Of a DNA stretch of 64,000 nt, positions 1 through 64,000 are shown one piece after another. Source of the DNA: Dehalococcoidia bacterium (GTDB lineage: Bacteria > Chloroflexota > Dehalococcoidia > Bin125); assembly GCA_022822855.1 (NCBI GenBank), contig JAJDYG010000033.1, positions 62,001 through 126,000 on the forward strand, in the 5' to 3' direction. How positions within the stretch are numbered: position 1 is the stretch's first letter; every line of letters begins with the position of its first letter. The position numbers and the translations under genes were made by a program. The notes under the pieces are model-generated. The model was given only the letters and a program-made list of their open reading frames with translations, did not search any database and had not been told where the DNA came from.

Positions 1-17
1 TCCCGCCAGCGATCGTC

Positions 18-183
18 GCCCCGTGCTTGACACGGGGCCTAGAGCAACCAGGTTCGCGCGCAGAATGACCTTGGCCTCAGCTCGACGTTCGTGCATGGGT
101 CTGGCCTCCCCGCGTCTGAGCTGAGGAAGTCGTCGCCAGTCCGCCCGAAGGTCGAGGTCTGGGCCCCGTGTCAAGCACGGGGC
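18..183. repeat. Inverted pair of palindromic repeats (REPIN-like)
   Basis: The palindrome CCCCGTGCTTGACACGGGG is at 18-38 and its inverted partner at 163-183, about 125 bp apart, the head-to-head arrangement of a REP doublet. The flank beside the first copy (AGAGCAACC, then GACCTTGGCC around 66-76) recurs on the other strand at 32473-32531. The stretch between the copies holds no convincing gene. Confidence 0.7.
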
Positions 184-222
184 AACGCGAGATGGGACCA
201 CTGGAAGGCGCCCTACCCGGCG

Positions 223-1380
223 CTATCGAGACAGCAGCGCGTCCGCTTCCTCAGCCGATCCCACTTCTCGAACGGCATGCAGAAACTCCGCGAGTGATGC
301 CGCATCTGAGCGAAACTCGAGCAGCCGCTCGCCCCACGGACTGGCCGACGCCGCACTCGCCCCATATCCGCCGCGAAAGGCGAGGAACGCCTGATTGATT
401 CGCCGAAACGGACGGCCCAGCTCAATCAGTTGCAGACGCACCTCCTCCATCTCCCGTTCCGCCCGGACAACCTGGCCCTCGGCCAGCATCGCATCGACCG
501 CAAGCCGGAGCTGGCGAAGGATCGGATCGGTCTCAGCCCGAATCGCGGCACGCTCCGTATCCGACTGAGCCTCTGCCGGCGCTTCGAATCCAGGCAGTTC
601 GGCCGCGACCGCACCCAGCTGATCGCCGACGATGTCCGCGACCGTCTCGTTGATCGTGCGCATGTCCGATCCGCGCCCGTAGGCCAGACCCAGCGGATAG
701 AAGCCCAGGTAGTGGTGGGTCCATTCATGCGCCATGATCTGCAGCGTGCTCAGATAGTCCCGCGACGAAACCACCGAGGCCGGATACAGCGCCACGCCTC
801 CCACCCGCCCGACCCAGGCCGACCAGCGTCCGTCCGCCTCGACCTCCGCCTCGATCCGCTCGTAGTCGTCGCGCTCAACCTCCGCGGTCAGCAGCACCGA
901 GCGAACCATCCGCACCTCGTCTCGACGAGACACCGCCACGACGTGCAGCGGTTCGCTTAGATCGACATCGATTGGCGGCCACACGACTCGGACCCGTCCG
1001 AACAGCGGCAAGGGCGTGTCCAGCTCCAGGTCGGAGACGGCCTGGCTCAAGCGCCGCTCAAGCAGGAGTTCGGCCCGTTTCCGCTCGGTCTCTTCGCCCC
1101 GCTCAAACCACCGTCCGAGGATCGCCTCCTCATCCAGTGGACGATCCTCCAACCAGCCGGCGACATTGGTCAGCCATCGATTCGGCAGGTGGGTCAACTC
1201 GTACTTGACGAACGAAAATCGATGCGTCTCAGTGGCCGTTCCGAGCACGTCATCCAGCTCAGCGCTGGACTGCGCCCTCAGCGTTGAGGCCGCGAAGAAC
1301 GCCACCGCGACCGTCATGCCTATCGCGAACACCGTGAACACGGCCAACAGGCCAGCGAGCCACACACGTCCATGCCTCAT
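223..1380 (-). CDS. Membrane-anchored putative zinc metalloprotease (HExxH)
   Basis: The protein has 385 residues. A hydrophobic segment at about residues 6-32 anchors it, leaving an extracytoplasmic soluble domain. The motif HEWTH is at residues 219-223 and NETVAD follows about 20 residues later. That matches the HExxH plus downstream glutamate zinc site of gluzincin-type peptidases, so a metal-dependent hydrolase is likely, but I recognise no named family and the substrate is unknown. I chose the start just before the membrane segment; upstream in-frame starts would run into the divergent RDD gene, whose start is only 28 bp away. The C-terminal third is charged and probably helical. Confidence 0.6.
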   Translation of the reverse strand: MRHGRVWLAGLLAVFTVFAIGMTVAVAFFAASTLRAQSSAELDDVLGTATETHRFSFVKYELTHLPNRWLTNVAGWLEDRPLDEEAILGRWFERGEETERKRAELLLERRLSQAVSDLELDTPLPLFGRVRVVWPPIDVDLSEPLHVVAVSRRDEVRMVRSVLLTAEVERDDYERIEAEVEADGRWSAWVGRVGGVALYPASVVSSRDYLSTLQIMAHEWTHHYLGFYPLGLAYGRGSDMRTINETVADIVGDQLGAVAAELPGFEAPAEAQSDTERAAIRAETDPILRQLRLAVDAMLAEGQVVRAEREMEEVRLQLIELGRPFRRINQAFLAFRGGYGASAASASPWGERLLEFRSDAASLAEFLHAVREVGSAEEADALLSR

Positions 1381-1408
1381 GATTTCGATGCTACGCTCAA
1401 CCGCGTCG

Positions 1409-1855
1409 ATGCCCCCCGCTGAGTCCGAACCTCTATTCATCCCCATCGTGCGGCGCGAAGCGCGCGCATTGGCGGCAGCGATCGACTTCGTCGTGATCGG
1501 CCTGTTCAGCGGACTCTGCGCCGTCATGGCGACCGTCGCGATGCTGATCCAGGTCGATCCGCTGGAACGCGACCCGACCGCCGGCGAGTGGGCCGTGGGC
1601 TACGCGATCGCCCTGCTCTGGTTCCTGCTCTCGTCGCTGTACGCCGGGCTCGGGGCCCGAACCGTCGGCGCGCGGGCGCTCGGGCTGCAGGAGCTTCGCG
1701 GCGGCGCGCGGACATTCGTCATCCGCGGGCTGATCTGGTGGCCCTCGCTTCTCCTCTTCGGCATCGGCATGTGGTGGCCCTGGATCGATCCCCGAGGCCG
1801 CAGCCTGCCCGACATGTTCTCCGGGTCGCTGTTGATCGAGACCCGGCCAACGTGA
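1409..1855 (+). CDS. RDD family integral membrane protein
   Basis: The protein has 148 residues. The N-terminal pattern RREARALAAAIDFVVIG matches the Arg/Asp signature of the RDD family, followed by two long hydrophobic segments and a third around GLIWWPSLLLFGIGMWW. The C-terminal DPRGRSLPDMFSGSLLI is the usual ending of RDD domains. Function is not established for most of the family; roles in small-molecule or ion transport have been proposed. The gene is divergent from the HExxH gene and overlaps the next gene through a GTGA stop/start, so the two downstream genes are probably translated together. Confidence 0.75.
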   Translation: MPPAESEPLFIPIVRREARALAAAIDFVVIGLFSGLCAVMATVAMLIQVDPLERDPTAGEWAVGYAIALLWFLLSSLYAGLGARTVGARALGLQELRGGARTFVIRGLIWWPSLLLFGIGMWWPWIDPRGRSLPDMFSGSLLIETRPT

Positions 1856-2694
1856 GCGGTCGCACGGCGCCCTATCTGCCGCCGGCGGCGCGCGAGTCCG
1901 GCTGGCGGCGCTCGGCCCTGATCATCACGATGGCGCTCACGGCGCTCGTCGCCGCCGTCGCGGTGCTGGCCGTCAGCGCGACGCAGTTGACCGAACGCCG
2001 AACTGCCCAGCACTTCCTCGCCCGAGCAGTGTTCTCCTTGCTGGAGATCGACCAGTTCGTGCTCAACGCCTGGCCGGCAATGGAGGCCGCCGCCGCTCAG
2101 GGCGAGGCCATATCGCTGGCCGACTTTCCCATCGCCCTGCAGATCGATCCGGCCGGCCTGCGCGAAGGCCCGGAAGCGGTCTCGGAGACCGTCGCCGCCG
2201 CGACCGCCTCCTTGATCTACGACGACGGCCTCGACGTCTTGTCCGACTCCCCGCGAGCCTTCCGCCTGGTCTCCCGTGGAGCCGTCTTCGACGTCACCGT
2301 CGGCCGCTTGACGGGCGGTGGACACGCGCTGGCGACGGTCGCGCTGATCGTCAGCGGGACGCTGACCATCTTGCTGGTCATGGCGGTGGCAGCCCAGGCT
2401 CGCGGCTTGACGAGGATCGGCGCGCCGGCTCTGGCGATCGGTCTGGGCGCGACCCTGGTCTGGCTCGCCGCGACCGTGTTCCAATCCTCGTTCGAAGGCC
2501 AGGCCGGGACCACCCTCGACCCGTTCGCGGCCGACCTCTGGCTGATCGCGGCCGACGCCGTCTCACTGGCGGTCCGTAACGCCGCCATCGTCGCCCTGGC
2601 CTCGGGGATCGTCGCCGCATCGGCCCTTGCCGCCGGCGGCCTCCTCCGCCTGCTCGAACAACCCGCCAGCCCCGCCACGCCACGCAGCCGCTAA
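1852..2694 (+). CDS. Hypothetical membrane protein
   Basis: The protein has 280 residues and starts with GTG inside the GTGA overlap with the RDD gene. One membrane segment lies near the N-terminus (about residues 20-42), followed by an extracytoplasmic region of about 120 residues. Three more hydrophobic segments follow in the C-terminal half. The architecture resembles a membrane sensor or assembly protein, but I recognise no domain. Coupling to the RDD gene suggests the two act in the same membrane process. The extreme C-terminus is Pro/Ala/Arg-rich. Confidence 0.55.
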   Translation: MSGRTAPYLPPAARESGWRRSALIITMALTALVAAVAVLAVSATQLTERRTAQHFLARAVFSLLEIDQFVLNAWPAMEAAAAQGEAISLADFPIALQIDPAGLREGPEAVSETVAAATASLIYDDGLDVLSDSPRAFRLVSRGAVFDVTVGRLTGGGHALATVALIVSGTLTILLVMAVAAQARGLTRIGAPALAIGLGATLVWLAATVFQSSFEGQAGTTLDPFAADLWLIAADAVSLAVRNAAIVALASGIVAASALAAGGLLRLLEQPASPATPRSR

Positions 2695-2761
2695 CCCGCG
2701 TCCACCCCCTGCGGCTCCCGCTCCCCCTTGGGGAGACCTGCGCGTAGATCAACAAGGTCCA

Positions 2762-2849
2762 GTCCCCGACTTGTTCGGGGACCCGTTCCCTTTCCCCCTG
2801 CACGGCGGCCTACCAGATATGAGACGGCGACCGAATAAATCGGGGACTG
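2762..2849. repeat. Inverted pair of gtcccc palindromes
   Basis: TCCCCGACTTGTTCGGGGA occupies about 2763-2781. A related sequence in the opposite orientation (CGAATAAATCGGGGACT) lies at 2832-2848. The same palindrome family recurs at 11739, 11904, 22930, 52061 and 53852, always followed by CCG on the same side. Confidence 0.65.
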
Positions 2850-2893
2850 GGATCGGAGGGATGAAGGCCCTGAGTAACGGCTTTAGCGCAGGT

Positions 2894-2955
2894 CCCCTTG
2901 GGGGGAAGCTCCCGAAAGCCGGCCCTGCACTTGATGCGAGGGCTCAAGGAGGTTT
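2894..2955 (+). repeat. C-rich palindrome carrying a nested 23-nt hairpin
   Basis: The outer sequence (CCCCTTGGGGGGAAGCT, CCGAAAGC ... CTCAAGGAGG) matches the C-rich repeat at 58486-58530. Between AAAGC and CTCAAGG lie 23 extra bases (2920-2942) containing the hairpin CCCTGCACTTGATGCGAGGG. Taking them out restores the outer repeat, which suggests insertion. Confidence 0.6.
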
Positions 2956-3162
2956 CCCCGTCCGCGCGAACACGCCCATTGATCCTCCCATCTGAATACG
3001 CCATGACAGCCCGCCCATTGCTCACCTCGCCACAAAGAAGTATCTTTGTTCTATGCAACAGGCAACCAAAATCCAGTTGGCCATACCCACTGCCACGATG
3101 TCGGTCCGGCCGGCGACGCCGTCCAACCCCCAGAGACTCCCAGCCTTCCCATTCAGATCGCC

Positions 3163-3530
3163 TTTCTCACCAGAAGTCGACAAAACCAGCACGAAACTGA
3201 CAAAAACTGTCCACCCGGATCGGACGATCTCCAGCAATACGCTGAACATGCGCCCTGCAGACCCGAATCCAACAAAATTTCTCGCGGAACAGTCCACTTC
3301 CTGGCCCGAACCCCGCCGCTCGCCTCTGCTCGGGCGGCTCGCCTGCCGACCGCGGCCGAACGGATCCGAACAGGACCGAACATCCGAACGCAACCCCGGT
3401 GCTGTAGAAACCTGAAAAAACCTGAAAGAACCTGAAAGCCCGAAACGGACGATCTTCAGCAATACACTGAGGATCGTGCCCAATTGACCCGTGAATCGGG
3501 CCGAAAAAAAGTTGCCCGGAAACCTGAAAA
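3163..3530 (-). repeat. Two copies of a dispersed hairpin element with GAACGG-rich spacer
   Basis: Copy A spans about 3163-3286 and copy B about 3405-3530; each reads as the reverse complement of the copies at 32.7-33.2 kb. Shared blocks include CGACAAAACC, GGACGATCTCCAGCAATAC and AAATTTCTCGCG. In copy B, ACGATCTTCA (3449-3458) pairs with TGAGGATCGT (3468-3477) around a 9-nt loop. The spacer contains CCGAACA-type short repeats at 3355-3390, as does the spacer of the other array. Element ends are approximate. Confidence 0.7.
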
Positions 3531-3701
3531 CCCACCACCGCCGGCGCGATCTCGGCAAATCGCGAACGGGCGATCGTCGCGGGCCCGGCGGCCATACACA
3601 CGCGCCCGGGAATGCGCTCAGGAGTTGATACGCCTGAGCGTCGGCGGCGTGTACGATGCAACAAACCCGGTCGGCGGGCGGCCAGGCCACCTGCGGGCGC
3701 T

Positions 3702-3776
3702 GCGGGAGTAGCTCAGTGGTAGAGCATCTGCTTCCCAAGCAGAGGGTCGCGGGTTCGAATCCCGTCTCCCGCTCCA
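3702..3776 (+). tRNA. tRNA-Gly (anticodon CCC)
   Basis: A complete cloverleaf is visible. The acceptor stem GCGGGAG pairs with CTCCCGC, the D-arm is GCTCAGTGGTAGAGC, the anticodon loop TTCCCAA is closed by CTGC/GCAG, and the T-arm contains GGGTTCGAATCCC. The anticodon CCC specifies glycine (GGG codons). The 3' CCA is encoded (3774-3776). Confidence 0.97.
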
Positions 3777-3859
3777 CCCCGCTTCACCCCGCTTCACCCC
3801 GTTTCACGAGGCAAAGTCCCGACTGACGATCCAGCACAGGCGTAAGTGAGGAAGCACCC

Positions 3860-5041
3860 ATGGAACTGCGATTTTCCGAGTCCGAGGAAACCCTGCGCGG
3901 CGAGGTCCGCCAATTCCTGCTCGACAACATTCCCGAACCCGCGTCCAGCGAAGGTCCGGGCGGCGCTCGTGAGAACGAAGAGGACTTCAACAACGCCGTC
4001 GACTTCAACCGCAAGCTCGCCGACCGAGGCTGGATCGCTCCCGCCTGGCCGAAGGAGTACGGCGGCCTCGGCGCGTCGATCTACGAGCAGATCGTCTTCA
4101 ACGAAGAGTTCGGCTACCACGGCGCGCCCGACACCGGCACCCGAGGCTTCGGCGTCGGCATGATCGGCCCGACCCTGATCATCCACGGCTCCGACGAACA
4201 GAAGGCCGAGTACCTGCCTAAGATCACCTCGGGCGAGCACATCTGGTGCCAGGGCTACTCCGAGCCCGGCTCCGGCTCCGACCTCGCCTCGCTGCAGACC
4301 CGCGCCGTCCGCGACGGCGACGACTACATCATCAACGGTCAGAAGATCTGGACCTCGGGCGGTCACCGCGCCAACCAGATGTTCTGCCTCGTCCGCACCG
4401 ACCCCGACGCGCCCAAGCACCGTGGCATCTCGTTCCTCTTGATCGACGACATCAAGAACACCCCGGGCCTGTCGGTTCGGCCGCTGATCAACATGGCCGG
4501 ACGCCACCACTTCAACGAGGTCTTCTTCGAGGACGTCCGCGTCCCCGCCAAGAACCGCATCGGCGAAGAGAACCGCGGCTGGTACGTCGGCATGACCCTG
4601 CTCGACTTCGAGCGCTCCGGCATCGGCACGACTGCCGGTCAGCGCAAGACGCTCGAAGGCATGACCGAGGAGCTCCAGAACGGCTCGGCCGAAGAGCGCG
4701 AGCGATATCGGCTCGGCCTGTCCGACCTGGTCGTCTCCAACAACGTCGCCAAGTACCTCGGCTACCGCATCGGTCACATCCAGGCGACCGGCAACGTGCC
4801 CAACTACGAGGCCTCGGTGATCAAGATCTTCCAGTCCGAGCTGGGCCAGAAGATCTACAACTACGGGATCAAAATGTTCGGCCTCTCCGGCCAGCTCATC
4901 CCCGAGGAGCCGACCGCCCCCTGGGCCGGCGACATGCCCGAGCAGTACCTCCTCGCCGTCCCCAGCACGATCTACTCCGGCACCAACGAGATTCAGCGAA
5001 ACATCATCGCCACCCGAGGCCTCGGCCTGCCTCGTTCGTAG
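3860..5041 (+). CDS. Acyl-CoA dehydrogenase family protein
   Basis: The 393-residue protein has full acyl-CoA dehydrogenase length. It has the helical N-terminal domain, the flavin-domain signature GYSEPGSGSDLASL followed by NGQKIWTSG, and the C-terminal motif SGTNEIQRNIIATRGLGLPR. It should bind FAD and oxidise an acyl-CoA to the enoyl-CoA, passing electrons to ETF. The position that is Glu in medium-chain enzymes (IYEGT) reads IYSGT, so the catalytic base must lie elsewhere, or the protein may need a partner subunit as in heteromeric family members. Substrate is unknown. A Shine-Dalgarno-like GAGGAAG precedes the start; the gene follows the tRNA by about 85 bp. Confidence 0.9.
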   Translation: MELRFSESEETLRGEVRQFLLDNIPEPASSEGPGGARENEEDFNNAVDFNRKLADRGWIAPAWPKEYGGLGASIYEQIVFNEEFGYHGAPDTGTRGFGVGMIGPTLIIHGSDEQKAEYLPKITSGEHIWCQGYSEPGSGSDLASLQTRAVRDGDDYIINGQKIWTSGGHRANQMFCLVRTDPDAPKHRGISFLLIDDIKNTPGLSVRPLINMAGRHHFNEVFFEDVRVPAKNRIGEENRGWYVGMTLLDFERSGIGTTAGQRKTLEGMTEELQNGSAEERERYRLGLSDLVVSNNVAKYLGYRIGHIQATGNVPNYEASVIKIFQSELGQKIYNYGIKMFGLSGQLIPEEPTAPWAGDMPEQYLLAVPSTIYSGTNEIQRNIIATRGLGLPRS

Positions 5042-5073
5042 CGGCGCAGACCGCCGCCGCAGAGGAGAGCATC

Positions 5074-5499
5074 GTGGAAGTCACGCTCGCCCTCCTCTGC
5101 GATGCCGCTAACACGACACCTGAGGGAAAGTTGAATATCCTCGGGACCTTTGATCGCATTGCCGCGGCCGCCTTTCCTGTCACGCATCCCGCTATGTCAC
5201 TGGTGCTTCGCCTCAGCGCCAGTCCCGCAGAGTTTCGAAGTTAACGGGACCTGAGAGTCGTATTGATGGGCCCAGATGGCCAGCAGGCGGGCGAGATCAC
5301 CGGTCAGCTTGAGGTTGGCTCCTCGGACTCCCCCGGCGCAGACTCACAACACCAGCTAATCTTCGGACTGCCCAACATAAGTTTCCAGGGTGCAGGGCGA
5401 TATGCGTTCCACGTGTTAGTGGGCGGTGACGACAAGGCTCGCGTACCGTTAGAGGTGGTACCTTTCGCCCACGGCGAGGAAGAGACCAATGGCCATTGA
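5074..5499 (+). pseudogene. DUF6941 family protein, interrupted by an in-frame stop
   Basis: The frame opens with GTG after AGAGGAG and reads VEVTLALLCDAANTTPEGKL, then NILGTFDRI, matching the N-terminus of DUF6941 proteins (an LCDAA, GKLN, LGTFD pattern). After LSASPAEFRS there is TAA at 5242-5244. The same frame continues with DLRVVLMGPDGQQAGEI and a typical C-terminal half to 5499. No frameshift is needed: a single nonsense codon separates the halves. It could be a true mutation, a sequencing error, or two pieces with re-initiation at the ATG at 5263. Function of the family is unknown. Confidence 0.7.
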
Positions 5500-5743
5500 G
5501 CTTCGAGAGCGCCGGGAGACAGGGCCTGCATTCGAGGGCTCCGAGCAAGCTGTCCTAAGGGTCAGCGCCAACTTCCAGATCACCGGTGTGTCAGGCGTCT
5601 TTCGCCCTGAGTTCGAGCAGGACAACACCGCGACAGATGAATGGGAGCAGGCCGAGCGCGAAGCTGACGAGGATGTCAGGCTTGGCCGGTACAAGGACTT
5701 CGATTCGCGCGAAGACTTGATGGATTACCTGGACAAGCTCTAG
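5489..5743 (+). CDS. Putative antitoxin
   Basis: The 84-residue acidic protein overlaps the end of the DUF6941 frame by 11 bp and is followed three bases later by the toxin-like frame. The C-terminal half, with RLGRYKDFDSREDLMDYLDKL, resembles the toxin-binding tail of small type II antitoxins. No clear DNA-binding motif is visible in the N-terminal half. The assignment depends mainly on position upstream of a RelE/ParE-like frame. Since that toxin looks broken, the antitoxin may be a relic. Confidence 0.45.
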   Translation: MAIELRERRETGPAFEGSEQAVLRVSANFQITGVSGVFRPEFEQDNTATDEWEQAEREADEDVRLGRYKDFDSREDLMDYLDKL

Positions 5744-5746
5744 GTC

Positions 5747-6024
5747 GTGGCGCGGCGTTATCGACTCCTGACTCGTTTCGAGCGGTCACTCCAGAGGAAG
5801 AATAGCGGTCACCGCGCGATGCACGAGCAGTTCTCGAGGCCGTGGATGCGATTCTTGATGAGCCAAGACGTCCCGGACTGAGCATCCACCGGTACAAGGG
5901 GCGCCCAGGGGTCTGGGGGGCCTACGGCAGCCGATCGGTGCGTCTCAACTTCGAGCGCGACGGCGACCTCATCACCTTTCGCAACAACTGCCGACACGAG
6001 ATCATTGACGATGGACACGTGTAG
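5747..6024 (+). pseudogene. RelE/ParE-superfamily toxin, frameshifted
   Basis: A GTG-started frame gives VARRYRLLTRFERSLQRKN, a usual N-terminus for RelE-like toxins. The remainder (DARAVLEAVDAILDEP, then HRYKGRPGVWGAYGSRSVRL and FERDGDLITFRNNCRHEI) is in another frame, entered between about 5803 and 5825. Together they have the length and order of a small mRNA-interferase-type toxin: a helical hairpin, a basic LKGRPG-like loop, a central strand and a final FRNxxxHE motif. One base gained or lost would restore it. As it stands the product would be truncated and inactive. Confidence 0.6.
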
Positions 6025-6062
6025 CCCAACCGTTTGAGGCCGCTGCGCTCTTAGGACTATGT

Positions 6063-7664
6063 TTACCCCTCCCAGAGCTGACCATTGTCGGTCTGGTTCG
6101 TGATCGCGAACCAGTAGGCGTTGTGGCCGCCGACCCGGGGCAGAACCTCGCCGTCGGGACCGAGCAGACTGTCCTCTCGGATCGTCCAGATCCCGCCGTC
6201 GGTATCGGTCAGCGTGCCAGCCGATAGGTCGGCGAACTCGAACCGCACGTCGCCGGCCTCGTATGACCGCCCGCCCGTCCCGTCGGCGGTTGCGATCACG
6301 ACGATCGGCAAACCACCAACCTCATCCTGCGCCAACCTCCGCTCCGCCAGGAGTTCGATCGGGTAGGCCGTCAGCGCCTCGCCCACCCGCACCGCGTAGA
6401 CATCGTCCTTCTGCGCCAAACGCTCGTCCGCGATCGGCACATTGAACCACGTCTTGGGGCTGTTGAAGTACTCGTTGTAAGCGACGCCCGATCCGTAGTT
6501 GCGGGCGAAACCGGTCTCGATACTGAGCACCGTCGTGTCGGGATGTCGCGCGTGCCACTCGCCCCATGTCGTCACAACGACCGGCAGGACCTTCAGCCGG
6601 ATATCCTCGCCCACCAGCGGACCCCAGGCGGGCTTGCCGCTGAACTGGTTCCAGAGCGTGCGTGTGTTGCGGTCGTACATCAACTTGTTCGATCGATAGA
6701 GCAAACCGCTGGTCCCGAAGCGGTAGACCTCGCTGCCGACACGACCGTCGAACAGGATCGGCGATCCGCAAAGCGTGCAGTAAGCCAACGAGACCGGAAC
6801 GCCGCCGATCGTATCGTTGACCATCTCGTGCCAGGCGATGATTCGGATCGGATACGCGCGCGCGTCGCCGTCGATCTCAACGCCGACCACGATGTCGCTG
6901 TCGAGAATCCACCCAGCCGCCTCGTCCGGGAAGATCTGCGCCGGGAACTCGAGCGGCGGAATCCCGTCGACGCGAACGCCGCCCCACATGATCTCCCGTG
7001 CGTCGATCACGATCGGTTCGTCGGGATTCATCATCGCCGCCATGTCCTCGAACTGGCTTCCGAACAACGCCTGCTTGAAGCGCAGATAGGCCGGTGTGGC
7101 CGAGTCCATCGGATCAAACTTGAAGATCTCCGGATACTCGTAGACCGTCCGGTGATCCTCCCCGTAGCGACGCTCCAGATAATCCAGGGCCTGTCCCCAG
7201 TACGGACTGGGAAACGCCGCCAGGTCGATGACGTACTTGTCGATCGCCGGCGAGTCTGAGGCGAGCAGTCGATCAAGCAGGAGTTGTCCTGCTTCCGGAA
7301 TCGGCACGTAGCGACCGAAGAACCCGTCTACCGGCCCCCAGAAGATCAGCTGGGACATGTCCACGTCGTCGGGGTGGAACGGCAAGTCGGCTTGCTCCGG
7401 CTGCGTGGATCGTTCTTGGGGCGCCGCGGCTGCATTCGAGTTCCCCGATATAGGCTGTTCGGCCCTCGATTGCGAGTGCGGGTCAGATTGTTGACTGCCG
7501 GTCCTCTGCTGCAGCGGCCGAGCCTGGGTCTGTGCTTCTGTTCCCGCGACGGAGGCTTGCTCAACCTCTGCATCAACTGTCTGATCAGACGGCTGACTCA
7601 CTTCCGCGCCGCTACATGACGTGACCAGGAGAACCAGGCTGGCCAGCAACATCACCTGCCTCAC
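6063..7664 (-). CDS. DUF3179 domain-containing lipoprotein
   Basis: The protein has 533 residues. The N-terminus carries a short hydrophobic signal ending in a lipobox (LLVTSC), so it is probably a lipoprotein. A Gln/Ser/Pro-rich linker of about 90 residues follows, then a long folded region. The C-terminal half contains the DUF3179 hallmarks AWHEMVND, CTLCGSPILFD, WNQFSG and TGFARNYG. The family is of unknown function; the conserved CxxC pair may bind metal or be redox-active. I chose the GTG start that overlaps the upstream stop codon (GTGA); an ATG four codons later is possible. It is the second gene of a two-gene minus-strand operon. Confidence 0.75.
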   Translation of the reverse strand: MRQVMLLASLVLLVTSCSGAEVSQPSDQTVDAEVEQASVAGTEAQTQARPLQQRTGSQQSDPHSQSRAEQPISGNSNAAAAPQERSTQPEQADLPFHPDDVDMSQLIFWGPVDGFFGRYVPIPEAGQLLLDRLLASDSPAIDKYVIDLAAFPSPYWGQALDYLERRYGEDHRTVYEYPEIFKFDPMDSATPAYLRFKQALFGSQFEDMAAMMNPDEPIVIDAREIMWGGVRVDGIPPLEFPAQIFPDEAAGWILDSDIVVGVEIDGDARAYPIRIIAWHEMVNDTIGGVPVSLAYCTLCGSPILFDGRVGSEVYRFGTSGLLYRSNKLMYDRNTRTLWNQFSGKPAWGPLVGEDIRLKVLPVVVTTWGEWHARHPDTTVLSIETGFARNYGSGVAYNEYFNSPKTWFNVPIADERLAQKDDVYAVRVGEALTAYPIELLAERRLAQDEVGGLPIVVIATADGTGGRSYEAGDVRFEFADLSAGTLTDTDGGIWTIREDSLLGPDGEVLPRVGGHNAYWFAITNQTDNGQLWEG

Positions 7665-8455
7665 GTGGTCATTCGTCCCTTCGATGAGCCTTGTTGGTCG
7701 CGCCGCGTGCGTTGGCGGCCCGGGAATCGCCATCGAGATCCTGGCCGCGACACTGACGTCGTCAATCTAATCTCGCGCACGCGAGCCTTGCTCCGGGACA
7801 AGATCAGATCAACCCGCTTACCGTCGGCGTCTGTCGCATCGAGTAGGCAGAGAAAGGCGCCGCTGTACTCGTGCAGCACTGCTTCGTAACATTCGACCTC
7901 AGCACCCGACACTTGCACGACCACCCGTTGACCCAGGTTGGCCTCCAGCACGGGGCTGTAGTAGGCCGTGAGCGCCTCGACGCTTGATTCGCGCACAATT
8001 GTGAGCTGCGTGCCGGTGCCGCCGGCGCCGCGCGCCAACGTGCTTACGGCCTCACCAAGCGCGTCGCGTATCGCGTTGGCCCAGTTGCGAATCACTCGTG
8101 CGCTACGACGCCACGGGCCCGGATGCACCACGATCCGCATCCGGTGTTGCCGTTCCCGCAACTCCTCCGGGGTCAGGTCGTCCACGTAGCGTCTAATCGC
8201 TGTCAGGCCAGCGTACTCATCGTCGTGAATCACATAGCCAAACTGCTCTATCCCGCCGAGCGGCTCGAGAATGAAGGCATTCCCATACACTCGCAACCGC
8301 CCACCACGCACAACCTGTTCCGTCAATTCAAGCCGAACGGGGAAGCCTCGCCACAACTTGAGACAGGGATCAGTGCGTCGGCGAGAGAGAGCCACGCCAA
8401 CTACCGCCGTCGCCAGCAATGCCAGGATGGTGAGCGTCAGGACGCTGTCGAACAT
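7661..8455 (-). CDS. Hypothetical membrane-anchored protein
   Basis: The 264-residue protein has one N-terminal membrane segment (about residues 5-24) followed by a basic stop-transfer RRR and a soluble domain of about 230 residues. A distinctive stretch is VVVQVSGAEVECYEAVLHEYSGAFLCLLDA in two strands, resembling a small barrel, but I recognise no family. It overlaps the DUF3179 gene by four bases, so the two products may cooperate at the membrane. The last 30 residues are rich in Arg and Gly and may be disordered. Confidence 0.5.
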   Translation of the reverse strand: MFDSVLTLTILALLATAVVGVALSRRRTDPCLKLWRGFPVRLELTEQVVRGGRLRVYGNAFILEPLGGIEQFGYVIHDDEYAGLTAIRRYVDDLTPEELRERQHRMRIVVHPGPWRRSARVIRNWANAIRDALGEAVSTLARGAGGTGTQLTIVRESSVEALTAYYSPVLEANLGQRVVVQVSGAEVECYEAVLHEYSGAFLCLLDATDADGKRVDLILSRSKARVREIRLTTSVSRPGSRWRFPGRQRTRRDQQGSSKGRMTT

Positions 8456-8534
8456 TGTTTCAGCCTATCGCGATTTCCGGCTCCCCCACACCGAGTCGGC
8501 CCGCTAGTCTCGCCCAGAAGCGAAGGAGTGCTAG

Positions 8535-9323
8535 ATGCCCGAACCTCCCCTCCTCTACGAACCCGACAGGGCGAACCGCCGGGCGCTGATGACGTTCAAT
8601 CGTCCCGAGCGGATGAACGCCATGAGTCCCGACCTCCAGGTCTTGATGCGCGAGGCGATTGAAGAGTTCAAGAGCGACCCGGACGTCTGGGTCCTGATCG
8701 TGACGGGCGCGGGCGGGCGAGCGTTCTGTGCCGGGGCCGACCTGGGCAGCACGATCCCGAACGCGACGCAGGCCACACGCGACGAGCCGCTCAAGGTCAA
8801 CGAGACCCGAGGCTTGCATGATGTGCACAAGCCGGTGATCGCCGCCGTGAACGGCTACTGCATCGCCGGCGGGCTCGAGTTCATGCTCGGCACCGACATC
8901 CGCGTCGCTGCCGAGCACGCCGAGTTCGGCCTGCAGGAGGTCCGCTGGGGGATCATTCCCATCGGCGGATCGCACATTCGGTTGCCCCGACAGATTCCCT
9001 GGTGCTGGGCGATGGAAATCCTGTTGACCGGCCGGCGGCTCTCCGCTGCCGAGGCGTTCCAGTGCGGCCTGGTCAATCGGGTCGTGCCGGCCGACCAACT
9101 GATGGAAACGGCCAACGGCATCGCCGATCTGATTTGCCGCAACGGCCCGCTGGCCGTCCGTACGGCCAAGGAGATCGCCGTGCGCGGCGCGATGGGCATG
9201 TCCTGGGAACAGGCCTGGAGTATGGAATCGCTGCTCGGCGCCCGCGCCTTCGGCAGCGAAGACGCGATCGAAGGACCGCGAGCCTTCATGGAGAAACGCG
9301 ACCCTGTCTTCAAGGGTCGCTAG
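8535..9323 (+). CDS. Enoyl-CoA hydratase/isomerase (crotonase) family protein
   Basis: The 262-residue protein is a full-length crotonase. The oxyanion-hole segments FCAGADL (residues 64-70) and NGYCIAGGLE (106-115) are present. Glu115 and Glu135 (GLQEVRWG) sit 20 residues apart, matching the two catalytic glutamates of rat enoyl-CoA hydratase. Hydration of an enoyl-CoA or a related reaction is therefore plausible. GAAGGAG precedes the ATG. It is the first of a run of four same-strand genes and is followed 29 bp later by a close paralogue, which suggests duplication in place. Confidence 0.88.
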   Translation: MPEPPLLYEPDRANRRALMTFNRPERMNAMSPDLQVLMREAIEEFKSDPDVWVLIVTGAGGRAFCAGADLGSTIPNATQATRDEPLKVNETRGLHDVHKPVIAAVNGYCIAGGLEFMLGTDIRVAAEHAEFGLQEVRWGIIPIGGSHIRLPRQIPWCWAMEILLTGRRLSAAEAFQCGLVNRVVPADQLMETANGIADLICRNGPLAVRTAKEIAVRGAMGMSWEQAWSMESLLGARAFGSEDAIEGPRAFMEKRDPVFKGR

Positions 9324-9352
9324 ACCAGAGCAATCACAGAGGGAGGCGCGAG

Positions 9353-10141
9353 ATGTCCGACGACCCGCTGATCTACGAGAAGGACCCAGCCAACAAGCGC
9401 TGCGTGATCACGTTCAATCGTCCGGAGCGCATGAACTCCATGTCGCAGGAGCTGCTGCGGCTGCTGCGCGATGCGACCGAGGATTTCAACAGTGATCCCG
9501 ACATCTGGGTCGCGATCCTGACCGGTGCCGGCAAGCGGGCCTTCTGCGCAGGCGCCGACCTGGGCAGCACGATTCCGGCGAAGTCCGCTGGCGCTCGCGA
9601 CAATCCGCTGCGAGTGCAGGAGACGCGCAGCCTGCATCACGTGTTCAAGCCGGTCATCTCGGCGGTCAACGGCTACTGCATCGCCGGCGGCTTGGAGTAC
9701 ATGCTGGGCACCGACATCCGCGTGGCCGCCGAGCACGCCGAGTTCGGACTGCAGGAAGTCCGCTGGGGCATCGTGCCCGATCAGGGCGCGCACATCCGCC
9801 TGCCGCGGCAGATTCCCTGGGCCTGGGCGATGGAGCTGATCCTGACCGGTCGCCGGATCTCAGCGCAGGAAGCACTGCATTGCGGGCTGATCAATCGGGT
9901 CGTGCCGCTCGAAGACCTGATGCCGACCGCTCACGGGATCGCCGACCTGATCTGCGCCAACGGCCCGCTCGCCGTGCGAACGGCCAAGGAGATCGCGGTC
10001 CGAGGCGCGATGGGCATGTCCTGGGAGCAGGCCTGGAGCATGGAGTCGTTGCTGGGTGCCAGAGCATTCGGCAGCGAGGACGCAATCGAGGGTCCCAGGG
10101 CCTTCATGGAGAAGCGAACCCCCCAGTTCAAGGGCCGCTAA
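9353..10141 (+). CDS. Enoyl-CoA hydratase/isomerase family protein (tandem paralogue)
   Basis: This is also 262 residues, and alignable without gaps to the gene upstream at roughly three quarters identity by eye. The C-terminal 50 residues, from NGPLAVRTAKEIAVRGAMGM to AFMEKR, are nearly unchanged. Both catalytic-type glutamates (115 and 135) are kept. Differences cluster in the loop after GADLGSTIP and around the active-site rim (IPIGGSH versus VPDQGAH), so substrate preference may have diverged. The start follows GGGAGGCG; longer upstream extensions overlap the first paralogue and are not credible. Confidence 0.88.
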   Translation: MSDDPLIYEKDPANKRCVITFNRPERMNSMSQELLRLLRDATEDFNSDPDIWVAILTGAGKRAFCAGADLGSTIPAKSAGARDNPLRVQETRSLHHVFKPVISAVNGYCIAGGLEYMLGTDIRVAAEHAEFGLQEVRWGIVPDQGAHIRLPRQIPWAWAMELILTGRRISAQEALHCGLINRVVPLEDLMPTAHGIADLICANGPLAVRTAKEIAVRGAMGMSWEQAWSMESLLGARAFGSEDAIEGPRAFMEKRTPQFKGR

Positions 10142-10163
10142 GCTGAACCAGGGAGTAACCGCA

Positions 10164-10424
10164 ATGGCACTTGAGTTTCCAGCGCGACCGCGTTTGATTG
10201 ACAAGCTGCGGCTCTGGGAAGTGTTTCGCCCCCACATGGGCGAAGATGGTGCGAAGCAAGCAGTTGACGCTCTTCAGGACGAGTTTGCGCAGCAGGCGAC
10301 GCAAGATGACCTACGCACGTTGATGATTTGGATGGAAGGCCGGATGAATGCGATGGTGAACAGGATCCTCTTGGGAGCCGCGGTGATCGCGGGTATCGCG
10401 CTCGCGATCGCCGAACTCTTGTGA
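10164..10424 (+). CDS. Small C-terminally anchored coiled-coil-type protein
   Basis: The 86-residue protein has an amphipathic, charged N-terminal two-thirds (KQAVDALQDEFAQQATQDD) and a single membrane segment at the C-terminus (ILLGAAVIAGIALAIAELL). This layout resembles small DUF1640/CCDC90-like proteins, but similarity by eye is limited. The ATG follows GGGAGTAACCGCA, 22 bp after the crotonase stop, so it is probably in the same operon. No function can be given. Confidence 0.55.
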   Translation: MALEFPARPRLIDKLRLWEVFRPHMGEDGAKQAVDALQDEFAQQATQDDLRTLMIWMEGRMNAMVNRILLGAAVIAGIALAIAELL

Positions 10425-10463
10425 ATCTCATCGCTGCATTTGCGCCTGTAGTCGAGCGAACTC

Positions 10464-11615
10464 ATGGATGGCCTGACTGGATACGGCGCGGGGAAGATTG
10501 ACACGAGCATTCGTTCTTGCTTCGTCGAAGGCGTCAACGGCCTCACGATGCACATCCTCGAGGCCGGCTGGGACGGTGACCGGCCGCGCCTGCTCTTGCT
10601 GCATGGATTCCCCGAGATTGCCTATAGCTGGCGCCGCGTGATGCCGCTGCTGGCGGAGAGCGGCTTTCACGTGGTCGCTCCCGATCAGCGCGGCTACGGT
10701 CGGACGACCGGCTGGACGGCCAACTACGACGACAGCTTGATCCCCTACGGCATGCTGAATCTGACCCGCGACGCGGTGGGGCTGGTCAGCGCTCTGGGCT
10801 GGGACTCGGTCGATGGCGTGATCGGGCATGACTTCGGCTCGCCGGTGGCCGCTTATTGCGCCCTGATCCGTCCCGACATCTTTCACTCGGTCGTGACGAT
10901 GAGCGGTCCGTTCGGCGGTCCGCCCGGTCTGGCCTCCGGCGAGGTTCGCGGATCCGGCGCGGCGGGCTCGGCGAGCATCGCCGACGACCTGGCCGCGCTG
11001 GATCGCCCGCGCAAGCACTACCAGCTCTACTACTGCACCCGTCCCGCCGATGCCGACATGACCAACGCGCCCCATGGCGTCCACGACTTCCTCCGCGCCT
11101 ACTACCACCACAAGAGCGCCGACTGGAAGCAAAACCAGCCGCATCAGCTCGAGGGCTGGACGGCCGCCGAGCTGGCCAAGCTGCCCACCTACTACGTCAT
11201 GGACCTGGACGAGGACATGCCGACGACTGTTGCGCACGAGATGCCCTCGGCCGAGGAGATCGCCAACTGCTCATGGCTGACCGAGGCGGAAATGTCCGTC
11301 TATGCGGGCGAATACGAGCGCAACGGATTCCAGGGCGGGCTGAACTGGTATCGCGGCACCAGAGATCCGGACTGCCTGGCACAACTGCAACTCTTTCACG
11401 GCAAGACGATCGACGTGCCGGCAGCCTTCATCGGCGGCAAGAGCGACTGGGGCGTCTACCAGTCGCCGGGCGGCCTCGACCGGATGAAGGTCGCTTGCAC
11501 AAATCTCTTGGGACAGCACCTCGTCGATGGAGCCGGCCACTGGGTTCAGCAAGAGCAGCCCGAAGCCGTCGCCGAACTGTTGCTCCGCTTTCTCGATCAG
11601 GCGGCCACGGCGTAG
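10464..11615 (+). CDS. Alpha/beta hydrolase, epoxide hydrolase/dehalogenase type
   Basis: The protein has 383 residues. The oxyanion motif HGFPE is at residues 47-51, the nucleophile elbow GHDFGSP places Asp123 as nucleophile, and a late GAGHWVQQEQPE supplies the catalytic His. An Asp nucleophile is typical of epoxide hydrolases and haloalkane dehalogenases; the HGFPE form favours epoxide hydrolase. The lid domain is long (about residues 150-300) and rich in Tyr/Trp. Placement after the crotonases suggests a role in degrading an oxygenated or halogenated acyl substrate, which is inference. Confidence 0.82.
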   Translation: MDGLTGYGAGKIDTSIRSCFVEGVNGLTMHILEAGWDGDRPRLLLLHGFPEIAYSWRRVMPLLAESGFHVVAPDQRGYGRTTGWTANYDDSLIPYGMLNLTRDAVGLVSALGWDSVDGVIGHDFGSPVAAYCALIRPDIFHSVVTMSGPFGGPPGLASGEVRGSGAAGSASIADDLAALDRPRKHYQLYYCTRPADADMTNAPHGVHDFLRAYYHHKSADWKQNQPHQLEGWTAAELAKLPTYYVMDLDEDMPTTVAHEMPSAEEIANCSWLTEAEMSVYAGEYERNGFQGGLNWYRGTRDPDCLAQLQLFHGKTIDVPAAFIGGKSDWGVYQSPGGLDRMKVACTNLLGQHLVDGAGHWVQQEQPEAVAELLLRFLDQAATA

Positions 11616-11640
11616 GCCGGGTCGCGGCAAGCCCCCTCCC

Positions 11641-12070
11641 TTCCGATGCCCCGCGCTCCGACGCGGGGCCCAGAGCAACCAACCCCGCCAGGGCAACACC
11701 GTCCGCCTCACCTCAGACGACACGACCCACCGATCCCAGTCCCCGCTTCATGCGGGGACCCGCTCCTTCCCCGTCACGTCTGCGCCACACCCATTTCCCC
11801 TCCCCCTTCCGATGCCCCGTGCTTGACACGGGGCCCAGAGCACCAAACCCCGCCAGGGCAACACCGTCCGCCTCACCGCAAACGACGCGACCCACCGATC
11901 CCAGTCCCCGCTTCATGCGGGGACCCGCTCCCTCTCCGCCACGTCTGCGCCACACCCATTTCCCCTCCCCCCATTCCGATGCCCCGTGCTTGCCTGCCCC
12001 CGGCCTGACCGGGGGACACGGGGCCCAGAGCAACCAACCCCGCCAGGGCAACACCCTCCGTCTCAGCAAC
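11641..12070 (+). repeat. Tandem array of a 166-167 bp unit containing two palindromes
   Basis: Unit 1 is 11641-11806, unit 2 is 11807-11973, and a partial unit 3 runs from 11974 to about 12070. Each full unit carries a CCCCGTGCTTGACACGGGG-type palindrome (11648, 11814) followed by CAGAGCAACC-type sequence, then a GTCCCCGCTTCATGCGGGGA palindrome (11739, 11904). In unit 3 the first palindrome (11981-12024) is split by 23 bases at 11993-12015 that form their own hairpin. The 569-bp gap 11616-12184 holds no other recognisable feature. Confidence 0.85.
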
Positions 12071-12184
12071 AACGCCAGCCACACGATCCCACACCCCCTT
12101 CCGCCAACTCCGACACACCACATCAGAACGCCCATTCGCTACAGTGACCAGAACGCCCGTTCCCTCCGACGAAAGGCCCACCTC

Positions 12185-12892
12185 ATGCACATCTCCCCCA
12201 AACAACGCCGACGCAGCGTCCGAGCCCACTACCTCCGACAGCGAGGACACTCCCTCCAGCACATCGCCGGCACCCTCAAGACCTCCCTCGCCACCGTCCG
12301 AGCCGACCTCAAGCTCGCCGAGACCCACTGGAGCAGCATCGCCGCCGCCACAGCCGACGACCTGCTGCTGGAATCCCTCCACCGGCTCAAGCTCCGCCTC
12401 AACCTCGCCCTCACACAGGACGCCGTGGCCAACAACGCCAAGCACCTCACGCCCGCCGAGTACCTCCGCGCCCGAGACGCCCAGGAAACTCAGCTCAACA
12501 GCCTCGCCCGAGAAATCCGCCGAACCGTGCAGGATGTCCACCGCCGAGCCGAACAGCGACCCGACCAACCAGAACTCTTCGACGAAGAGCCGGAGGACCA
12601 GCAAGAACTAGCAGAAACCACACCAAAACTTTCACAAATTGAACCCCTCGATTCCACGATCTCCAGTCCAGAGCAGGAGATCGTCCGATCTGAGGCCGAA
12701 GAAGAAAATTCTCTTCCAGAACCGCCCCAAGCACCCGAGATCGACCCCGTGATCAGCGAAGCGATCGAGCTGTTCCCTCACCTCAGACGCAAGTCCGACG
12801 AGCAGATCCTCAACTTCCTCGAAAAACTCACCGACCCCAACGCCAAAACCCCGGAGATCCCCATCCCCGCCTACGCCGAAGCCGCAGGCTAG
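12185..12892 (+). CDS. HTH protein with acidic repeat-derived linker
   Basis: The protein has 235 residues. Residues 4-45 (RRRSVRAHYLRQRGHSLQHI, then a second helix TSLATVRADLKLAE) look like a homeodomain-type helix-turn-helix of the kind in transposase N-termini and phage terminase small subunits. The middle is helical and charged. Residues about 143-177 are acidic and low in complexity, and are encoded by a copy of the dispersed hairpin element. The C-terminus ends in a short helical domain (SEAIELFPHLRRKSDEQI). GAAAGG precedes the ATG. The stop codon shares CTAG with the converging gene. Function is not known; DNA binding is likely. Confidence 0.55.
   Translation: MHISPKQRRRSVRAHYLRQRGHSLQHIAGTLKTSLATVRADLKLAETHWSSIAAATADDLLLESLHRLKLRLNLALTQDAVANNAKHLTPAEYLRARDAQETQLNSLAREIRRTVQDVHRRAEQRPDQPELFDEEPEDQQELAETTPKLSQIEPLDSTISSPEQEIVRSEAEEENSLPEPPQAPEIDPVISEAIELFPHLRRKSDEQILNFLEKLTDPNAKTPEIPIPAYAEAAG
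12612..12713 (-). repeat. Copy of the dispersed hairpin element inside a coding sequence
   Basis: Read on the minus strand this segment aligns with the copy at 32865-32984 over about 100 bases: GAGAATTTTCTT, GACGAT-TCC, GGAGATCGT, GGGGT, GTGAAAGTTT and GGTTT occur in the same order and nearly the same spacing. ACGATCTCC (12656-12664) and GGAGATCGT (12676-12684) form a perfect 9-bp stem with an 11-nt loop. The element lies in frame in the HTH gene. Confidence 0.7.
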
Positions 12893-13959
12893 CGGAGCTG
12901 CGGCGCGACCTCGCTGACGAAGCGCTCGCTGCACTCGGCGTTGGGGTGGCTCGGGTCCAGGGTTGTTCCGGCGATGAAGAAGCGGGTGATTCCCAGCTCG
13001 ATCAGTTCCCCGAGGCGCTGGACGCAATAGTCGGGCGGGCCGAAGACGCCGAAGCTGCCGGCGAACTCCTGCGTGACCTGAGCAGACTGCGGGCTTCCCT
13101 CCCGCGCGTGGCCGTGCATGTCGTAGCTGTCGTGGATTTTCGTCAACACGTCGCGCTGGGTATCGGTGACCGGCCCGACAATCTCCCCGTACATGTTGGA
13201 GAAACGGGCGAACAGCGAGAGTCCGGCCGAGCCGATTCCGAGGGCCACTTCGGGATCGTCATGGACGACCGTGGGCAAGTATGCGCCGAAGGCGATCTCG
13301 GGATCGAGACCCGCTTCGGAGCGCGCCTCGCGGGCGACCTCCATGCCCCACTTGATCCGCTCAGGGTCGCCGCCGACCGCGAGGCTGACCTGGTCGGCGT
13401 GACGCGCGGCCGCGGCGATCACGCGCGGTCCCGTGGCCGCGACGTCGACCGGCACCTTGGGGTAGGACGGGTTGAGCCACTCGATCCGGCTCGCGTCGGG
13501 CGTGTCGGCCAGGCCCAGGACGTGGACATCGGTTTCGCCGAAGGCCACATCTTCGCCGCGCAGGTATCCCTGGAGCTGTTCGAGATAGCGCTCGAACCTC
13601 GGTACGGCGTGCGGCGCCAGGCCGAGATGGGCCAGCGCCGAGTCGCCGCGGCCGATCCCGAGGTAGGCGCGACCGCCGCTCTCGGCCTGGATCGCCGCGA
13701 TCGCCGATGCCGTCACGGCCGGATGCCGCGTGTAGGAGTTGGTCACGCCGGTGCCCAGCTTGAGCCGCGTCGTCGCATTGGCGGCGACAGTCAGCGCAAC
13801 GTAGCAGTCGCTGGCCCGATTCTGACTGTCGACGAACGTGATGCCGTCGAAGCCCAGCTCCTCGGCCCGCTGCGCCTGCCTGGCGGAGGTGAATGCGGTC
13901 GGATCTCCGCTCGACGCGAGGCCTCGACCCGATGTCCAGAATTCGACCGGCATGATCAC
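12889..13959 (-). CDS. LLM-class (luciferase-like) flavin-dependent oxidoreductase
   Basis: The 356-residue protein is a single luciferase-like TIM barrel. Typical segments are QRAEELGFDGITFVDSQN near the N-terminus, LGTGVTNSYTRHP in the middle, and GRAYLGIGRGDSALAHLGL. The family uses FMN or F420 for monooxygenation or dehydrogenation; which cofactor applies cannot be told from sequence. It overlaps its paralogue upstream (13956-15026) by ATGA, so the pair is co-translated and may act in sequence or as a heterodimer. The end meets the HTH gene with both stop codons inside one CTAG. Confidence 0.88.
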   Translation of the reverse strand: MIMPVEFWTSGRGLASSGDPTAFTSARQAQRAEELGFDGITFVDSQNRASDCYVALTVAANATTRLKLGTGVTNSYTRHPAVTASAIAAIQAESGGRAYLGIGRGDSALAHLGLAPHAVPRFERYLEQLQGYLRGEDVAFGETDVHVLGLADTPDASRIEWLNPSYPKVPVDVAATGPRVIAAAARHADQVSLAVGGDPERIKWGMEVAREARSEAGLDPEIAFGAYLPTVVHDDPEVALGIGSAGLSLFARFSNMYGEIVGPVTDTQRDVLTKIHDSYDMHGHAREGSPQSAQVTQEFAGSFGVFGPPDYCVQRLGELIELGITRFFIAGTTLDPSHPNAECSERFVSEVAPQLR

Positions 13960-15026
13960 GAGCCCTTCAACTGCGGGATGACTTCCTGGGTGAAGCGGAC
14001 GCTTGACTCCGTGTCGGGATCGTTCGGATCGAGCGGCGAGCCCCGGAAGATGAAGCGGTCGATGCCGATCTCAACCAGTTCGCCGAGCCGTTGGACAACG
14101 TAGTCGGGCGGGCCGAAGACGCCGAACGAGCGCTCGAACTCGGTCGGAATCACGTCGGCCTGTGCGCTGCCCGGTCGGCCGTGGCCGTGCATGTCGTAGT
14201 TGTCGTGGATGTCGGTCAGGACCCGGGCCTGCTGCTCGGACGCGGGCCCGACCACCGTGCCGTACATGTTCGAGAAGCGGGCAAACAGCGAGACCTGGCC
14301 CGCGCCGATCCGCATGGCCTGCTCGGGGTCGTCGTCGACGGCGAGCGGGATGTAGGCGGCGAAGGGGATCTCTGGATCGAGGCCTGCCTCGACCCGCGCC
14401 TCGCGGGCAACCTCCATGCCCCAGAGCGTGCGATCGACATCCGCGCCGACGTTGAAGCTGACCCGGTCGGCATGGCGGGCTGCGGCCTGGATCACGCGAG
14501 GTCCGGTCGCGGCGACATCGACCGGCACCTTGGGTCCCATCCGGTTCATGTAGCGGATGTTGCTGGCCTGCGGCGTATCGGCCAGGCCGAGCGCGTCCAC
14601 GTTGCTCTCCTCGAAGCCTACGCTCTCGCCTTGCAGGTAGGCCTGAAGCTCCTCGAGATAGCGCTCGAACGGGCCGACAGCGTGCGGAGCGAGACCAAGG
14701 TGCGCCAGCGCCGAATCGCCCCGACCGATGCCCATGTGCGCCCGGCCACGGCTCTCGGCCTGGACGGTGGCGATGCAGGACGCGGTGATCGCGGCGTGCC
14801 GGGTGTAGGAATTCGTAACACCGGTCCCGAGCTGGATCCGCGAGGTCGCGTGGGCGGCCAGCGCCATCGAGATATAGCAGTCGGGCGCCAGGTTCTGGCT
14901 GTCGACCCAGACGATCCCGTCGTAGCCCATCTGCTCGGCCTGCACGGCCATCTGCACGCCGTCAAAGACCGACGGGTCGTCGCTGGTCGGCACGCCGGCG
15001 CCCATCGTCCAGAACTCGACTGTCAT
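13956..15026 (-). CDS. LLM-class flavin-dependent oxidoreductase (paralogue)
   Basis: At 356 residues, this is the same length as the gene it overlaps and clearly a tandem duplicate: MTVEFWTMGAGVPTSDDPSV aligns with the partner's MPVEFWTSGRGLASSGDPTA. The barrel segments GYDGIVWVDSQN, LGTGVTNSYTRH and GIGRGDSALAHLGL are conserved. It is first in the pair, with AGGGAGGCC upstream of the ATG. The 60 bp to the sulfatase stop is short, so sulfatase, this gene and its partner may form one minus-strand operon; oxidation of a desulfated substrate would fit but is inference. Confidence 0.88.
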   Translation of the reverse strand: MTVEFWTMGAGVPTSDDPSVFDGVQMAVQAEQMGYDGIVWVDSQNLAPDCYISMALAAHATSRIQLGTGVTNSYTRHAAITASCIATVQAESRGRAHMGIGRGDSALAHLGLAPHAVGPFERYLEELQAYLQGESVGFEESNVDALGLADTPQASNIRYMNRMGPKVPVDVAATGPRVIQAAARHADRVSFNVGADVDRTLWGMEVAREARVEAGLDPEIPFAAYIPLAVDDDPEQAMRIGAGQVSLFARFSNMYGTVVGPASEQQARVLTDIHDNYDMHGHGRPGSAQADVIPTEFERSFGVFGPPDYVVQRLGELVEIGIDRFIFRGSPLDPNDPDTESSVRFTQEVIPQLKGS

Positions 15027-15086
15027 CGCAGGCCTCCCTGGCTGATTCTGTTCACCGGATTGGCTGGAGGGTAATGCTCCGCAGGC

Positions 15087-17345
15087 TCACTGGCTGCGCA
15101 TCAAGTCGTCAATCAGGGTCTGCGCATCTTCGATCTCGCGGCCGGCGGAGTCGATGGTCACGTCGAACAACCGGCCCTCGAACTCGAACGGCGACTCGTA
15201 CAGGTCGTCGACGGGAGTCTGTCCGTCGCGGCCGACCTCCAGCGGCTCATTGACGTAGTTGCGATCCTCGAAGTGGATCAGGCTGCCCTCGCCGGCTGGC
15301 TCGTCGTTCATGAACATCCGGACCGAGGCCTCGCCATCGGCCACCCGAACCACGTCGGCGCGCAGCGTGACGGCGCCAACAGGGATCGCCGAGTCGGAGA
15401 TCACCCGGCTGCGCTCGCCGAACGCGTTGGTCGTGTAGCAGAGCCGATTGTGCTGGACGTACAGCGCGACCCCTCCGAAGCGGCCGCCGTCGGCAAGGAT
15501 CACCCCGCCCTGCGCGGCGCTGGCGCGTTCGATCTTCGCCTCGATCCGGTGCGAGCTGCCGAGCAGGAACGGCCCCTGGCGAAAGAAGTGAGGCAGGACC
15601 GCGCCCTGCTGCAACACCCATCGGCCGGGACCGGGGCGCTGCAGGCGCAGTTGGTGGCCGCCGCTGAAATCGTCGAGCGGCAGAACCCCGTAGCGTTCGG
15701 CCTCCCGCCACCAGAGGTCGATCATGGCCTGGAGCCGTTCCGGCTCCGCCTGCGCCAGATCATTGAGCTCGGCGATGTCCTCTTCGAGGTGATAGAGCTC
15801 CCAGGGTTCGGAGTCGTAGTCGGCGCCGCGCTCGTGGAAGGTGACTGCCTTCCAGCCCTCGTGCCAGATGGCGCGATTACCGACCATTTCGAAGTACTGC
15901 GTCGTCTTGGGCGAGGGCGCATCGGCCTCGTCGAGCGTCGAGGTGAGCGAAGCGCCGTGCATCGGAATCTGCTCGATCCCGTTGATCGCCTCCGGCGTCT
16001 CGACGCCGGCGAGTTCGAGGATCGTCGGAGCGAGGTCGACGACGTGGCAGAACTGGCGGCGGGTCTCGCCGCGGGCCTCGATCCCCTTCGGCCAGGAGAT
16101 CACGAGCGGCGCGCGAACCCCGCCGGCATGCGTGTGGGACTTGTAACGCTTGAACGGCGTGTTGCCGGCCATCGCCCAACCGCGCGGGTAGTGGTTCATC
16201 GCCAGCGGACCGCCGAGGTCGTCAAGCCGCGAGACCATCTCGTCCACATCGTCGCCGACGGCATTGCGTCGCCGCGTGTGATCGAGTGTGCCGCCGGCGC
16301 CGCCCTCGGCCGACGCGCCGTTGTCAGAAATCGCGATCACCAGGGTGTCGTCCAGCTTGCCCAGCCGCTCCAGCTCATCGAGCAGCCTGCCGATCTGAGC
16401 GTCGGCGTGATCGAGGAATCCGGCAAAGACCTCTTGCATGCGGGCATAGACAGTCCGCTCATCGTCCGTCAACTCGCCCCACGGTCGGACGTCGGGATTG
16501 CGCGGAGCAAGCTGCTGATCTTCAGGCAGCAGTCCCGCCGCGCGCTGGCGGGCGAGGATCCGCTCGCGCTCGACGTCCCAGCCGTCGTCGAAGCGGCCGC
16601 GGTACTTGTCGGCGTAGGCGGCGGGGGCGTGATGAGGCGAGTGCGCCGCCGCGAATGCGACGTAGAGGAAGAAGGGCGCCTCATCGTCGGCGGACGTGAG
16701 CTGCCGCAGCCAGAGGTTCGCACGATCGACGATCGCTTCGGAGAGGTGGTAGTCGTTGCCCGAGTCGACCGTGGCCGGCGCGTCGATCCGCTCGTTGCCG
16801 AGGAAGAGTTCGGGATTCCACTGGCTGGTCTCGCCGAAGAGGAAGCCGTAGTAGCGGTCAAAGCCGCGCTGCAGGGGCCAGTGGTCGTAGGGCCCGGCCG
16901 GAGTCTGCATCGTGCTGAGCACGAGATGCCACTTGCCGACGCACATCGTTCGGTATCCGCTCGGCCTGAGCATCTCGGCCAGGGTCCCCGCCTCGCGCGA
17001 GATGAAACCGGCCGTGTTGGGAAATCCGTTATCCATTTCGGTCACGCGTCCAATGCCGACGGCGTGGTGGTTGCGTCCAGTCAGCAGACAGGCCCGAGTC
17101 GGAGAGCAGAGCGGCGTGACGTGGAAGTTCGAGTAGCACAGGCCTCGCGCGGCGATCCGGTCGAGCGCAGGCGTGTCGATGCTGGAGCCATAGCACCCAA
17201 GCTGGGAGTAGCCGACGTCGTCGAGCACAATCACAACCACATTCGGCCGGCTCCGCTTTGGCTCCTCGATCCAGGCCGCCTTCGACGCGGCGATGGTCTT
17301 TCGAATCGCCCCAACAAAACCGCGTTCGTGTTCGAGTTGTGGCAT
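15087..17345 (-). CDS. Sulfatase (arylsulfatase family) with C-terminal domain
   Basis: The protein has 752 residues. The signature CSPTRACLLTGR begins at residue 80; Cys80 would be converted to formylglycine by a separate maturation enzyme. LDDVGYSQLGCYG (41-53) supplies metal-binding aspartates and NHHAVG follows the signature. The sulfatase domain runs to about residue 560. The last 180 residues are beta-rich and look like an added carbohydrate- or lipid-binding domain. There is no signal peptide from the chosen start, which has GAGCAACTC upstream, so cytoplasmic action or another export route is likely. It should hydrolyse sulfate esters; the substrate is unknown. Confidence 0.9.
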   Translation of the reverse strand: MPQLEHERGFVGAIRKTIAASKAAWIEEPKRSRPNVVVIVLDDVGYSQLGCYGSSIDTPALDRIAARGLCYSNFHVTPLCSPTRACLLTGRNHHAVGIGRVTEMDNGFPNTAGFISREAGTLAEMLRPSGYRTMCVGKWHLVLSTMQTPAGPYDHWPLQRGFDRYYGFLFGETSQWNPELFLGNERIDAPATVDSGNDYHLSEAIVDRANLWLRQLTSADDEAPFFLYVAFAAAHSPHHAPAAYADKYRGRFDDGWDVERERILARQRAAGLLPEDQQLAPRNPDVRPWGELTDDERTVYARMQEVFAGFLDHADAQIGRLLDELERLGKLDDTLVIAISDNGASAEGGAGGTLDHTRRRNAVGDDVDEMVSRLDDLGGPLAMNHYPRGWAMAGNTPFKRYKSHTHAGGVRAPLVISWPKGIEARGETRRQFCHVVDLAPTILELAGVETPEAINGIEQIPMHGASLTSTLDEADAPSPKTTQYFEMVGNRAIWHEGWKAVTFHERGADYDSEPWELYHLEEDIAELNDLAQAEPERLQAMIDLWWREAERYGVLPLDDFSGGHQLRLQRPGPGRWVLQQGAVLPHFFRQGPFLLGSSHRIEAKIERASAAQGGVILADGGRFGGVALYVQHNRLCYTTNAFGERSRVISDSAIPVGAVTLRADVVRVADGEASVRMFMNDEPAGEGSLIHFEDRNYVNEPLEVGRDGQTPVDDLYESPFEFEGRLFDVTIDSAGREIEDAQTLIDDLMRSQ

Positions 17346-17461
17346 GAGTTGCTCCTGCTTCCGAGGCTCCGGTGATCCGCCTAATCGCTCATAGCATCGT
17401 CTAGAACCCTTGACAATTCGCGCAAGCGAACTCTCCGAACATTCGAAACAGAGGGAATCGG

Positions 17462-19360
17462 ATGACACGACACTGGACACGCCTACGCCGCTCGCGTTTG
17501 AGCCGACGATCATTGCTGAAGGCATCGGCCCGAGCGGGCGTCGGAGCTGCCGGTCTTGCGCTGGTCGGCTGCGGCGATGATGACGACGACCAGCAGTCCG
17601 TCGCTCAGGCTCAGCAGCAAGACCAGGATCAGCAGCAGGCCGCGCAACAGCAAGACCAGCAGCAGGCCATGCAGCAACAGGCCCAGCAGCAACAGCAGGC
17701 CATGCAGCAGCAAGACGATCAGGCCGAGCAACAGGCCATGCAGCAGGAGCAGCAGGAGCAGTCCGCCGCCGAAGCTCAGGCCCAGCAGGAAGAAGAGCAG
17801 GCGGTCGCCGACGACAACATCGATTACAACGCGACAGCGATCGGCGCGTATGGCGCCTTCCCGCAGATTCTCGACCAGGGCAGCGCACTGGCTCGCGGCG
17901 GGCAATCGGCCTCCAACAACTACCACTTCGGCGCGGTGTTCCCGCTCGATCCGTTCGGCAGCGCTGTGCCCGGCGGCCTGGCCGAGTGGGAGTTCGTCGG
18001 CGCCGAGGCGTTGATCGTGCGGATGAACGAAGGCCGAACGTTCCACAACGGCGATGCAGTGACCGCCGAAGACATCAAGTTCACCATCGACCGTTTGACC
18101 GGCAAGGCGGAGTACAACCCGGAGTACAACTCGGCCTGGACCGGTGAGCTGAGCTGGACCGGCGACAACGAGTTGGTCGACGAAAACACGCTGCGGATCG
18201 AGCAGGGCGCGCCAAGCGTCGACGCGGCCAACAGTCTCGCCCTGGGCGGCTTCCCGGTCTTCCCCAAGAACTACCTCGAGGAAGTTGGCGACGACGGCTA
18301 CGGCCAGTTCCCGGTCGCGACCGGCTCCTTCAAGTTCGTCGAATGGTCTCCCGACGAGTACATCAAGAGTGTGCGCAACGACGACTACTTCAACGATCGC
18401 GAGTACGCCTATGCGCCCAGGCTGCCCTACCTGGCCGGCTTCGAGGCGAGACTGATTCCGGAAATCGGCGCTCGCGTGTCGGCGCTGGAAGCCGGCGAAG
18501 TCGATCTCGCCAACTCGATTCCGCCCGATCTGGCGGTGCCGCTGGGCGAGACCGGCGACTACAACGTCTTCTATCACCCGGCCCAGCGGGGTCTGCACAT
18601 CAAGCTGCCGATGACGATCGAGGAAGACCCTTACAACCCCGGTCAGCCCAACCCCTGGCGAGACCGCCGCGTGCGGATCGCCGCTAACCTCGCGGTCGAT
18701 GTCGATGCAATCACACAGAACATCATGACCGGGCGTGAGAACTACACCTACACACTCTCGTCAGGCCAGTTCGGTTTCCCCGAGGAACTGCCCGAGCAGC
18801 GCTGGGGCTACGACCCCGAGGAAGCGAAGCGATTGCTCGCCGAAGCGGGCTATGAGGACGGCGTTGAGACCGATCTGATCTACCTCGCCGGTCTGTACAC
18901 CAACGATCAGCTCTTCATGGAGGCGATCGCCGAGATGCTGCGCGAGGTCGGTTTCATCGTCAACCTGATTCCCGAGGACATCTCCAAATTCCTCGGCGAG
19001 GCGCGGAACAAGGAACTCACCGCTCCGTATCTCTTCCCGCAATCGGCCGGTTTCACCTCGATCGGTTCGATGGCCATCTCCGTGGACAGCGCAGCGACCT
19101 ATGAGCACCGCGTCGAAGTGCTCAGCGACGAGCGGGCCGAGGTCGACCGGCTGATCGCCGAGGCGAAGACCGAGTTCGACACTGAGCGTCGCAAGGAACT
19201 GCTGAGCGATCTCGTTCGCATCCACTACCTGGAGGCGTCCTGGATATTCCTCTTCGAACTGGTTCAGACCCACGTCGCTGCTTCGCGACTGCACTGGGAC
19301 CCGTACTTCCTGCAGCCGCCGTCGGTCGAGCTCTGGAACCTGAGGTCGATGAAGACCTAG
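17462..19360 (+). CDS. ABC transporter substrate-binding lipoprotein (family 5, Tat-exported)
   Basis: The protein has 632 residues. The N-terminus has a twin-arginine signal (LSRRSLLKASARAG) ending in a lipobox (LVGC), then GDDDDD and a Gln-rich linker to about residue 115 (mostly CAG/CAA repeats). After that comes a full family 5 (peptide/opine/nickel type) binding domain, with the FHNGDAVTAEDIKFTIDRL motif and LLAEAGYEDG near the end. It would deliver an organic solute to the permeases encoded just downstream. A TTGACA lies at 17410-17415 without a convincing -10. A paralogue with the same leader starts at 42825. Confidence 0.92.
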   Translation: MTRHWTRLRRSRLSRRSLLKASARAGVGAAGLALVGCGDDDDDQQSVAQAQQQDQDQQQAAQQQDQQQAMQQQAQQQQQAMQQQDDQAEQQAMQQEQQEQSAAEAQAQQEEEQAVADDNIDYNATAIGAYGAFPQILDQGSALARGGQSASNNYHFGAVFPLDPFGSAVPGGLAEWEFVGAEALIVRMNEGRTFHNGDAVTAEDIKFTIDRLTGKAEYNPEYNSAWTGELSWTGDNELVDENTLRIEQGAPSVDAANSLALGGFPVFPKNYLEEVGDDGYGQFPVATGSFKFVEWSPDEYIKSVRNDDYFNDREYAYAPRLPYLAGFEARLIPEIGARVSALEAGEVDLANSIPPDLAVPLGETGDYNVFYHPAQRGLHIKLPMTIEEDPYNPGQPNPWRDRRVRIAANLAVDVDAITQNIMTGRENYTYTLSSGQFGFPEELPEQRWGYDPEEAKRLLAEAGYEDGVETDLIYLAGLYTNDQLFMEAIAEMLREVGFIVNLIPEDISKFLGEARNKELTAPYLFPQSAGFTSIGSMAISVDSAATYEHRVEVLSDERAEVDRLIAEAKTEFDTERRKELLSDLVRIHYLEASWIFLFELVQTHVAASRLHWDPYFLQPPSVELWNLRSMKT

Positions 19361-19422
19361 GGTCCGTTGCGCCGGAAGCGACGTCACGCGGTTAGGCGGC
19401 GAGGCGTCCAAGGGGGCCAGCC

Positions 19423-20349
19423 ATGGCTTCGCACCTGATCCCGCGAGTGCTGCAATCGATCGCGGTTGTCTTCGTCGTCATCACCCTGGTATTCATCGGC
19501 AGTCGGTTGATCGGAGACCCGATCGAGGCGTACGCGGCGCGCAACGCCACGCAGGAAGCGATCGACGCACAGCGCGATCGGTTGGGTCTGAGCGACCCGA
19601 TGATCGTGCAGTACGGCAACTTCCTGCTCGGTGTGGTCCAGCTCGATTTCGGCGACTCGATCTTCTCCGAACGACCGGCCTGGGACGAGGTGGCGCCTCG
19701 CCTCTGGGCGACGGTGCAGCTCAGCCTGGCCGCGTTCGTGCTGATCCTCGTGATCGGCGTGCCTATTGGTGTGCTTGCTGCCATCCGGCGTGGTTCGATT
19801 CCCGATCTGATCGCGAGGATGCTCGCGTTGGTCGGTCAGGCGATGCCCAACTTCTGGCTGGGGTTGCTGCTGATCTTCGTCTTCTCCGTTCAACTGGGCT
19901 GGTTGCCGACCAGCGGACGAGGAGGTTTCGAGAACCTGATCATGCCCGCGCTGACGCTCGCGGGATTCGGCGCCGCGGCGGCGATGCGACTCACGCGGTC
20001 AGGCATGTTGGAGGTGCTTAGCAACGACTACATCCGCACGGCGCAGGCGAAGGGGCTGGCCAACCGCACCGTGATCGTGCGTCACGCATTGCGAAATGCG
20101 CTGTTGGGACTGGTCACGGTGCTCGGCATCATGCTGGCACAGTTGTTGGCCGGTTCGATCATCGTCGAGGTGGTCTTCGCCTGGCCCGGCGTCGGACGGC
20201 TGATCTTCCGCTCGATCAGTCTGCGAGATTTCCCGGTAATCCAGGTCGGCGTGCTCGTGATCGCCCTCTGGTTCGTCGTGATCAACATCCTCATTGACAT
20301 CTCCTACAACTTCCTCGACCCGAGGATTCGTGTTGGCGGCGACGCATGA
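19423..20349 (+). CDS. ABC transporter permease, DppB type
   Basis: The 308-residue protein has six predicted membrane segments. The first starts right after the N-terminal LIPRVLQSIAVVFVVITLVF. The conserved periplasmic loop is DPIEAYAARNAT and the EAA loop reads NDYIRTAQAKGLANRTVIVR, which contacts the ATPase. The C-terminal DPRIRVGG is typical of DppB proteins. It is 62 bp after the binding-protein gene and overlaps the second permease by ATGA. No ATPase gene follows. Confidence 0.92.
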   Translation: MASHLIPRVLQSIAVVFVVITLVFIGSRLIGDPIEAYAARNATQEAIDAQRDRLGLSDPMIVQYGNFLLGVVQLDFGDSIFSERPAWDEVAPRLWATVQLSLAAFVLILVIGVPIGVLAAIRRGSIPDLIARMLALVGQAMPNFWLGLLLIFVFSVQLGWLPTSGRGGFENLIMPALTLAGFGAAAAMRLTRSGMLEVLSNDYIRTAQAKGLANRTVIVRHALRNALLGLVTVLGIMLAQLLAGSIIVEVVFAWPGVGRLIFRSISLRDFPVIQVGVLVIALWFVVINILIDISYNFLDPRIRVGGDA

Positions 20350-21257
20350 GTTCGCAGGACATCCCGGCGACGGAACCGCTTGGCGGCCTGCTCGCTCGGC
20401 GTCGCTCGCTGGTTCGCCGCTTGCCACGCGGCTGGCCGCTACTCTCTGTCTACCTTCTGATCATCGGCGTGTTCGTCGTGTGCGGCATCTTTGCCGATTG
20501 GATCGTGCCTCACGATCCGACTGATCAGAGCCTCGTCAATCGGCTCCAGGATCCGATTTGGCAGGAAGGCGGCACATCCGAGCACCTGCTTGGCACCGAT
20601 GGACTCGGCCGGGACACATTCAGCCGGTTGATCAAGGGCAGCCAGACCTCGCTGCTCGTGATCGTGACCATCATTCCCGGCTCGTTGGTGTTGGGCACGG
20701 CAATTGGCCTGGTCGCCGGCTGGCGGCGGGGCCTGTTCGATCCCTTCGCCATGCGTCTGGTCGAAGTTCAACTGGCCTTTCCCGCGTTCCTCTTCGCCCT
20801 CCTGATCGCCGCGATGTTGGGGCCATCGCTACGCAACGTCGTGGTAATCCTGATCCTCTTCCTCTGGGCCCCATACGCGCGCCTGGTGCGGGCCGAGGTG
20901 CTCAGCCTGCGTGAACGCGAGTTTGTCGTTGCCGCGCGAACCCTGGGCGCGAACGACCTGAGGATCATGACCCAGCATCTGTTGCCGAATGTGGTCAACT
21001 CCGTCGTGATTCTGGCCACGCTCAATGTGTCGACGGTGATCATTGCCGAGGCCTCGCTCTCCTTCCTCGGGGCGGGCGCGGGACCGGAGACGATCTCCTG
21101 GGGCAAGATGGTGGCCGAGGGCCGTGACCTGCTCAAGATCCGATTCTGGCTGACCGGATTCCCGGGCATCACGATCATGGTTCTCGCCCTGGTTGGCAAT
21201 CTGCTGGGAGACTGGCTGCGCGACTACCTCGATCCGCAGTTGCGCAACGTGCAATAG
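20346..21257 (+). CDS. ABC transporter permease, DppC type
   Basis: The 303-residue protein belongs to the DppC group, with a cytoplasmic N-terminal tail of about 35 residues. The HLLGTDGLGRDTFSRLIKG motif before the first inner loop is diagnostic, and the EAA loop is REREFVVAARTLGANDLRIM. It ends with GDWLRDYLDPQLRN. It forms the channel with the upstream DppB-like permease. The operon appears to end here, so the two ATPases that normally follow (DppD, DppF) must be encoded elsewhere. Confidence 0.92.
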   Translation: MSSQDIPATEPLGGLLARRRSLVRRLPRGWPLLSVYLLIIGVFVVCGIFADWIVPHDPTDQSLVNRLQDPIWQEGGTSEHLLGTDGLGRDTFSRLIKGSQTSLLVIVTIIPGSLVLGTAIGLVAGWRRGLFDPFAMRLVEVQLAFPAFLFALLIAAMLGPSLRNVVVILILFLWAPYARLVRAEVLSLREREFVVAARTLGANDLRIMTQHLLPNVVNSVVILATLNVSTVIIAEASLSFLGAGAGPETISWGKMVAEGRDLLKIRFWLTGFPGITIMVLALVGNLLGDWLRDYLDPQLRNVQ

Positions 21258-21358
21258 CTGCGGGCCCGACGGCCGATCCGGCAGCGAACGTCTCCGCGTG
21301 TCACAATCTTGCTGAGCGGCATCGATCGCCGGGCCGCCCGTCGTGTGAGGAAGACGCC

Positions 21359-22921
21359 ATGAGCTGGCAGACCGAACTGGAAGAGATGGAACGGCGGGCG
21401 GAGCTCGCCCGGCAGATGGGCGGGCCCGACAGCGTCGCCTTCCACCACGGACGCGGCAAGCTGACCGTCCGCGAGCGGATCGACCTGCTCGTCGACCCGG
21501 GCGAGTTCCAGGAGACCGGCGTGCTGGCCGGCAATCCGCACTGGGACGGGAACGAATTGGCCGGCCTGACGCCGGCCAACGCCGTCGTCGGCGTGGCCAG
21601 GATCAACGGCCGCAAAGTTGCCGTGCAGGGCGACGATTTCACCATTCGCGGCGGCTCGGCCGACGGGATGATCGGGACCAAGAATGGCTGGGCGATGCGC
21701 CACGCCTACATGAATCGCATTCCCTACGTGCGACTGCTCGACGCGACCGGCGGCAGCGTCAAGCACTTCGAGCAACTCGGCCGCACTTACGTGGTCGGAC
21801 CCGAAGTCGGCGGAGGCACCGGCGTTGACGACTTCCTCTGGTACATGCCGGTGGTCAACGTCGTGCTCGGCTCGGTCGCCGGCGCGCCGGCGGTGATCGC
21901 CTGCGACGGACACTTCAATGTGATGGTCCAGGGAACCAGCCAGCTCTTCGTCGGCGGACCGCCGGTGGTCAAGGCCAGCCGAGGCCTGGACATCGCGAAG
22001 GAGGATCTGGGCGGCGAGGATGTCCACGTCTACGGCAACGGCGTCGTTCAGAACCTTGCCGAGACGGAAGAAGACGCGATGCAGCAGGCACGCCGATTCC
22101 TCAGTTACCTGCCGCAAAACGTCTGGGAGATGCCGCCCCGGATCGAACCGACCGACGATCCGGATCGCCGCGAGGAGAAGCTGATCTCGATCATCCCGCG
22201 CAACATGCGGCGCATTTACAACCCGCGCAAGATTCTCGACTGGGTGCTGGACAAGGATTCGTTCTTCGAAATCCAGCCGCACTGGGGCAAGTCGCGGATC
22301 ACCGGACTCGCCCGCGTCGACGGCTATCCCGTCGGCGTGATGATCAACAACCCGCGCGAAAACGGGGGCTCTCCCAACAAGAACACCTCAGAGAAGATCA
22401 TGCGCATGATCTCGCTCTGCGACACCTTCCATCTGCCCTTGGTCTACTTCTGCGACGAGCCCGGATTCTCGGTCGGCCCGGCCGACGAACAGTCAGGGAT
22501 CATCCGCACCGGCGCGAGGCTGATGCTGACCAGCCGTCTCTCGCAGATGCCATATCTCGTCTTCATCACGCGCCAGGCCTACGGTGTCGCCGGAGGCCTC
22601 CAGTACCGGCGAGGTAACGCGCTCTACCGGCGCTACGCCTGGCCCTCAGCGCACTGGGGATCGATGCACATCGAGGGAGGCGTGACGGCGGCCTACCGTC
22701 GCGAGATCCGCGAAGCGGACGACCCGGAGGCGAAGCGAGAGGAGATCGAGGCCCGGCTCAACGAGATCCGCTCGCCGATGAGGACAGCTCACGCCTTCGG
22801 GATCGAGGACATGATCGACCCGCGCGATACCCGACCGCTGATGGTCGAGTTCGTCCGCGACGCGCAGTCCTACATCCAACAGAGCCTGGGTCCGACCGCT
22901 CGAATCCCGTACATGCCCTGA
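21359..22921 (+). CDS. Acyl-CoA carboxylase carboxyltransferase (beta) subunit
   Basis: The 520-residue protein is the right length for the carboxyltransferase subunit of propionyl/acetyl-CoA carboxylases and methylmalonyl-CoA decarboxylases. Two crotonase-like halves are visible. The first contains GRGKLTVRERIDLLVDPGEF and, later, LLDATGGSVK. The second contains PVGVMINNPRENGG, YFCDEPGFSVGP and RQAYGVAGGLQYRRG. No biotin carboxylase or carrier-protein gene is adjacent, so partners must lie elsewhere. Substrate cannot be fixed from sequence. GAGGAAG precedes the ATG. Confidence 0.9.
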   Translation: MSWQTELEEMERRAELARQMGGPDSVAFHHGRGKLTVRERIDLLVDPGEFQETGVLAGNPHWDGNELAGLTPANAVVGVARINGRKVAVQGDDFTIRGGSADGMIGTKNGWAMRHAYMNRIPYVRLLDATGGSVKHFEQLGRTYVVGPEVGGGTGVDDFLWYMPVVNVVLGSVAGAPAVIACDGHFNVMVQGTSQLFVGGPPVVKASRGLDIAKEDLGGEDVHVYGNGVVQNLAETEEDAMQQARRFLSYLPQNVWEMPPRIEPTDDPDRREEKLISIIPRNMRRIYNPRKILDWVLDKDSFFEIQPHWGKSRITGLARVDGYPVGVMINNPRENGGSPNKNTSEKIMRMISLCDTFHLPLVYFCDEPGFSVGPADEQSGIIRTGARLMLTSRLSQMPYLVFITRQAYGVAGGLQYRRGNALYRRYAWPSAHWGSMHIEGGVTAAYRREIREADDPEAKREEIEARLNEIRSPMRTAHAFGIEDMIDPRDTRPLMVEFVRDAQSYIQQSLGPTARIPYMP

Positions 22922-22929
22922 CCATCCCA

Positions 22930-23005
22930 GTCCCCGACTTGTTCGGGGACCCGCTCGCCTCCTTGCCACCACCAAGCAAAGCAGGCCCCTGAACAAGTCA
23001 GGGGC
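22930..23005. repeat. Inverted pair of gtcccc palindromes between convergent genes
   Basis: TCCCCGACTTGTTCGGGGA is at about 22931-22949, and the related CCCCTGAACAAGTCAGGGG, in opposite orientation, at 22986-23004. The two arms could also pair with one another. Lying between two converging genes, the pair could act as a two-way transcription stop, though no T-tract is present. Confidence 0.65.
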
Positions 23006-23026
23006 TGGAGCGCTCGGGGATATCGC

Positions 23027-24262
23027 TCAGTACGGCGGCGCTCGGTGCGACTCGACCTCCGCGATCGCTGCCTCGTCGTAACCGAGTTCTTGCATCAACT
23101 CAGCCGTGTGCTCGCCGAGGTCGGAGAACATGTTCTTGGCGCTGCCGGGGGTTCGGCTCAGGCGCGTCGGGATGCCGGCGACCCGGCGGCGGCCGACGTG
23201 AGGAATGTCCTTGTCGACGACGTAGCCGTTGACGAGCGCCTGTTCGTCATCGAGGACTTCTTCGTAGTTGAGGACGCGCTGGGCCATGGCGCCGTCGGGG
23301 TGGATGTCGAAGAAGTCCTGCCACTCGTCGCTGGTGTGGGCCTTCATCATCTCGGCCACGAGCAGGCGCACATCTCCGATCCTGTCCATCGCCTCCTGAT
23401 CGCGAAACGGATCGCGACCCTCGCGGTGATTCCAGCGCGGATCTTCGGCCAGCTCCCGGTTGCCGCCGAGCTCGCAGAACTCGCGCCAGGTCTCGTCGTC
23501 GCGGATGCCCATGCAAAACGCGACGCCGTCGGACGCCTCGTAGATGCCAGTCATCGCCGAGACGATCGGATGAAATGCGCCATCGCGCGTGGGCAGATGA
23601 CTGGTCGCCGAGGTGTGGTTGATCTCCCAGGCCTGCATCCAGATCATCGCGCCGTAGGAGGATGTCTGGACCTTCTGGCCCAGACCGTCGCGCTGACGCG
23701 CGACCAGCGCCGTGAGAATGCCCATCGCCAACGCCATCGCCCCGCCGGTATCGGCGATGATCGCGCCGGGAATCAGTTGCGGATCATCGGGCGTGCCGGT
23801 CACGCCTGAGATTCCGCTGCGAGCCTGCGAGAACTGGTCGCTCATCCGGTTCTCCCGTGCCGGACCGTCGGGTCCGAACCCGTTGGCCGTGGCATAGACC
23901 AGTCCCGGATTGCGTGCCGACAGGCGCTCGTAGCCCATCCCGATTCGCTCGAGGGCAGGTTCTCGGTAGTTGCTCAGGAAGACATCGGCGGTGTCGACCA
24001 GCCTGTCGACCAGTTCAAGTCCAATCTCGGTATGAATGTCAACGCAGACCGAGCGTTTGCCGTGCGACGCGCCGATGAACTGCGTCCCGACCGACTCCGC
24101 GGGCAGCTCGTTGTTCGCTCCCCGATACCAGCGGTTGGCGTCGCCCATCGGCGGCTCGACCTTGATCACGTCGGCGCCCATATCCGAGAGGTACCCGCCC
24201 GCAGCCGGACCCTGCACCGCGATCGAGAGCTCCACGACCCGAATTCCGTCAAGCGCTTCCAT
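23027..24262 (-). CDS. CaiB/BaiF (class III) CoA-transferase
   Basis: The 411-residue protein is a single class III CoA-transferase chain. The N-terminal LDGIRVVELSIAVQGPAAGGYLSDMGADVI is the family start. Asp171 in AIIADTGGA lies where formyl-CoA transferase and CaiB have the catalytic Asp169, so this chain should be active. It moves CoA between a thioester and a free carboxylic acid. GGAGGTTCCAG precedes the chosen ATG, which deletes an unsupported 37-residue extension. It is divergent from the double-length family member at 24376, with 113 bp between the starts. Confidence 0.88.
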   Translation of the reverse strand: MEALDGIRVVELSIAVQGPAAGGYLSDMGADVIKVEPPMGDANRWYRGANNELPAESVGTQFIGASHGKRSVCVDIHTEIGLELVDRLVDTADVFLSNYREPALERIGMGYERLSARNPGLVYATANGFGPDGPARENRMSDQFSQARSGISGVTGTPDDPQLIPGAIIADTGGAMALAMGILTALVARQRDGLGQKVQTSSYGAMIWMQAWEINHTSATSHLPTRDGAFHPIVSAMTGIYEASDGVAFCMGIRDDETWREFCELGGNRELAEDPRWNHREGRDPFRDQEAMDRIGDVRLLVAEMMKAHTSDEWQDFFDIHPDGAMAQRVLNYEEVLDDEQALVNGYVVDKDIPHVGRRRVAGIPTRLSRTPGSAKNMFSDLGEHTAELMQELGYDEAAIAEVESHRAPPY

Positions 24263-24375
24263 CTGGAACCTCCAGCCCTGATCGGGCAGCGTGTCGCCAT
24301 GTCGGACGACGTGGACGAGGCTAGTATGCCAACGCGTGCGCGCCTGCGGGGCGCTGCATCGTTGAGAGGGCAATC

Positions 24376-26772
24376 ATGACTTTGCCGCTGCACGGCGTTC
24401 GTGTTCTCGATCTTTCCGATCACCGAGCTGCGCTCGGCAGCCGGATGCTGGCCGACCTCGGCGCCGAGGTCACGATGGTCGAGCCGACCGGCGGAAGCAG
24501 TATCCGCCACCTCGCGCCGTTCGTTGACGATCAGCCCTCACTCGACGGCAGCTATCAGCATCTCTACTTCAACGTCAACAAGCGCTCGCTCGTCCTCGAC
24601 TGGCGCAGCGACGAGGGCTTCGAGCGCCTCTCCAGGCTGGCCGAATCGGCCGACATCCTGATCGAGTCCAACCAGCCGGGAGAATTCCCAGTCGACAGCG
24701 TTCGCGAGGCCAATCCGCACTTGATCGTCGTCTCGGCGACGCCGTACGGGCAGCGCGGTCCGAAGTCGGGCTGGCGCGCCACCGATCTGACCTCCACGGC
24801 GGCCGGCGGTCTGCTCCAGGTCAGCGGCGAGCGCGACGATCCGCCCGTACACGGCGCCGCCTTCCCGGCCCACACGATGACCGGTCTGACTATCGCCTCG
24901 TCGGCGATGACCGCGCTGCACGGACGCGACCGCACACCCGGCCAGCCCGGTTGCCAGATCGATATCTCGATGCAGGAGGCGACCTCGTTCCAGACGGTAC
25001 AGACGTCGAATCCAAACATCTGGCGGTGGCGCGGCGAAGCGCCGTATCGACCGGCGTTGTCGCAGGTGATCCGCTGCGCCGACGATCGCTGGATGGCCTG
25101 CAATATCTCGCCGAACAAGCTGCCCGAGTTCATCGCGATGCTGGACGAGGCCGGCGTCGAGCATGAGCTCGATCCCGACAACTGGGAAGTGATTCATCGC
25201 GGCGACCGGGCGGCGTGGCAGTATCTGGAGAACCCGCTGCAGGACCTGGCCAAGGAGTTGGCGGCAGTCTGGCCGCGGCAGAAGCTGCTTGATCGCCTCT
25301 GGGCCTGCGGGACGCCGGCGATGCCGACGCTGCGCTTTAGCGAGTTCGCTGAATCCGAGCACTACCAGACGGCCGGGCAGTTCAACGATGTTGACACGCC
25401 GGCGGTGGGCAAAGCACTGAGCTACTCGCGCAGTCCCCTCGATCCGGTGCAATCGCCGCTGCCGATGCGTCCGGCGCCGAAACTGGGAGAGCACTCCGAC
25501 CCTGCCTTTTCTTCGAGTGCGAACGGAACAGTGAGCGCTGGCGGGCCGTCCAACTCATTCCCGGACATGCCGCTGGCCGGCATCCGCATACTAGATCTGA
25601 CCTGGGTTGCCGCCGGTCCTCTGACCACTCGGCTGATGGCCAACTTCGGCGCTGAGGTGATCAAGGTCGAGTCCAGCGGCGAGCGCATGGACCCGCTGCG
25701 GGTGCAGCCGGTCAGAGGCGAGTTCAACGTTGACCTCCCCGACCTCTACAACGAGGCCAATACGGGCAAGAAGTCGCTCACGCTGAATCTCGCCGACGAG
25801 CGGGGCAAGGCAGTGCTTCGGGAACTCGTCGCCGAGTGCGATGTCATGGTCAACAACTATTCGGGCGGCTCATTGGCGCGGATGGGATTCCCCTGGGAGG
25901 AACTGCGGCAAATCAACCCGCGTTTGATCAGCGTCCACCTGCCCGGCGTCGGCGGCGACAGCCCCTGGCGGCCGCTGCGCACGCTGGGCAACCTGCTCAA
26001 GGCAGCCGCGGGCATGAACTTCCAGATGGGTTTCCCCGATCAGCCGCCGCGCGGGATGGGCGTCGCCTATCCCGACTTCACTTCGCCGCACGTCGGCGTG
26101 ACCGCGATCCTCGCCGCCCTTCGCGCCTGCGAGGAGACAGGTGAGGGCCGCGAGATCGAGCTGAGCCAGCTCAGCGCAACGGTCGCCTTGCTCGGCGCGC
26201 AATGGATGCAGTTCGATCAACTCGGAGAGGACCTGCCGCGAATCGGCAACCGCGATCCCAACATGTGCCCGCACGGGGTCTTCCCCTCGACCGGAGACGA
26301 CCAGTGGGTCGCCATTGCCATGGAATCGGACGATCAGTGGCCGGCCCTGGCGACGCTGATCGGGCGCGAGGATTGGTCGCAGCAAGAGGAGCATCGGACG
26401 CTGGCCGGACGCAAGTCGCGTGAAAACGAGATTGAAGCGGCGATCAGCGAATGGACCAGCAAGCTCAGCAAGTGGGACGCCGCCGAGCAGATGCAGGCGG
26501 CGGGAATCGCCGCCAACGCTGTCGAAGACCTGCGCGACATGATGGATCTGGACGAGCACTTCCGCGATCACTATCAGCAGGTCGAGCAGCCCTCGCATCC
26601 TGGATTCGGCATCTGGATCGACGGCGCGCCTTGGGAGTTCGCACATCTCGAGCCGCGCACTTTGGAACGCTCGCCGATGCTGGGAGAGCACAACGAAGAG
26701 ATTCTCAGCGGGTTGCTCGGCAAGAGCCAGGAGGAAATTGCGGACCTGGTCGCGGCCGGCGTGGTCGGCTAG
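24376..26772 (+). CDS. Fused two-domain CaiB/BaiF CoA-transferase
   Basis: The protein has 798 residues: two class III CoA-transferase domains in one chain, about residues 1-370 and 398-798, joined by a Ser/Gly-rich linker. Family members are normally interlocked homodimers, so the fusion may form that dimer within one polypeptide. In the first half the catalytic Asp position is His166 (FPAHTMTG). In the second half Asp567 (YPDFTSPHVG) is kept. Only one site should therefore be catalytic. It is followed 29 bp later by a 2-hydroxyacid dehydrogenase and then an alcohol dehydrogenase, a plausible catabolic operon. The acid substrate is unknown. Confidence 0.87.
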   Translation: MTLPLHGVRVLDLSDHRAALGSRMLADLGAEVTMVEPTGGSSIRHLAPFVDDQPSLDGSYQHLYFNVNKRSLVLDWRSDEGFERLSRLAESADILIESNQPGEFPVDSVREANPHLIVVSATPYGQRGPKSGWRATDLTSTAAGGLLQVSGERDDPPVHGAAFPAHTMTGLTIASSAMTALHGRDRTPGQPGCQIDISMQEATSFQTVQTSNPNIWRWRGEAPYRPALSQVIRCADDRWMACNISPNKLPEFIAMLDEAGVEHELDPDNWEVIHRGDRAAWQYLENPLQDLAKELAAVWPRQKLLDRLWACGTPAMPTLRFSEFAESEHYQTAGQFNDVDTPAVGKALSYSRSPLDPVQSPLPMRPAPKLGEHSDPAFSSSANGTVSAGGPSNSFPDMPLAGIRILDLTWVAAGPLTTRLMANFGAEVIKVESSGERMDPLRVQPVRGEFNVDLPDLYNEANTGKKSLTLNLADERGKAVLRELVAECDVMVNNYSGGSLARMGFPWEELRQINPRLISVHLPGVGGDSPWRPLRTLGNLLKAAAGMNFQMGFPDQPPRGMGVAYPDFTSPHVGVTAILAALRACEETGEGREIELSQLSATVALLGAQWMQFDQLGEDLPRIGNRDPNMCPHGVFPSTGDDQWVAIAMESDDQWPALATLIGREDWSQQEEHRTLAGRKSRENEIEAAISEWTSKLSKWDAAEQMQAAGIAANAVEDLRDMMDLDEHFRDHYQQVEQPSHPGFGIWIDGAPWEFAHLEPRTLERSPMLGEHNEEILSGLLGKSQEEIADLVAAGVVG

Positions 26773-26801
26773 GCGTCAACGGAGAGGGCTGAGGAGCGGA
26801 C

Positions 26802-27764
26802 ATGCCCAAGTACGTGATGCTGCCCCCGATCGACGATGACATCCGCAAGTGGGCGGCGAGGATGCGGGAAGAAATTCCCGGTCTTGATGTGGTGATCGTC
26901 GAGGACGAAGCCGACGCGGCACTGGAACTCGCCGACGCCGACGGCGCCTACGGCTGGGTCTCGCCCGAAGTTCTGCCCAACGTCGAGCGGCTGCGACTCC
27001 TGCAAAACCCCTTCGCCGGACCACCGGTCGGCTGGTACTACCCGGAGCTGGCCGAGCATGCGGTCGTGGTCAGCAATCCGCGCGGGATCTACTCCGATCA
27101 CATCGCCCACCACATCCTGATGTACATGCTGGCGCTCTCGCGCGGCCTGCCCTACTACACCGCCGCTCAGGCCGACGGCCGCTGGGACAATCGAGCCCGC
27201 AAGCGCGGCTATATCGATCTGACCGAATCAACGGTCTTGATCAACGGCGTCGGCGGGATCGGCGCCGAGGCCGCCCGCCTCTGCGCCGCATTCGGTTGCC
27301 ATGTGATCGGCGTCGATCCGAGTCCCTACGGAGAGTTCGCTGGGGATCTCGTGTCGCCGTCCGAGCTCGATGCGCGCCTGCCGGAAGCGGACTTCGTCGT
27401 TACGACGGTTCCGCACACGCCCGAGACCGAGTTCATGTGGAACGCGGAACGCTTCGCGGCGATGAAGAACACGGCATACTTCATCAACATCGGCCGCGGG
27501 ATGACCTGCAAACTCGACGACCTTGTCGATGCGCTCGACAACGGCGAGATCGCCGGGGCGGGACTGGACGTGTACGAGATCGAACCGTTGCCCGAGGGCC
27601 ATCCGCTCTGGCAGATGGAGAACGTGATCCTGACGCCGCACATCGCGGTCGCCGACGCGGAGAACATCCCCGAGCGGCGCTTCGAACTGATTCTTGAGAA
27701 CGCGCGGCGGCTCGTTGAGGGTCGCGATTTCGTTAACGTCGTCGACAAAGAGAAGTGGTACTAG
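26802..27764 (+). CDS. D-isomer-specific 2-hydroxyacid dehydrogenase family protein
   Basis: The 320-residue protein has the NAD-binding fingerprint GVGGIGAEAARLCAAFG. The catalytic triad of the family is visible: Arg in INIGRGMT, Glu in YEIEPLPEG and His in TPHIAVAD. It should interconvert a 2-keto acid and a D-2-hydroxy acid with NAD(P)H. The N-terminal half is shorter than in formate or glycerate dehydrogenases but normal for the glyoxylate/hydroxypyruvate reductase branch. GAGGAGCGGAC precedes the ATG. It sits between the fused CoA-transferase and the zinc dehydrogenase. Confidence 0.88.
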   Translation: MPKYVMLPPIDDDIRKWAARMREEIPGLDVVIVEDEADAALELADADGAYGWVSPEVLPNVERLRLLQNPFAGPPVGWYYPELAEHAVVVSNPRGIYSDHIAHHILMYMLALSRGLPYYTAAQADGRWDNRARKRGYIDLTESTVLINGVGGIGAEAARLCAAFGCHVIGVDPSPYGEFAGDLVSPSELDARLPEADFVVTTVPHTPETEFMWNAERFAAMKNTAYFINIGRGMTCKLDDLVDALDNGEIAGAGLDVYEIEPLPEGHPLWQMENVILTPHIAVADAENIPERRFELILENARRLVEGRDFVNVVDKEKWY

Positions 27765-27799
27765 AGCCGCTGGCCGGAATGTTGGAGATCGGGCCCGTC

Positions 27800-28852
27800 A
27801 TGAAGATCGTGGAGATGTACGGCGATTCGCGCGTCGGCGTGATCGAGGTGCCTGAGCCGGAGCCGCGGGACAATTGGGTCCTCGTCAAAGTGATCGCGAG
27901 CACGATCTGTGGAACCGAGGCGCGTACGTATCAGTACGGTGGCTCAACATTCGATTCCTCGTACACCAACTCAGGGCACGAGGCGGCCGGCATCGTCGTA
28001 AAGACCGGTCCAACCGCCCGGATTGCGGCAGGCACGCGCGTCGCCGTCATCGCGCACATGGGCGAGCAGTGTGGTCAGTGCTGGTTCTGTCACCAGGGCC
28101 TCTGGCTGCTCTGCACTGACATCGCTGATGGCGGTGCGGAGTACGACGGCACGCACGCGCAGTACATTGTCCGGCCCGACAGTCACTGCATCCCGATGCC
28201 CGACGACGTGCCGTTTGAGATCGGCTCGATCCTGGTCGACGCCGTCGGCACGCCCTACCGCGCGATCCGCCGGCTGGCTGTGAATGGATTCGACACGGTG
28301 CTGATCACCGGTCTGGGTCCTTTGGGAGCGTCAGCGGCGATCATTTGCGAGAGGCTCGGCGCGCGCGTGATCGCGAGCGAGCCTGCCGAGTATCGTCGCA
28401 GCCTGGCTCGCGAGTACGGCGTCGACGTCGCGATCGATCCCATGTCGGAAGACGCGTTGGAACGGGTGATGGAGCTCACGGATGGTCGCGGGCCCGACGT
28501 CGCGCTGGACTTCACCGGCTACACCGAGCCGCAGATGCTCTGCCTCGACTCGGTCAGGGTAGGCGGGCGGGTCGGCTTCATCGGTCTCAAGTACGACGAG
28601 ACGCCGGACGGGCCGGTGCCGCGACCGACACCGGTGACCGTCGCCGGTCACTTGCTGCCCAAGGAACTGACCCTGATCGGAAGTTGGAGCGTCGCCCCGC
28701 ACGAGATGCTGGAGCTGTACGAGCTGGTCCAGAAGGGTCTGCCGGTCGAGAAGCTGATCACGCACCGGTTCAGCATCGACGACGCGCAGGAGGCGTACGA
28801 AACGGCATTCAACCAGCGCGGCTGCAAGGTGATCATCGATCCGTGGTCCTAG
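27800..28852 (+). CDS. Zinc-dependent medium-chain alcohol dehydrogenase family protein
   Basis: The 350-residue protein has the medium-chain dehydrogenase layout. The catalytic zinc ligand Cys is in ASTICGTEAR and the following pair in SGHEAAG. Four cysteines for the structural zinc are in GEQCGQCWFCHQGLWLLC. The nucleotide-binding fingerprint is ITGLGPLGASAA. It should oxidise an alcohol or polyol with NAD(P). The ATG at 27800 was preferred over an upstream GTG-type extension because it fits the family start KIVEMYGDSRVGV. The stop shares CTAG with the converging fused CoA-transferase gene. Confidence 0.88.
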   Translation: MKIVEMYGDSRVGVIEVPEPEPRDNWVLVKVIASTICGTEARTYQYGGSTFDSSYTNSGHEAAGIVVKTGPTARIAAGTRVAVIAHMGEQCGQCWFCHQGLWLLCTDIADGGAEYDGTHAQYIVRPDSHCIPMPDDVPFEIGSILVDAVGTPYRAIRRLAVNGFDTVLITGLGPLGASAAIICERLGARVIASEPAEYRRSLAREYGVDVAIDPMSEDALERVMELTDGRGPDVALDFTGYTEPQMLCLDSVRVGGRVGFIGLKYDETPDGPVPRPTPVTVAGHLLPKELTLIGSWSVAPHEMLELYELVQKGLPVEKLITHRFSIDDAQEAYETAFNQRGCKVIIDPWS

Positions 28853-31524
28853 CGGATCACTTCTTCAACCAGCAACTGGGTGAACTCTTCCTCGCTCAGG
28901 CCGAGTTCATTTCGGTAGACCTGCTCGTTGTGCTCTCCGAAGAAGGGCGCACGGCGGATCGGCAAGCGCTCGCCGTTCCAGAGGAACGGCTGATTCTGCG
29001 CCATGAACCTGATCCCGACCGGGTGGTCGAACTCGTGGAAGAAGCCCTGCATTGACGGATCGGTCTCGACCAGGTCCTCGATGTCCTCATTTGGGCCGGC
29101 CGGAACGCCCGCTGCTTCGAAAAGTGTCGTCGCCTGCCAGGCATCCTGATTGCAGGTCCACGCGGTGATCGCCGCCTCGATCTCGTCCTCGGCGGCCTTG
29201 CGCCCGGCCAGCGTGCGCAGATCATCGCGCCCGGCCAGGTCGTCGCGACCGATCACACCGCAGATCTCGAGCCAGTCGACTGTGTTCCGGGCGCTGAGCG
29301 CCAGCCAGCGATCGTCTCCGGCGCAGCGGAAGAGTCCATGCGGCGACATCTCGGGCGAGCGGTTGCCGCGACGTTCGGCTGTGACTCCGTTGGCGAGTTG
29401 CTCGATCAACTCCGTGTCGAGCAGGTGAATGCCGGCCTCGTACTGGGGAATCTCGATCTCCTGCCCGACGCCGGTGCGGTCGCGCTGGATCAGCGCGGAG
29501 ATGATCGCCGTCGCGGCCAGCGGGCCGAGCGTGAAGTCGGTATGCAGCAGCACCCCGGTCGGCTTGCGGTCCGCCGCGCCGGTGTGGGCGGCCAGTCCGC
29601 AGAGGGCGACCACGCTGTTGCCGATCCCCTTCCACGACGCCTTCGGTCCCCAGGTCCCCATCACGGGCAGGCTGCAGACGACGATCCGGGGATTGATCTT
29701 CTTCAGGTCGTCGAACCCCAGCCCCAGCCGCTTCATCACGCCGCCGGTGAAATTGTCGGTCACCACATCGGCCTCGCGGATGAGGTCGTAGGCGACGCGC
29801 AATCCGTCGGGCGCGCCGAGATTGAGGTTGATGCTGCGCTTGTCGGTGTTGCAATCCTGGAAAAACGCTCCGGTCTCGATCGTTGGCGGATCATGGGCGG
29901 GCAACGCTACCCGAAGCGTGTCGATCCGGGCGTCGGACTCGACCTTGATCACATCCGCGCCGAGATTCGCCATCAATTCCGTCGTCAACGGCCCCGCCGC
30001 CTGCCAGCAGAAATCGATGACTCGGATGCCATTCAGGGGGAGGTCGTCCCGGTTGATGGCATCAGGCGGCCCCCCTCTGCCTGCGGCATCTCCCCCCGCG
30101 GAGCGGGGGGAGAGGGAAGAGGCCCCTGCGGCATCTCGCCTCGCGGAAGGAACGGAGAGGGAAGAGGCCCGGGCGGCATCTCGCCTCGCGGAAGGAAAGG
30201 AGGGGGAAGAGGCCCCTGCGGCATCTCGCCTCGCGGAAGGAAAGGAGAGGGAAGAAGCCCGGGCGACATCTCGCCTCGGGGAAGGACGGGAGAGACGACT
30301 GCGGGAGGAAGGTCCGGCAACCAGGCCGCTGGCAACCAACCGCTCGTACTCCGCAGAATCCACGCCAAGCAACTCCGACAGCACATCTGACGTATCCGCA
30401 CCCAACGTCGGCGCCGGGCGACCGACCGGCTGGTAGCCGGTCGAGTGGATTGGCAATCGGGGCAGGTCGATGTTGCGGTCGAACTGCGGATGTTCAACCG
30501 AGAGGAATGCCCCTCGCTCATGCAGATGCGGATCCTCGACGATGTCGCGGGCTGAGTTCACCGGCACCGCCAGGAAGCCCCGGGACTGACCCTCGTAGCA
30601 CAGCTCCTCCCGATCCAGCGAGGCGCAGGCTCGCTGAAACGCCTGGTGAGTCTCGCCGCCCCATTCCGGGATGTAGATGTCGCCCGGATACTCGGCTCCG
30701 ATGATGCCGTCGTAGCCCGAACGCTCGTAGAGCCATTGACCGAACGCGGCCCAGCGTTCGTGGGTGTTGGGTGTTATGCCGAAGGTCAGCCAACGACCGT
30801 CCCTGGCCTGCAGCAACGAGGAGATATCGCCCCCCGGACGGAACGCCTTCTCGCCCATCTGCCGCCACATGTTCTCGTTGGCGAAGTGGATCGTGGTCGA
30901 GAGGATCGCTTCCTGCAGCGAGATGTAGGCATGACTCGCGCGGACGCCGTTGCGCCGGTCGTAGAGCATCGCCACGCCGGTCGCTGCCGCGACCTGGCTG
31001 GCCTGCTTGTAAGCAAGCTTGCCGGCCGGATAGTCGGGAGCGACATCAGGGAAGCCCAAACCCTGCATCAAACCGCCCGCCGCAACGCCGACGATGTCCG
31101 ACGCCGGCAGACCTTCGCCGCCGCGCCGCGTCACCACATCGATCACGCCCAGATGCGGATGCACTCGTTGCAGGCGTTCGCGGTCATAGAAGCGGCGCTC
31201 GTCTGCGCTCTTGTCCAACGGCGCGAGCAGCACGTCGGCCGAGGCGAGCAGCCGATCGATCAGATCCCACGCGCCCGGAGCGTCACAATTGATCGCCAGG
31301 CTGCGCTTGCCCGCGTTGTAGAGCAGATGCCGCAGCCCGCTCTCGATATCCGAGCGATCGTCCAGGTGCGGCCCGTTGATCCGCAGCGCGTCGCCCGATG
31401 CCGATTCAACCCGGATCACATCCGCTCCGAAGTCGGACAGCCAGCGAGCGCCCAGGGCCAGGCACTCGTCGCTCAGGTCGATCACGACCGAGCCCGCCAG
31501 GGGAAGATCGGATTGCGCCATCAA
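28849..31524 (-). CDS. Fused two-domain CaiB/BaiF CoA-transferase with repeat-derived linker
   Basis: The protein has 891 residues with two class III CoA-transferase domains, about residues 5-400 and 493-891. The first half lacks the catalytic Asp: the aligned position is near Tyr172-Lys173 in GKLAYKQAS. The second half keeps it (Asp663 in HTDFTLGP). The linker (about 406-480) is a run of 15-residue repeats such as ASSLSFPSARRDAAG, encoded by 45-bp units grown from a C-rich palindromic repeat. It overlaps the crotonase upstream by ATGA, so the two are co-translated. It probably activates an acid that the crotonase then processes. Confidence 0.87.
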   Translation of the reverse strand: MMAQSDLPLAGSVVIDLSDECLALGARWLSDFGADVIRVESASGDALRINGPHLDDRSDIESGLRHLLYNAGKRSLAINCDAPGAWDLIDRLLASADVLLAPLDKSADERRFYDRERLQRVHPHLGVIDVVTRRGGEGLPASDIVGVAAGGLMQGLGFPDVAPDYPAGKLAYKQASQVAAATGVAMLYDRRNGVRASHAYISLQEAILSTTIHFANENMWRQMGEKAFRPGGDISSLLQARDGRWLTFGITPNTHERWAAFGQWLYERSGYDGIIGAEYPGDIYIPEWGGETHQAFQRACASLDREELCYEGQSRGFLAVPVNSARDIVEDPHLHERGAFLSVEHPQFDRNIDLPRLPIHSTGYQPVGRPAPTLGADTSDVLSELLGVDSAEYERLVASGLVAGPSSRSRLSRPSPRRDVARASSLSFPSARRDAAGASSPSFPSARRDAARASSLSVPSARRDAAGASSLSPRSAGGDAAGRGGPPDAINRDDLPLNGIRVIDFCWQAAGPLTTELMANLGADVIKVESDARIDTLRVALPAHDPPTIETGAFFQDCNTDKRSINLNLGAPDGLRVAYDLIREADVVTDNFTGGVMKRLGLGFDDLKKINPRIVVCSLPVMGTWGPKASWKGIGNSVVALCGLAAHTGAADRKPTGVLLHTDFTLGPLAATAIISALIQRDRTGVGQEIEIPQYEAGIHLLDTELIEQLANGVTAERRGNRSPEMSPHGLFRCAGDDRWLALSARNTVDWLEICGVIGRDDLAGRDDLRTLAGRKAAEDEIEAAITAWTCNQDAWQATTLFEAAGVPAGPNEDIEDLVETDPSMQGFFHEFDHPVGIRFMAQNQPFLWNGERLPIRRAPFFGEHNEQVYRNELGLSEEEFTQLLVEEVIR
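30068..30309. repeat. C-rich palindrome and five 45-bp tandem units in a coding sequence
   Basis: CCCCCCTCTGCC...GGCATCTCCCCCCGCGG at about 30069-30115 is the reverse complement of the intergenic C-rich repeat (compare 56342-56387). Units with the phase GGCATCTC start at 30085, 30130, 30175, 30220 and 30265, exactly 45 bp apart. The first contains the unchanged palindrome; the later four have diverged (GCCTCGCGGAAGGA). A 45-bp period keeps the frame open and encodes the 15-residue linker repeat. Confidence 0.9.
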
Positions 31525-32303
31525 TCGAGAGTAGGTTCGTACGGGTGTTGGCGATACAGGTCGCTCATCCGGTGCGTGATCAGCTGCATCCGAAGGTCGT
31601 CATCGAGATGCGGCCAGAGCGAACGGTTGATCGATTCCTTCAAGACCCCGAAGTAGCCGTGCCGCTCCTGCCCCATCGCGGCCAGACGGTTGGCCAGCTC
31701 ATCCACTTCCTCGCGCAGCTTGCCCGGCTCGGCCACGCTGGTCACGAGACCCAGCTCCGCCGCTTCCGTCCCTGAGATGAATCGGTCGTCGAGGATCAGC
31801 CGCGTCGCCTGCTTGAGTCCCATGTACTTGGGCAGAAACGCCGTCGCCGGGATTACCATGCGTAACTTCGCGTCCGGGTCGGCGATCGCATAGTCCGAGG
31901 CCAGCATCAAATCGAACCCCGAGCCCATGCAGTAGCCCTGCACCTGCGCGATCACCAGCTGCGGAATCCGCCGCAGCAAGGACTGCAACCGGAAGTAGGG
32001 GTGCCGCTCGAGGTTGAAGGCGGCGATGTGCGGCGCGTGATACGGATTCTTCCAGGGATAGTCGGGAATCGATCCGTCCCCGCCCTCCGACACGTCATCG
32101 CCCGAACAAAACGAGCGTCCCTCGCCGGCCAGGACCAGAACCTGGACGGCCGGGTCGCGCCCGACCCGGTTGATGACCTCAATCATCGCGTCGCCGACCT
32201 CGGTGTTGATCGCATTGTGTCGCTCGGGACGGTTGATCGTCAGCCGTGTGACCGGCCCATCCTCAACGATGAGTTCTCTGTGCTCTCTGGGCTTGCTGGA
32301 CAT
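31521..32303 (-). CDS. Crotonase-family protein lacking hydratase glutamates
   Basis: The 260-residue protein has a crotonase fold, with the oxyanion segments FCSGDDV and QGYCMGSGFDLMLASDYAI. The two catalytic glutamates of enoyl-CoA hydratase are not kept: the first is Asp (GFDLM) and the second lies in KLRMVIP without an acid. It may therefore catalyse an isomerase, hydrolase or lyase reaction. It is first in a minus-strand pair with the fused CoA-transferase (four-base ATGA overlap), which suggests both act on the same CoA ester. Confidence 0.85.
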   Translation of the reverse strand: MSSKPREHRELIVEDGPVTRLTINRPERHNAINTEVGDAMIEVINRVGRDPAVQVLVLAGEGRSFCSGDDVSEGGDGSIPDYPWKNPYHAPHIAAFNLERHPYFRLQSLLRRIPQLVIAQVQGYCMGSGFDLMLASDYAIADPDAKLRMVIPATAFLPKYMGLKQATRLILDDRFISGTEAAELGLVTSVAEPGKLREEVDELANRLAAMGQERHGYFGVLKESINRSLWPHLDDDLRMQLITHRMSDLYRQHPYEPTLD

Positions 32304-32365
32304 GACTCGTCTCCAATGTCTGCGGCGAAGGCTAGGGCGTGTTCACACTAGCCCCATTCCACGTC

Positions 32366-32531
32366 GCCCCGTGCTTGACACGGGGCCCAGCCCCCGACGC
32401 TCGCGAGGAGCAACGCGGTCATCATTGGCTCAACGGTGGAGCGGGCGGACTTACGCGCGAGCATCGAGGTGGGGCCAAGGTCACTTCGCGCACACACTTG
32501 GGCGCTCTGGGCCCCGTGTCAAGGACGGGGC
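32366..32531. repeat. Inverted pair of palindromic repeats (REPIN-like)
   Basis: CCCCGTGCTTGACACGGGG (32366-32386) faces CCCCGTGTCAAGGACGGGG (32511-32531) with about 125 bp between, the same spacing as at 18-183. The sequence before the second arm (GGCCAAGGTCAC, GCGC, GCTCTGG) is the reverse complement of the sequence after the first arm at 39-76, so the repeat extends about 60 bp. Confidence 0.7.
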
Positions 32532-32683
32532 ATCGATCGCTTGCGGGATCGCGATTGGCGTGGGCGGTTCCGACCCGCATCGACTTGCGCCGAAATGGAT
32601 CATCCTGCTGAGACGGAGGTGGGAACACGCCCTAGGGCCTGGCCAATGCGCGCGACGGGTTTGGGGAGGTGTTTAGCTGCTCA

Positions 32684-33176
32684 GAGAAATTCTCCAGTCG
32701 CAGGCGTTTGCGGGACGACCGCATGTGTTTAGTGGGAGATCGTGAGTTCGGCGTGTTCGGGTCTGTTCGGTTCTGTTCGGTTCTGTTTGTGTTCGCCCAA
32801 ACTAGCCTGAACGCCGAGGGGGGTTGGGAACGGCGGCAGAGCGCCCGGACTCGGCTGGAGCGCTGAGAATTTTCTTTCGGCGGCGTTCTGGCGACGATGT
32901 CCAGTGTTTTGCGGGAGATCGTCGATTCTCGGGGTGCGAAAAGTGAAAGTTTGGTGATGGTTTTGTCGGTCTGAGGCCAGAAATCGGAGCGGCCTGCCGA
33001 GTCCGGCAAGAGGATGGATCGTCGCATAGTGGGCCAGCTTGACCTGGAACGGAGACTTTTTTCGTTGGGGGCAGTTGGGGGGCGATCTCCAGTGTTTTGC
33101 GGGAGATGGTCGATTCTTGGGGGTGTGAAAAGTGAGAGTTTAGTGATGGTTTTGTCGGTCTGAGGCCAAGAAATGA
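32684..33176 (+). repeat. Array of three dispersed hairpin elements
   Basis: Copy C is about 32684-32757 (partial), copy D 32865-32984 and copy E 33051-33176. D and E share AGTGTTTTGCGGGAGAT and a long block from GTGAAAG/GTGAGAG through TGATGGTTTTGTCGGTCTGA. In D the arms 32893-32902 and 32914-32923 form a 10-bp stem with one mismatch around an 11-nt loop. Between C and D is a run of GTTCGGTTCT repeats (32757-32800). The order element, GTTCGG tract, element mirrors the array at 3163-3530. Confidence 0.75.
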
Positions 33177-33450
33177 AGAGCATGGGAAGGCGAGGGAACC
33201 GTCGTAGAGCAACACGGCGTCCGGGAGGGATGGTCCGGAGGGCGCCGGCAGAGATGGTGGACATGGTGGGCAGGGTGGGCATGGCACACATGGCTCAACT
33301 GGCGTCTGGGTCGATTCGTTGTCTCGGTGTGAACAGAACAAGCGTACTTCGTTGCGTTTCGGCGGTCAAGGGATGGAGAGCCAAAGGGTCGCTGGTAGCT
33401 TCCAGCTCAACGGAGCAACAGCGGCGAGCACGGACCGAGGAGCAGCAGCA
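33177..33450. other. Intergenic stretch with imperfect short repeats
   Basis: The stretch between the hairpin array and the aldolase start holds imperfect GGTGGACATGGTGGGC-like repeats (about 33251-33290) and no convincing gene. A longer reading frame through it into the aldolase is possible but has no family support. A purine-rich site (ACCGAGGAG) lies just before the aldolase ATG. Confidence 0.4.
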
Positions 33451-34305
33451 ATGGCCGAGCGACTGAACAAGGTGATTGAACTGATCGAGTCGGGCAAGCC
33501 AGCGTTCGGACCGTTTCTGCCTGCCGGATCGATTCCCGACGCGACCTGGATTGCCTCGTCGAACTATGACTTCGTCGTCTACGAACTCGAGCACAACGCG
33601 TTCAACCTGAGCGACCTGAGCCTGTCGCTGCAGTACATGCTGAATCGACGGCAGATTCTCGAATCGGGGTCGCTCGCGCCGGCGGTGACGCCGATGGTCC
33701 GGATTCCGGTCAATGGGCGCGAGCAGAGCCAGTGGATCGTGAAGCAGGTGCTGGATATCGGGGTGTTCGGGATCGTGTTCCCAATGATCAACACGCCGGA
33801 GGACGCTGTCGCCGCGCTGCAAGCGGCGCGCTACATCCAGGCCGAGGACGCGGCGGACCAGGAGCCGGTTGGACGCCGGGGACACGCGCCGGGCAACGCG
33901 CTGCGCTACTGGGGACTGGACCAACCGGAGTACTTCGATCGCGCGGACGTCTGGCCGCTCGATCCGGACGGCGAGATCCTGCCGATCCTTCAGTGCGAGA
34001 CGATCGAGGGTGTGAACAACCTGCCGGCGATCCTCGACGCCGTGCCGAAACCGGGGCTGATCCTGATCAGCGAGAGCGACCTGTCCGTGTCGCTGGGTCA
34101 GAAGGGCGCTCCCGGCCCAATCGTGGACGAAGCGGTCAGGGGAGCGCGGGAGGTTTGCCAGGAGCGCGGGGTGCCGTTCGGCTCGCCGCAGGTTGATATG
34201 TCGAACGTTGACCAGCGGATCAGCGAGGGCTTTTCGTTCCTGATGCCGGGCGCGGCTCGGGTGTCGGAGGCGCTCAATCGGGGTCGGGAGCTGGCGGGTC
34301 GGTAA
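33451..34305 (+). CDS. HpcH/HpaI aldolase family protein
   Basis: The 284-residue protein belongs to the HpcH/HpaI class II aldolase family. The N-terminal FGPFLPAGSIPDATWIASSN, the metal-ligand glutamate in QCETIEGVNN and the Asp in SESDLSVSLG fit the divalent-metal site. It would cleave or form a C-C bond between a 2-keto acid and an aldehyde. An insertion of about 30 residues (AEDAADQEPVGRRGHAPGNA) lies where the usual GVRG.. loop is. It begins a same-strand run of six genes but is separated from DUF1800 by a palindrome. Confidence 0.82.
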   Translation: MAERLNKVIELIESGKPAFGPFLPAGSIPDATWIASSNYDFVVYELEHNAFNLSDLSLSLQYMLNRRQILESGSLAPAVTPMVRIPVNGREQSQWIVKQVLDIGVFGIVFPMINTPEDAVAALQAARYIQAEDAADQEPVGRRGHAPGNALRYWGLDQPEYFDRADVWPLDPDGEILPILQCETIEGVNNLPAILDAVPKPGLILISESDLSVSLGQKGAPGPIVDEAVRGAREVCQERGVPFGSPQVDMSNVDQRISEGFSFLMPGAARVSEALNRGRELAGR

Positions 34306-34314
34306 GCGGTGCGG

Positions 34315-34361
34315 GACCCCCTCCGTCGCTTCGTGACACCTCCCCCTGCGAGGGGGAGGAG
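34315..34361. repeat. C-rich palindromic repeat
   Basis: ACCCCCTCCGTCGCTTCGTG followed by ACACCTCCCCCTGCGAGGGGGAGGAG is a member of the C-rich family (inner hairpin CTCCCCCTGCGAGGGGGAG, outer GTCGCTTCGTGAC). The rest of the 168-bp gap before DUF1800 shows nothing else clear. Confidence 0.7.
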
Positions 34362-34473
34362 ATTCTCTTGCCCAGCGTTTTCACTGCGGCGGCGTGACAG
34401 ATTGTGTAGCTTGTGATACGGAGCGCCACGCGGTGAGTGGGGCTTCGTTCTGGTACGGAATCTGAGGAAACAC

Positions 34474-35883
34474 ATGTCGGAAACGCTGGAGATCGCCCAG
34501 ATGGCGCACCTGATGCGCCGGGCAGGGTTTGGCGCGTCCCGCGACGAGCTGGAACGGCTCGTGGATCAGGGCTACGAAGAGACGGTCGAGCAACTGGTCG
34601 ACCCGCCTGCGGACATTCCGCGCGCCGACCTGTATCAACTGTTCCGCTACATGCCGTCGCTGGAGACCGGCGGTCCGGTGACTGTCCCCGGGGCGGCGAA
34701 CTGGCTCTACCACCTGGTCAACACGCAGCGGCCGCTGGAAGAGAAGATGGCGCTGTTCTGGCACGGCATCTTCGCGGTCGGCAACTCGAAAGTCGACAAC
34801 GACAATCACCTGATCGCGATGGTCGACATGTTCCGCGATCATGGGACGGGCAACTACCGCGACCTGTTGATCATGCTGGCCCAGAGCCCGGCGATGATTT
34901 ACTGGCTCGACAACCATGAGAATCACAAGCGCTCACCGAACGAGAACTGGGGCCGCGAGCTGCTCGAGCTGTTCTCGATGGGGGTCGGCAACTACACGGA
35001 GAAGGACGTCTTCGAGTGCGCCCGCGCCTTTACCGGCTGGACGCTGGGCCCGAAGATCCCGCGCGTGCCCAATCACCGCTTCTTCTTCCAGTTCGAGTAT
35101 CGCCCCGAGGAGCACGACTTCGGCGAGAAGGAGTTCCTGGGACGCACGGGCAACTTTGACGGCCTCGACATCATCGACATCATCCTTGAGGAAGATGCCT
35201 GCCCGCGCTTCATCGCCCGACACCTGTACACCTTCTTCGTCGCCGACGAGCCGCAGGTGCCGGCCTGGGATATCGAGCCTCCCAGAGATCCGGAGGCGAT
35301 CGACTACCTCGCCGGCGTGTTGAAGGACTCGAACTACGAGATCAAGCCGGTCCTGCGCGCGCTGTTCAACTCGGACTTCTTCAAGGATGCGACATTCCAG
35401 AAGGTCAAGAGCCCGGTCGAAACCGTGGTCTCGACGCTGCGCTTGACCGAGGACATGTACGGTCCGAAGCCCGAACTGATCGAGCTCGGCCAGGAATCGG
35501 CGCACATGGGCCAGAGCTTGCACAATCCGCCCTCGGTCGAGGGCTGGTCGACGGGCCCCAACTGGATCAACTCCGGCGCCGTCGTCGGACGGATCAACTT
35601 CGTCGCCGACCGGGTCAGCAACACCGAGCTGCCCGGCGTGCAGAAGATCTGCCAGCGGATCGCGGCCTCAAACGGCGCCAGCATGGCGCCGGACGAGATG
35701 GTCGACCATTGCCTCGACCTGTTCGGTCCGCTCGACGTGGCCGAGGCCACGCGGCTGGAACTGATCGAGCACGCGTCAGAAGGCGGCGACCTGTCCTGGA
35801 ACGAGGACTACGACGGTTCCTCGGTGCGCGTCGGCGAGATGCTCGCGCTGATCGCCGCCACGACGGAGTACCAGTTCGGCTAA
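34474..35883 (+). CDS. DUF1800 domain-containing protein
   Basis: The 469-residue protein matches the DUF1800 family: HLMRRAGFGASRDELERLVDQGY at the N-terminus, EKMALFWHGIFAVG, NENWGRELLELFSMGVGNYTEKDV, and a late NPPSVEGWSTGPNWIN. Its biochemical role is unknown. It is nearly always encoded beside a DUF1501 protein, as here. No signal peptide is seen, although many homologues are exported. GAGGAAACAC precedes the ATG; the DUF1501 gene starts 46 bp after the stop. Confidence 0.88.
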   Translation: MSETLEIAQMAHLMRRAGFGASRDELERLVDQGYEETVEQLVDPPADIPRADLYQLFRYMPSLETGGPVTVPGAANWLYHLVNTQRPLEEKMALFWHGIFAVGNSKVDNDNHLIAMVDMFRDHGTGNYRDLLIMLAQSPAMIYWLDNHENHKRSPNENWGRELLELFSMGVGNYTEKDVFECARAFTGWTLGPKIPRVPNHRFFFQFEYRPEEHDFGEKEFLGRTGNFDGLDIIDIILEEDACPRFIARHLYTFFVADEPQVPAWDIEPPRDPEAIDYLAGVLKDSNYEIKPVLRALFNSDFFKDATFQKVKSPVETVVSTLRLTEDMYGPKPELIELGQESAHMGQSLHNPPSVEGWSTGPNWINSGAVVGRINFVADRVSNTELPGVQKICQRIAASNGASMAPDEMVDHCLDLFGPLDVAEATRLELIEHASEGGDLSWNEDYDGSSVRVGEMLALIAATTEYQFG

Positions 35884-35929
35884 GAGAGCACCCACGATCG
35901 CACAGGAGCAGCACAGAGAGACCCCAGAC

Positions 35930-37087
35930 ATGACCAGCGCGACCACCAGCAAAGACCCCGTCGTTGTCATCATCCAGTTGACCGGCGGCAACGACTACAT
36001 GAACAGCGTGGTGCCCTACGCCGACGGGTACTACAACGACGCCCGCAACGGCGAGCTCTGCATCGGCGAGGACCAGGTTCTCAAGATCGACGACCATTTC
36101 GGCTTGCACCCGACGATGGCGCCGCTCAAGGAGCTTTACGACCAGGGCGAGATGGCCCTGATCCACGGCGTCGGCTATCCCAACTCGCCGCGATCGCACT
36201 TCCGCTCGATGGACATCTGGCACACCTGTGAGCCCAACAAGGTCGGCACCGAGGGCTGGGTCGGACGCGCGATCCGCGACCTCGATCCCACCGGCGAGAA
36301 CCCGGTCACGGGCGTCCACATCGGACAGGGTCTGCCCCGCGCGCTCGTCGTGCCCGGCGTGACCGTGGCGTCCGTCGCCGACCTCTCGACCTATGGTCTG
36401 TTGACCGGCATTGAACAGCAGCGGCAGCGCGAGAAGATGCTCGAGCGCTTCGTCAACATGTACGGCCGCGCGATCGGCACCGGCTACGTGCAGGAGTACC
36501 TGGGCCGGACCGGACTCGACGCGCTCAAGGGCGCCGACATCCTCAAAGAAGGACTGGGCCGCTACGAGACAGCGGTCGAGTGGGGTCCCGAGCAGATCTC
36601 GCGCAGCCTCAAGGACATGGCGACGATTCACTGCGCCGACCTCGGCACGCGCGTCTTCTACACCCAGCTAATCGGCTTCGACACGCACGCCAACCAGAAG
36701 CCGGTCTTCGAGAAGCTCTGGACCGACCTCTCGCGGGCAATCGCCGACTTCTGGGACGACGTCAAGGCCCACGACCGCGCCGACAACGTGATCATGTTCC
36801 TGTTCACCGAGTTCGGCCGGCGGGTGCGCGACAACGGCTCCGGCTCCGACCACGGCGCCGGCGGCGGCTGCTTCGTCATCGGCCCGCACGCGGTGGGCGG
36901 CATGCACGGCGAGTTCCCGAGCATCAAACCCAGTGACCTCGAGCAGGGCGACCTGGTTCCCAACCACGACTTCCGCGGCGTCTACTCGACGCTGCTCGAG
37001 GACTGGATGGGCCTCGACGCCAAGCCAATCGTCGACGGCGAGTTCGAGAAGCTCAGCTTCATCGAGCCGGTCCTGGCCACCGCTTAG
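35930..37087 (+). CDS. DUF1501 domain-containing protein
   Basis: The 385-residue protein is a DUF1501 member, related in fold to alkaline phosphatase/sulfatase-like enzymes. It opens with VVVIIQLTGGNDYMNSVVPY, then HPTMAPLKELYDQGEMALIHGVGYPNSPRSHF. The late EFGRRVRDNGSGSDHGAGG supplies conserved His/Asp. Homologues usually carry a Tat signal; this one starts directly with the domain. It may be co-exported or cytoplasmic. It is paired with DUF1800, with CACAGAGAGACC before the ATG. Confidence 0.88.
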   Translation: MTSATTSKDPVVVIIQLTGGNDYMNSVVPYADGYYNDARNGELCIGEDQVLKIDDHFGLHPTMAPLKELYDQGEMALIHGVGYPNSPRSHFRSMDIWHTCEPNKVGTEGWVGRAIRDLDPTGENPVTGVHIGQGLPRALVVPGVTVASVADLSTYGLLTGIEQQRQREKMLERFVNMYGRAIGTGYVQEYLGRTGLDALKGADILKEGLGRYETAVEWGPEQISRSLKDMATIHCADLGTRVFYTQLIGFDTHANQKPVFEKLWTDLSRAIADFWDDVKAHDRADNVIMFLFTEFGRRVRDNGSGSDHGAGGGCFVIGPHAVGGMHGEFPSIKPSDLEQGDLVPNHDFRGVYSTLLEDWMGLDAKPIVDGEFEKLSFIEPVLATA

Positions 37088-37133
37088 GCATTATCGAAGG
37101 GCTTCCCCGGGGGGGCTGTCGCGACGATCATTT

Positions 37134-37234
37134 ATCCCCCGCGCAGCGGGCGAGATTCCGAAGGCAGAAGGGGGCAGGCCGACCACGGACCCCCTCTGTC
37201 GCTCCGCGACATCTCCCCCGCAGGGCGGGGGAGA
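37134..37234. repeat. Inverted pair of C-rich palindromes
   Basis: TCCCCCGCGCAGCGGGCGAG with CCGAAGGCAGAAGGGGGC (37134-37176) faces GACCCCCTCTGTCGCTCCGC, then ATCTCCCCCGCAGGGCGGGG (37188-37234). The two copies use different middle blocks (CCGAAGGCAGA versus TCGCTCCGCGA), the same two variants seen throughout the window. Confidence 0.7.
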
Positions 37235-37264
37235 AAAGCAGAAACGAGCCGAGGAGACAAGGCC

Positions 37265-38287
37265 ATGCTGACCACGACCGTTGCCGGGCGCACCTGGCAT
37301 TTTGACCACTCGATCGGGCATTTTGTCGGCCCACAGGGATACACGTACCCGACTCCGATCGCGATGACGCCTGCGGGAACCATGTATGTCGCCGATATCG
37401 GCCTGGCCGAGTACTCGGGCGCCGGCGGGCTCGGCTCGAAGATCTACAAGCATCGGATCGAGGACGAGTTCCTGGGCGAGATGGGCGCCGGCGACCTTAA
37501 GTGGCCTGAGGGCCTCGCGCTCGCTGCCGACGGATCGGTTTGGTGCGCGGACGCCTTCCACCATCGCATTTTCGGCTACGACGCCGAAGGCTCGCCGATC
37601 GGCGACTGGGGCGAGTTCGGCGACGGCGACGGTCAGTTCAATCGGCCTTCCGGGATCGCCTTCGACGCCGACGACAACCTGCACGTCGTCGACAGCCACA
37701 ATCACCGCGTTCAAACCTTCACCAAGGGCGGCGAGTTTCTCGGTTCCTGGGGCACGCACGGCTCCGACGAGGGTCAGCTCAACCAGCCGTGGGGCATCTC
37801 CTTCGACAACGACGGCGCGCTCTATCTCGCCGACTGGGGGAACGATCGCGTGCAGAAGTTCGCTCCCGACGGCGAGTTCCTGGGGCGTTTTGGCTCGCGT
37901 TACGAGGACATCGGCGTCGACGACGGCGGCAGCCTCAAGCGTCCGGCGGATGTCGCGGTCGATAGCGTCGGCGATGTCTACGTCTGCGACTGGGGCAACC
38001 GCCGGGTCCAGATCTACTACCCGGACGGCGACATCATCTGCAGCCTGCAGGGCGACGCGCATGAGTTCTCCAGTGCAGCGGCGAAGGTCATGGAAGTCAA
38101 CATGGAGTACGCGCAGGCCTTCCGCAGGGTGAACCCGGTCGAGTTGATCAAGTTCGGCATCTTCGACCGTCCGCGCGGCATCGCCATTGACGGCCAGGAC
38201 CGGATCGCGATCAGCGACGGCGGCCGAGGCCGGGTGCAGGTCTACCACAAGGACCACGACTACCTGGTCCCGCAGTTCAACGCCTAG
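37265..38287 (+). CDS. NHL-repeat beta-propeller protein
   Basis: The 340-residue protein is built of NHL-type repeats of about 45 residues. Examples are FNRPSGIAFDADDNLHVVDS followed by HNHRVQTF, LNQPWGISFDNDGALYLADW followed by GNDRVQKF, and LKRPADVAVDSVGDVYVCDW followed by GNRRVQIY. Five to six blades are visible. NHL propellers act as binding platforms or as hydrolases/lyases such as peptidyl-hydroxyglycine lyase; no catalytic motif can be assigned. There is no signal peptide. GAGGAGACAAGGCC precedes the ATG, and the next gene starts 14 bp after the stop. Confidence 0.85.
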   Translation: MLTTTVAGRTWHFDHSIGHFVGPQGYTYPTPIAMTPAGTMYVADIGLAEYSGAGGLGSKIYKHRIEDEFLGEMGAGDLKWPEGLALAADGSVWCADAFHHRIFGYDAEGSPIGDWGEFGDGDGQFNRPSGIAFDADDNLHVVDSHNHRVQTFTKGGEFLGSWGTHGSDEGQLNQPWGISFDNDGALYLADWGNDRVQKFAPDGEFLGRFGSRYEDIGVDDGGSLKRPADVAVDSVGDVYVCDWGNRRVQIYYPDGDIICSLQGDAHEFSSAAAKVMEVNMEYAQAFRRVNPVELIKFGIFDRPRGIAIDGQDRIAISDGGRGRVQVYHKDHDYLVPQFNA

Positions 38288-38301
38288 TTGTTGATCGGCC
38301 A

Positions 38302-39288
38302 GTGTTGCGCCTGGGACTGCTCGGAGCCGCGGCGATTGCGCCGCGCGCGATCGTCAAGCCGGTCCAGGTGTTCGACGACGTCGAGATCGTCAGCATGGCC
38401 GCGCGCAATCGTGAGCGCGCCGAAGTCTTCGCCGCCCGCGCCGGTATAGCCACAGTCCACGACAGCTACGAGCACGTGGTCACCGATCCGAACGTCGATG
38501 CCGTTTACAACCCGCTGGCGATCAGCGGGCACCATGAGTGGACGATCAAGGCGCTCAACGCAGGCAAACACGTGCTCTGCGAGAAGCCGCTGGCGATGAA
38601 CGAGGCCGAAGCGCGGGAGATGGCCGACTGCGCCCGCGAGAACGGATTGGTCTGCGCCGAGGCGTTTCATTACTACTACCATCCGGTCTCCCGCCGGATG
38701 CGCGAGATCGTCCGAAGCGGCGTCCTCGGAGAGATCCGATTCGCTGACGCCCACTTCCAGAACCTGGTCGAAGAGTCTCCCGAGCAGATCCGCTACCGGA
38801 TCGAGTTGGGCGGCGGCTCGACCATGGACCTGGGCTGCTACCCGCTGCACTTCCTTCGTCACACGTTCGGCGCGGAACCCGAGGTCGTCTCGGCCCGGGC
38901 CGCGACCGTCCACGAGCACATCGACATTGAGTTGGAAGCTGAACTGCTGTTCCCCGGCGGCGTCCCCGCCCGCATCTGGTCGCGGATGAACGCGGTCGGC
39001 GGATGGTCATCGGTTGTCAACGTCTTCGGCGCCCGCGGGCGCCTGAAGGTGGTCAATCCGCTCGTGCCTCACCGCGAACCGCATGTGATCGAACTCGTAA
39101 CATCGTGGGGAACCCGCCGCGAGACGCTGAGCAAACGCTCAACCTTCGAATTCCAGCTCCAGGCCTTCATCGACGCCATCGAAGGCGTCAGGCCGATGCT
39201 GACCGACGCCGAGGACGGCGTCGTCAGCATGCGCGTGATCGACAATGTCTATCGGGCAGCGGGTATGATTCCGCGCGGCCAGATTTAG
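38302..39288 (+). CDS. Gfo/Idh/MocA family oxidoreductase
   Basis: The 328-residue protein has an N-terminal NAD(P)-binding fold (GLLGAAAIAPRAIV) and the family hallmark CEKPLAMNEAEA. The C-terminal sheet domain includes GGGSTMDLGCYPLHFLRHTFG. It would oxidise or reduce a sugar, inositol or related hydroxyl compound with NAD(P). It starts with GTG, 14 bp after the NHL gene, without an obvious ribosome-binding site, so translation may be coupled. The amidohydrolase follows after 36 bp. Confidence 0.87.
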   Translation: MLRLGLLGAAAIAPRAIVKPVQVFDDVEIVSMAARNRERAEVFAARAGIATVHDSYEHVVTDPNVDAVYNPLAISGHHEWTIKALNAGKHVLCEKPLAMNEAEAREMADCARENGLVCAEAFHYYYHPVSRRMREIVRSGVLGEIRFADAHFQNLVEESPEQIRYRIELGGGSTMDLGCYPLHFLRHTFGAEPEVVSARAATVHEHIDIELEAELLFPGGVPARIWSRMNAVGGWSSVVNVFGARGRLKVVNPLVPHREPHVIELVTSWGTRRETLSKRSTFEFQLQAFIDAIEGVRPMLTDAEDGVVSMRVIDNVYRAAGMIPRGQI

Positions 39289-39324
39289 ACTTCATCTGAC
39301 TTGAGCATCTGACTTGAACGTGAC

Positions 39325-40140
39325 ATGACCGACCGCATCCGCGCCATCGACTCGTTGATCAACTCCGCCTTCCTCGATCCCTCGAGCGACAACGCCCTGA
39401 GCTACCTGTCCAAGGACATCGAGGGCAGCAGCGCGATCGAAACGCCCGAACAGCTCCTGGAAGTCCTCGACCAGTCCCAGATCGGGGCCGGCGTCGTATC
39501 GATCATGCAGGCGGAACACGCGGAGTGGGTCGGCAACGCCCACAGGCAGTTCCCGAACAGGATCCTGCCCGCCATGATCGTCAACCCGCTCAACGGCTAC
39601 GACGAGGTCCGCAAGGTCGTCGACTACTACGAGCGCTACGGAGTCCGCTGCCTGCGGATCCCGCCGTTCCGCTACGAGCTGCCGCCGACTGACCGCGTCT
39701 ACTGGCCCTTCTACGTCAAGGCGCTCGAGCTCGACATCGCCGTCTCAATGAACGCCGGCATGCCCGGCCCGCGCCGTCCTGGCTGGGTCCAGAACCCAAT
39801 CCACTACGACGAGGTCGCCTACCACTTCCCCGAGTTGCGGTTGATCATGACGCACTGCGGACAGCCCTGGATCGAGGAGGCGATCTCAACCATCGCTCAC
39901 TGGGATCACGTCTACATGTCCTGCACCTCGGTCGCCCCGAAGTACTGGCCGCCCAGCTTCATCCAGTTCATCAACACCCGGGGCCGCAGGAAGATGATGT
40001 TCGGCACCGAGTACCCAACCATCCCCTGGCCGAGAGCGCGAGACGAAATCCAGGCTCTCCAGCTCCGCGAAACAGTCGTCAACGACTTCTTCGTCCAAAA
40101 TGCCCGCGAAGCCTACAAATGGGACGCCGACCCAGGCTGA
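39325..40140 (+). CDS. Amidohydrolase_2-type protein with altered metal site
   Basis: The 271-residue protein has the overall pattern of the amidohydrolase/decarboxylase family: LRIPPFRYELPP, then LRLIMTHCGQPWIEEAISTI, then KMMFGTEYPTIPW. The HxH metal motif expected near the N-terminus is absent (AIDSLINSAFLD), and the usual GSDYP Asp is Glu (GTEYP). It may have lost metal-dependent hydrolysis, use a different metal set, or act as a decarboxylase-like or binding protein. It is the last gene of the aldolase to amidohydrolase run. Confidence 0.75.
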   Translation: MTDRIRAIDSLINSAFLDPSSDNALSYLSKDIEGSSAIETPEQLLEVLDQSQIGAGVVSIMQAEHAEWVGNAHRQFPNRILPAMIVNPLNGYDEVRKVVDYYERYGVRCLRIPPFRYELPPTDRVYWPFYVKALELDIAVSMNAGMPGPRRPGWVQNPIHYDEVAYHFPELRLIMTHCGQPWIEEAISTIAHWDHVYMSCTSVAPKYWPPSFIQFINTRGRRKMMFGTEYPTIPWPRARDEIQALQLRETVVNDFFVQNAREAYKWDADPG

Positions 40141-40180
40141 TCAGCTGAGCGTCAAGAATGAAACGTTCAGGACCGAATTC

Positions 40181-40200
40181 GCTCCCCTTGGAAGGGGGAG
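40181..40200. repeat. Short C-rich hairpin between genes
   Basis: GCTCCCCTTGGAAGGGGGAG is a minimal member of the C-rich palindrome family. It lies in the 109-bp gap between the converging amidohydrolase and NIPSNAP genes, where it could help end transcription from either side. No T-tract follows. Confidence 0.5.
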
Positions 40201-40249
40201 GAAATTTCATGGGGCCCAAGCCCTCAAGCGTCCGACCCGGTGAGCCTTG

Positions 40250-40921
40250 CTACTCAGGCCAGTGGGCGTGCATTGCCTGGACCCAGGTGTGACGGGTCAG
40301 GGCGTGGCGTTCGCGGACACTTTGCTGGAAGAGCTTCAGCAGATCCTCCGAAACCCCCGAGCCGGGCGCCTGCGGTGTACGAGTCTCGTGCCAATGCCCC
40401 ACTGACGTGTATCCCGCAAGGTTGGTCACTTCCATGTCGTCGCTCAACACGGCGTCGTAGAAGTTGCCCAGCACCCGATGGCCCATCGCGTCCATCGCCG
40501 GCCAGACCCCGAACTCGGTCAGCTCCGAGAAGCGCTCCCACGTTGACGGGTCGATCGTCCAGCGGCGCAATCCATACACTGCCCGACGGTCCGAGTCGGG
40601 AGTCTCCGCCAACGGCCGGCCCGAATACGGAATCTTCGGCCGTGCCGTCTCATTCACGATCAGCTCACGCCGAGCGTTGCGGTAGGCGTCATCGCCGAGC
40701 CCGACCAGGATCTCCTGCCCCCGCCGCCAGTCATCCCAACTCGGAGAGCCAATGAAGGTGTGCACCTCCTCGGGCGTGCCGCCGATCGCCGGGTTGAGCA
40801 GACACAGAGGCCGGAACCCCGCCTCGACCAGTCGGGGCCACGACTCCTGCAGGAACAAGTCCCGGTACTCGGGGAACCGCTTCGGCTCGACCATCGTCAC
40901 GCGGTGTTCGTAGAGGTCCAT
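40250..40921 (-). CDS. NIPSNAP family protein
   Basis: The 223-residue protein has two halves of the NIPSNAP/dimeric alpha-beta barrel type. The first is MDLYEHRVTMVEPKRFPEYR, then GSPSWDDW; the second is VYGLRRWTIDPSTWERFSEL, then GHWHETRTP. Such proteins resemble ferredoxin-like-fold oxygenases and decarboxylases, but no catalytic residues are defined. The ATG at 40921 has AGGAGG at a normal 7-nt spacing. It is divergent from the halogenase-like gene with 68 bp between, so both could share a regulatory region. Confidence 0.75.
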   Translation of the reverse strand: MDLYEHRVTMVEPKRFPEYRDLFLQESWPRLVEAGFRPLCLLNPAIGGTPEEVHTFIGSPSWDDWRRGQEILVGLGDDAYRNARRELIVNETARPKIPYSGRPLAETPDSDRRAVYGLRRWTIDPSTWERFSELTEFGVWPAMDAMGHRVLGNFYDAVLSDDMEVTNLAGYTSVGHWHETRTPQAPGSGVSEDLLKLFQQSVRERHALTRHTWVQAMHAHWPE

Positions 40922-40989
40922 GACCAACCCTCCTCGGCTCGGCTGACACCCGTCACGCCGCAGAGTAGCCTCAGAATCGGAGGCGAGGC

Positions 40990-42681
40990 ATGGCCGAATC
41001 CTGCGACATCGTCGTCATCGGTGGAGGACCGGGCGGCTCGGCCTGCGCCACGCTGCTCGCCGACCAGGGCTACCGAGTCACCCTGCTGGAGCGCGCCAAG
41101 TTCCCCCGGGAGCACGTCGGCGAATCCCTCCTGCCGGCCAGCATTCCCGTGCTTGAACAGATCGGAGTCATGCCCGCGATTGAGGCCGCCGGTTTTGTTG
41201 TCAAGCACGGCGCCACCCTCGTCTGGGGCAAGGATCCCGACCCCTGGAGTTGGTACTTCGCCGACGATCCCGGCCAGCGCCCGACCTCCTTCCAGGTCGT
41301 CCGCTCCGAGTTCGATCACATCCTGCTCAAGAACGCCGCCGAACACCGCGTAGACGTACGCGAGGAACACCAGGTCCTCGATGTCGTTCTGGAGGATCAA
41401 CGGGTCACCGGCGTCAAGTACCTGCACGGCGGACAAGCGGGCGAAATCAGCTGCCGCTTTCTCGTCGACGCCAGCGGCCAGGCCGCCATCCTCAGCCGCA
41501 AGCTGAACCTGCATCAGTGGGATGACTACTTCAAGAACCTCGCCGTCTACGGCTACTACCAGGACGCCAAGCACCTGGATCCGCCCAACAACGGCAACAT
41601 CTTCATTGAGTCCTACGAGCACGGCTGGCTCTGGAAGATTCCGCTCCACACCGGCGTGATCAGCGTCGGCGCCGTCGTCGACCGCGAGGTCGGCCAGCAA
41701 GGACTCCGCGAACTCGGCCCGAGGGGATTCCTCGAAGCGCAGGTCGCCCTCGCCCCCCACACCAGAGAGCTGCTCCGGGAAGCCAGCCTGGCGGAGGAGC
41801 CCAGCGTCGAGCGCGACTGGTCGTACACGTCGAAGCAGTTCGCCGGAGAGGGATACGTGCTCGTCGGCGATGCGGCCTGCTTCGTCGATCCGCTCTTCTC
41901 CTCCGGCGTCCACCTCGCGCTGGGCAGCGCAACGCTCGCGGCCAACTACGTCAAGTCGGCGCTCGAACAGCCCAAGGCCCGAGACCAGGCGGCGCAGCTC
42001 TACGAGTCGCTCTACCGCAGGCAGTACGACTACTTCCACCTGACCGCCCAGCTCTTCTATGGGACCAACCGCAGCGCCGACTCCTACTTCTGGGAGGCTC
42101 GCCGCATCCTCGGCGAGGACGACACCACGCCGCGCGAGGCGTTCGTCCGAGTGGTGAGCGGACAACCACCGCACGGCTACGAGCGGGCCGTGATCGAGCA
42201 CGGCGAGCTGCCTGCCGAGATCGAGGCCGAAGTCCGCCGGCGCGATGATCGGGCCGCGCGCCGCCGGCGCACGACCGAAGCCATCACGGCCGAGCCAGGC
42301 GCACTGCTGCGCGCCGTTCCCTCGCTGCCCAATCACGTGAGGCTGGAACAGCGCCGCGCCCTGGCCGGAGCCAACTTCCAGCAAGCGTTTCAGCTCGTGG
42401 TCGATACCGGGGACAGACAATCCGAGCCCTATCCAGTCACAGCCGTCATGGCCGCCTGCATCGGACAAATGAACGGTCGAAGCGCCTTGGGCGACATCGT
42501 CGCCAGCGTGAATCGTCAGCACAACTTGCGCGGCGAGCAGGGTCTCCAGAAAATCATGGAGCGCGACCTCCCGCCCCTGATTAACGCTGGCCTGATAGAC
42601 GTCTCAACCCCCACCATCGGCCGCAATGATCCGTGCCCGTGCGGCTCGGGCAAGAAGTACAAGCGCTGTCACGGCCGCTGA
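40990..42681 (+). CDS. Halogenase-like flavoprotein with C-terminal SEC-C motif
   Basis: The 563-residue protein starts with the FAD-binding [18 protein letters not shown] and continues with [16 protein letters not shown]. Three features of flavin-dependent halogenases are present: Lys72 in [11 protein letters not shown], the WxWxIP motif in GWLWKIPL, and FVDPLFSSG (FxxPxxSxG). It could halogenate an aromatic or acyl-bound substrate using FADH2 from a partner reductase, or be a related monooxygenase. Uniquely, the protein ends in [18 protein letters not shown], a zinc-binding SEC-C motif usually found at the end of SecA. Between them is an Arg-rich helical region of about 100 residues. Confidence 0.8.
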
Positions 42682-42733
42682 GATCATCGCCTGAGCGGTC
42701 AGCATCGACAGCCCCCCACTGAAAAGTTTCACA

Positions 42734-42762
42734 TTGCCGGACAGTCCGCCGGTGGGTAATAT
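42734..42762 (+). promoter_or_regulatory. Candidate sigma-70-type promoter
   Basis: TTGCCG (42734-42739) and TAATAT (42757-42762) are separated by exactly 17 bp, 63 bp upstream of the binding-protein ATG. The AT-richness of the -10 stands out locally. Confidence 0.5.
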
Positions 42763-42824
42763 CGGATCAATGCGCGGTACCCGCAGCATCGGGTTCTGCG
42801 TAGAGCGAGAACAGAAGGAGACTC

Positions 42825-44660
42825 ATGGAACGGAACTATTGGTCACGGATGAAGCGGCAGCGGCTGAGCCGCCGCTCGCTGCTGAGCGCGAGCGCCCGGG
42901 CGGGCGTCGGCGCCGCAGGTTTGGCGCTCGTCGGTTGTGGTGACGACGATGACGACGACCAGCAGGCCGCAGCGCAGGCTCAACCGCAGCAGCAACAGGC
43001 CGACCAGCAGGCCATGCAGCAGCAGCAACAGGAGCAGTCCGCTGCTGAGGCGCAGGCAGAGCAGCAGGCTCAGCAACAAGCAGCCGCTCAGCAGCAGGCC
43101 CAGGCCCAACAGCAGGCCGTCGCCTCCTCCGGCGGCGTCTGGAAGCGTGGAAACACCTCCACCCCCAACTTCGTCCGCATTCCCCTGAACACCGCCGGCA
43201 ACAACACGGCGATCAATCAGAATGGCGGGCTCTTCAACCGCCTCACCCGCTGGAGCGGCCCCGTCGGCCTGCAGGACGACATCGGCAACATGCAGCGCAT
43301 GGTCGACCCCGACTTCTCTCCATCGCCCGACCTCGCCACATCGTGGGAACAGCCCGACAACGTTACCTACATCTTCACCGTCCGCGATGGCGTCACCTAT
43401 CACAGTGGGCGTGCATTCTCGGCTGAAGACGTTGCGTTCACGTACGAAGAACTGAAGAACCCCGAGGTTGGCGGCGGTGGTTCCCCGCTGCACCTGATGT
43501 CGGCCAATCTCGAGTCGGCTACGGCGCCGGATGCGACCACGGCAACGCTCAAGTTCAGGCAGCCCACCGGATATGTGTACACCCTGACCTCGTCGACGAA
43601 CATCGCCGACCGTGAGACCCTCGACCAGGTAACGGACGGCGTTCTGATCGGTACCGGCGCGTACTCGTTCGAGAACTACGACCCGAACCGTGGTTACGAT
43701 CTCGTCGCGTTCGAAGACCACTGGAATGGTCGCCCGATCATCGACCGGATCGAGTTCTCGATCTTCGCCGACAACTTGGCAATGGCGGCTGCCCTGGAGA
43801 CCGGTGATATCCACTCCCATTACGGTGTCCCGATCGGCAACCCGGAGGCCGAAGCACGGCTGATCGAGAGTCCGGACCACTATGGCCGCATTCACATCGG
43901 CGCCGGTGGCCGTGTCCTGCGCTTCCGCGCCGACTCGCCCCCGTTCCACGACAAGCGTGCTCGCCAAGGTGTGCTTCTGCTGGTGGACGGTGTGCGTATC
44001 ACGGAAGAGTTCGCGGGCACATTCGATGTCGCCGGCCGCCTGCCCTGGCAACCCGGCTCGCCCGCGTTCGACGCCGAACTGGACAAGCCCATCTACGACC
44101 CGGCCACGGCCCGGCAGTTGCTTGACGCGGCCGGTCTGGTTGACGCCGACGCAACTCTCCGCGCCGACGTCCTGCCCGAGCGTGTCGATGCTCCGGCGGT
44201 GGCGCAGTTGCTGCAGCAGGAATTGCTCCAACTGGGCGTCAACATGGAAGTGACCAACCGTGAGTACACGGAGATGATCACGCTCCAGACCACTGGCACT
44301 TTCGACCACATGATCATCGGCTTCGGCAACTGGGTGAAGCCTGGCGATCCCTCGGTAACCGTCCTCTTCGCTGATGCCTATGACGGCCGCATGAACGCGC
44401 CGGTGGGCGACGGCGAAACACCGCTGCGCGACCGCGCCGGTGTCCGTGAGGAGCTTGAGTGGCTCGACATGATTGAGGCCGCCAAGAACGGCACCTTCAT
44501 CGAGGAGTACGGGGACTGGCGAGTCTTCAACGAGAAGTACCTCGATGTTGCCTGGTCGAACGTCCTCTTCCGACAGTACGCCGGCAGTTGGAACACAAAC
44601 AACGTCGAAGTGGAATTCGACAGCGAGGGTTGGGTCTACGTCGAGTCGGCAACCGTTTAG
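42825..44660 (+). CDS. ABC transporter substrate-binding lipoprotein (family 5, Tat-exported)
   Basis: The 611-residue protein has the same leader as the gene at 17462: a twin-arginine signal (LSRRSLLSASARAG), lipobox LVGC, GDDDDDD and a Gln/Ala-rich linker to about residue 100. The family 5 binding domain follows, with TYHSGRAFSAEDVAFTYEEL and a late LLDAAGLVDADATL. The near-identical leader and the same downstream gene order point to a duplicated transporter with a new ligand: the two binding domains are only distantly alike. AGAAGGAGACTC precedes the ATG. Confidence 0.92.
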   Translation: MERNYWSRMKRQRLSRRSLLSASARAGVGAAGLALVGCGDDDDDDQQAAAQAQPQQQQADQQAMQQQQQEQSAAEAQAEQQAQQQAAAQQQAQAQQQAVASSGGVWKRGNTSTPNFVRIPLNTAGNNTAINQNGGLFNRLTRWSGPVGLQDDIGNMQRMVDPDFSPSPDLATSWEQPDNVTYIFTVRDGVTYHSGRAFSAEDVAFTYEELKNPEVGGGGSPLHLMSANLESATAPDATTATLKFRQPTGYVYTLTSSTNIADRETLDQVTDGVLIGTGAYSFENYDPNRGYDLVAFEDHWNGRPIIDRIEFSIFADNLAMAAALETGDIHSHYGVPIGNPEAEARLIESPDHYGRIHIGAGGRVLRFRADSPPFHDKRARQGVLLLVDGVRITEEFAGTFDVAGRLPWQPGSPAFDAELDKPIYDPATARQLLDAAGLVDADATLRADVLPERVDAPAVAQLLQQELLQLGVNMEVTNREYTEMITLQTTGTFDHMIIGFGNWVKPGDPSVTVLFADAYDGRMNAPVGDGETPLRDRAGVREELEWLDMIEAAKNGTFIEEYGDWRVFNEKYLDVAWSNVLFRQYAGSWNTNNVEVEFDSEGWVYVESATV

Positions 44661-44696
44661 GTCGCGGACAGACCAGCCCCTGAGTTTGATCCCCGC

Positions 44697-44728
44697 TGCG
44701 CCCCGCTCGGAAGTCCGAGCGGGGCGCA
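44697..44728 (+). promoter_or_regulatory. Strong stem-loop between binding protein and permease genes
   Basis: TGCGCCCCGCTCGG (44697-44710) pairs perfectly with CCGAGCGGGGCGCA (44715-44728) around AAGT. There is no T-tract after it. In binding-protein operons such hairpins commonly protect the 3' end of the binding-protein mRNA or partly stop transcription, giving more binding protein than permease. Confidence 0.7.
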
Positions 44729-44739
44729 GATGCTGAGTA

Positions 44740-45711
44740 TTGGCCCCGTCGTTGCAGTACATCTTCACCCGCCTCCTGACACAGCTCATCCCAACGCTCT
44801 TCGTTGCGTCGCTGTTGATCTTCGGAGCTGTTCGGTTGATCCCCGGTGATCCTGCGGTTGCTGCGTGTGGTGAGAATTCGGTCGGCACAAAGTGTCAGGA
44901 CGATTTGCGGGCGCTCTGGGGACTCGACCAGCCGTTCTTCGATCAATACGTCAGCTGGGTAGGAGGCATATTCCAGGGCGATTTCGGAATCTCCAATAAG
45001 GGGATCGAGGTCTGGGATGTCGTCGCGACCGCGTTCCCGGCATCAATGGAACTGACCCTGTTTGCGACGATCATTGGCTTTGGGCTGGGGCTGCTCCTTG
45101 GAATTCTCGCGGCGATCAATCGCGGTGGATTCTGGGACTATTTCGGATCCGTTTGGGCAGGCTGGAACATTGGTGTTCCGTCGTTCATTGCCGGGTTCTT
45201 TTATCTGATCATCTTTGCTGTTGCGCTCGATCTCTTGCCCTCCTTTGGGCGGGTTCCGATCACAGAGGACTTTGACCAGGCCCTCCTCCACTTGATCATG
45301 CCGGGTCTCGCGTTAGGCGGGATTGTCGCCGCACAGATTCTGCGATTCACCAGGCAATCAATGCTTGACACGCTGACAGAGGACTACATCCGTACCGCTC
45401 GCGCTAAAGGACTCCGGCACTCCATCGTGATTCTTCGGCACGCGTTGAAGCCGTCGCTGATTCCCGTCGTCACGATTATGGCCTTCAATTTTGCTGAAAT
45501 CCTCGGCGGAACGCTGATCATCGAATCGGTCTTTACCTGGCCCGGAATGGGCCGGGCGCTAGCTACGGCCGTCCGAGACCGTGACTACGCCATCATTCAG
45601 ATCATCACGATGCTGATCGTGGGGATCTTCATGCTTGTCTATCTGCTGATCGATGTCGCCTACGTTTCGCTCGACCCGCGAATTCGCATCGGCGCGAGGG
45701 CAGAGGGCTAA
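44740..45711 (+). CDS. ABC transporter permease, DppB type
   Basis: The 323-residue protein has six membrane segments. The N-terminus is YIFTRLLTQLIPTLFVASLL and the EAA loop EDYIRTARAKGLRHSIVILR, and it ends DPRIRIGARAEG. A start is not certain: TTG at 44740 gives the longest frame, but TTG at 44752 fits the family N-terminus equally well. Base composition here is lower in GC than in neighbouring genes. It pairs with the DppC-type permease 2 bp downstream. Confidence 0.9.
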   Translation: MAPSLQYIFTRLLTQLIPTLFVASLLIFGAVRLIPGDPAVAACGENSVGTKCQDDLRALWGLDQPFFDQYVSWVGGIFQGDFGISNKGIEVWDVVATAFPASMELTLFATIIGFGLGLLLGILAAINRGGFWDYFGSVWAGWNIGVPSFIAGFFYLIIFAVALDLLPSFGRVPITEDFDQALLHLIMPGLALGGIVAAQILRFTRQSMLDTLTEDYIRTARAKGLRHSIVILRHALKPSLIPVVTIMAFNFAEILGGTLIIESVFTWPGMGRALATAVRDRDYAIIQIITMLIVGIFMLVYLLIDVAYVSLDPRIRIGARAEG

Positions 45712-45713
45712 CC

Positions 45714-46616
45714 ATGGCTGCTCAAGCACCCCCTGTCACATTCAGTGAAGGGTATGCAGTGGTGCGCGTGTTGGCGACCGCTGGACGGGAGCTGAAAGGG
45801 ATCGCGTCCGAGCCGCGTGGCGCCGTGGCGCTCATCCTGCTCGGGGCGATTTTCTTCTTCGCCTTCATTTTCCCGCTGATCGATCCCACCGATCCCAACT
45901 GGTCCGAGAGAGGCGAAAAACTGCTGGGCCCTTCCTGGGGGCATCCATTCGGCACCGATCAACTCTCACGCGATCTGCTTGCGCGGGTCTCCGTTTCTGC
46001 TCGTCGCACGATTCTGACCGGCTTCAGCGCAGTGCTGGTCGGAATGTCCATAGGGATCACGGTTGGCTATGTGGCCGGTTGGGCCGGTCAGTTGGTAGAC
46101 ACCCTGGTTATGCGTGCGCTGGACGTGCTGATGTCGTTCCCTGGCCTCGTGCTGGCCATCGTGGTGTCGACCATTCTTGGAACCGGCTTGTTCTCGTTGG
46201 CCGTGGCCATCACGGTGTTCAATGTTCCCGTCACTGCGCGACTTGCTCGCGCCGGAGTGCTGCGTGAGCGCGAACGTGATTACGCCCTGGCAGCGCGCAC
46301 GTTAGGGGCTTCCGGACGTCGTGTTCTCTTTCGCCACGTGGCTGTGAACACATTCGGCGCCTTCGCGGTCCAGCTACCTATCGCCTTCGTCGCCTCGGTG
46401 CTTGCGATGGCCGCGTTGAACTTTCTCGGCGTGGGCATCCAGCTGCCGAATGCCACGCTGGGCACGATGCTGCGAGAGGCTCAGCAGTACATGCAACCAG
46501 CTCCGCACTTCGTGATCTTTACCGCCGTAGTGCTGGCGGTCCTGATGATCGGCCTGAACTTCCTCAGCGATGTCCTGTCAGAGCGCCTCGATCCCGTCCG
46601 CCGCCGACGGGTCTGA
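45714..46616 (+). CDS. ABC transporter permease, DppC type
   Basis: The 300-residue protein has the DppC marker HPFGTDQLSRDLLARV after the first membrane segment, and the EAA loop RERDYALAARTLGASGRRVL. It ends LSDVLSERLDPVRRRRV. It starts 2 bp after the partner's stop. As in the cluster at 17462-21257, no ATPase gene follows: the next gene is an aldolase 57 bp on. Confidence 0.9.
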   Translation: MAAQAPPVTFSEGYAVVRVLATAGRELKGIASEPRGAVALILLGAIFFFAFIFPLIDPTDPNWSERGEKLLGPSWGHPFGTDQLSRDLLARVSVSARRTILTGFSAVLVGMSIGITVGYVAGWAGQLVDTLVMRALDVLMSFPGLVLAIVVSTILGTGLFSLAVAITVFNVPVTARLARAGVLRERERDYALAARTLGASGRRVLFRHVAVNTFGAFAVQLPIAFVASVLAMAALNFLGVGIQLPNATLGTMLREAQQYMQPAPHFVIFTAVVLAVLMIGLNFLSDVLSERLDPVRRRRV

Positions 46617-46673
46617 GTCGCGTCTACCCTGTTCCGCGAACCGCAACTGAATCCTCGACCAAGGAGACGACCT

Positions 46674-47477
46674 ATGGCCGTGCTTGCCAACACCTTCCGC
46701 GAAAAACTCGACGCCGGCGAACCGACGATCGGCACCCACTTCCTCTTCAACGACCCCGATATCGCCGAGCTGATCGGCGACACCGGCCAGTTCGACTACG
46801 GCGAGTACGTCGCCGAGTACTCGACCTTCGACATGAAGACGCTCTACCACCTCGCCCGAGCAGCGCAGTGCGGCAACCTGCCCCTGATGATCAAGCTGGA
46901 CCAGGCCAACCAGACCTTCTGGGCCCAGGCTGCCCTCGGGGCCGGCTTCAAGTCGATGCTCTACACCGATATCCGCACGCCCGAAGACGTCGACCTCGCG
47001 ATGCAGGCCATCCGACCCGACAAGCCGGGCACGCTCGGTGAACTGGGCGGACACATGGGCGTCAAGACGCGTCGGCCCGCGCTTGCCGGCTACGCGGCTG
47101 GCGACTACGGCGCGGACCTCGACGGCATCGTCACCGTGATCATGATCGAGAAGCGCGTCGCCCTCGACGACATCGACGCCATCCTCGAGCGCGCTGCCGA
47201 ACTCGGCGTCGACATGACTCAGTGGGGACCCAGCGACTACGGATTCTCGTTCGACCAGCGACCCAATCCCGAGGAGATTCGCGAGGCGGAGGAGAAGGTG
47301 ATCGCCAAGTCGCTGGAGTACAACGTCGCGCCGCGCATCGAGATCGGCGCGGTCGAGCAAGCCCAGCGCTACCTCGACCTCGGTGTCAAGCACTTCTGCA
47401 TCGGTTGGGACCGCTTCCTGCTCAACCAGGGCTACACGGAGCTCGGCCGAGGCCTGCGCGAACTCATGGATTCCTAG
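46674..47477 (+). CDS. HpcH/HpaI aldolase family protein
   Basis: The 267-residue protein opens with LDAGEPTIGTHFLFNDPDIAELIG, the usual start of the HpcH/HpaI family. The metal-binding Glu is in VIMIEKRVALDDID and the Asp in GPSDYGFS. The C-terminal region is longer than in HpaI (EEIREAEEKVIAKSLEYNV). It would carry out a retro-aldol cleavage of a hydroxy-keto acid. AGGAGACGACCT precedes the ATG. The amidohydrolase follows after 13 bp, so the two are probably co-expressed. Confidence 0.82.
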   Translation: MAVLANTFREKLDAGEPTIGTHFLFNDPDIAELIGDTGQFDYGEYVAEYSTFDMKTLYHLARAAQCGNLPLMIKLDQANQTFWAQAALGAGFKSMLYTDIRTPEDVDLAMQAIRPDKPGTLGELGGHMGVKTRRPALAGYAAGDYGADLDGIVTVIMIEKRVALDDIDAILERAAELGVDMTQWGPSDYGFSFDQRPNPEEIREAEEKVIAKSLEYNVAPRIEIGAVEQAQRYLDLGVKHFCIGWDRFLLNQGYTELGRGLRELMDS

Positions 47478-47490
47478 GAAGACACTCATC

Positions 47491-48510
47491 ATGGTCACCA
47501 ACAACTTCGACTGGCTCGCCACCAACCAGGAACCCGCCGTCGACCCCGATCAGAAGATCATCGACCCGCACCACCACCTCTGGGACGCGCGCCCTGACGG
47601 TCCGCGCCTGCGTTACTTCCTCGATGAGTTACTGGAGGACACGAAGGACCTCAACGTTCGCCAGACGGTCTTCATCGAGTGCGGCGCGATGTACAACGCC
47701 GACGCCCCAGCCGCGATGGCGCCCGTCGGCGAGACCGAGTACGTCGCCGGAGTCTCAGCCCAGAGCGCCAGTGGTCTCTACGGAGAGATCCGCGCCTGCG
47801 CAGGCATCGTCAGCCACGCCGACCTGCTGCTGGGCGCCGCCGTCGGCGTGGTGCTCGACGCGCACATGGCGACCAGCGACCGCTTTCGCGGCATCCGGCA
47901 CCACGCCAGCTGGGACGCGTCGCCCGACGTGCCCAACTCGCGCATCGTCGAGATCCCGCACATCTATCTGAATGAGAGCTACCGCGAGGGCTTCGCCGAA
48001 CTTGGCAAGCGCGGACTCAGCTTCGAGGCCTGGCTCTACCATCCGCAGATTCCCGAGCTGACTGACCTCGCCCGCGCCTTCCCCGACACCACGATCATTC
48101 TCAACCACCTCGGCGGACCGTTGGGCGTGGGTCCGTACGCCGGCACGCACGACGAGTACTTCCCCGACTGGCGCGATTCAATCTCAGAGTTGGCCACCTG
48201 CGAGAACGTCGTCGCCAAGGTCGGCGGTATCCAGATGGTGGTCAACGGACTCGGCTGGGAGCAGATGGAGCGGGCGCCCTCGTCGGACGAGCTGCTAGCG
48301 GTCAACCGCCGCTGGTACGAGCACACAATCCAGTCGTTCGGCCCCGACCGCTGCATGTTCGAGAGCAACTTCCCGGTCGACAAGGTCTGCTGCAGCTACA
48401 CGAACATGTACAACCAGTTCTTCAAGCTCGTCGCCGACTACCCGCAGGACGAGAAGGACCAGATGTTCCACGACACGGCCCTTCGCGTCTACCGCCTCGA
48501 TCCGCACTAG
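47491..48510 (+). CDS. Amidohydrolase family (metal-dependent lactonase-like) protein
   Basis: The 339-residue protein has an N-terminal IIDPHHHLWDARPDG, the HxH metal motif of amidohydrolase_2/lactonase enzymes, and RGIRHHASWD. HLGGPLG follows on a later strand, and a C-terminal FESNFPVDK, where many homologues have GSDWP, carries no Asp. It may hydrolyse a lactone or amide. It lies just after the aldolase in the same run, which suggests sequential steps. It is only distantly related to the metal-site-altered protein at 39325. Confidence 0.83.
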   Translation: MVTNNFDWLATNQEPAVDPDQKIIDPHHHLWDARPDGPRLRYFLDELLEDTKDLNVRQTVFIECGAMYNADAPAAMAPVGETEYVAGVSAQSASGLYGEIRACAGIVSHADLLLGAAVGVVLDAHMATSDRFRGIRHHASWDASPDVPNSRIVEIPHIYLNESYREGFAELGKRGLSFEAWLYHPQIPELTDLARAFPDTTIILNHLGGPLGVGPYAGTHDEYFPDWRDSISELATCENVVAKVGGIQMVVNGLGWEQMERAPSSDELLAVNRRWYEHTIQSFGPDRCMFESNFPVDKVCCSYTNMYNQFFKLVADYPQDEKDQMFHDTALRVYRLDPH

Positions 48511-48544
48511 CTTGAGGACCACCAAGCACTCCCCAATGTTCTTT

Positions 48545-48660
48545 TCTCCCCCCGCGCAGCGGGGGGAGATGTCACGAAGTGACAGAGGGGGGCGCCCGCC
48601 GATTGCGATCGCCTCGCGAGCCCCTCACCCGCTTCGCGGGAGCTCCCCCTAGGAGGGGGA
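48545..48660. repeat. Two C-rich palindromic repeats in opposite orientation
   Basis: CTCCCCCCGCGCAGCGGGGG with GATGTCACGAAGTGACAGAG (48545-48592) is the clearest full copy of the C-rich family. CCCCTCACCCGCTTCGCGGG, then AGCTCCCCCTAGGAGGGGGA (48621-48660) is an inverted variant. Together they fill most of the 234-bp gap. Confidence 0.8.
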
Positions 48661-48744
48661 GCAAATGTTGGGGACAGCTGCGAACGGCAATGGATTCTCA
48701 CCTACCATTCTCGAACCAACGTGACCCGAACAGGAACGAGTCTC

Positions 48745-49704
48745 ATGCCCACCATCGTCCAGGCCGTACCGATCGAAGATGAACTACACGACATGCTCGC
48801 GGAAGTCGGCGACGTCCGCGTCGTCGACGGGCGAGATCGCGGCGCATTTCTCGAAGCCGTCAAGGGCGCAGACGGAGTGCTGCTGTCGCCGCTCGTCAAG
48901 ATCGACCAGCAGGTCGTCGACCTTGCCCCCAACCTCAAGGTCGTCGCCACCACCTCGGTCGGCTTCGATGCCTTCGACGTGCCCTTCCTGACCGGCAACG
49001 GCATCGCGCTCTGTAACACCCCCGGCGTGCTCAGCGCCGCCGTCGCCGACCTGACCATGGCCTTCCTGCTCATGCTCTCGAGGCACCTGATGGAGTTCGA
49101 GGCCTACAACCGCTCTGGCGGCTGGGGCCGCCGCGAGCCCTATCCAGCGCTTGCCAACGACCCTCTGGGCAAGACGATCGGCATCGTCGGCTTCGGCCGA
49201 ATCGGCCAGGAAGTCGCCCGCCGAGCCAACTTCGCCGGCATGAAAGTCGTCTGGTACGACATCTACGACAACCCGCCCGCAGACGCACCGCCGGCCGAGA
49301 AGCGCAGCCTCGACGAACTGCTGGCCGAGTCCGACTTCGTCAGCGTCCACACCGACCTCAACCAGTCGTCACGCCACATGATCGGGGCCCGTGAGATCGC
49401 CTTGATGAAGCCGACCGCCTACCTGATCAACACATCGCGGGGCCCGGCCGTCGATCAGAAAGCCCTGCACGACGCGTTGGTCGCGAACCGGATCGCCGGA
49501 GCCGGCCTCGACGTCCTTGAAGACGAGCCGCCCGATCCCGACGAGCCGATCGTCAAGCTGCCCAACGTGATCAGCTTCCCTCACATCGGAACCGCCACCG
49601 AAGAGACCCGCTACGCCATGAGGGCTTTGGCAACCCGGAACGTCGTCAACGTCGTCACCGGACAAACCCCGGAAGCAATCGTCAATCCCGAGGTGTTGGG
49701 CTAA
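48745..49704 (+). CDS. D-isomer-specific 2-hydroxyacid dehydrogenase family protein
   Basis: The 319-residue protein has the NAD-binding fingerprint GFGRIGQEVARRANFAGM. The catalytic residues are Arg in NTSRGPAVD, Glu in LEDEPPDP and His in FPHIGTA. It is close to glyoxylate/hydroxypyruvate reductases. The ATG at 48745 has AGGAACGAG upstream and was preferred over a GTG eight codons earlier. It is the second member of the family in the window; the two are not close duplicates. Confidence 0.88.
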   Translation: MPTIVQAVPIEDELHDMLAEVGDVRVVDGRDRGAFLEAVKGADGVLLSPLVKIDQQVVDLAPNLKVVATTSVGFDAFDVPFLTGNGIALCNTPGVLSAAVADLTMAFLLMLSRHLMEFEAYNRSGGWGRREPYPALANDPLGKTIGIVGFGRIGQEVARRANFAGMKVVWYDIYDNPPADAPPAEKRSLDELLAESDFVSVHTDLNQSSRHMIGAREIALMKPTAYLINTSRGPAVDQKALHDALVANRIAGAGLDVLEDEPPDPDEPIVKLPNVISFPHIGTATEETRYAMRALATRNVVNVVTGQTPEAIVNPEVLG

Positions 49705-49986
49705 CAACGATCCAAGAGCACCAATCTCCGCCCTCTTTGCTCCCCCTCGCAGGGGGAGCTCCCGCGAAGCGGGTGAGGGGTCCCTCAGCGCGGACTATGG
49801 GATCAGCCGGGGACGGCTCGGGGTCTCCATGGTCCATTGGGACACTCTCGGTAGCCGCGTCACAACTCCCCTTGCGAGAGACCGGGGGCACTACCGGCGC
49901 TCCGTGGATGTGCGTACGTCCCCTTCCGCGCACACCGCTATCCTCAATCTCGTACGCACCCCGCACCCGACAGAACGGACTGACCC
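49705..49986. other. Intergenic region with a C-rich palindrome
   Basis: The palindrome GCTCCCCCTCGCAGGGGGAG, then CTCCCGCGAAGCGGGTGAGG lies at 49739-49780, the mirror image of the second repeat at 48621-48660. The remaining 200 bp contain no convincing gene or promoter. Confidence 0.6.
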
Positions 49987-51240
49987 ATGTCCTGGCGACC
50001 CAAGCGCATGAAATTCGGACTCTTCCTCGCCCCCTTCCACAGCGTCGGCGAGCATCCCACACTGGCACTTCAGCGCGACGTGGAGCTGATCGAGCACCTC
50101 GACGATCTTGGCTACGACGAAGCCTGGATCGGCGAGCACCATTCCTTCGCCCGCGAGATCATCTCCAACCCGATGATCTTCATCGCCGCTCTCGCCGAGC
50201 GGACCAAGCACATCAAGCTCGGCACCGGCGTCGTCTCGCTGCCCTACCACAACCCGCTGATGATCGCCGACGACCTGCTCCAGCTCGACCACATGACTCG
50301 CGGTCGCGTGATGCTCGGCGTCGGACCCGGCGCGCTCACCTCCGACGCGGTGCAGATGGGCATCGAGCCCACGACCCAGCGCAAGCGCATGGCCGAGGCC
50401 TTTGATGCCATCGTCCAACTCGCTCGCGATGAAGAGCCGGTCTCGATCGAGACCGACTGGTTCTCCCTGACCGAAGCTCGCTTGCAGATGGCCTGGTACT
50501 CCGATCCGCATCCGGAGCTCGCCGTTGCCGTAATCCTCACGCCGTCCGGACCGCAACTCGCCGGAAAGCACGGCGCCAGCCTGCTCTCCGTTGCCGGCGC
50601 GGACTCCGAAGGCATGAAGCAGGTCTGGGACTGGTACGAAGAGGCCGCCACCGAAAACGGCCACGAGGTCTCGCGCAAGAACTGGCGCGTGGTCACCGCG
50701 ATCCACATCGCCGAGACTCGCGCCCAGGCAATCGATGACGTCCGCGCCGGATTCCTCAAGCGCGCCTACGTCGGCGACGTCCGCGACCCTGGCCGCCGCG
50801 GCGGCATCGCCCTGCAGATGGCCGACACGATCGAGGAAGCGATCGACAAGAACATGGTCATCGTCGGTTCGCCCGACGACGCCGTCGACCAGATCGAGGC
50901 GATGCACGACCGCTCCGGCGGCATCGGCGGACTCCTCGGCATGCACCACGAATGGGCCTCGACCGACGCCACCAAGCGCAGCTTCGAACTGCTCATGCGC
51001 TACGTCGCGCCCAGGTACCAGGGCCAACTCGACCGACTCGTCGCGTCGCGAGATTTCGTCGAGGATCGCCAACTCGACATCTTCGGTGCCGGACAGAAAG
51101 CGATGGCCAAGGCCTTCGCCGACGCCGGCAAGGAACTCCCCGAAGCCTTCAAACAGGCCGCCGCAGAGCGAGCCGCCCTCTCCAGCAACGGAGCTGCTCC
51201 CGCCGAGGCTGAGGCCGAAGCCGAACCCGTCGCCGACTAG
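49987..51240 (+). CDS. LLM-class flavin-dependent oxidoreductase
   Basis: The 417-residue protein is a luciferase-like barrel of the longer alkanal monooxygenase-like group. It reads FGLFLAPFHSVGEHPTLALQ, then LDDLGYDEAWIGEHHS, LGTGVVSLPYHNPLMIADDL and RGRVMLGVGPGALTSDAVQM. It would use reduced flavin to oxygenate an organic substrate. The C-terminus ends in an Ala/Glu-rich tail of about 20 residues. An ATG seven codons later (MKFGLFLAPF) may be the true start. It is unlike the tandem pair at 12889-15026. Confidence 0.88.
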   Translation: MSWRPKRMKFGLFLAPFHSVGEHPTLALQRDVELIEHLDDLGYDEAWIGEHHSFAREIISNPMIFIAALAERTKHIKLGTGVVSLPYHNPLMIADDLLQLDHMTRGRVMLGVGPGALTSDAVQMGIEPTTQRKRMAEAFDAIVQLARDEEPVSIETDWFSLTEARLQMAWYSDPHPELAVAVILTPSGPQLAGKHGASLLSVAGADSEGMKQVWDWYEEAATENGHEVSRKNWRVVTAIHIAETRAQAIDDVRAGFLKRAYVGDVRDPGRRGGIALQMADTIEEAIDKNMVIVGSPDDAVDQIEAMHDRSGGIGGLLGMHHEWASTDATKRSFELLMRYVAPRYQGQLDRLVASRDFVEDRQLDIFGAGQKAMAKAFADAGKELPEAFKQAAAERAALSSNGAAPAEAEAEAEPVAD

Positions 51241-51250
51241 CACCCTGTTA

Positions 51251-51367
51251 CTCCCCCCTCAAGGGGAGAGATGGCCCGCGCGTCATCTCCCCAACCTTGA
51301 CGGGGAGATGTCCCACCTATCCCTTTTCTCCCCCCTTTGGGGGGAGATGCCGAAGGCAGAGGGGGGC
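51251..51367. repeat. C-rich palindromic repeats
   Basis: A degenerate pair (about 51251-51310, ending CTTGACGGGGAGATG) is followed by a full copy, TCTCCCCCCTTTGGGGGGAG with ATGCCGAAGGCAGAGGGGGG (51327-51367). They fill the gap before the thiamine pyrophosphokinase gene and leave only 20 bp for its ribosome-binding region. Confidence 0.75.
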
Positions 51368-51387
51368 GACTCCCGAAGGCGCCAAAG

Positions 51388-52053
51388 ATGCAAGCCGTCG
51401 TCGCCCTCTCCGGCGAGATCCACGACTCCCCACTCGTCCGCAGCGCCCTCGACGGAGCAGGACTGATCGTCGCCGCCGACGCCGGAGCCAGCCGACTGCG
51501 ACAACTCGGCCTCCTTCCCCACGTCGTGATCGGCGACCTCGACTCCCTCCAGGGCGACGAACTCTTCCACCTCAAGTCCGTCGGCGTCGAGTTCTCGTCG
51601 CACCCCGATCCCGAACAACGCACCGACGGCGACGTCGCCATCGAGTACGCGCTCCAGCGCGGCGCAACCAGCATCATCGTCGTCGGACTCTTCGGGGGAC
51701 CGCGCTACGACCACGCCGTCGCTAACCTCTACCTGCTCACGCACCCGAACCTGCGACAGATTCCCACCTGGACCGTCGACGGCTGGACCGCCCTCACCGT
51801 CCTCAACGGAGACGGTGTCTCCCAAGCGCACCTCCACGGCCAGATCGGAGACTACGTAACGATCACCGCCGTCAGCGAGACCGTCGAAGGAATCACCACC
51901 GTCGGCCTCAAATGGCCCCTCTCCGACGCCACCTTCAGCCGAGGCTTGAACGAAGGAACCTCAAACGAACTGATCAACGACCGCGCCATGATCCAGATCA
52001 CGGCCGGCACCGCATTCGCCTCCCACCACTTCCGTAACCAGAGCCTGCCGTAG
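51388..52053 (+). CDS. thiN: Thiamine pyrophosphokinase
   Basis: The 221-residue protein matches thiamine pyrophosphokinase, which converts thiamine to thiamine diphosphate with ATP. Conserved pieces are IVAADAGASRLRQLGLLPHV, IGDLDSL, PDPEQRTDGDVAIEYAL and GLFGGPRYDHAVANL; these hold the catalytic acidic residues. The C-terminal beta domain (SNELINDRAMIQI) is the thiamine-binding part. The start was placed after the palindrome at the ATG that matches the family N-terminus. No other thiamine genes are near. Confidence 0.88.
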   Translation: MQAVVALSGEIHDSPLVRSALDGAGLIVAADAGASRLRQLGLLPHVVIGDLDSLQGDELFHLKSVGVEFSSHPDPEQRTDGDVAIEYALQRGATSIIVVGLFGGPRYDHAVANLYLLTHPNLRQIPTWTVDGWTALTVLNGDGVSQAHLHGQIGDYVTITAVSETVEGITTVGLKWPLSDATFSRGLNEGTSNELINDRAMIQITAGTAFASHHFRNQSLP

Positions 52054-52060
52054 GTTTCCG

Positions 52061-52081
52061 GTCTCCGGTTCATTCGGGGAC
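52061..52081. repeat. Single gtcccc palindrome between convergent genes
   Basis: GTCTCCGGTTCATTCGGGGA is a slightly decayed member of the family seen at 2762, 22930 and 53852. It lies in the 53-bp gap between the converging thiN and metallo-hydrolase genes, a position suited to stopping transcription. Confidence 0.6.
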
Positions 52082-52106
52082 CCGCTCGGCGGCGAAGACG
52101 CGACAC

Positions 52107-53414
52107 CTACGGATTGAACACATCCCGCTTCCCATGCCGGCTCGACGACGCCGCGAACGAGAAAATCCCCCGGGCCATCGACGAATCCTGCTCGTTCGCC
52201 CGAGCCTCGTAGATCTCGGCGCGCAACTCATGCACCTCGGGACTATTCGGAGCCGCCAGAGCCGCACCCTCGATCAGGTGACACGCCATCTGCAGGTTCC
52301 CGTTCTGCATCTGCGCCCGGGCCCGTTCCAACACCGGCTGCACGCCGCCCGCCAGCGTCACCCACTCCGCCGCCTCCGCCGACCTCTGCGCTGGCAACAA
52401 CCGATCCGGCTCGCCCTCATACCAGCCGGCGAAGTAGCGCCAGACGCTATGCACGATGAATTCGGGATGGTCATACGCCGAGCGCAGCCAGGGCTTCTCC
52501 AGCAAATGCTGCGGGTACTCAACTGAGTGCAGGATCCGATCCAGCGTGTAGCCCAGATTCATCATCGCCAGCGTCTGATTCTCGATCTCATCCAGCAGGT
52601 CGGCCGTGTCGTTCAACGCCTCGGCGACCCGGTCCGCCCCGAAGATCGGGAAGCCATGCCCCGGACTCATCAGCTCCGCGCCCTTGGCCGCCATCTGACG
52701 CAGACCCGCCGCCCACTCGCCCGCCCAGCGCTGCGCCTTCTGCGGATTGCCCGCGTTCGGCACCGCCCAGATGAACAGATCGCCGGGGAACAGCCACTTC
52801 TTCTCTGGCACCCACGTCCAGGCCGCGTCCTCCGTCTCCCCTCGCGTATGCGTCACCTCAAAGGTCAGCTCTCCCACCGAGAATCGCACCGCGTCGTCGA
52901 ACGTCACATCCGGATACCGAAACTCCTCCGGCCAGGGCAGACGCACCTGCATCGCGTCCATCCCCGGGCGGATGAACTGCCGAGAATTGATCGCCGTGTT
53001 GTAACCCACCGTCCGCTTGTAACGATCAAAGTGAGCCGGAATATGCCGCTGCCCGTAAACGATCGGCCGAGCCTGCCCCTTGCCTTCCGCTTCCTCGTCG
53101 AACTTGCCCACGCCGAAGATGTGGTCGACGTGATGATGGGAGAACACCGCCGCACGCAGCGGTGTATCCGGCCGCCAGCCGCGCACCGCCGAGTACAGAC
53201 CCTCCGCGTCCCGCGCCGTACCCGTGTCCAGCATCACCAGCCCGTCGCCCGTGTCGATCGTGTTCATCGACGCCGCCGACTTGATGTACAGGAACCCGTC
53301 GTCAATTTCCTCGGGCTCGCGGTTGTTCCACGTCGAGGTCACCGGATGCGCGTCGTGGATCGTGTCGATCTCGCCGCGCCACAGTCGGTCGCAGAAGTCT
53401 CGGATATCGGGCAT
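52107..53414 (-). CDS. Alkylsulfatase-like metallo-beta-lactamase-fold hydrolase
   Basis: The 435-residue protein has the metallo-beta-lactamase core, with FSHHHVDHIFGVGKF (HHxDH at residues 94-98), and later MSPGHGFPIFG. The C-terminal third (YDHPEFIVHSVWRYFAGWYE, then AAEWVTLAGGVQPVLERARA) resembles the dimerisation domain of SdsA1-type alkylsulfatases, which release sulfate from alkyl sulfates. The sterol-carrier domain at the end of those enzymes is missing here. No signal peptide is seen. GAGGAG lies before the chosen ATG, removing a short unsupported extension. Confidence 0.82.
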   Translation of the reverse strand: MPDIRDFCDRLWRGEIDTIHDAHPVTSTWNNREPEEIDDGFLYIKSAASMNTIDTGDGLVMLDTGTARDAEGLYSAVRGWRPDTPLRAAVFSHHHVDHIFGVGKFDEEAEGKGQARPIVYGQRHIPAHFDRYKRTVGYNTAINSRQFIRPGMDAMQVRLPWPEEFRYPDVTFDDAVRFSVGELTFEVTHTRGETEDAAWTWVPEKKWLFPGDLFIWAVPNAGNPQKAQRWAGEWAAGLRQMAAKGAELMSPGHGFPIFGADRVAEALNDTADLLDEIENQTLAMMNLGYTLDRILHSVEYPQHLLEKPWLRSAYDHPEFIVHSVWRYFAGWYEGEPDRLLPAQRSAEAAEWVTLAGGVQPVLERARAQMQNGNLQMACHLIEGAALAAPNSPEVHELRAEIYEARANEQDSSMARGIFSFAASSSRHGKRDVFNP

Positions 53415-53539
53415 GGAACTGCTCCTCTGATTGCTTCTCCCCACTAGTGGGTGTCAGCAGCGGTTGTTTGCCGGTCTCGGTCGTAAGATATGACTCAACA
53501 CCATCGACGCGTTCATGTCCTCATGGGAGGAGACACCTT

Positions 53540-53839
53540 ATGCCCACATACGAATACAAGTGCCCCGCCTGCACGCACGTCTTCGACGTCCTCGCCCGCA
53601 TGGGACAGGCCCCCGAATCGCCCGACTGCCCCGCCTGCGACGACGGCGTCGGCGCCCGCGTCTTCGGCGCCGGAGTCGCCATCCACACCGGATCCTCCTC
53701 CTCGTCCTTCGACGACTTCGATATGGGCGACATGGGTATGCCCGACATGGGCGGGATGGGCATGGGTGGACACGGGCACGACCACGGCCACAGCCACGAC
53801 GACTTCGGCATGGGCGATTTCGGCATGGACGACTTCTAG
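53540..53839 (+). CDS. FmdB-type zinc ribbon protein with His/Met/Asp-rich tail
   Basis: The 99-residue protein starts MPTYEYKCPACTHVFDVLAR, the FmdB/CxxC_CxxC_SSSS form, with cysteines at 8, 11, 30 and 33 that should bind zinc. After a Ser-rich stretch the tail (about residues 60-99) is made of repeated Met, Gly, His and Asp (MGGHGHDHGHSHDDFGMGDF). Such tails bind Ni, Zn or Cu in proteins such as HypB and SlyD. FmdB proteins are putative regulators. The long metal-binding tail is unusual for the family. ATGGGAGGAGACACCTT precedes the ATG. Confidence 0.8.
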   Translation: MPTYEYKCPACTHVFDVLARMGQAPESPDCPACDDGVGARVFGAGVAIHTGSSSSSFDDFDMGDMGMPDMGGMGMGGHGHDHGHSHDDFGMGDFGMDDF

Positions 53840-53851
53840 GGGACTCCCTCA

Positions 53852-53969
53852 GTCCCCGATTCATTCGGGGACCCGCTCCCTCCCCCTCTCCCTCCTTCTC
53901 CCCCCGCGCAGCGGGGGGAAGCCTGCCCCGCACTTGATGCGGGGATGTCACGGAGCGACAGAGGGGGGC
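53852..53969. repeat. gtcccc palindrome and C-rich palindrome with nested 23-nt hairpin
   Basis: GTCCCCGATTCATTCGGGGA is at 53852-53871. A C-rich repeat (CTCCCCCCGCGCAGCGGGGG ... ATGTCACGGAGCGACAGAGG) spans 53896-53969. Its middle is interrupted at 53922-53944 by 23 bases that begin CCTGCCCC and end GCGGGG, with loop CACTTGAT. Removing them gives a repeat like that at 48545-48592. Confidence 0.8.
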
Positions 53970-54003
53970 TCCCCCGGATCAGCTCAACCCTCGGACGCCG
54001 CCT

Positions 54004-54318
54004 ATGCTCTACTTCCTCCGGGTCAAAGGCGACTCCATGTCCCCCACGCTCCGCGACGGCGACGCCCTGATCGCCCTCTCCACGAAGCTCGTCAGCGTCA
54101 AGCCAGGACGGATCATCGCCTTCCGCCACGGCGATGACCTCTACCTCAAGCGAGCGCTGACCAGGGAGGGCGACGGCTGGTTCGTCGTCGGAGACAACCC
54201 CACCCGCAGCACCGACAGCCGCCGCTTCGGACCGGTGCCGCATTCCGCAATTCGCGCAGTCACCGTCTGGCGCTTCGCCTCCCTGGCCGCAAGTCTGCGC
54301 GGCCTGTTGCCGATTTAA
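54004..54318 (+). CDS. S26-type signal-peptidase-like protease (SodX-like)
   Basis: The 104-residue protein carries the S26 catalytic motifs: GDSMSPTL with Ser11 as nucleophile, and DDLYLKRAL with Lys49 as the general base. It ends VVGDNPTRSTDSRRFGPV, the GDN box of signal peptidase I. There is no membrane anchor, and the size matches the small proteases annotated as nickel superoxide dismutase maturation enzymes. No sodN gene is in the window, so the substrate is unknown. It lies between the zinc-ribbon gene and groEL. Confidence 0.75.
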   Translation: MLYFLRVKGDSMSPTLRDGDALIALSTKLVSVKPGRIIAFRHGDDLYLKRALTREGDGWFVVGDNPTRSTDSRRFGPVPHSAIRAVTVWRFASLAASLRGLLPI

Positions 54319-54368
54319 CAGCCCACCCGCACTGGCTCCGGAGCACGAAACGATAACGACTCTGCCAC

Positions 54369-54397
54369 TTGCGCAGCCGACGAATATTCGACACAAT
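54369..54397 (+). promoter_or_regulatory. Candidate groEL promoter
   Basis: TTGCGC (54369-54374) and CACAAT (54392-54397) are 17 bp apart and end 7 bp before the CIRCE element, the expected arrangement for HrcA repression. Confidence 0.45.
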
Positions 54398-54404
54398 ACA
54401 CGCG

Positions 54405-56104
<1,700 letters not shown>

Positions 56105-56125
56105 CCCGGGCCAACGGAAACACCC

Positions 56126-56162
56126 AAACGGGCCGCTCCTCACTCCGAGGAGCGGCCCGTTT
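56126..56162 (+). terminator. Rho-independent-type terminator of groEL
   Basis: A perfect 16-bp stem (AAACGGGCCGCTCCTC with GAGGAGCGGCCCGTTT) closes a 5-nt loop 22 bp after the groEL stop. The T-rich end is short (GTTTCGTT). The flanking AAA/TTT makes it work on both strands. Confidence 0.88.
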
Positions 56163-56228
56163 CGTTAACCCGATCCCTCTGCCGACCCCCGCGTAAAACA
56201 GAATCGACCCGAGCAACGTTGTTGTAGA

Positions 56229-56387
56229 GGCGACCCTTGTGGTCGCCCGCTCCGCCGTCTCCCCGCCCAGCGGAGACTTGCGCGTAATGTCACAACGTAG
56301 TCGCCCCCGCGCAGGGAGACCCTTGCAAAACCCACCCTCCCATCTCCCCCCGCGGAGCGGGGGGAGATGCCGAAGGCAGAGGGGGGC
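56229..56387. repeat. Mixed palindromic repeats
   Basis: GGCGACCCTTGTGGTCGCC (56229-56247) is a separate palindrome type. It is followed by a GGAGACTTGCGCGTAATG tract (56271-56288) similar to that at about 2733-2750. A full C-rich copy, CTCCCCCCGCGGAGCGGGGG with ATGCCGAAGGCAGAGGGGGG, is at 56342-56387. No gene is visible in the 428-bp region between groEL and the next gene. Confidence 0.75.
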
Positions 56388-56532
56388 TTCTCTAGCGCCC
56401 AAACCACCCAACACCGCGCGCAAGACCAACCCCCCTCAGCTGCGAGCACCCCGCTCCGCAAACCCCAACACATCAACAGAACAAACATCCGCATATCATC
56501 AATCAACCCAGGCTCAACGAGAGGACCACCCC

Positions 56533-56859
56533 ATGCCTAATCCCTACCACTTCCGAGCCAGGATGGACCGACTCTGGCAATGCGCCAACAGCAACGCCCG
56601 AGGCTACAGAAAGCTCAAAGCCCTCAACACCATCGTCCGGGAAATGTACGCCCCCACCGAACGTGCCCGCCAGAACCACCGGATGTGGCTCGCCACCGAC
56701 CCCTACGAGGTAGCCCGCCACCTGCTCCGAGACCTCCACGACCGAGCCGACCTGTTCCCATCTCCCCCCGCATCCGGCGGGGAGACATGTCCCGTAGGGA
56801 CAGAGGAGGGCTCCCCCCAAGACGAGGAATCGCCCGACGAAGACGACGACCCCTTGTAA
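56533..56859 (+). CDS. Hypothetical protein with repeat-derived tail
   Basis: The 108-residue protein has a basic, helical first part (MPNPYHFRARMDRLWQCANS to LLRDLHDRADLF, about 75 residues) that I do not recognise. The final 33 residues, beginning PSPPASGGETCPVGTEEGSP and ending in an acidic run, are encoded largely by a copy of the C-rich palindromic repeat. GAGAGGACCACCCC precedes the ATG. The coding case rests on the ribosome-binding site and the codon pattern of the first part; it might be expressed, but no family supports it. Confidence 0.45.
   Translation: MPNPYHFRARMDRLWQCANSNARGYRKLKALNTIVREMYAPTERARQNHRMWLATDPYEVARHLLRDLHDRADLFPSPPASGGETCPVGTEEGSPQDEESPDEDDDPL
56759..56820. repeat. 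C-rich palindromic repeat in a coding sequence
   Basis: ATCTCCCCCCGCATCCGGCG, then GGGAGACATGTCCCGTAGGG and ACAGAGGAGGGC follow the same plan as the intergenic copies at 48545 and 53896 (outer C/G runs, inner short palindrome GTCCCGTAGGGAC). It encodes most of the C-terminal tail of the small protein at 56533. Confidence 0.7.
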
Positions 56860-56986
56860 TCCCCAATCTTCTCTCCTCTCTGACTACGTTGTTCCTGCGC
56901 GTTTTTTTCTTTCCGGCCGACCACCCGACCTCGGCCCCGCCGTGTCCCGCCAATATCTCAGCCATGCGACGCAATACCCTTGACGC

Positions 56987-58426
56987 ATGTCCGACCAACG
57001 CCGAGCCAAGATCGTCGCCACTCTCGGCCCCGCCTCCAGCGATCCCGAATCCGTCCTCGACCTCGTCCAGGCGGGCCTCGACGTCGCCCGCATCAACTTC
57101 TCCCACGGAGACGAGGATTCCTGGTTGCAGGCCGTCGATTCCGTCCGACGCGCCCAGGCCCGGACCGGCAAGCCCGTCGCCATCCTCGGCGACCTGCAGG
57201 GCCCCAAGATCCGCATCGGCTCCGTCCCCGACGGTACCGAGATCGCCCGCGGCGACCCCGTCGACATCATCGCCGGCAGCGACGCCAACGCCTCATACGA
57301 CGGCGGCCGTCTCACCGTGAGTTGCAACTACCCTGCGCTCGTCGACGAGCTCGAGATCGGCGGACGCGTCTACCTGCGCGACGGCGAACTGGATCTGCTC
57401 GTCGAGCAGATCGACGGCAACCGGATCAGCACCACGGTCCGCGGCGGCGGTCTGCTCACCGCTCGAGCCGGACTCCACGCGCCCGGAGCCGGCAAGAGCC
57501 TGCCCGCCGTGACCGCTCAGGATCGCGAACACATCGGCTTCGCCGTCCGCCACGGCTTCGACTTCCTCGCCCTCTCCTTCGTCCGCAGCGCCGTCGATCT
57601 CGCCGAAGCCGGTGCCGCCGTCCACGCTGCGGGCGGCGAAATCCCCTTCATCGCCAAGATCGAGACCCTCTCCGCCATTCACGACCTGCAGGAAATCATC
57701 GCCGTCTCCGACGGCGTCATGGTCGCTCGCGGCGACCTCGGCGTCGAAGTCGGCCCCGCCGAAGTGCCGGTCCTCCAGCGGCGCATCATCGATGCCGCCG
57801 GACGAGCCCTCCTGCCCGTCATCATCGCCACCCAGATGCTCGAATCGATGGTCCAGCGCCAGCGCCCAACCCGTGCCGAAGCCTCCGACGTCGCCAACGC
57901 CGTCTGGGACGGCGCGGACGCCCTCATGCTCTCCGCCGAGACCGCTGTGGGCCGCCACCCCGTCGAAGTGATCGACATGATGGACGACATCATCCGCCGC
58001 GCCGAGTCCGGCGACGCAGGACGTACCGCCGTCGCCAGGCCGATCGAACTCAAGGCCGACACCGCCCGAACCGTCGCCACCGCGGTCGCCGCCGCTGTCG
58101 AGCAGCACCCCCAGGTCCGGGCAGTCATCGTCTTCACCATCAGCGGACGCTCAGGACGCCTGATCTCCCATGTCCGTCTGCCTGTCCCCGTCCTCGTGCT
58201 CGCGCCCGAGGACACCGTCCTCCAGCGCCTCGCCCTCATGTGGGGCGTCCAACCCCACCGCTGCCCGCCGCCCTCCGACATTGAGCAGATGCTCACCGAG
58301 GTCGAGCGAGCCTCGATCGACGCCCTCGGCCTCAACCCCGGCGATCAGATCGTCCTCACCGGAGGCTTCCCCCTCGGCCAGGGAGAGCCCACCAACTTCC
58401 TCAAACTCCACCAGATCCCTCCGTAA
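56987..58426 (+). CDS. pyk: Pyruvate kinase
   Basis: The 479-residue protein is a complete pyruvate kinase, which makes pyruvate and ATP from phosphoenolpyruvate and ADP. It has RRAKIVATLGPASS at the start, the ARINFSHG segment, the catalytic-lysine region IPFIAKIETLSAIHDL, and the signature GVMVARGDLGVEVGPAEVPV. The allosteric C-terminal domain runs from about residue 345. It is the second glycolytic or housekeeping step in this part of the window and appears to be transcribed alone. A T-rich tract (TTTTTTCTTTCC) lies about 80 bp upstream. Confidence 0.96.
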   Translation: MSDQRRAKIVATLGPASSDPESVLDLVQAGLDVARINFSHGDEDSWLQAVDSVRRAQARTGKPVAILGDLQGPKIRIGSVPDGTEIARGDPVDIIAGSDANASYDGGRLTVSCNYPALVDELEIGGRVYLRDGELDLLVEQIDGNRISTTVRGGGLLTARAGLHAPGAGKSLPAVTAQDREHIGFAVRHGFDFLALSFVRSAVDLAEAGAAVHAAGGEIPFIAKIETLSAIHDLQEIIAVSDGVMVARGDLGVEVGPAEVPVLQRRIIDAAGRALLPVIIATQMLESMVQRQRPTRAEASDVANAVWDGADALMLSAETAVGRHPVEVIDMMDDIIRRAESGDAGRTAVARPIELKADTARTVATAVAAAVEQHPQVRAVIVFTISGRSGRLISHVRLPVPVLVLAPEDTVLQRLALMWGVQPHRCPPPSDIEQMLTEVERASIDALGLNPGDQIVLTGGFPLGQGEPTNFLKLHQIPP

Positions 58427-58485
58427 GCCGCTACACATTCCCTGCTTCCCCCCTCTGGGTAGAAGCCACCGAACAATCCCTCCCC

Positions 58486-58530
58486 GCTTCCCCCCTTGGG
58501 GGGAAGCTGCCGAAGGCTGAAGGGGGGGTC
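58486..58530. repeat. C-rich palindromic repeat
   Basis: CTTCCCCCCTTGGGGGGAAG with CTGCCGAAGGCTGAAGGGGG follows the pyruvate kinase gene. This copy has the CCGAAGGC middle block, and is the uninterrupted form of the repeat that carries a nested hairpin at 2894-2955. Confidence 0.75.
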
Positions 58531-58580
58531 CCCCGCCCAGCGAACCGGCCATAATGAGCACAACACACCGAGGAGCCCAC

Positions 58581-58970
58581 ATGACCGACCACACACCGGA
58601 ACTCGAAGTACAGATCGGCGACGCCTGCGAGATCGACCCTGCCGCAGGTCCGATCGAGCAACAGGACAACATCGGCGAGTCCGACCGCGATGTGCTCCTC
58701 TACGTCAACGCCTGGTGCGGCGACTGCCGTCGAGCAGTCCGCTTCCTCGACGAGCACGAGATCCCCTACCGCACCATCGACCTTGATGAGCAACCTGAAG
58801 CCGCCGAGATCGTCATCTCCCTCAATCGGGGAAGCCGCTCCGTCCCCACAATCCTGATCGACGGCGAACACGTCGCCACCGAACCCAGCCGAGCCGAACT
58901 CGCCAGCATCTTCGGAGTTGAGCAAGCCCCCTCATCCGGAGGCGTCCTCGGCCGCCTGAGACGTACCTAG
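58581..58970 (+). CDS. Glutaredoxin-like thiol-redox protein
   Basis: The 129-residue protein is a glutaredoxin/thioredoxin fold with active site WCGDC (Cys46 and Cys49). The cis-Pro segment SVPTILIDGEHVATEPSRAEL is typical of glutaredoxin/mycoredoxin-like proteins. A 35-residue N-terminal extension is acidic. It probably reduces disulfides or mixed disulfides in the cytoplasm. GAGGAG before the ATG at 58581 favours this start over one nine codons upstream. The stop shares CTAG with the converging tungstate ATPase gene. Confidence 0.83.
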   Translation: MTDHTPELEVQIGDACEIDPAAGPIEQQDNIGESDRDVLLYVNAWCGDCRRAVRFLDEHEIPYRTIDLDEQPEAAEIVISLNRGSRSVPTILIDGEHVATEPSRAELASIFGVEQAPSSGGVLGRLRRT

Positions 58971-60043
58971 ACCGAGTCCTCGATCACATGAACATCGGCC
59001 GGCGCGATCCTCGCGAACACCTCGTCGCCGACCGTTAGCCCAAGCTCGTCCCAGACGGTCACAGGCACGTCCGCCGTCAACGTCAACCGCCCGCTGGCCA
59101 GGTCGCTGCGCACCACGGGTCCTCGCGGCCTGACCGTCCGCACGGTCGCCCGCATCTGGTTCGCCGATCCGTCCCCATCCCGCGAGAGCACGATCCGCTC
59201 CGGACGAACACACAACAGAGCCGGAGCCCCCAGAGCTACGGACTTCGCCGTCGACGCCAACCGCACCCCGCCCGCCCGATACACACCTGACTCCGACCGC
59301 TGCCCGGCCCAGACATTCTCCATTCCCACAAACTCCGCAACCGCCCGATCCGACGGCCGCTCAAACACCTCCGAGGGCCGGCCCGTCTGCCGCAATCCCC
59401 CGCCGATCAGCAACGCGGCGTGGTCGCCCAGCCGAAGCGCCTCGTCGCGGTCATGAGTCACCAAAATCGTCGTCGGCCGAGTCTCCGACACGATCTCCGC
59501 AAAGTCCTCGATCAACCCCTCGCGAGTCGGTGCGTCCACCCCCGAGAACGGCTCATCCAGCAGCAGCACCTCCGGCTGCGAAGCAAACGCCCGGGCCAGG
59601 CTCACCCGCTGCGCCTCGCCGCCCGACAACTGCCGTGCATGCCGACGCGCCAGCGACGCGATCCCAAACCGCTCCAACCAGTGCTCCCCCAGCTCCTGCC
59701 GACGCCGTCGATCAACACCCCGCAGACGCAGAGGCAGCTCCACATTCGCCCGCACCGACATGCTCAGCAGCAGCGGCTCCTGGAACGCCGCCGACATCCG
59801 CCGCCGCGTCTTCACCGGATCGGCGTCCATCGGCTCGCCGTCGAGCTTGAGCGTGCCCCGGCTCGGATGCAACACCAGTTGCAGCGCGCCGAGCAGCGTC
59901 GACTTGCCCGACCCGTTCGGCCCAATCACCGCGGTCACGAGACCGCGAGGGAAGTCAAGCGCCCCAATCTCGAGCACCGTGACCCCACCGCGCTGCACGA
60001 CCAGGTCGCGGACTTCGAGATGCGCCTCGGCGTGATCGGTCAT
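58967..60043 (-). CDS. tupC: Tungstate/molybdate-type ABC transporter ATPase
   Basis: The 358-residue protein has Walker A (GPNGSGKST, about residue 41), the signature LSGGEAQRVSLARAF and Walker B VLLLDEPFSGVD, and a C-terminal TOBE-like domain of about 120 residues. It hydrolyses ATP to power the permease encoded upstream (four-base ATGA overlap). The linked TupA-like binding protein makes tungstate the most likely substrate. A role in molybdate or sulfate import cannot be ruled out from the ATPase alone. Confidence 0.87.
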   Translation of the reverse strand: MTDHAEAHLEVRDLVVQRGGVTVLEIGALDFPRGLVTAVIGPNGSGKSTLLGALQLVLHPSRGTLKLDGEPMDADPVKTRRRMSAAFQEPLLLSMSVRANVELPLRLRGVDRRRRQELGEHWLERFGIASLARRHARQLSGGEAQRVSLARAFASQPEVLLLDEPFSGVDAPTREGLIEDFAEIVSETRPTTILVTHDRDEALRLGDHAALLIGGGLRQTGRPSEVFERPSDRAVAEFVGMENVWAGQRSESGVYRAGGVRLASTAKSVALGAPALLCVRPERIVLSRDGDGSANQMRATVRTVRPRGPVVRSDLASGRLTLTADVPVTVWDELGLTVGDEVFARIAPADVHVIEDSV

Positions 60044-60738
60044 GTCACCGGCCGGCGCTGCTGCACGGCGGTCAAGACCAGGTTCACGAGAAAGGCCAGC
60101 ACGACCAGCACCAGCGACAGCGCGATTGCAACCTCAAAGTTGCCGCGCCCCGTCTCCAGCACCGTCGCCGTTGTCAACACGCGCGTCTCCCCGGCAAGAT
60201 TCCCACCGACCTGCATCGACGCCCCGACCTCCGAGATCGCCGCGCCGAACCCTGCCATCACCGCCGCCAACAGCCCCAGCCGCGTCTCACGTACCAGCAG
60301 CCACAGCACCTGCAGTCGGTTCGCGCCCATCGCCCACATCTGCCCGATCAGGCGGGGATTGACCGATTGAATCGAAGCCAGCGAAAAGCCCACCACCAGC
60401 GGCAGGCTGAGCAGCAGTTGCGCAACGACCATCGCCGTCGGCGTGTAGATCAGGTTCAGATCCCCCAGCGGACCGGTGCGCCACAGGATCAGCGCGACCA
60501 GCAGACCAATCACCACTGGCGGCATGCCCATCCCCGTGTTCACCGCCGCGACGATCAAACCTCGACCCCAGAACCGGCGCAGTGCCAGGATCGCCCCCAT
60601 CGGAATCCCGACCACCAGGGCCAGGGCCGTCGCCGCCGACGAAATCGCCAGGGTTCTCAACGTGATCTCAATGATCTCGCCGTCGCCGGACCACCACAAA
60701 CGGGCCGCTTCGCGGATGCCGTCCCAGATCAAATCCAT
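60040..60738 (-). CDS. tupB: Tungstate ABC transporter permease
   Basis: The 232-residue protein has five to six membrane segments. The loop that contacts the ATPase is GANRLQVLWLLVRETRLGLL, matching TupB/WtpB-type permeases, and the N-terminal LIWDGIREAARLWWSGD is typical. It lies between the binding protein (36 bp away) and the ATPase (overlapping). With them it forms a complete oxyanion importer. Confidence 0.88.
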   Translation of the reverse strand: MDLIWDGIREAARLWWSGDGEIIEITLRTLAISSAATALALVVGIPMGAILALRRFWGRGLIVAAVNTGMGMPPVVIGLLVALILWRTGPLGDLNLIYTPTAMVVAQLLLSLPLVVGFSLASIQSVNPRLIGQMWAMGANRLQVLWLLVRETRLGLLAAVMAGFGAAISEVGASMQVGGNLAGETRVLTTATVLETGRGNFEVAIALSLVLVVLAFLVNLVLTAVQQRRPVT

Positions 60739-60774
60739 GCCGCGATCCTATCCGCGCCCCCACTGGTCAGTTGG

Positions 60775-61662
60775 TCAGTTCGTCACTCCACCGCGGGCCG
60801 ATACCGACGCCTCGGTCTCGCCGGCGGCAGGAGTGAACAGGGGTCTGCCGTATCGCTCGCGCAGATAGCCGCCAATCAGCTCCTGGACATCCTCGCGCAA
60901 TAGGAACAACTTGAAGGCCTCCGCCGCCTCGGTGTTGATCCGCCCCTTCTCGCCGTTCACCTCCATCACGCTGTAGAAGTTCAGCAGCCGGGCATCGCCC
61001 GATACGTGCGGCACGAGGTCGGGAATGTCCTCGGACAGAGCGAGATAGGTGCCGCGATCGGTCAGCGTGTAGGCGCCGCGCTGGTTGGCGATCGTCAGCG
61101 TCGGCGACATGCCCTGCCCCGTCTCCTCATACCATTCATCGTCGTCGTGCCTCGGTCTCCAGCCGACGTCGGCCCACAGGGCCAGCTCCTTCTTGTGAGT
61201 TCCGCTGTCGTCCCCGCGCGACGTGAACAGCGCTCCCGAAACAGCAATCGAGTGCAGCGCCGCCGAAGCATCGGTCACGCCCGCAACACCCGCCGGATCC
61301 TCAGGCGGACCGACGATCACAAAGTCGTTATACGCTACAAGCGTTCTACTAATGACGTCGCCCGCCTCCAGCAGCTCCCTCTCCGCCGCTGGGGCATGAG
61401 TCAGGAGCACATCGGCATTACCCTCTACCCCCATCCGCAGCGCGGCTCCCGTTCCGACGGCGATGACTTTGACCGCGACTCCCTCTTCCTCCTCAAACAC
61501 CCGAACAAGCTCGTCCAATAGTCCCGAGTCGTGCAACGAGGTCGTCGTCGCCAGGATCAGCTCATCGTCGCCGCAGGCCGACGCCGACAGCGCCAGCGCC
61601 ATGATGGCAATTGGCGTGGCCAACCAGCCGAGCAAACGCGTTCGGCTCGATCTGACTCGCAT
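60775..61662 (-). CDS. tupA: Tungstate-binding lipoprotein
   Basis: The 295-residue protein has a lipoprotein signal (LSASAC, Cys30). The binding domain begins with LATTTSLHDSGLLDELVRVF; the TTTS element that contacts the oxyanion in TupA starts near residue 39. NQRGAYTLTDRGTYLAL is also characteristic. It captures tungstate outside the membrane for TupB. The ATG is only 6 bp after the cysN stop, with no clear ribosome-binding site of its own, so it is probably translated through coupling. Confidence 0.92.
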   Translation of the reverse strand: MRVRSSRTRLLGWLATPIAIMALALSASACGDDELILATTTSLHDSGLLDELVRVFEEEEGVAVKVIAVGTGAALRMGVEGNADVLLTHAPAAERELLEAGDVISRTLVAYNDFVIVGPPEDPAGVAGVTDASAALHSIAVSGALFTSRGDDSGTHKKELALWADVGWRPRHDDDEWYEETGQGMSPTLTIANQRGAYTLTDRGTYLALSEDIPDLVPHVSGDARLLNFYSVMEVNGEKGRINTEAAEAFKLFLLREDVQELIGGYLRERYGRPLFTPAAGETEASVSARGGVTN

Positions 61663-61668
61663 GGAGGG

Positions 61669-62973
61669 CTATTCCCCTGAGGTGATCATCCCGGCGCCGA
61701 CCGTCGCAGAGGTCGCTTCATCGATCAGGATGAACGCGCCCGTCTCTCGCGCCTCATCGTATGGGTCGACCGACAGTGGCGCCATGAGTCGCAGTCGTAC
61801 GCGGCCGATCTCATTCAGCGAAAGCTGCGAGGCGGTCAAGTCATAATCAAGCGTGTTGACGTCCAGCCGAGCTCCGACCTCTTCCACCATCGCGCGCGTC
61901 GTCTGTGTCGTGTGTTTGATCACAAGCCGGTCGCGGGCGCGGAGCGGAACTCGTTCGCTCATCCAGCAGATGTGAGCATCAATCGACGTGGCCGCAATCG
62001 GCGGATGCTCCGCCGACACGATCATCGATCCGCGCCGTACATCGAGCTGGTCCGCCAGCCTCACGGTGACCGCCATCGGCGGCGAGGCTTCGGCCAGTTG
62101 CTGATCGAAGGCGTCGATCCCGACGACGCTGGTCTCCGCGCCGGAGGGCATCACCTTGACACGGTCGCCAACCCGCAACACCCCGGAGGCCATGGTGCCG
62201 GCGTATCCGCGATAGTCGTGATAGTCGTCGCGCAACGGACGAACGACATACTGGACAGGCAACCGAGACGCATGGTGCTGAGGCGGCTCCGAAGCCTCCA
62301 GCGTCTCAAGCAGCTCCAGCAGCGGTGGTCCGCCGTACCAAGACATCCGCTCGGATGGCTCAACGACCCAGTCGCCAAATTTTGCCGAGATCGGAATCGC
62401 CCGGACGTCGCTGACCCCCATGCGTCCCGAGAACCGCGTCAGCTCTTCCGCGATCGCCTCGAAGACCGACTGATCCCAGCCGACCAGGTCCATCTTGTTC
62501 ACGCAGAGCACGAAGTGGCGAATCCCGAGCAGGTTGGACAGGTAGGCATGCCGGCGCGTCTGTTCGAGCACGCCGCGCCGTGCGTCGACCAGCAGCAACG
62601 CCGCGTCGGCGGTCGACGCGCCGGTCACCATGTTGCGCGTGTACTGCACGTGCCCTGGCGTGTCGGCAAGGATGAACTTGCGCCGCGGGGTCGAGAAGTA
62701 GCGGTACGCGACGTCAATCGTGATGCCCTGTTCGCGCTCCGAGCGCAGCCCGTCGGTCAGGTAGGCGAGGTTGACATCCTCCTCGCCGCGCGTTCGCGAC
62801 GTACGCTCAATCGCCTCCATCTGATCGATGAATGTCTGCTTCGAGTCAAACAGCAGCCGGCCGATCAACGTTGATTTTCCATCGTCGACCGACCCGGCCG
62901 TGGCCAATCGCAACAGCGTCCGGCGATCCGGACCAAGCGGATCTGCGGTGTCGACCAGCGTCTCCGTCGTCAC
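61669..62973 (-). CDS. cysN: Sulfate adenylyltransferase subunit 1 (GTPase)
   Basis: The 434-residue protein is an EF-Tu-like GTPase: GSVDDGKSTLIGR (G1), DTPGHVQYTRNM (G3), NKMDLVGW (G4), then two beta-barrel domains. With CysD it makes adenosine 5'-phosphosulfate, with GTP hydrolysis driving the reaction. It lacks a fused CysC kinase domain. GTG is the start; its first base is also the last base of the cysD stop codon (TAGTG). Its stop lies 6 bp before tupA, linking sulfate activation to the oxyanion transporter. Confidence 0.96.
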   Translation of the reverse strand: MTTETLVDTADPLGPDRRTLLRLATAGSVDDGKSTLIGRLLFDSKQTFIDQMEAIERTSRTRGEEDVNLAYLTDGLRSEREQGITIDVAYRYFSTPRRKFILADTPGHVQYTRNMVTGASTADAALLLVDARRGVLEQTRRHAYLSNLLGIRHFVLCVNKMDLVGWDQSVFEAIAEELTRFSGRMGVSDVRAIPISAKFGDWVVEPSERMSWYGGPPLLELLETLEASEPPQHHASRLPVQYVVRPLRDDYHDYRGYAGTMASGVLRVGDRVKVMPSGAETSVVGIDAFDQQLAEASPPMAVTVRLADQLDVRRGSMIVSAEHPPIAATSIDAHICWMSERVPLRARDRLVIKHTTQTTRAMVEEVGARLDVNTLDYDLTASQLSLNEIGRVRLRLMAPLSVDPYDEARETGAFILIDEATSATVGAGMITSGE

Positions 62974-63896
62974 TAGAAATACCCCTCACGCTTACGATCT
63001 TCCATGGCCGCCTCCGAGAACCGGTCGTCCGCACGTGTCTCGCCCCGCTCGGTGATCCGCGTGGCCGCGATCTCAGCCACGACCGACTCCAACGTCTCCG
63101 CCTCGGACAGAACGCCCGCCGTGCAGGTCATGTCGCCGACTGTCCGGAACCGGACTCTGGCCTCGAAGGGATCCTCGCCCGGCAATCGGGGGACGAAGTC
63201 AGAGACCGGGAAGAGCATCCCATCGCGCTCGAACATCGACCGTTCGTGAGCGAAGTAAATCGAGGGAATCTCCAGGCCCTCGCGCTTGATGTACTGCCAG
63301 ACATCGAGCTCGGTCCAGTTCGACAGCGGGAAGGCGCGGATATGCTCACCGCGCGTCAGCTTGCCGTTGTACAGGTTCCACAGCTCGGGACGCTGGTTGG
63401 ACGGATCCCACTGTCCGAAGGCGTCGCGAAACGAGAAAATCCGCTCCTTCGCCCGCGCTTTCTCCTCGTCCCGCCGAGCCCCGCCGAACAGGGCATCGAA
63501 GTTGTGCTCCGCAATCGCGTCCAGCAGAGTCACCGTCTGCAGCCGATTACGCGACGCCCGAGGTCCGACTTCTTCAACCACCCGGCCCTGGTCGATCGAC
63601 TCCTGCACCGACGCCACGATCAGGTCGACCTCAAGCTCGGCGGCCCGCCGGTCGCGGAACTCAATCGCCTCAGCGAAGTTGTGCCCCGTGTCGACGTGCA
63701 TCACGGGAAACGGAATCCGCGCCGGCCAGAAGGCTTTTTCCGCCAGCCTGAGCATCACGATCGAGTCCTTGCCGCCCGAGAACAGCAGGCAGGGACGCTC
63801 CAGCTCCGCCGCGACCTCGCGGATGATGTGTATGCCCTCAGCCTCCAGCCAGGACAGGGTGTCCAGGGCTGCCGGGCGCGTAGCTGTCGTTGTCAT
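62973..63896 (-). CDS. cysD: Sulfate adenylyltransferase subunit 2
   Basis: The 307-residue protein belongs to the PAPS-reductase-like ATP pyrophosphatases. The PP-loop is LLFSGGKDSIVMLRLAE, and RFRTVGDMTCTAGV is the usual CysD ending region. It transfers AMP from ATP to sulfate. The ATG was chosen with GAGGAATCG in front; a TTG nine codons upstream is possible. It is the first gene in the cysDN-tupABC unit. Confidence 0.95.
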   Translation of the reverse strand: MTTTATRPAALDTLSWLEAEGIHIIREVAAELERPCLLFSGGKDSIVMLRLAEKAFWPARIPFPVMHVDTGHNFAEAIEFRDRRAAELEVDLIVASVQESIDQGRVVEEVGPRASRNRLQTVTLLDAIAEHNFDALFGGARRDEEKARAKERIFSFRDAFGQWDPSNQRPELWNLYNGKLTRGEHIRAFPLSNWTELDVWQYIKREGLEIPSIYFAHERSMFERDGMLFPVSDFVPRLPGEDPFEARVRFRTVGDMTCTAGVLSEAETLESVVAEIAATRITERGETRADDRFSEAAMEDRKREGYF

Positions 63897-63946
63897 CGAT
63901 TCCTCATTGGCCGTCGGGTTCAATCATGACAAACATTACTAGATCA

Positions 63947-63958
63947 CTCATATATGAG
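63947..63958. promoter_or_regulatory. Perfect palindrome upstream of cysD
   Basis: CTCATATATGAG, a 12-bp perfect dyad in a locally AT-rich stretch, lies about 50 bp before the cysD start. It could overlap the promoter (TATATG as -10-like) or bind a regulator of sulfur or metal metabolism. The 104-bp region up to the window end holds no other clear feature. Confidence 0.4.
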
Positions 63959-64000
63959 GCATTGAGTACCCTGCCTGCCAGTGCAAGAAAACACACAGGC

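Follow-up and report, generated by a model that had tools for sequence, protein, structure and literature searches.

The element copies and their surroundings

The window, a stretch of 64,000 nucleotides from a Dehalococcoidia bacterium (GCA_022822855.1 JAJDYG010000033.1:62001-126000), contains six copies of a short repeated module, designated e1 to e6. A first-pass annotation had reported six copies of a hairpin element here, and all six are present, well above chance, each being recovered by a sequence-only model of the element. The two arrays on opposite strands that it described also exist: e1 and e2 are directed toward a tRNA gene and an acyl-CoA dehydrogenase gene, and e4 to e6 toward an enoyl-CoA hydratase gene on the minus strand. 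The remaining copy, e3, is located in frame within an HTH gene. The features of the three loci are as follows.

2700-3640, approximate, no strand: insertion carrying e1 and e2, between the gene ending at 2694 and the tRNA promoter
3018-3052, plus strand: promoter-like site of the e1/e2 cassette, read from the sequence, with TTGCTC at 3018-3023 and the box AGTATCTTTGTTCT at 3039-3052; the box overlaps a -10-like TATCTT, and an ORF (3053-3415) begins right behind it, a class seen ahead of other cassettes
3178-3291, minus strand of the model: e1, C-type, core at 3224-3252, reading toward the downstream gene on the plus strand (model match G000:C37:65178-65291 and scan)
3357-3381, plus strand: F tract between e1 and e2, three CGAAC words with a 10-bp period (G000:C37:65357-65381, 1 mismatch)
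3403-3517, minus strand: e2, B-type, with TTTCAGG words (model match G000:C37:65403-65517)
11616-12892, plus strand: insertion carrying the HTH gene and its upstream hairpin repeats (gap relative to relatives; repeat boundary)
12150-12163, plus strand: box AGAACGCCCGTTCC upstream of the HTH gene, read from the sequence (compare the lexA box, AGAACGCAAGTTCC)
12185-12892, plus strand: HTH gene, 235 aa, C-type subfamily (paralogs, family scans and structure model)
12612-12716, minus strand: e3, C-type, in frame within the HTH gene (model match G000:C37:74612-74716)
32340-33385, approximate, no strand: insertion carrying e4 to e6 (gap relative to relatives)
32671-32788, plus strand: e4, F-type, with a GTTCGG tail (model match; words at 32755-32789 on the minus strand)
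32866-32969, plus strand: e5, C-type (model match)
33049-33158, plus strand: e6, C-type (model match)
33335-33369, minus strand: promoter-like site of the e4-e6 cassette, with TTGACC at 33369-33364 and the box AGTACGCTTGTTCT at 33348-33335

Insertion at orthologous sites

The non-coding copies are insertions relative to orthologous empty sites; a concatenated query of 16 gene starts served to locate orthologous sites. At the e1/e2 site the gap between the flanking genes is ~1170 bp in this genome and ~200-300 bp in 13 relatives, and the inserted DNA ends just before the conserved promoter of the tRNA gene. The corresponding gap at the HTH gene is ~1280 bp as opposed to ~15-30 bp in most relatives, and that at the e4-e6 site is ~1 kb as opposed to ~100-150 bp in G005, G009, G010, G012 and G013. 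Some relatives carry other insertions at these sites, as does G001 at the e4-e6 site. When 13 further loci were compared with relatives, four cassettes (L013, L014, L020 and L025) proved to be common to G006, and others were missing in G006, or in G011 and G004. Empty orthologous sites, for which the first-pass annotation had proposed a search, were thus found at all three window loci and elsewhere. That annotation offered a dispersed element or a structured RNA; the first description stands, as the element is dispersed, inserted and multi-copy, and the second is not supported (see below).

Copy number, anatomy and word types

The source genome comprises 2,874,954 bases in 42 contigs and is 95% complete; the sequence taken from the genomes consisted of stretches around element or box copies and one 400-kb sample of G017. 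The sequence-only profile, made from 41 copies that include most of the six window segments, finds ~88 copies in the 2.87-Mb genome at E<1e-5, all six window copies among them. Used alone as a blastn query against its own genome, e5 gives 42 matches at E<=1. The six segments are therefore members of a high-copy family, which excludes chance resemblance, and further copies in the same genome, a check suggested by the annotation, are plentiful. Dispersed copies of the module number ~70, most of them ahead of other genes, and the non-coding copies fall into 52 clusters, of which 36 hold one copy, 13 hold two and 3 hold three.

The module is conserved in three parts: an AT tract, a core of 22 nt, and a tail in which three to five words are spaced at 10 bp. 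Read in the orientation of e5, the unit begins in some types with two words, followed by the AT tract GAGAATTTTTTCTT, ~20-30 nt, the core CCAGTGTTTTGCKGGRGATCGT, ~10 nt and the three to five words of the tail. The words are of several types, namely A (GTTCAGG), B (TTTCAGG), C (GTTCAATTTGTGAAAGTTT and relatives), D (GGTTGG) and F (GTTCGG). Since e1, e3, e5 and e6 are C-type, e2 is B-type (TTTCAGG) and e4 is F-type (GTTCGG), the six copies that had been taken for one type of element form one family that is split into word types. Many units are preceded on their gene-distal side by a separate three-word GTTCGG tract (CGAACA on the other strand), for which a pattern allowing up to 2 mismatches, with overlapping matches counted, gives 73 genomic matches and the reversed control 1. 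The first reading of the sequence had missed the 10-bp-period word types, as well as the HTH gene family and the associated promoter box described below.

The HTH gene family carrying the module

The HTH gene at 12185-12892 has ~20 relatives in the genome, several of which are cut by contig ends, and the repeated unit that holds it stops at its stop codon, which gives the unit a sharp right end. The element was initially regarded as purely intergenic, a view that is contradicted by e3 and by the other HTH genes that carry the module. The module occurs at the corresponding place in diverged HTH paralogs. In more than 40 HTH genes it falls, with a single codon phase, within the part that codes for a predicted disordered linker. 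The codon phase of the core is constant in nearly all core-bearing HTH genes of this and other species; a few family members, such as L190 and L191, have no recognisable core. The coding copies found lie in HTH genes; the dispersed matches were examined for their neighbours.

A structure model of the gene product, with a mean pLDDT of 73.9 and based on only 7 sequences, shows the HTH followed by a long helical hairpin; after a low-confidence stretch at residues 129-184 the protein closes with a small helical part. The low-confidence stretch (pLDDT <50) is the one that matches the module (e3). The predicted fold of the HTH domain resembles the DNA-binding domain of DeoR (0.8-1.3 A over 43 residues), a match that is not significant (E ~1.5), and a Foldseek search of the protein against the PDB returned nothing below E 0.001. 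Searches of Pfam, NCBIfam and PHROGs with the HTH proteins gave weak generic HTH matches and SEC-C only, and no match to a catalytic family.

The type of word, assigned partly by eye (a script mis-sorted one D-type row), tracks the HTH subfamily across species. SEC-C proteins with the sequence ATVHADLRLLE are associated with TTTCAGG (B) words, and one SEC-C protein with A words. C words are found with the ATVR proteins, which form the main subfamily, and GGTTGG (D) words with the SHATVL-like proteins.

Position relative to genes and the promoter box

Where the neighbouring genes are co-directional, 28 clusters share the direction of those genes and 2 oppose it (p 9e-7), gene calls around the elements being heuristic (long ORFs with GC3 over GC2) and not those of a trained gene finder. 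The median distance to the co-oriented downstream gene is 90 bp, and in 11 of the 52 clusters the orientation differs from that of the following gene. Functions of the downstream genes are mixed and include SRP54, ribosomal protein L10, glutamyl-tRNA synthetase, YajC and H+-pyrophosphatase, as well as the DNA-repair proteins UDG, UvrB and an HhH-GPD glycosylase.

Upstream of many cassettes is an AGWAC-N4-GTNC box (GAAC-N4-GTNC-like) near a -10-like hexamer. A box score of at least 9 is reached in 18 of 53 cassettes, where shuffles predict 3.1; two of the 18 are a single box counted at both L001 and L002, which overlap. As examples from this first set had supplied the scoring pattern, the set from other species, with 8 of 20 versus 1.1 expected, is the fairer test. 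A pattern that combines the box with the -10 hexamer, AGAACNNATGTNCNNATANNAT, has 25 matches in the genome and 0 for the reversed control; at least 10 of the 25 sit 58-200 bp upstream of an element, and most of the remaining matches precede small genes whose products have acidic C-termini. In this genome AGAACGCAAGTTCC is present in the lexA promoter, and AGAAC-N4-GTTC or a near match to it precedes many HTH genes. The boxes of the cassettes deviate from this LexA-type box, as in AGTACATTTGTGCT and AGAACCCATGTCC. LexA is one candidate for the protein that binds the promoter box, which could alternatively be bound by an HTH protein or another factor.

Distribution among species

Among the 61 genomes searched, the elements are numerous only in their own genus of Dehalococcoidia (Chloroflexota). 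HTH matches occur in 10 of 15 genomes of the same genus and in G017, which belongs to another genus. Across the 15 same-genus genomes, fragmentary ones such as G003 and G013 included, element counts, for which at most 59 candidates per genome were scored, correlate with HTH counts at a Spearman rho of 0.82 (p 2e-4) when kinship is ignored. In the five genomes that lack HTH matches the elements number 0-6, eight genomes with 2-21 HTH matches have from 36 to at least 59, and G011 has 4 HTH matches and 10 elements. The element-poor genomes do not form one clade in a two-protein tree.

The HTH genes of G017 contain about nine CGAACA words with a 10-bp period in the linker and lack the core; one further gene of G017 has CGATCA words and a similar C-terminal end. 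A pattern for the CGAACA array has 96 matches in G017, and the loci retrieved lie in HTH genes. The 400-kb sample, which is without annotated HTH matches, held no dispersed cassettes and one array, within a different open frame, and dispersal of the arrays in G017 was therefore rejected as unsupported. Since HTH genes with words occur in G017 without dispersed cassettes in the sample, dispersal is not necessary to the system. This one genome suggests that word arrays inside HTH-type genes are older than the dispersed cassettes.

Conservation at shared loci

Motifs in four orthologous insertions (words, core, A-tract and box) were marked by pattern on the G000 sequence only, after the alignments had been viewed. 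They are 92.1% identical (n=380), versus 69.0% in the remainder of these stretches (n=1270). The Fisher p of 8e-23 for these four loci is a guide value only. Three of the loci show the contrast strongly, whereas L025 shows it weakly (96% versus 92%). These comparisons suggest that at least some of the upstream cassettes are kept by selection.

Possible functions and origins of the element

We tentatively prefer the interpretation, held with nearly as much confidence as doubt, that the element consists of type-specific operator arrays for the HTH proteins, spread as cassettes. According to this proposal the module would be operator-like DNA that serves an HTH protein family which is lineage-specific and amplified, and each HTH subfamily would bear its own type of module within its linker-coding stretch. 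Copies would have spread as non-coding cassettes to sites ahead of other genes, many of these cassettes being preceded by a promoter that contains the box. There, the cognate HTH proteins may align along the words, which are in helical phase, and modulate the transcription that enters the neighbouring gene; they may also act on their own genes. Three observations favour the operator reading: the agreement of word type with HTH subfamily, the helical spacing, and the conservation of the motifs at shared loci. The correlated counts of elements and HTH genes, the DeoR-like fold, the co-orientation with genes and the enrichment of the box also speak for it. Binding of the words by the HTH proteins is inferred from the correlation between word type and subfamily, an agreement that shared descent within one gene could also explain, and the cassettes would presumably have a regulatory effect. 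The functionally mixed target genes, the 11 clusters that are not co-oriented, and the HTH genes of G017 with words but no dispersed cassettes in the 400-kb sample count against operators. It is conceivable, if rather doubtful, that the whole constitutes a self-spreading regulatory network in which amplifying HTH paralogs each have their own recognition array within the coding sequence, cassettes of these arrays with the common box promoter insert ahead of dozens of genes and wire them to the family, and novel word types emerge along with novel HTH subfamilies.

In the main alternative, the copies could belong to a purely selfish mobile element that is non-autonomous (MITE-, Correia- or RPE-like) and has its ends recognised by the HTH proteins or some recombinase; co-orientation with genes would then reflect selection against antisense promoters and not function. 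This explanation is plausible because insertion is well shown. It agrees with the clean insertions and the empty sites in close relatives, a copy number that ranges from 0 to at least 59 between species of one genus, the recent amplification of the HTH gene itself with its sharp right end, and the tandem units of 2-3 copies. However, orthologous copies retain the words and core while their flanks decay, no transposase was identified in connection with the element, and neither terminal inverted repeats nor target duplications were noticed at the few junctions read by eye. We consider a purely selfish element possible but somewhat unlikely. It does not exclude operator arrays, since a mobile element can carry operators.

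It is unlikely that the cassettes are remnants of HTH genes, derived from inserted copies that lost most of the coding region, kept the promoter and the 3' part, and then decayed. Such an origin would account for the homology of the element to the 3' part of HTH genes, and for the upstream hairpin repeats and GAAC-type box that cassettes and HTH genes both possess. Remnants of the HTH domain were nevertheless not found between promoter and element at the dispersed loci, the promoters of cassettes and HTH genes are alike in the box only, and conservation at shared loci is unexpected for remnants.

A structured RNA, or an RNA leader with a functional stem-loop, is very improbable. The fixed orientation of the element with the gene and the upstream promoter do suggest transcription, and part of the stem is possible in most copies. 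Over 41 copies, however, the 10 proposed stem pairs form in 75.1% of cells versus 75.4% after the 3' letters were re-dealt, and 324 of 500 shuffles paired as well as the observed copies. Covariation in the same copies scored 0.141 versus 0.143 in shuffles, so that the compensatory stem changes for which the first-pass annotation had recommended a search give no signal. That annotation placed a stem-loop at the centre of each copy, and yet the stem is not properly formed in e1 and e4. The right arm, GGRGATCGT, is nearly invariant and the loop is conserved, whereas the left arm is much less so and breaks freely. The stem is not maintained, and the conserved feature of the element is not the hairpin. 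Rfam has no match to the element, for which the first-pass annotation had recognised no known family, and in an Rfam search of the window the tRNA alone reached threshold. The module looks like spreading binding-site cassettes and not like a structured RNA.

The in-frame module of the HTH genes, and frames that are open from the promoter onward in several C-type cassettes (e.g., 3053-3415), might point to a conserved repeat that encodes peptides, either small proteins or the tails of proteins. This reading was set aside as scarcely credible, since change in the dispersed copies shows no excess at third codon positions and so no coding signature, the HTH frame is interrupted by a stop in 16 of 20 B-type copies, and the L014 orthologs differ by indels of 1 and 4 nt. 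The lack of a third-position excess and the L014 indels indicate that the constraint is on the nucleic acid rather than a peptide.

Significance and comparison with known systems

Should the HTH proteins indeed bind the words, the genus would offer a natural case of transcription factors of one family that multiply and diversify jointly with their binding sites, and its 15 species display empty sites and several stages of the process. The assembly of new regulatory networks from mobile sites would then become directly testable. The module also shows that a constraint at the DNA level is maintained within the coding region for a predicted disordered linker.

A limited literature search found no description of this element, which shares features with several known systems. 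Correia elements of Neisseria are MITEs, dispersed short repeats that lie mostly just upstream of genes and contain sigma70-like promoters (PMC10969869). Like them, the cassettes described here are dispersed, short, mostly upstream of genes and promoter-bearing. They differ in that terminal inverted repeats and target duplications were not noticed at the few junctions inspected, and in being linked to an HTH family with an in-frame module and to several word types with a 10-bp period. Rickettsia palindromic elements (RPE) are repeats of ~100-150 bp that are found between genes and in frame inside genes (PMC10969869). The module likewise has intergenic and in-frame copies, but RPEs enter many unrelated genes, whereas the coding copies found here belong to one gene family, and RPEs are palindromic, whereas the palindrome here is not conserved. 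The same difference may separate the module from REP/RAYT systems, which combine a palindrome of 20-40 nt with a RAYT transposase.

Among bacterial operator arrays, the boxes of OmpR/PhoB-type regulators are direct repeats spaced near 10-11 bp. Like the cassettes, those arrays lie upstream of genes and consist of direct words repeated in tandem in step with the helix; in contrast, the HTH proteins are not response regulators by any match found, and their words are putative operators. LexA/SOS boxes are of the GAAC-N4-GTTC type (PMC3323433). A box of this type is shared by lexA and many HTH promoters of the genome, and the boxes of the cassettes are variants of it.

Additional repeats and small open frames

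The GAAC-N4-GTNC-like box of the cassette promoters also precedes small protein genes, and other repeats are dispersed in the window.

Window 56478-56859, plus strand: box promoter AGAACAAACATCCGCATATCAT, then a 108-aa protein
Window 2760, 11737, 11902, 22928 and 53850: dispersed hairpin repeat around CAGTCCCCGACTTGTTCGGGGACCCGCTC
Window 14-43, 158-187, 11660-12074 and 32366-32531: dispersed repeat CCCCGTGCTTGACACGGGGCCCAGA
Window 30087, 48543, 53895, 56341 and 56759: dispersed repeat TCTCCCCCCGCGGAGCGGGGGGAGATG
Window 17602-17799 and 42944-43118: Gln/Ala-rich repeats
G017:C1 ~331997-332100 (L288 to L269 region): open frame with CGATCA words

The 108-aa protein starts with MPNPYHFRARMDRLW and ends in EDDDPL, and similar boxes elsewhere (L225, L233, L236, L238 and others) precede small proteins that are related, occur in multiple copies and also have acidic ends. 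The CAGTCCCCGACTTGTTCGGGGACCCGCTC hairpin repeat is also frequent next to genes of the amplified helix-turn-helix (HTH) family. The CCCCGTGCTTGACACGGGGCCCAGA repeat usually precedes HTH genes and cassettes and shares their orientation. The TCTCCCCCCGCGGAGCGGGGGGAGATG repeat is contained in places within open frames, and the Gln/Ala-rich repeats are common to two large open frames.

At the ECH-HpcH site (L055), the window's genome carries the three element copies e4-e6, and its relative G001 a different, repeat-rich insertion that includes a small gene of the MPNPYHF type. In the sister genus G017, the CGATCA words of the open frame have a 10-bp period; its N-terminal part is unrelated to the HTH family and its C-terminal end resembles that of the G017 HTH proteins.

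Follow-up and report, generated by a model that had tools for sequence, protein, structure and literature searches.

A genus-specific palindromic element recurs at the joints of CoA-transferase family III fusion genes in Dehalococcoidia

Palindromic repeats are known to reside within bacterial protein genes. The Rickettsia palindromic elements (RPEs), 105-146 bp in length and spread across many genes, are translated in frame and tolerated inside conserved proteins (Ogata et al. 2000, as related in PMC2229807). REPs of the GTAG- and CGTC-tagged types have been found in genes as well, and flexible linkers were suggested as neutral sites for them (Di Nocera et al. 2013, PMC3733652). Intrastrand purine-motif triplexes are abundant in bacteria and were linked to genomic instability (Holder et al. 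2015, PMC4666352). The origin of bacterial gene fusions and of interdomain linkers is rarely visible, because linkers diverge past recognition. Here we describe a short interspersed palindromic element, designated F1, and its occurrence at the joints between paired CoA-transferase family III domains. The window analysed is the whole stretch of 64,000 nucleotides between positions 62,001 and 126,000 of contig JAJDYG010000033.1 (C37) of a Dehalococcoidia bacterium (assembly GCA_022822855.1; genome G000, 2.87 Mb in 42 contigs). The features of the window are listed in Table 1.

Table 1. Features of the window related to the CoA-transferase fusion, its tandem array and the F1 element
Feature	Position	Strand	Basis
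CoA-transferase family III fusion, 891 aa	28849..31524	-	ORF; PF02515 in two stretches, E 8.3e-134
N-terminal half of fusion	30337..31524	-	9fn0 chain A as top hit among solved structures (5.6e-23); alignment A1
C-terminal half of fusion, with HTD aspartate	28849..30042	-	9fn0 chain B as top hit among solved structures (2.7e-63)
Array of five in-frame 45-bp units (U4 to U0), between both enzyme halves	30082..30306	-	Tandem Repeats Finder, unit comparison
Unit U4, sole unit with intact palindrome	30082..30126	-	unit comparison, folding
Decayed units U3, U2, U1, U0 with five common palindrome-breaking changes	30127..30306	-	unit comparison, folding
Unit U3	30127-30171	-	coding-strand phase
Unit U2	30172-30216	-	coding-strand phase
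Unit U1	30217-30261	-	coding-strand phase
Unit U0	30262-30306	-	coding-strand phase
F1 element in window linker, 44 nt	30070..30113	-	sequence; genome-wide copies cover the stretch; profile 2.2e-9, 31.9 bits
Big hairpin of linker F1, palindrome TCTCCCCCCGCGGAGCGGGGGGAGA	30089-30113	-	sequence
Small hairpin of linker F1	~30078-30088	-	sequence
Tail of linker F1	~30070-30078	-	sequence
Further F1 copy in window	48545..48590	+	C37:110546
Further F1 copy in window	51327..51366	+	C37:113328
F1 copy with identical palindrome (palindrome at 56341-56367)	56341..56385	+	repeat comparison

The product of the window gene scored 446.7 bits (cut-off 23.3) for PF02515 (CoA_transf_3), which it matched in two stretches, and it therefore belongs to CoA-transferase family III. 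Its two halves matched different subunits of benzylsuccinate CoA-transferase (PDB 9fn0), the N-terminal half resembling chain A and the C-terminal half chain B. Therefore the fusion looks, as judged from its sequence, like such a heterodimeric enzyme in a single chain; unlike 9fn0, it carries both subunits as one polypeptide joined by a variable linker. The HTD motif of the C-terminal half aligned with YTD of chain B. We take its aspartate to be the catalytic aspartate of CoA-transferase family III, and the C-terminal half would thus carry the residue expected of this family. At the same position the N-terminal half has lysine (AYK), and chain A has AYR. Residue D663 of the fusion was invariant in all seven rows of alignment A1, which consists of the window protein and six of the eight named orthologues (L069, with a stop in its translation, and L072, a partial sequence, were omitted). 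An AlphaFold model built from this seven-row alignment reached a mean pLDDT of 35 and was left unused. The family is extraordinarily expanded in G000, with about 90 PF02515 matches. Among 32 neighbouring domain pairs picked by hand from this match list, 16 are fused and 16 unfused.

In the linker of the window gene, Tandem Repeats Finder detected a repeat of period 45 at 30080-30294, with 4.8 copies, 87% matches and a score of 304. Together with the single open reading frame and the two CoA_transf_3 stretches, this confirmed the proposal of the initial annotation that a 45-bp in-frame array lies between two CoA-transferase domains. The palindrome is intact only in U4, the unit adjoining the C-terminal domain, and five changes are common to U0-U3. 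Compared with the intact 32-nt segment of the element, 7-9 differences were found for U1-U3 and 9 for U0. Among themselves, U1-U3 differ at 2-4 positions; their distance is 8-9 positions to U4 and 15-16 to U0. Therefore either a copy that had decayed beforehand was multiplied, or U4 was restored at a later time. The initial annotation also held that the palindrome itself had expanded; this was contradicted, as the multiplied unit lacks an intact palindrome. Folding as single-stranded DNA gave -21.7 kcal/mol for the 66 nt that include U4 (30060-30125), with 0 of 200 shuffles as good, and -4.3 to -5.4 kcal/mol for the decayed units, which are shorter at 45 nt each. The array units lack the small hairpin and the G-rich tail of the full element. 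On the whole, what had first been noted about the array, its frame and the palindrome family stood, and the content of the units and the extent of the element were corrected. Other repeats of the window include a 165-bp tandem repeat at 11638-11992 (2.1 copies, 92%), in which two further kinds of palindrome alternate with none of F1's, namely GCCCCGTG..CACGGGGC and GTCCCCG..CGGGGAC, make up the unit, and CAG-rich tandem repeats that 17602-17800 and 42944-43075 have in common, which probably encode glutamine/alanine-rich protein stretches.

The palindrome belongs to F1, an interspersed element specific to the genus. Comparison of 37 copies gave the order big hairpin, TG, small hairpin, C and G-rich tail, with a length of about 39-50 nt. 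The core pattern was found 193 times in G000 against 2 for the backward control, and one unchanged occurrence of the palindrome lies elsewhere in the window (Table 1). The full two-gap pattern was detected in 14 of the 15 genomes of the genus, at 11 to 223 copies each, and elsewhere in the class in 1 of 279 genomes (control, 0). The one genus genome with no full copy is G008; its three joints tested (family 2, C9 and C38) are free of F1, and its C38 domains are encoded by two separate genes. On Rhizobiaceae plasmids, F1-like elements were observed at low similarity (E 0.08-1), and in the two examined, one from S. meliloti and one from Shinella, arm, small hairpin and tail follow one another as in F1. 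As to a mobilizing enzyme, the RAYT family (PF01797) was absent from G000 and 13 other genus genomes, the only match among the 15 being a weak one in G009; matches were obtained in 5 of 14 search controls. A RAYT-driven REP was rejected as an identity for F1 on this absence from G000, and a known RNA family was rejected as well, the one Rfam match (E 0.54) being far below the gathering score.

The tail of F1 is a mirror repeat of the purine arm. Among 114 distinct copies at the genus loci, the outer letters of purine arm and tail changed together, as A-A in 71 of 71, G-G in 22 of 24 and C-T in 17 of 19 cases, and the tail was as long as the arm in 98 of the 104 copies with equal arms. The two hairpin arms and the tail thus covary three ways, in letter and in length. 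In intrastrand purine-motif triplexes, T opposite a C-G pair is a favoured exception. The F1 sequence conforms to the purine motif, in which the third strand mirrors the purine arm (G.GC and A.AT). This covariation points to a possible intrastrand purine triplex with a hairpin as its second loop; common descent of three F1 subfamilies could be an alternative source of the same table.

Orthologues of the window gene were identified in nine other genomes of the genus. By the F1 profile, trained on 47 copies outside linkers and used at E<0.05, the element was detected in the linkers of 7 of the 10 genes, the window gene included, in the same orientation in G001, G005, G007 and G012 and reversed in G006, the nearest relative, and G009. 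The linker of G010 holds two palindromes of another, GTCCCC-type kind, and the profile gave no match in G013 or in G002, the latter resembling by eye a decayed copy. Nine genes had an unbroken linker flanked by both domains; its length was 49 to 109 residues, the window gene having about 109. The tandem array occurs only in G000. The comparison of unit number suggested by the initial annotation was made between species instead of strains, the other genomes having one element-like insert of varying kind, two palindromes (G010) or none. In the fused relatives of G017, G018 and G019 the linker is 18-48 residues long and without F1. In genera with 0-1 full copies of F1, the linkers of relatives are unlike that of the window gene, so that the same linker in relatives without the palindrome family, the result named beforehand as refuting, was not found there. 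Because the G013 orthologue and the fused relatives of G017-G019 are without F1, the window-gene fusion is older than F1, and F1 was rejected as its origin. The earlier idea that selfish DNA supplies the linker was accordingly upheld only in part: an in-frame F1 is present and the 45-bp expansion lengthened the linker, but an origin of the window fusion or of its linker from F1 was not supported. A CoA-transferase 32% identical to the query was also encountered in L077 (CAMDRJ010000091.1), a record whose title refers to a Klebsiella pneumoniae metagenome bin and which is possibly mislabelled.

Other families of paired domains were then compared by the same profile. F1 was detected in 8 of 13 linkers of family 2 (C29:40533-43064 in G000), in 7 of 13 of the C9 family and in none of 8 of family 3, which is fused and has a linker of 45 residues in all eight members. 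In the unfused C8 family it was detected in 1 of 15 spacers. The 147 flanking domain stretches, 168 kb in total, gave a single match at E<0.05, ahead of the matched N domain within a long open frame. The C8 copy lies in G000 (L195, C8:16780-16835), directly after the stop codon, and the pair is one in-frame stop short of an open fused frame; the C8 spacers of the other genus genomes had F1 in 0 of 14. The G014 linker of family 2 (L047) fits by eye, letter for letter, the TMECO pattern as printed in PMC4666352, and here differing interspersed element families reach one and the same joint. Parsimony on the species tree required at least 5 changes of F1 state in the window family, as many in C9 and 3 in family 2. 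Some fused members of the C9 family are free of F1, those of G008 and G009 being among the deepest, and a single clade of F1 carriers was rejected (p 0.0017, with G006, which has another palindrome kind, counted as a carrier). The elements therefore came repeatedly, sometimes after the fusion. These findings indicate that CoA-transferase fusion linkers are a recurrent target of F1.

The position of F1 relative to genes was examined in 1.11 Mb of G000, represented by six contigs, whole or nearly so. Of 61 copies, 56 were intergenic, 1 was at an edge and 4 were in called genes; three of these four are in CoA-transferase fusion linkers, and the fourth is close to the start, at 5%, of a 217-aa open reading frame. 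Some genes were missed, since the coding share of the sample fell from about 85% in the first gene call to 76% in the second, and a frame test was run as a check. Twelve open frames extended for 100 codons or more to both sides of F1, of which only the three CoA-transferase fusions scored as clearly coding (58-93; next frame, 19.6). As genes were called by an in-house program and the sample includes two contigs picked for their known relevance, C37 with the window being one, these small in-gene counts call for caution. Within linkers, 17 plus-oriented copies occupied the three frames 9, 8 and 0 times, leaving the third frame unused, and reversed copies used all three (6, 1 and 1); the copies are not independent, and the relaxed pattern matched 25 of 45 linkers and missed decayed copies, so that only clear copies are counted.

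The closest association between F1 and gene fusion was observed in the C38 family. In the same genus, the two domains are encoded by separate genes in G007, G008 and G013, which overlap at TGATG in different frames, and the same arrangement was found in G017 and G019 of other genera. In all ten fused orthologues the TGATG overlap and a short C-terminal tail are gone, and F1 is at the joint in 10 of 10, single or as an inverted pair. By profile, eight of these were detected at E 3e-5 or better and those of G010 and G002 weakly at E 0.016; none of the five unfused relatives had a match. A Fisher test of this difference gave 0.0003, uncorrected for relatedness. G018 was omitted from the unfused count, having no domain matches, and this count therefore covers five of six possible relatives. 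G003 and G005 gave no C38 match, either in the genus search (E 1e-150) or in the family search (E 1e-100). The tree from concatenated sequences pairs the fused G009 with the unfused G013 as sisters (95/95), and therefore two fusions are the fewest changes, with one fusion and two reversals as the alternative. The C38 gene tree alone resolved fused and unfused members poorly and barely rejected a single fused clade (AU p 0.047). The arrival of F1 thus coincides with fusion in C38, where the initial idea of a linker supplied by selfish DNA finds better support than in the window gene. In this family the fusion was most likely made by the arrival of F1 or by instability that F1 caused.

Altogether, we consider it likely that F1 recurrently enters the joints of CoA-transferase III domain pairs, that the window linker was lengthened in this way and that the C38 fusion is linked to F1. 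F1 would keep reaching the joint between the paired domains because an unconstrained linker or a gene boundary would tolerate in-frame inserts, and inserts would survive there. In the window gene, F1 would have entered the linker of a pre-existing fusion; one copy would then have decayed, and slippage or unequal recombination would have amplified the decayed 45-bp copy in frame, extending the linker to its present length. In C38, F1 occupies exactly the point at which the overlapping genes became a single open frame. Among the linkers, an empty and filled site pair with target duplication could not be resolved because linkers are hypervariable, and gene conversion between copies, instead of new insertion, could be the source of some of the variation. 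A more specific proposal is that F1, as a triplex-type palindromic repeat, acts as a recurrent gene-fusing cassette, which inserts into or destabilizes the few bases at the overlap of the two subunit genes, removes the stop/start overlap, leaves an in-frame linker and converts a heterodimer into one chain, at least twice in C38, with later copies and expansions such as the window array remodelling the linkers; to this we give somewhat less than an even chance.

An equal weight, just short of even, is given to the explanation that F1 inserts anywhere and is purged from coding sequence except in loose linkers, the fusions being hit only as they are so numerous. The many PF02515 matches and 16 fused genes of one genome agree with such pure tolerance, as do the predominantly intergenic copies of the sample and family 3, where the linker is of constant length and F1 is absent; against it, ten CoA-transferase linkers, about 1.2 kb of some 843 kb of coding sequence, hold all three well-supported in-gene copies, a weak argument at n = 3. 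That F1 also made the window fusion, by bridging two tandem genes, is very improbable and largely refuted by the fused linkers of G013 and G017-G019 and by family 3, all fused without F1, even though C38 looks just so, unfused tandem pairs are common (16 neighbouring pairs examined) and the C8 pair with F1 in its spacer is a single stop away from fusion. It is unlikely that F1 is retained beyond mere tolerance for a function in transcript or DNA, such as interdomain pausing, a hairpin or a triplex. The three-way covariation within the element and the absence of the third frame, which would give an arginine-rich, cysteine-containing peptide, among the 17 clearly plus-oriented linker copies are in line with this possibility, but the copies are not independent, decay, vary in kind and are missing from many orthologues, and the hairpin is destroyed in the tandem units. 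A palindrome arising by accident in a GC-rich, low-complexity linker is refuted: the GC content of the window linker is indeed 65%, but the profile match is at E 2.2e-9, and in two sets of 9 and 13 linkers, 7 and 10 contain perfect palindromes, where single-base shuffles predict 0.54 and 0.73 (the domains of those genes contain 13 palindromes over 19.9 kb and 14 over 29.5 kb). We thus favour the recurrent entry of F1 into the joints, with insertion into a tolerant site as the inferred cause.

The CoA-transferase joint is marked by a recognizable repeat, the products being abundant paralogues of one enzyme type, and unfused, fused, empty and refilled states of the joint exist side by side in one genus. 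Repeat insertion as a mechanism of gene fusion is therefore directly testable here. In the open-licence literature, searched by titles and the openings of abstracts, no published description of gene fusion by REP or other palindromic elements was found, and in the same literature no relevant publication on palindromic repeats of Chloroflexota and none on rhizobial RIME repeats. In-frame palindromes and triplex-type repeats are known, and the recurrent targeting of one fusion joint is new in the literature searched.

F1 is similar to several known elements in part. Like REPs, as characterized in PMC3733652, it is a short high-copy palindrome of mostly intergenic location, and the inverted pairs frequent among REPs are of the kind seen at some C38 joints; it is slightly longer than the 20-40 bp of REPs. 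Unlike them, it has neither a GTAG nor a CGTC tag in its consensus (ends of 37 copies, 114 sites), it carries a mirror-repeat tail, and RAYT (PF01797), associated with the GTAG type, is absent from this genome. F1 shares with TMECO, as presented by Holder et al. (2015, PMC4666352), the succession of a C-rich arm, a G-rich arm and a second G-rich arm in mirror order, and both are abundant interspersed motifs, TMECO being linked by its authors to instability. The second loop of F1 is the small hairpin of about 10-14 nt, which exceeds the loops of 1-6 nt used in the TMECO search, and F1 would therefore be missed by a search of that type. With RPEs, as described in PMC2229807, F1 has in common that interspersed palindromes are translated in frame within protein genes. 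It differs from these Rickettsia-specific elements of 105-146 bp in its length of about 44 nt and its host, a member of Chloroflexota. Further differences from RPEs are that the well-supported in-gene copies of F1 are all in one type of joint, that differing element kinds and orientations recur at one joint, and that in one family the presence of the element coincides with gene fusion.
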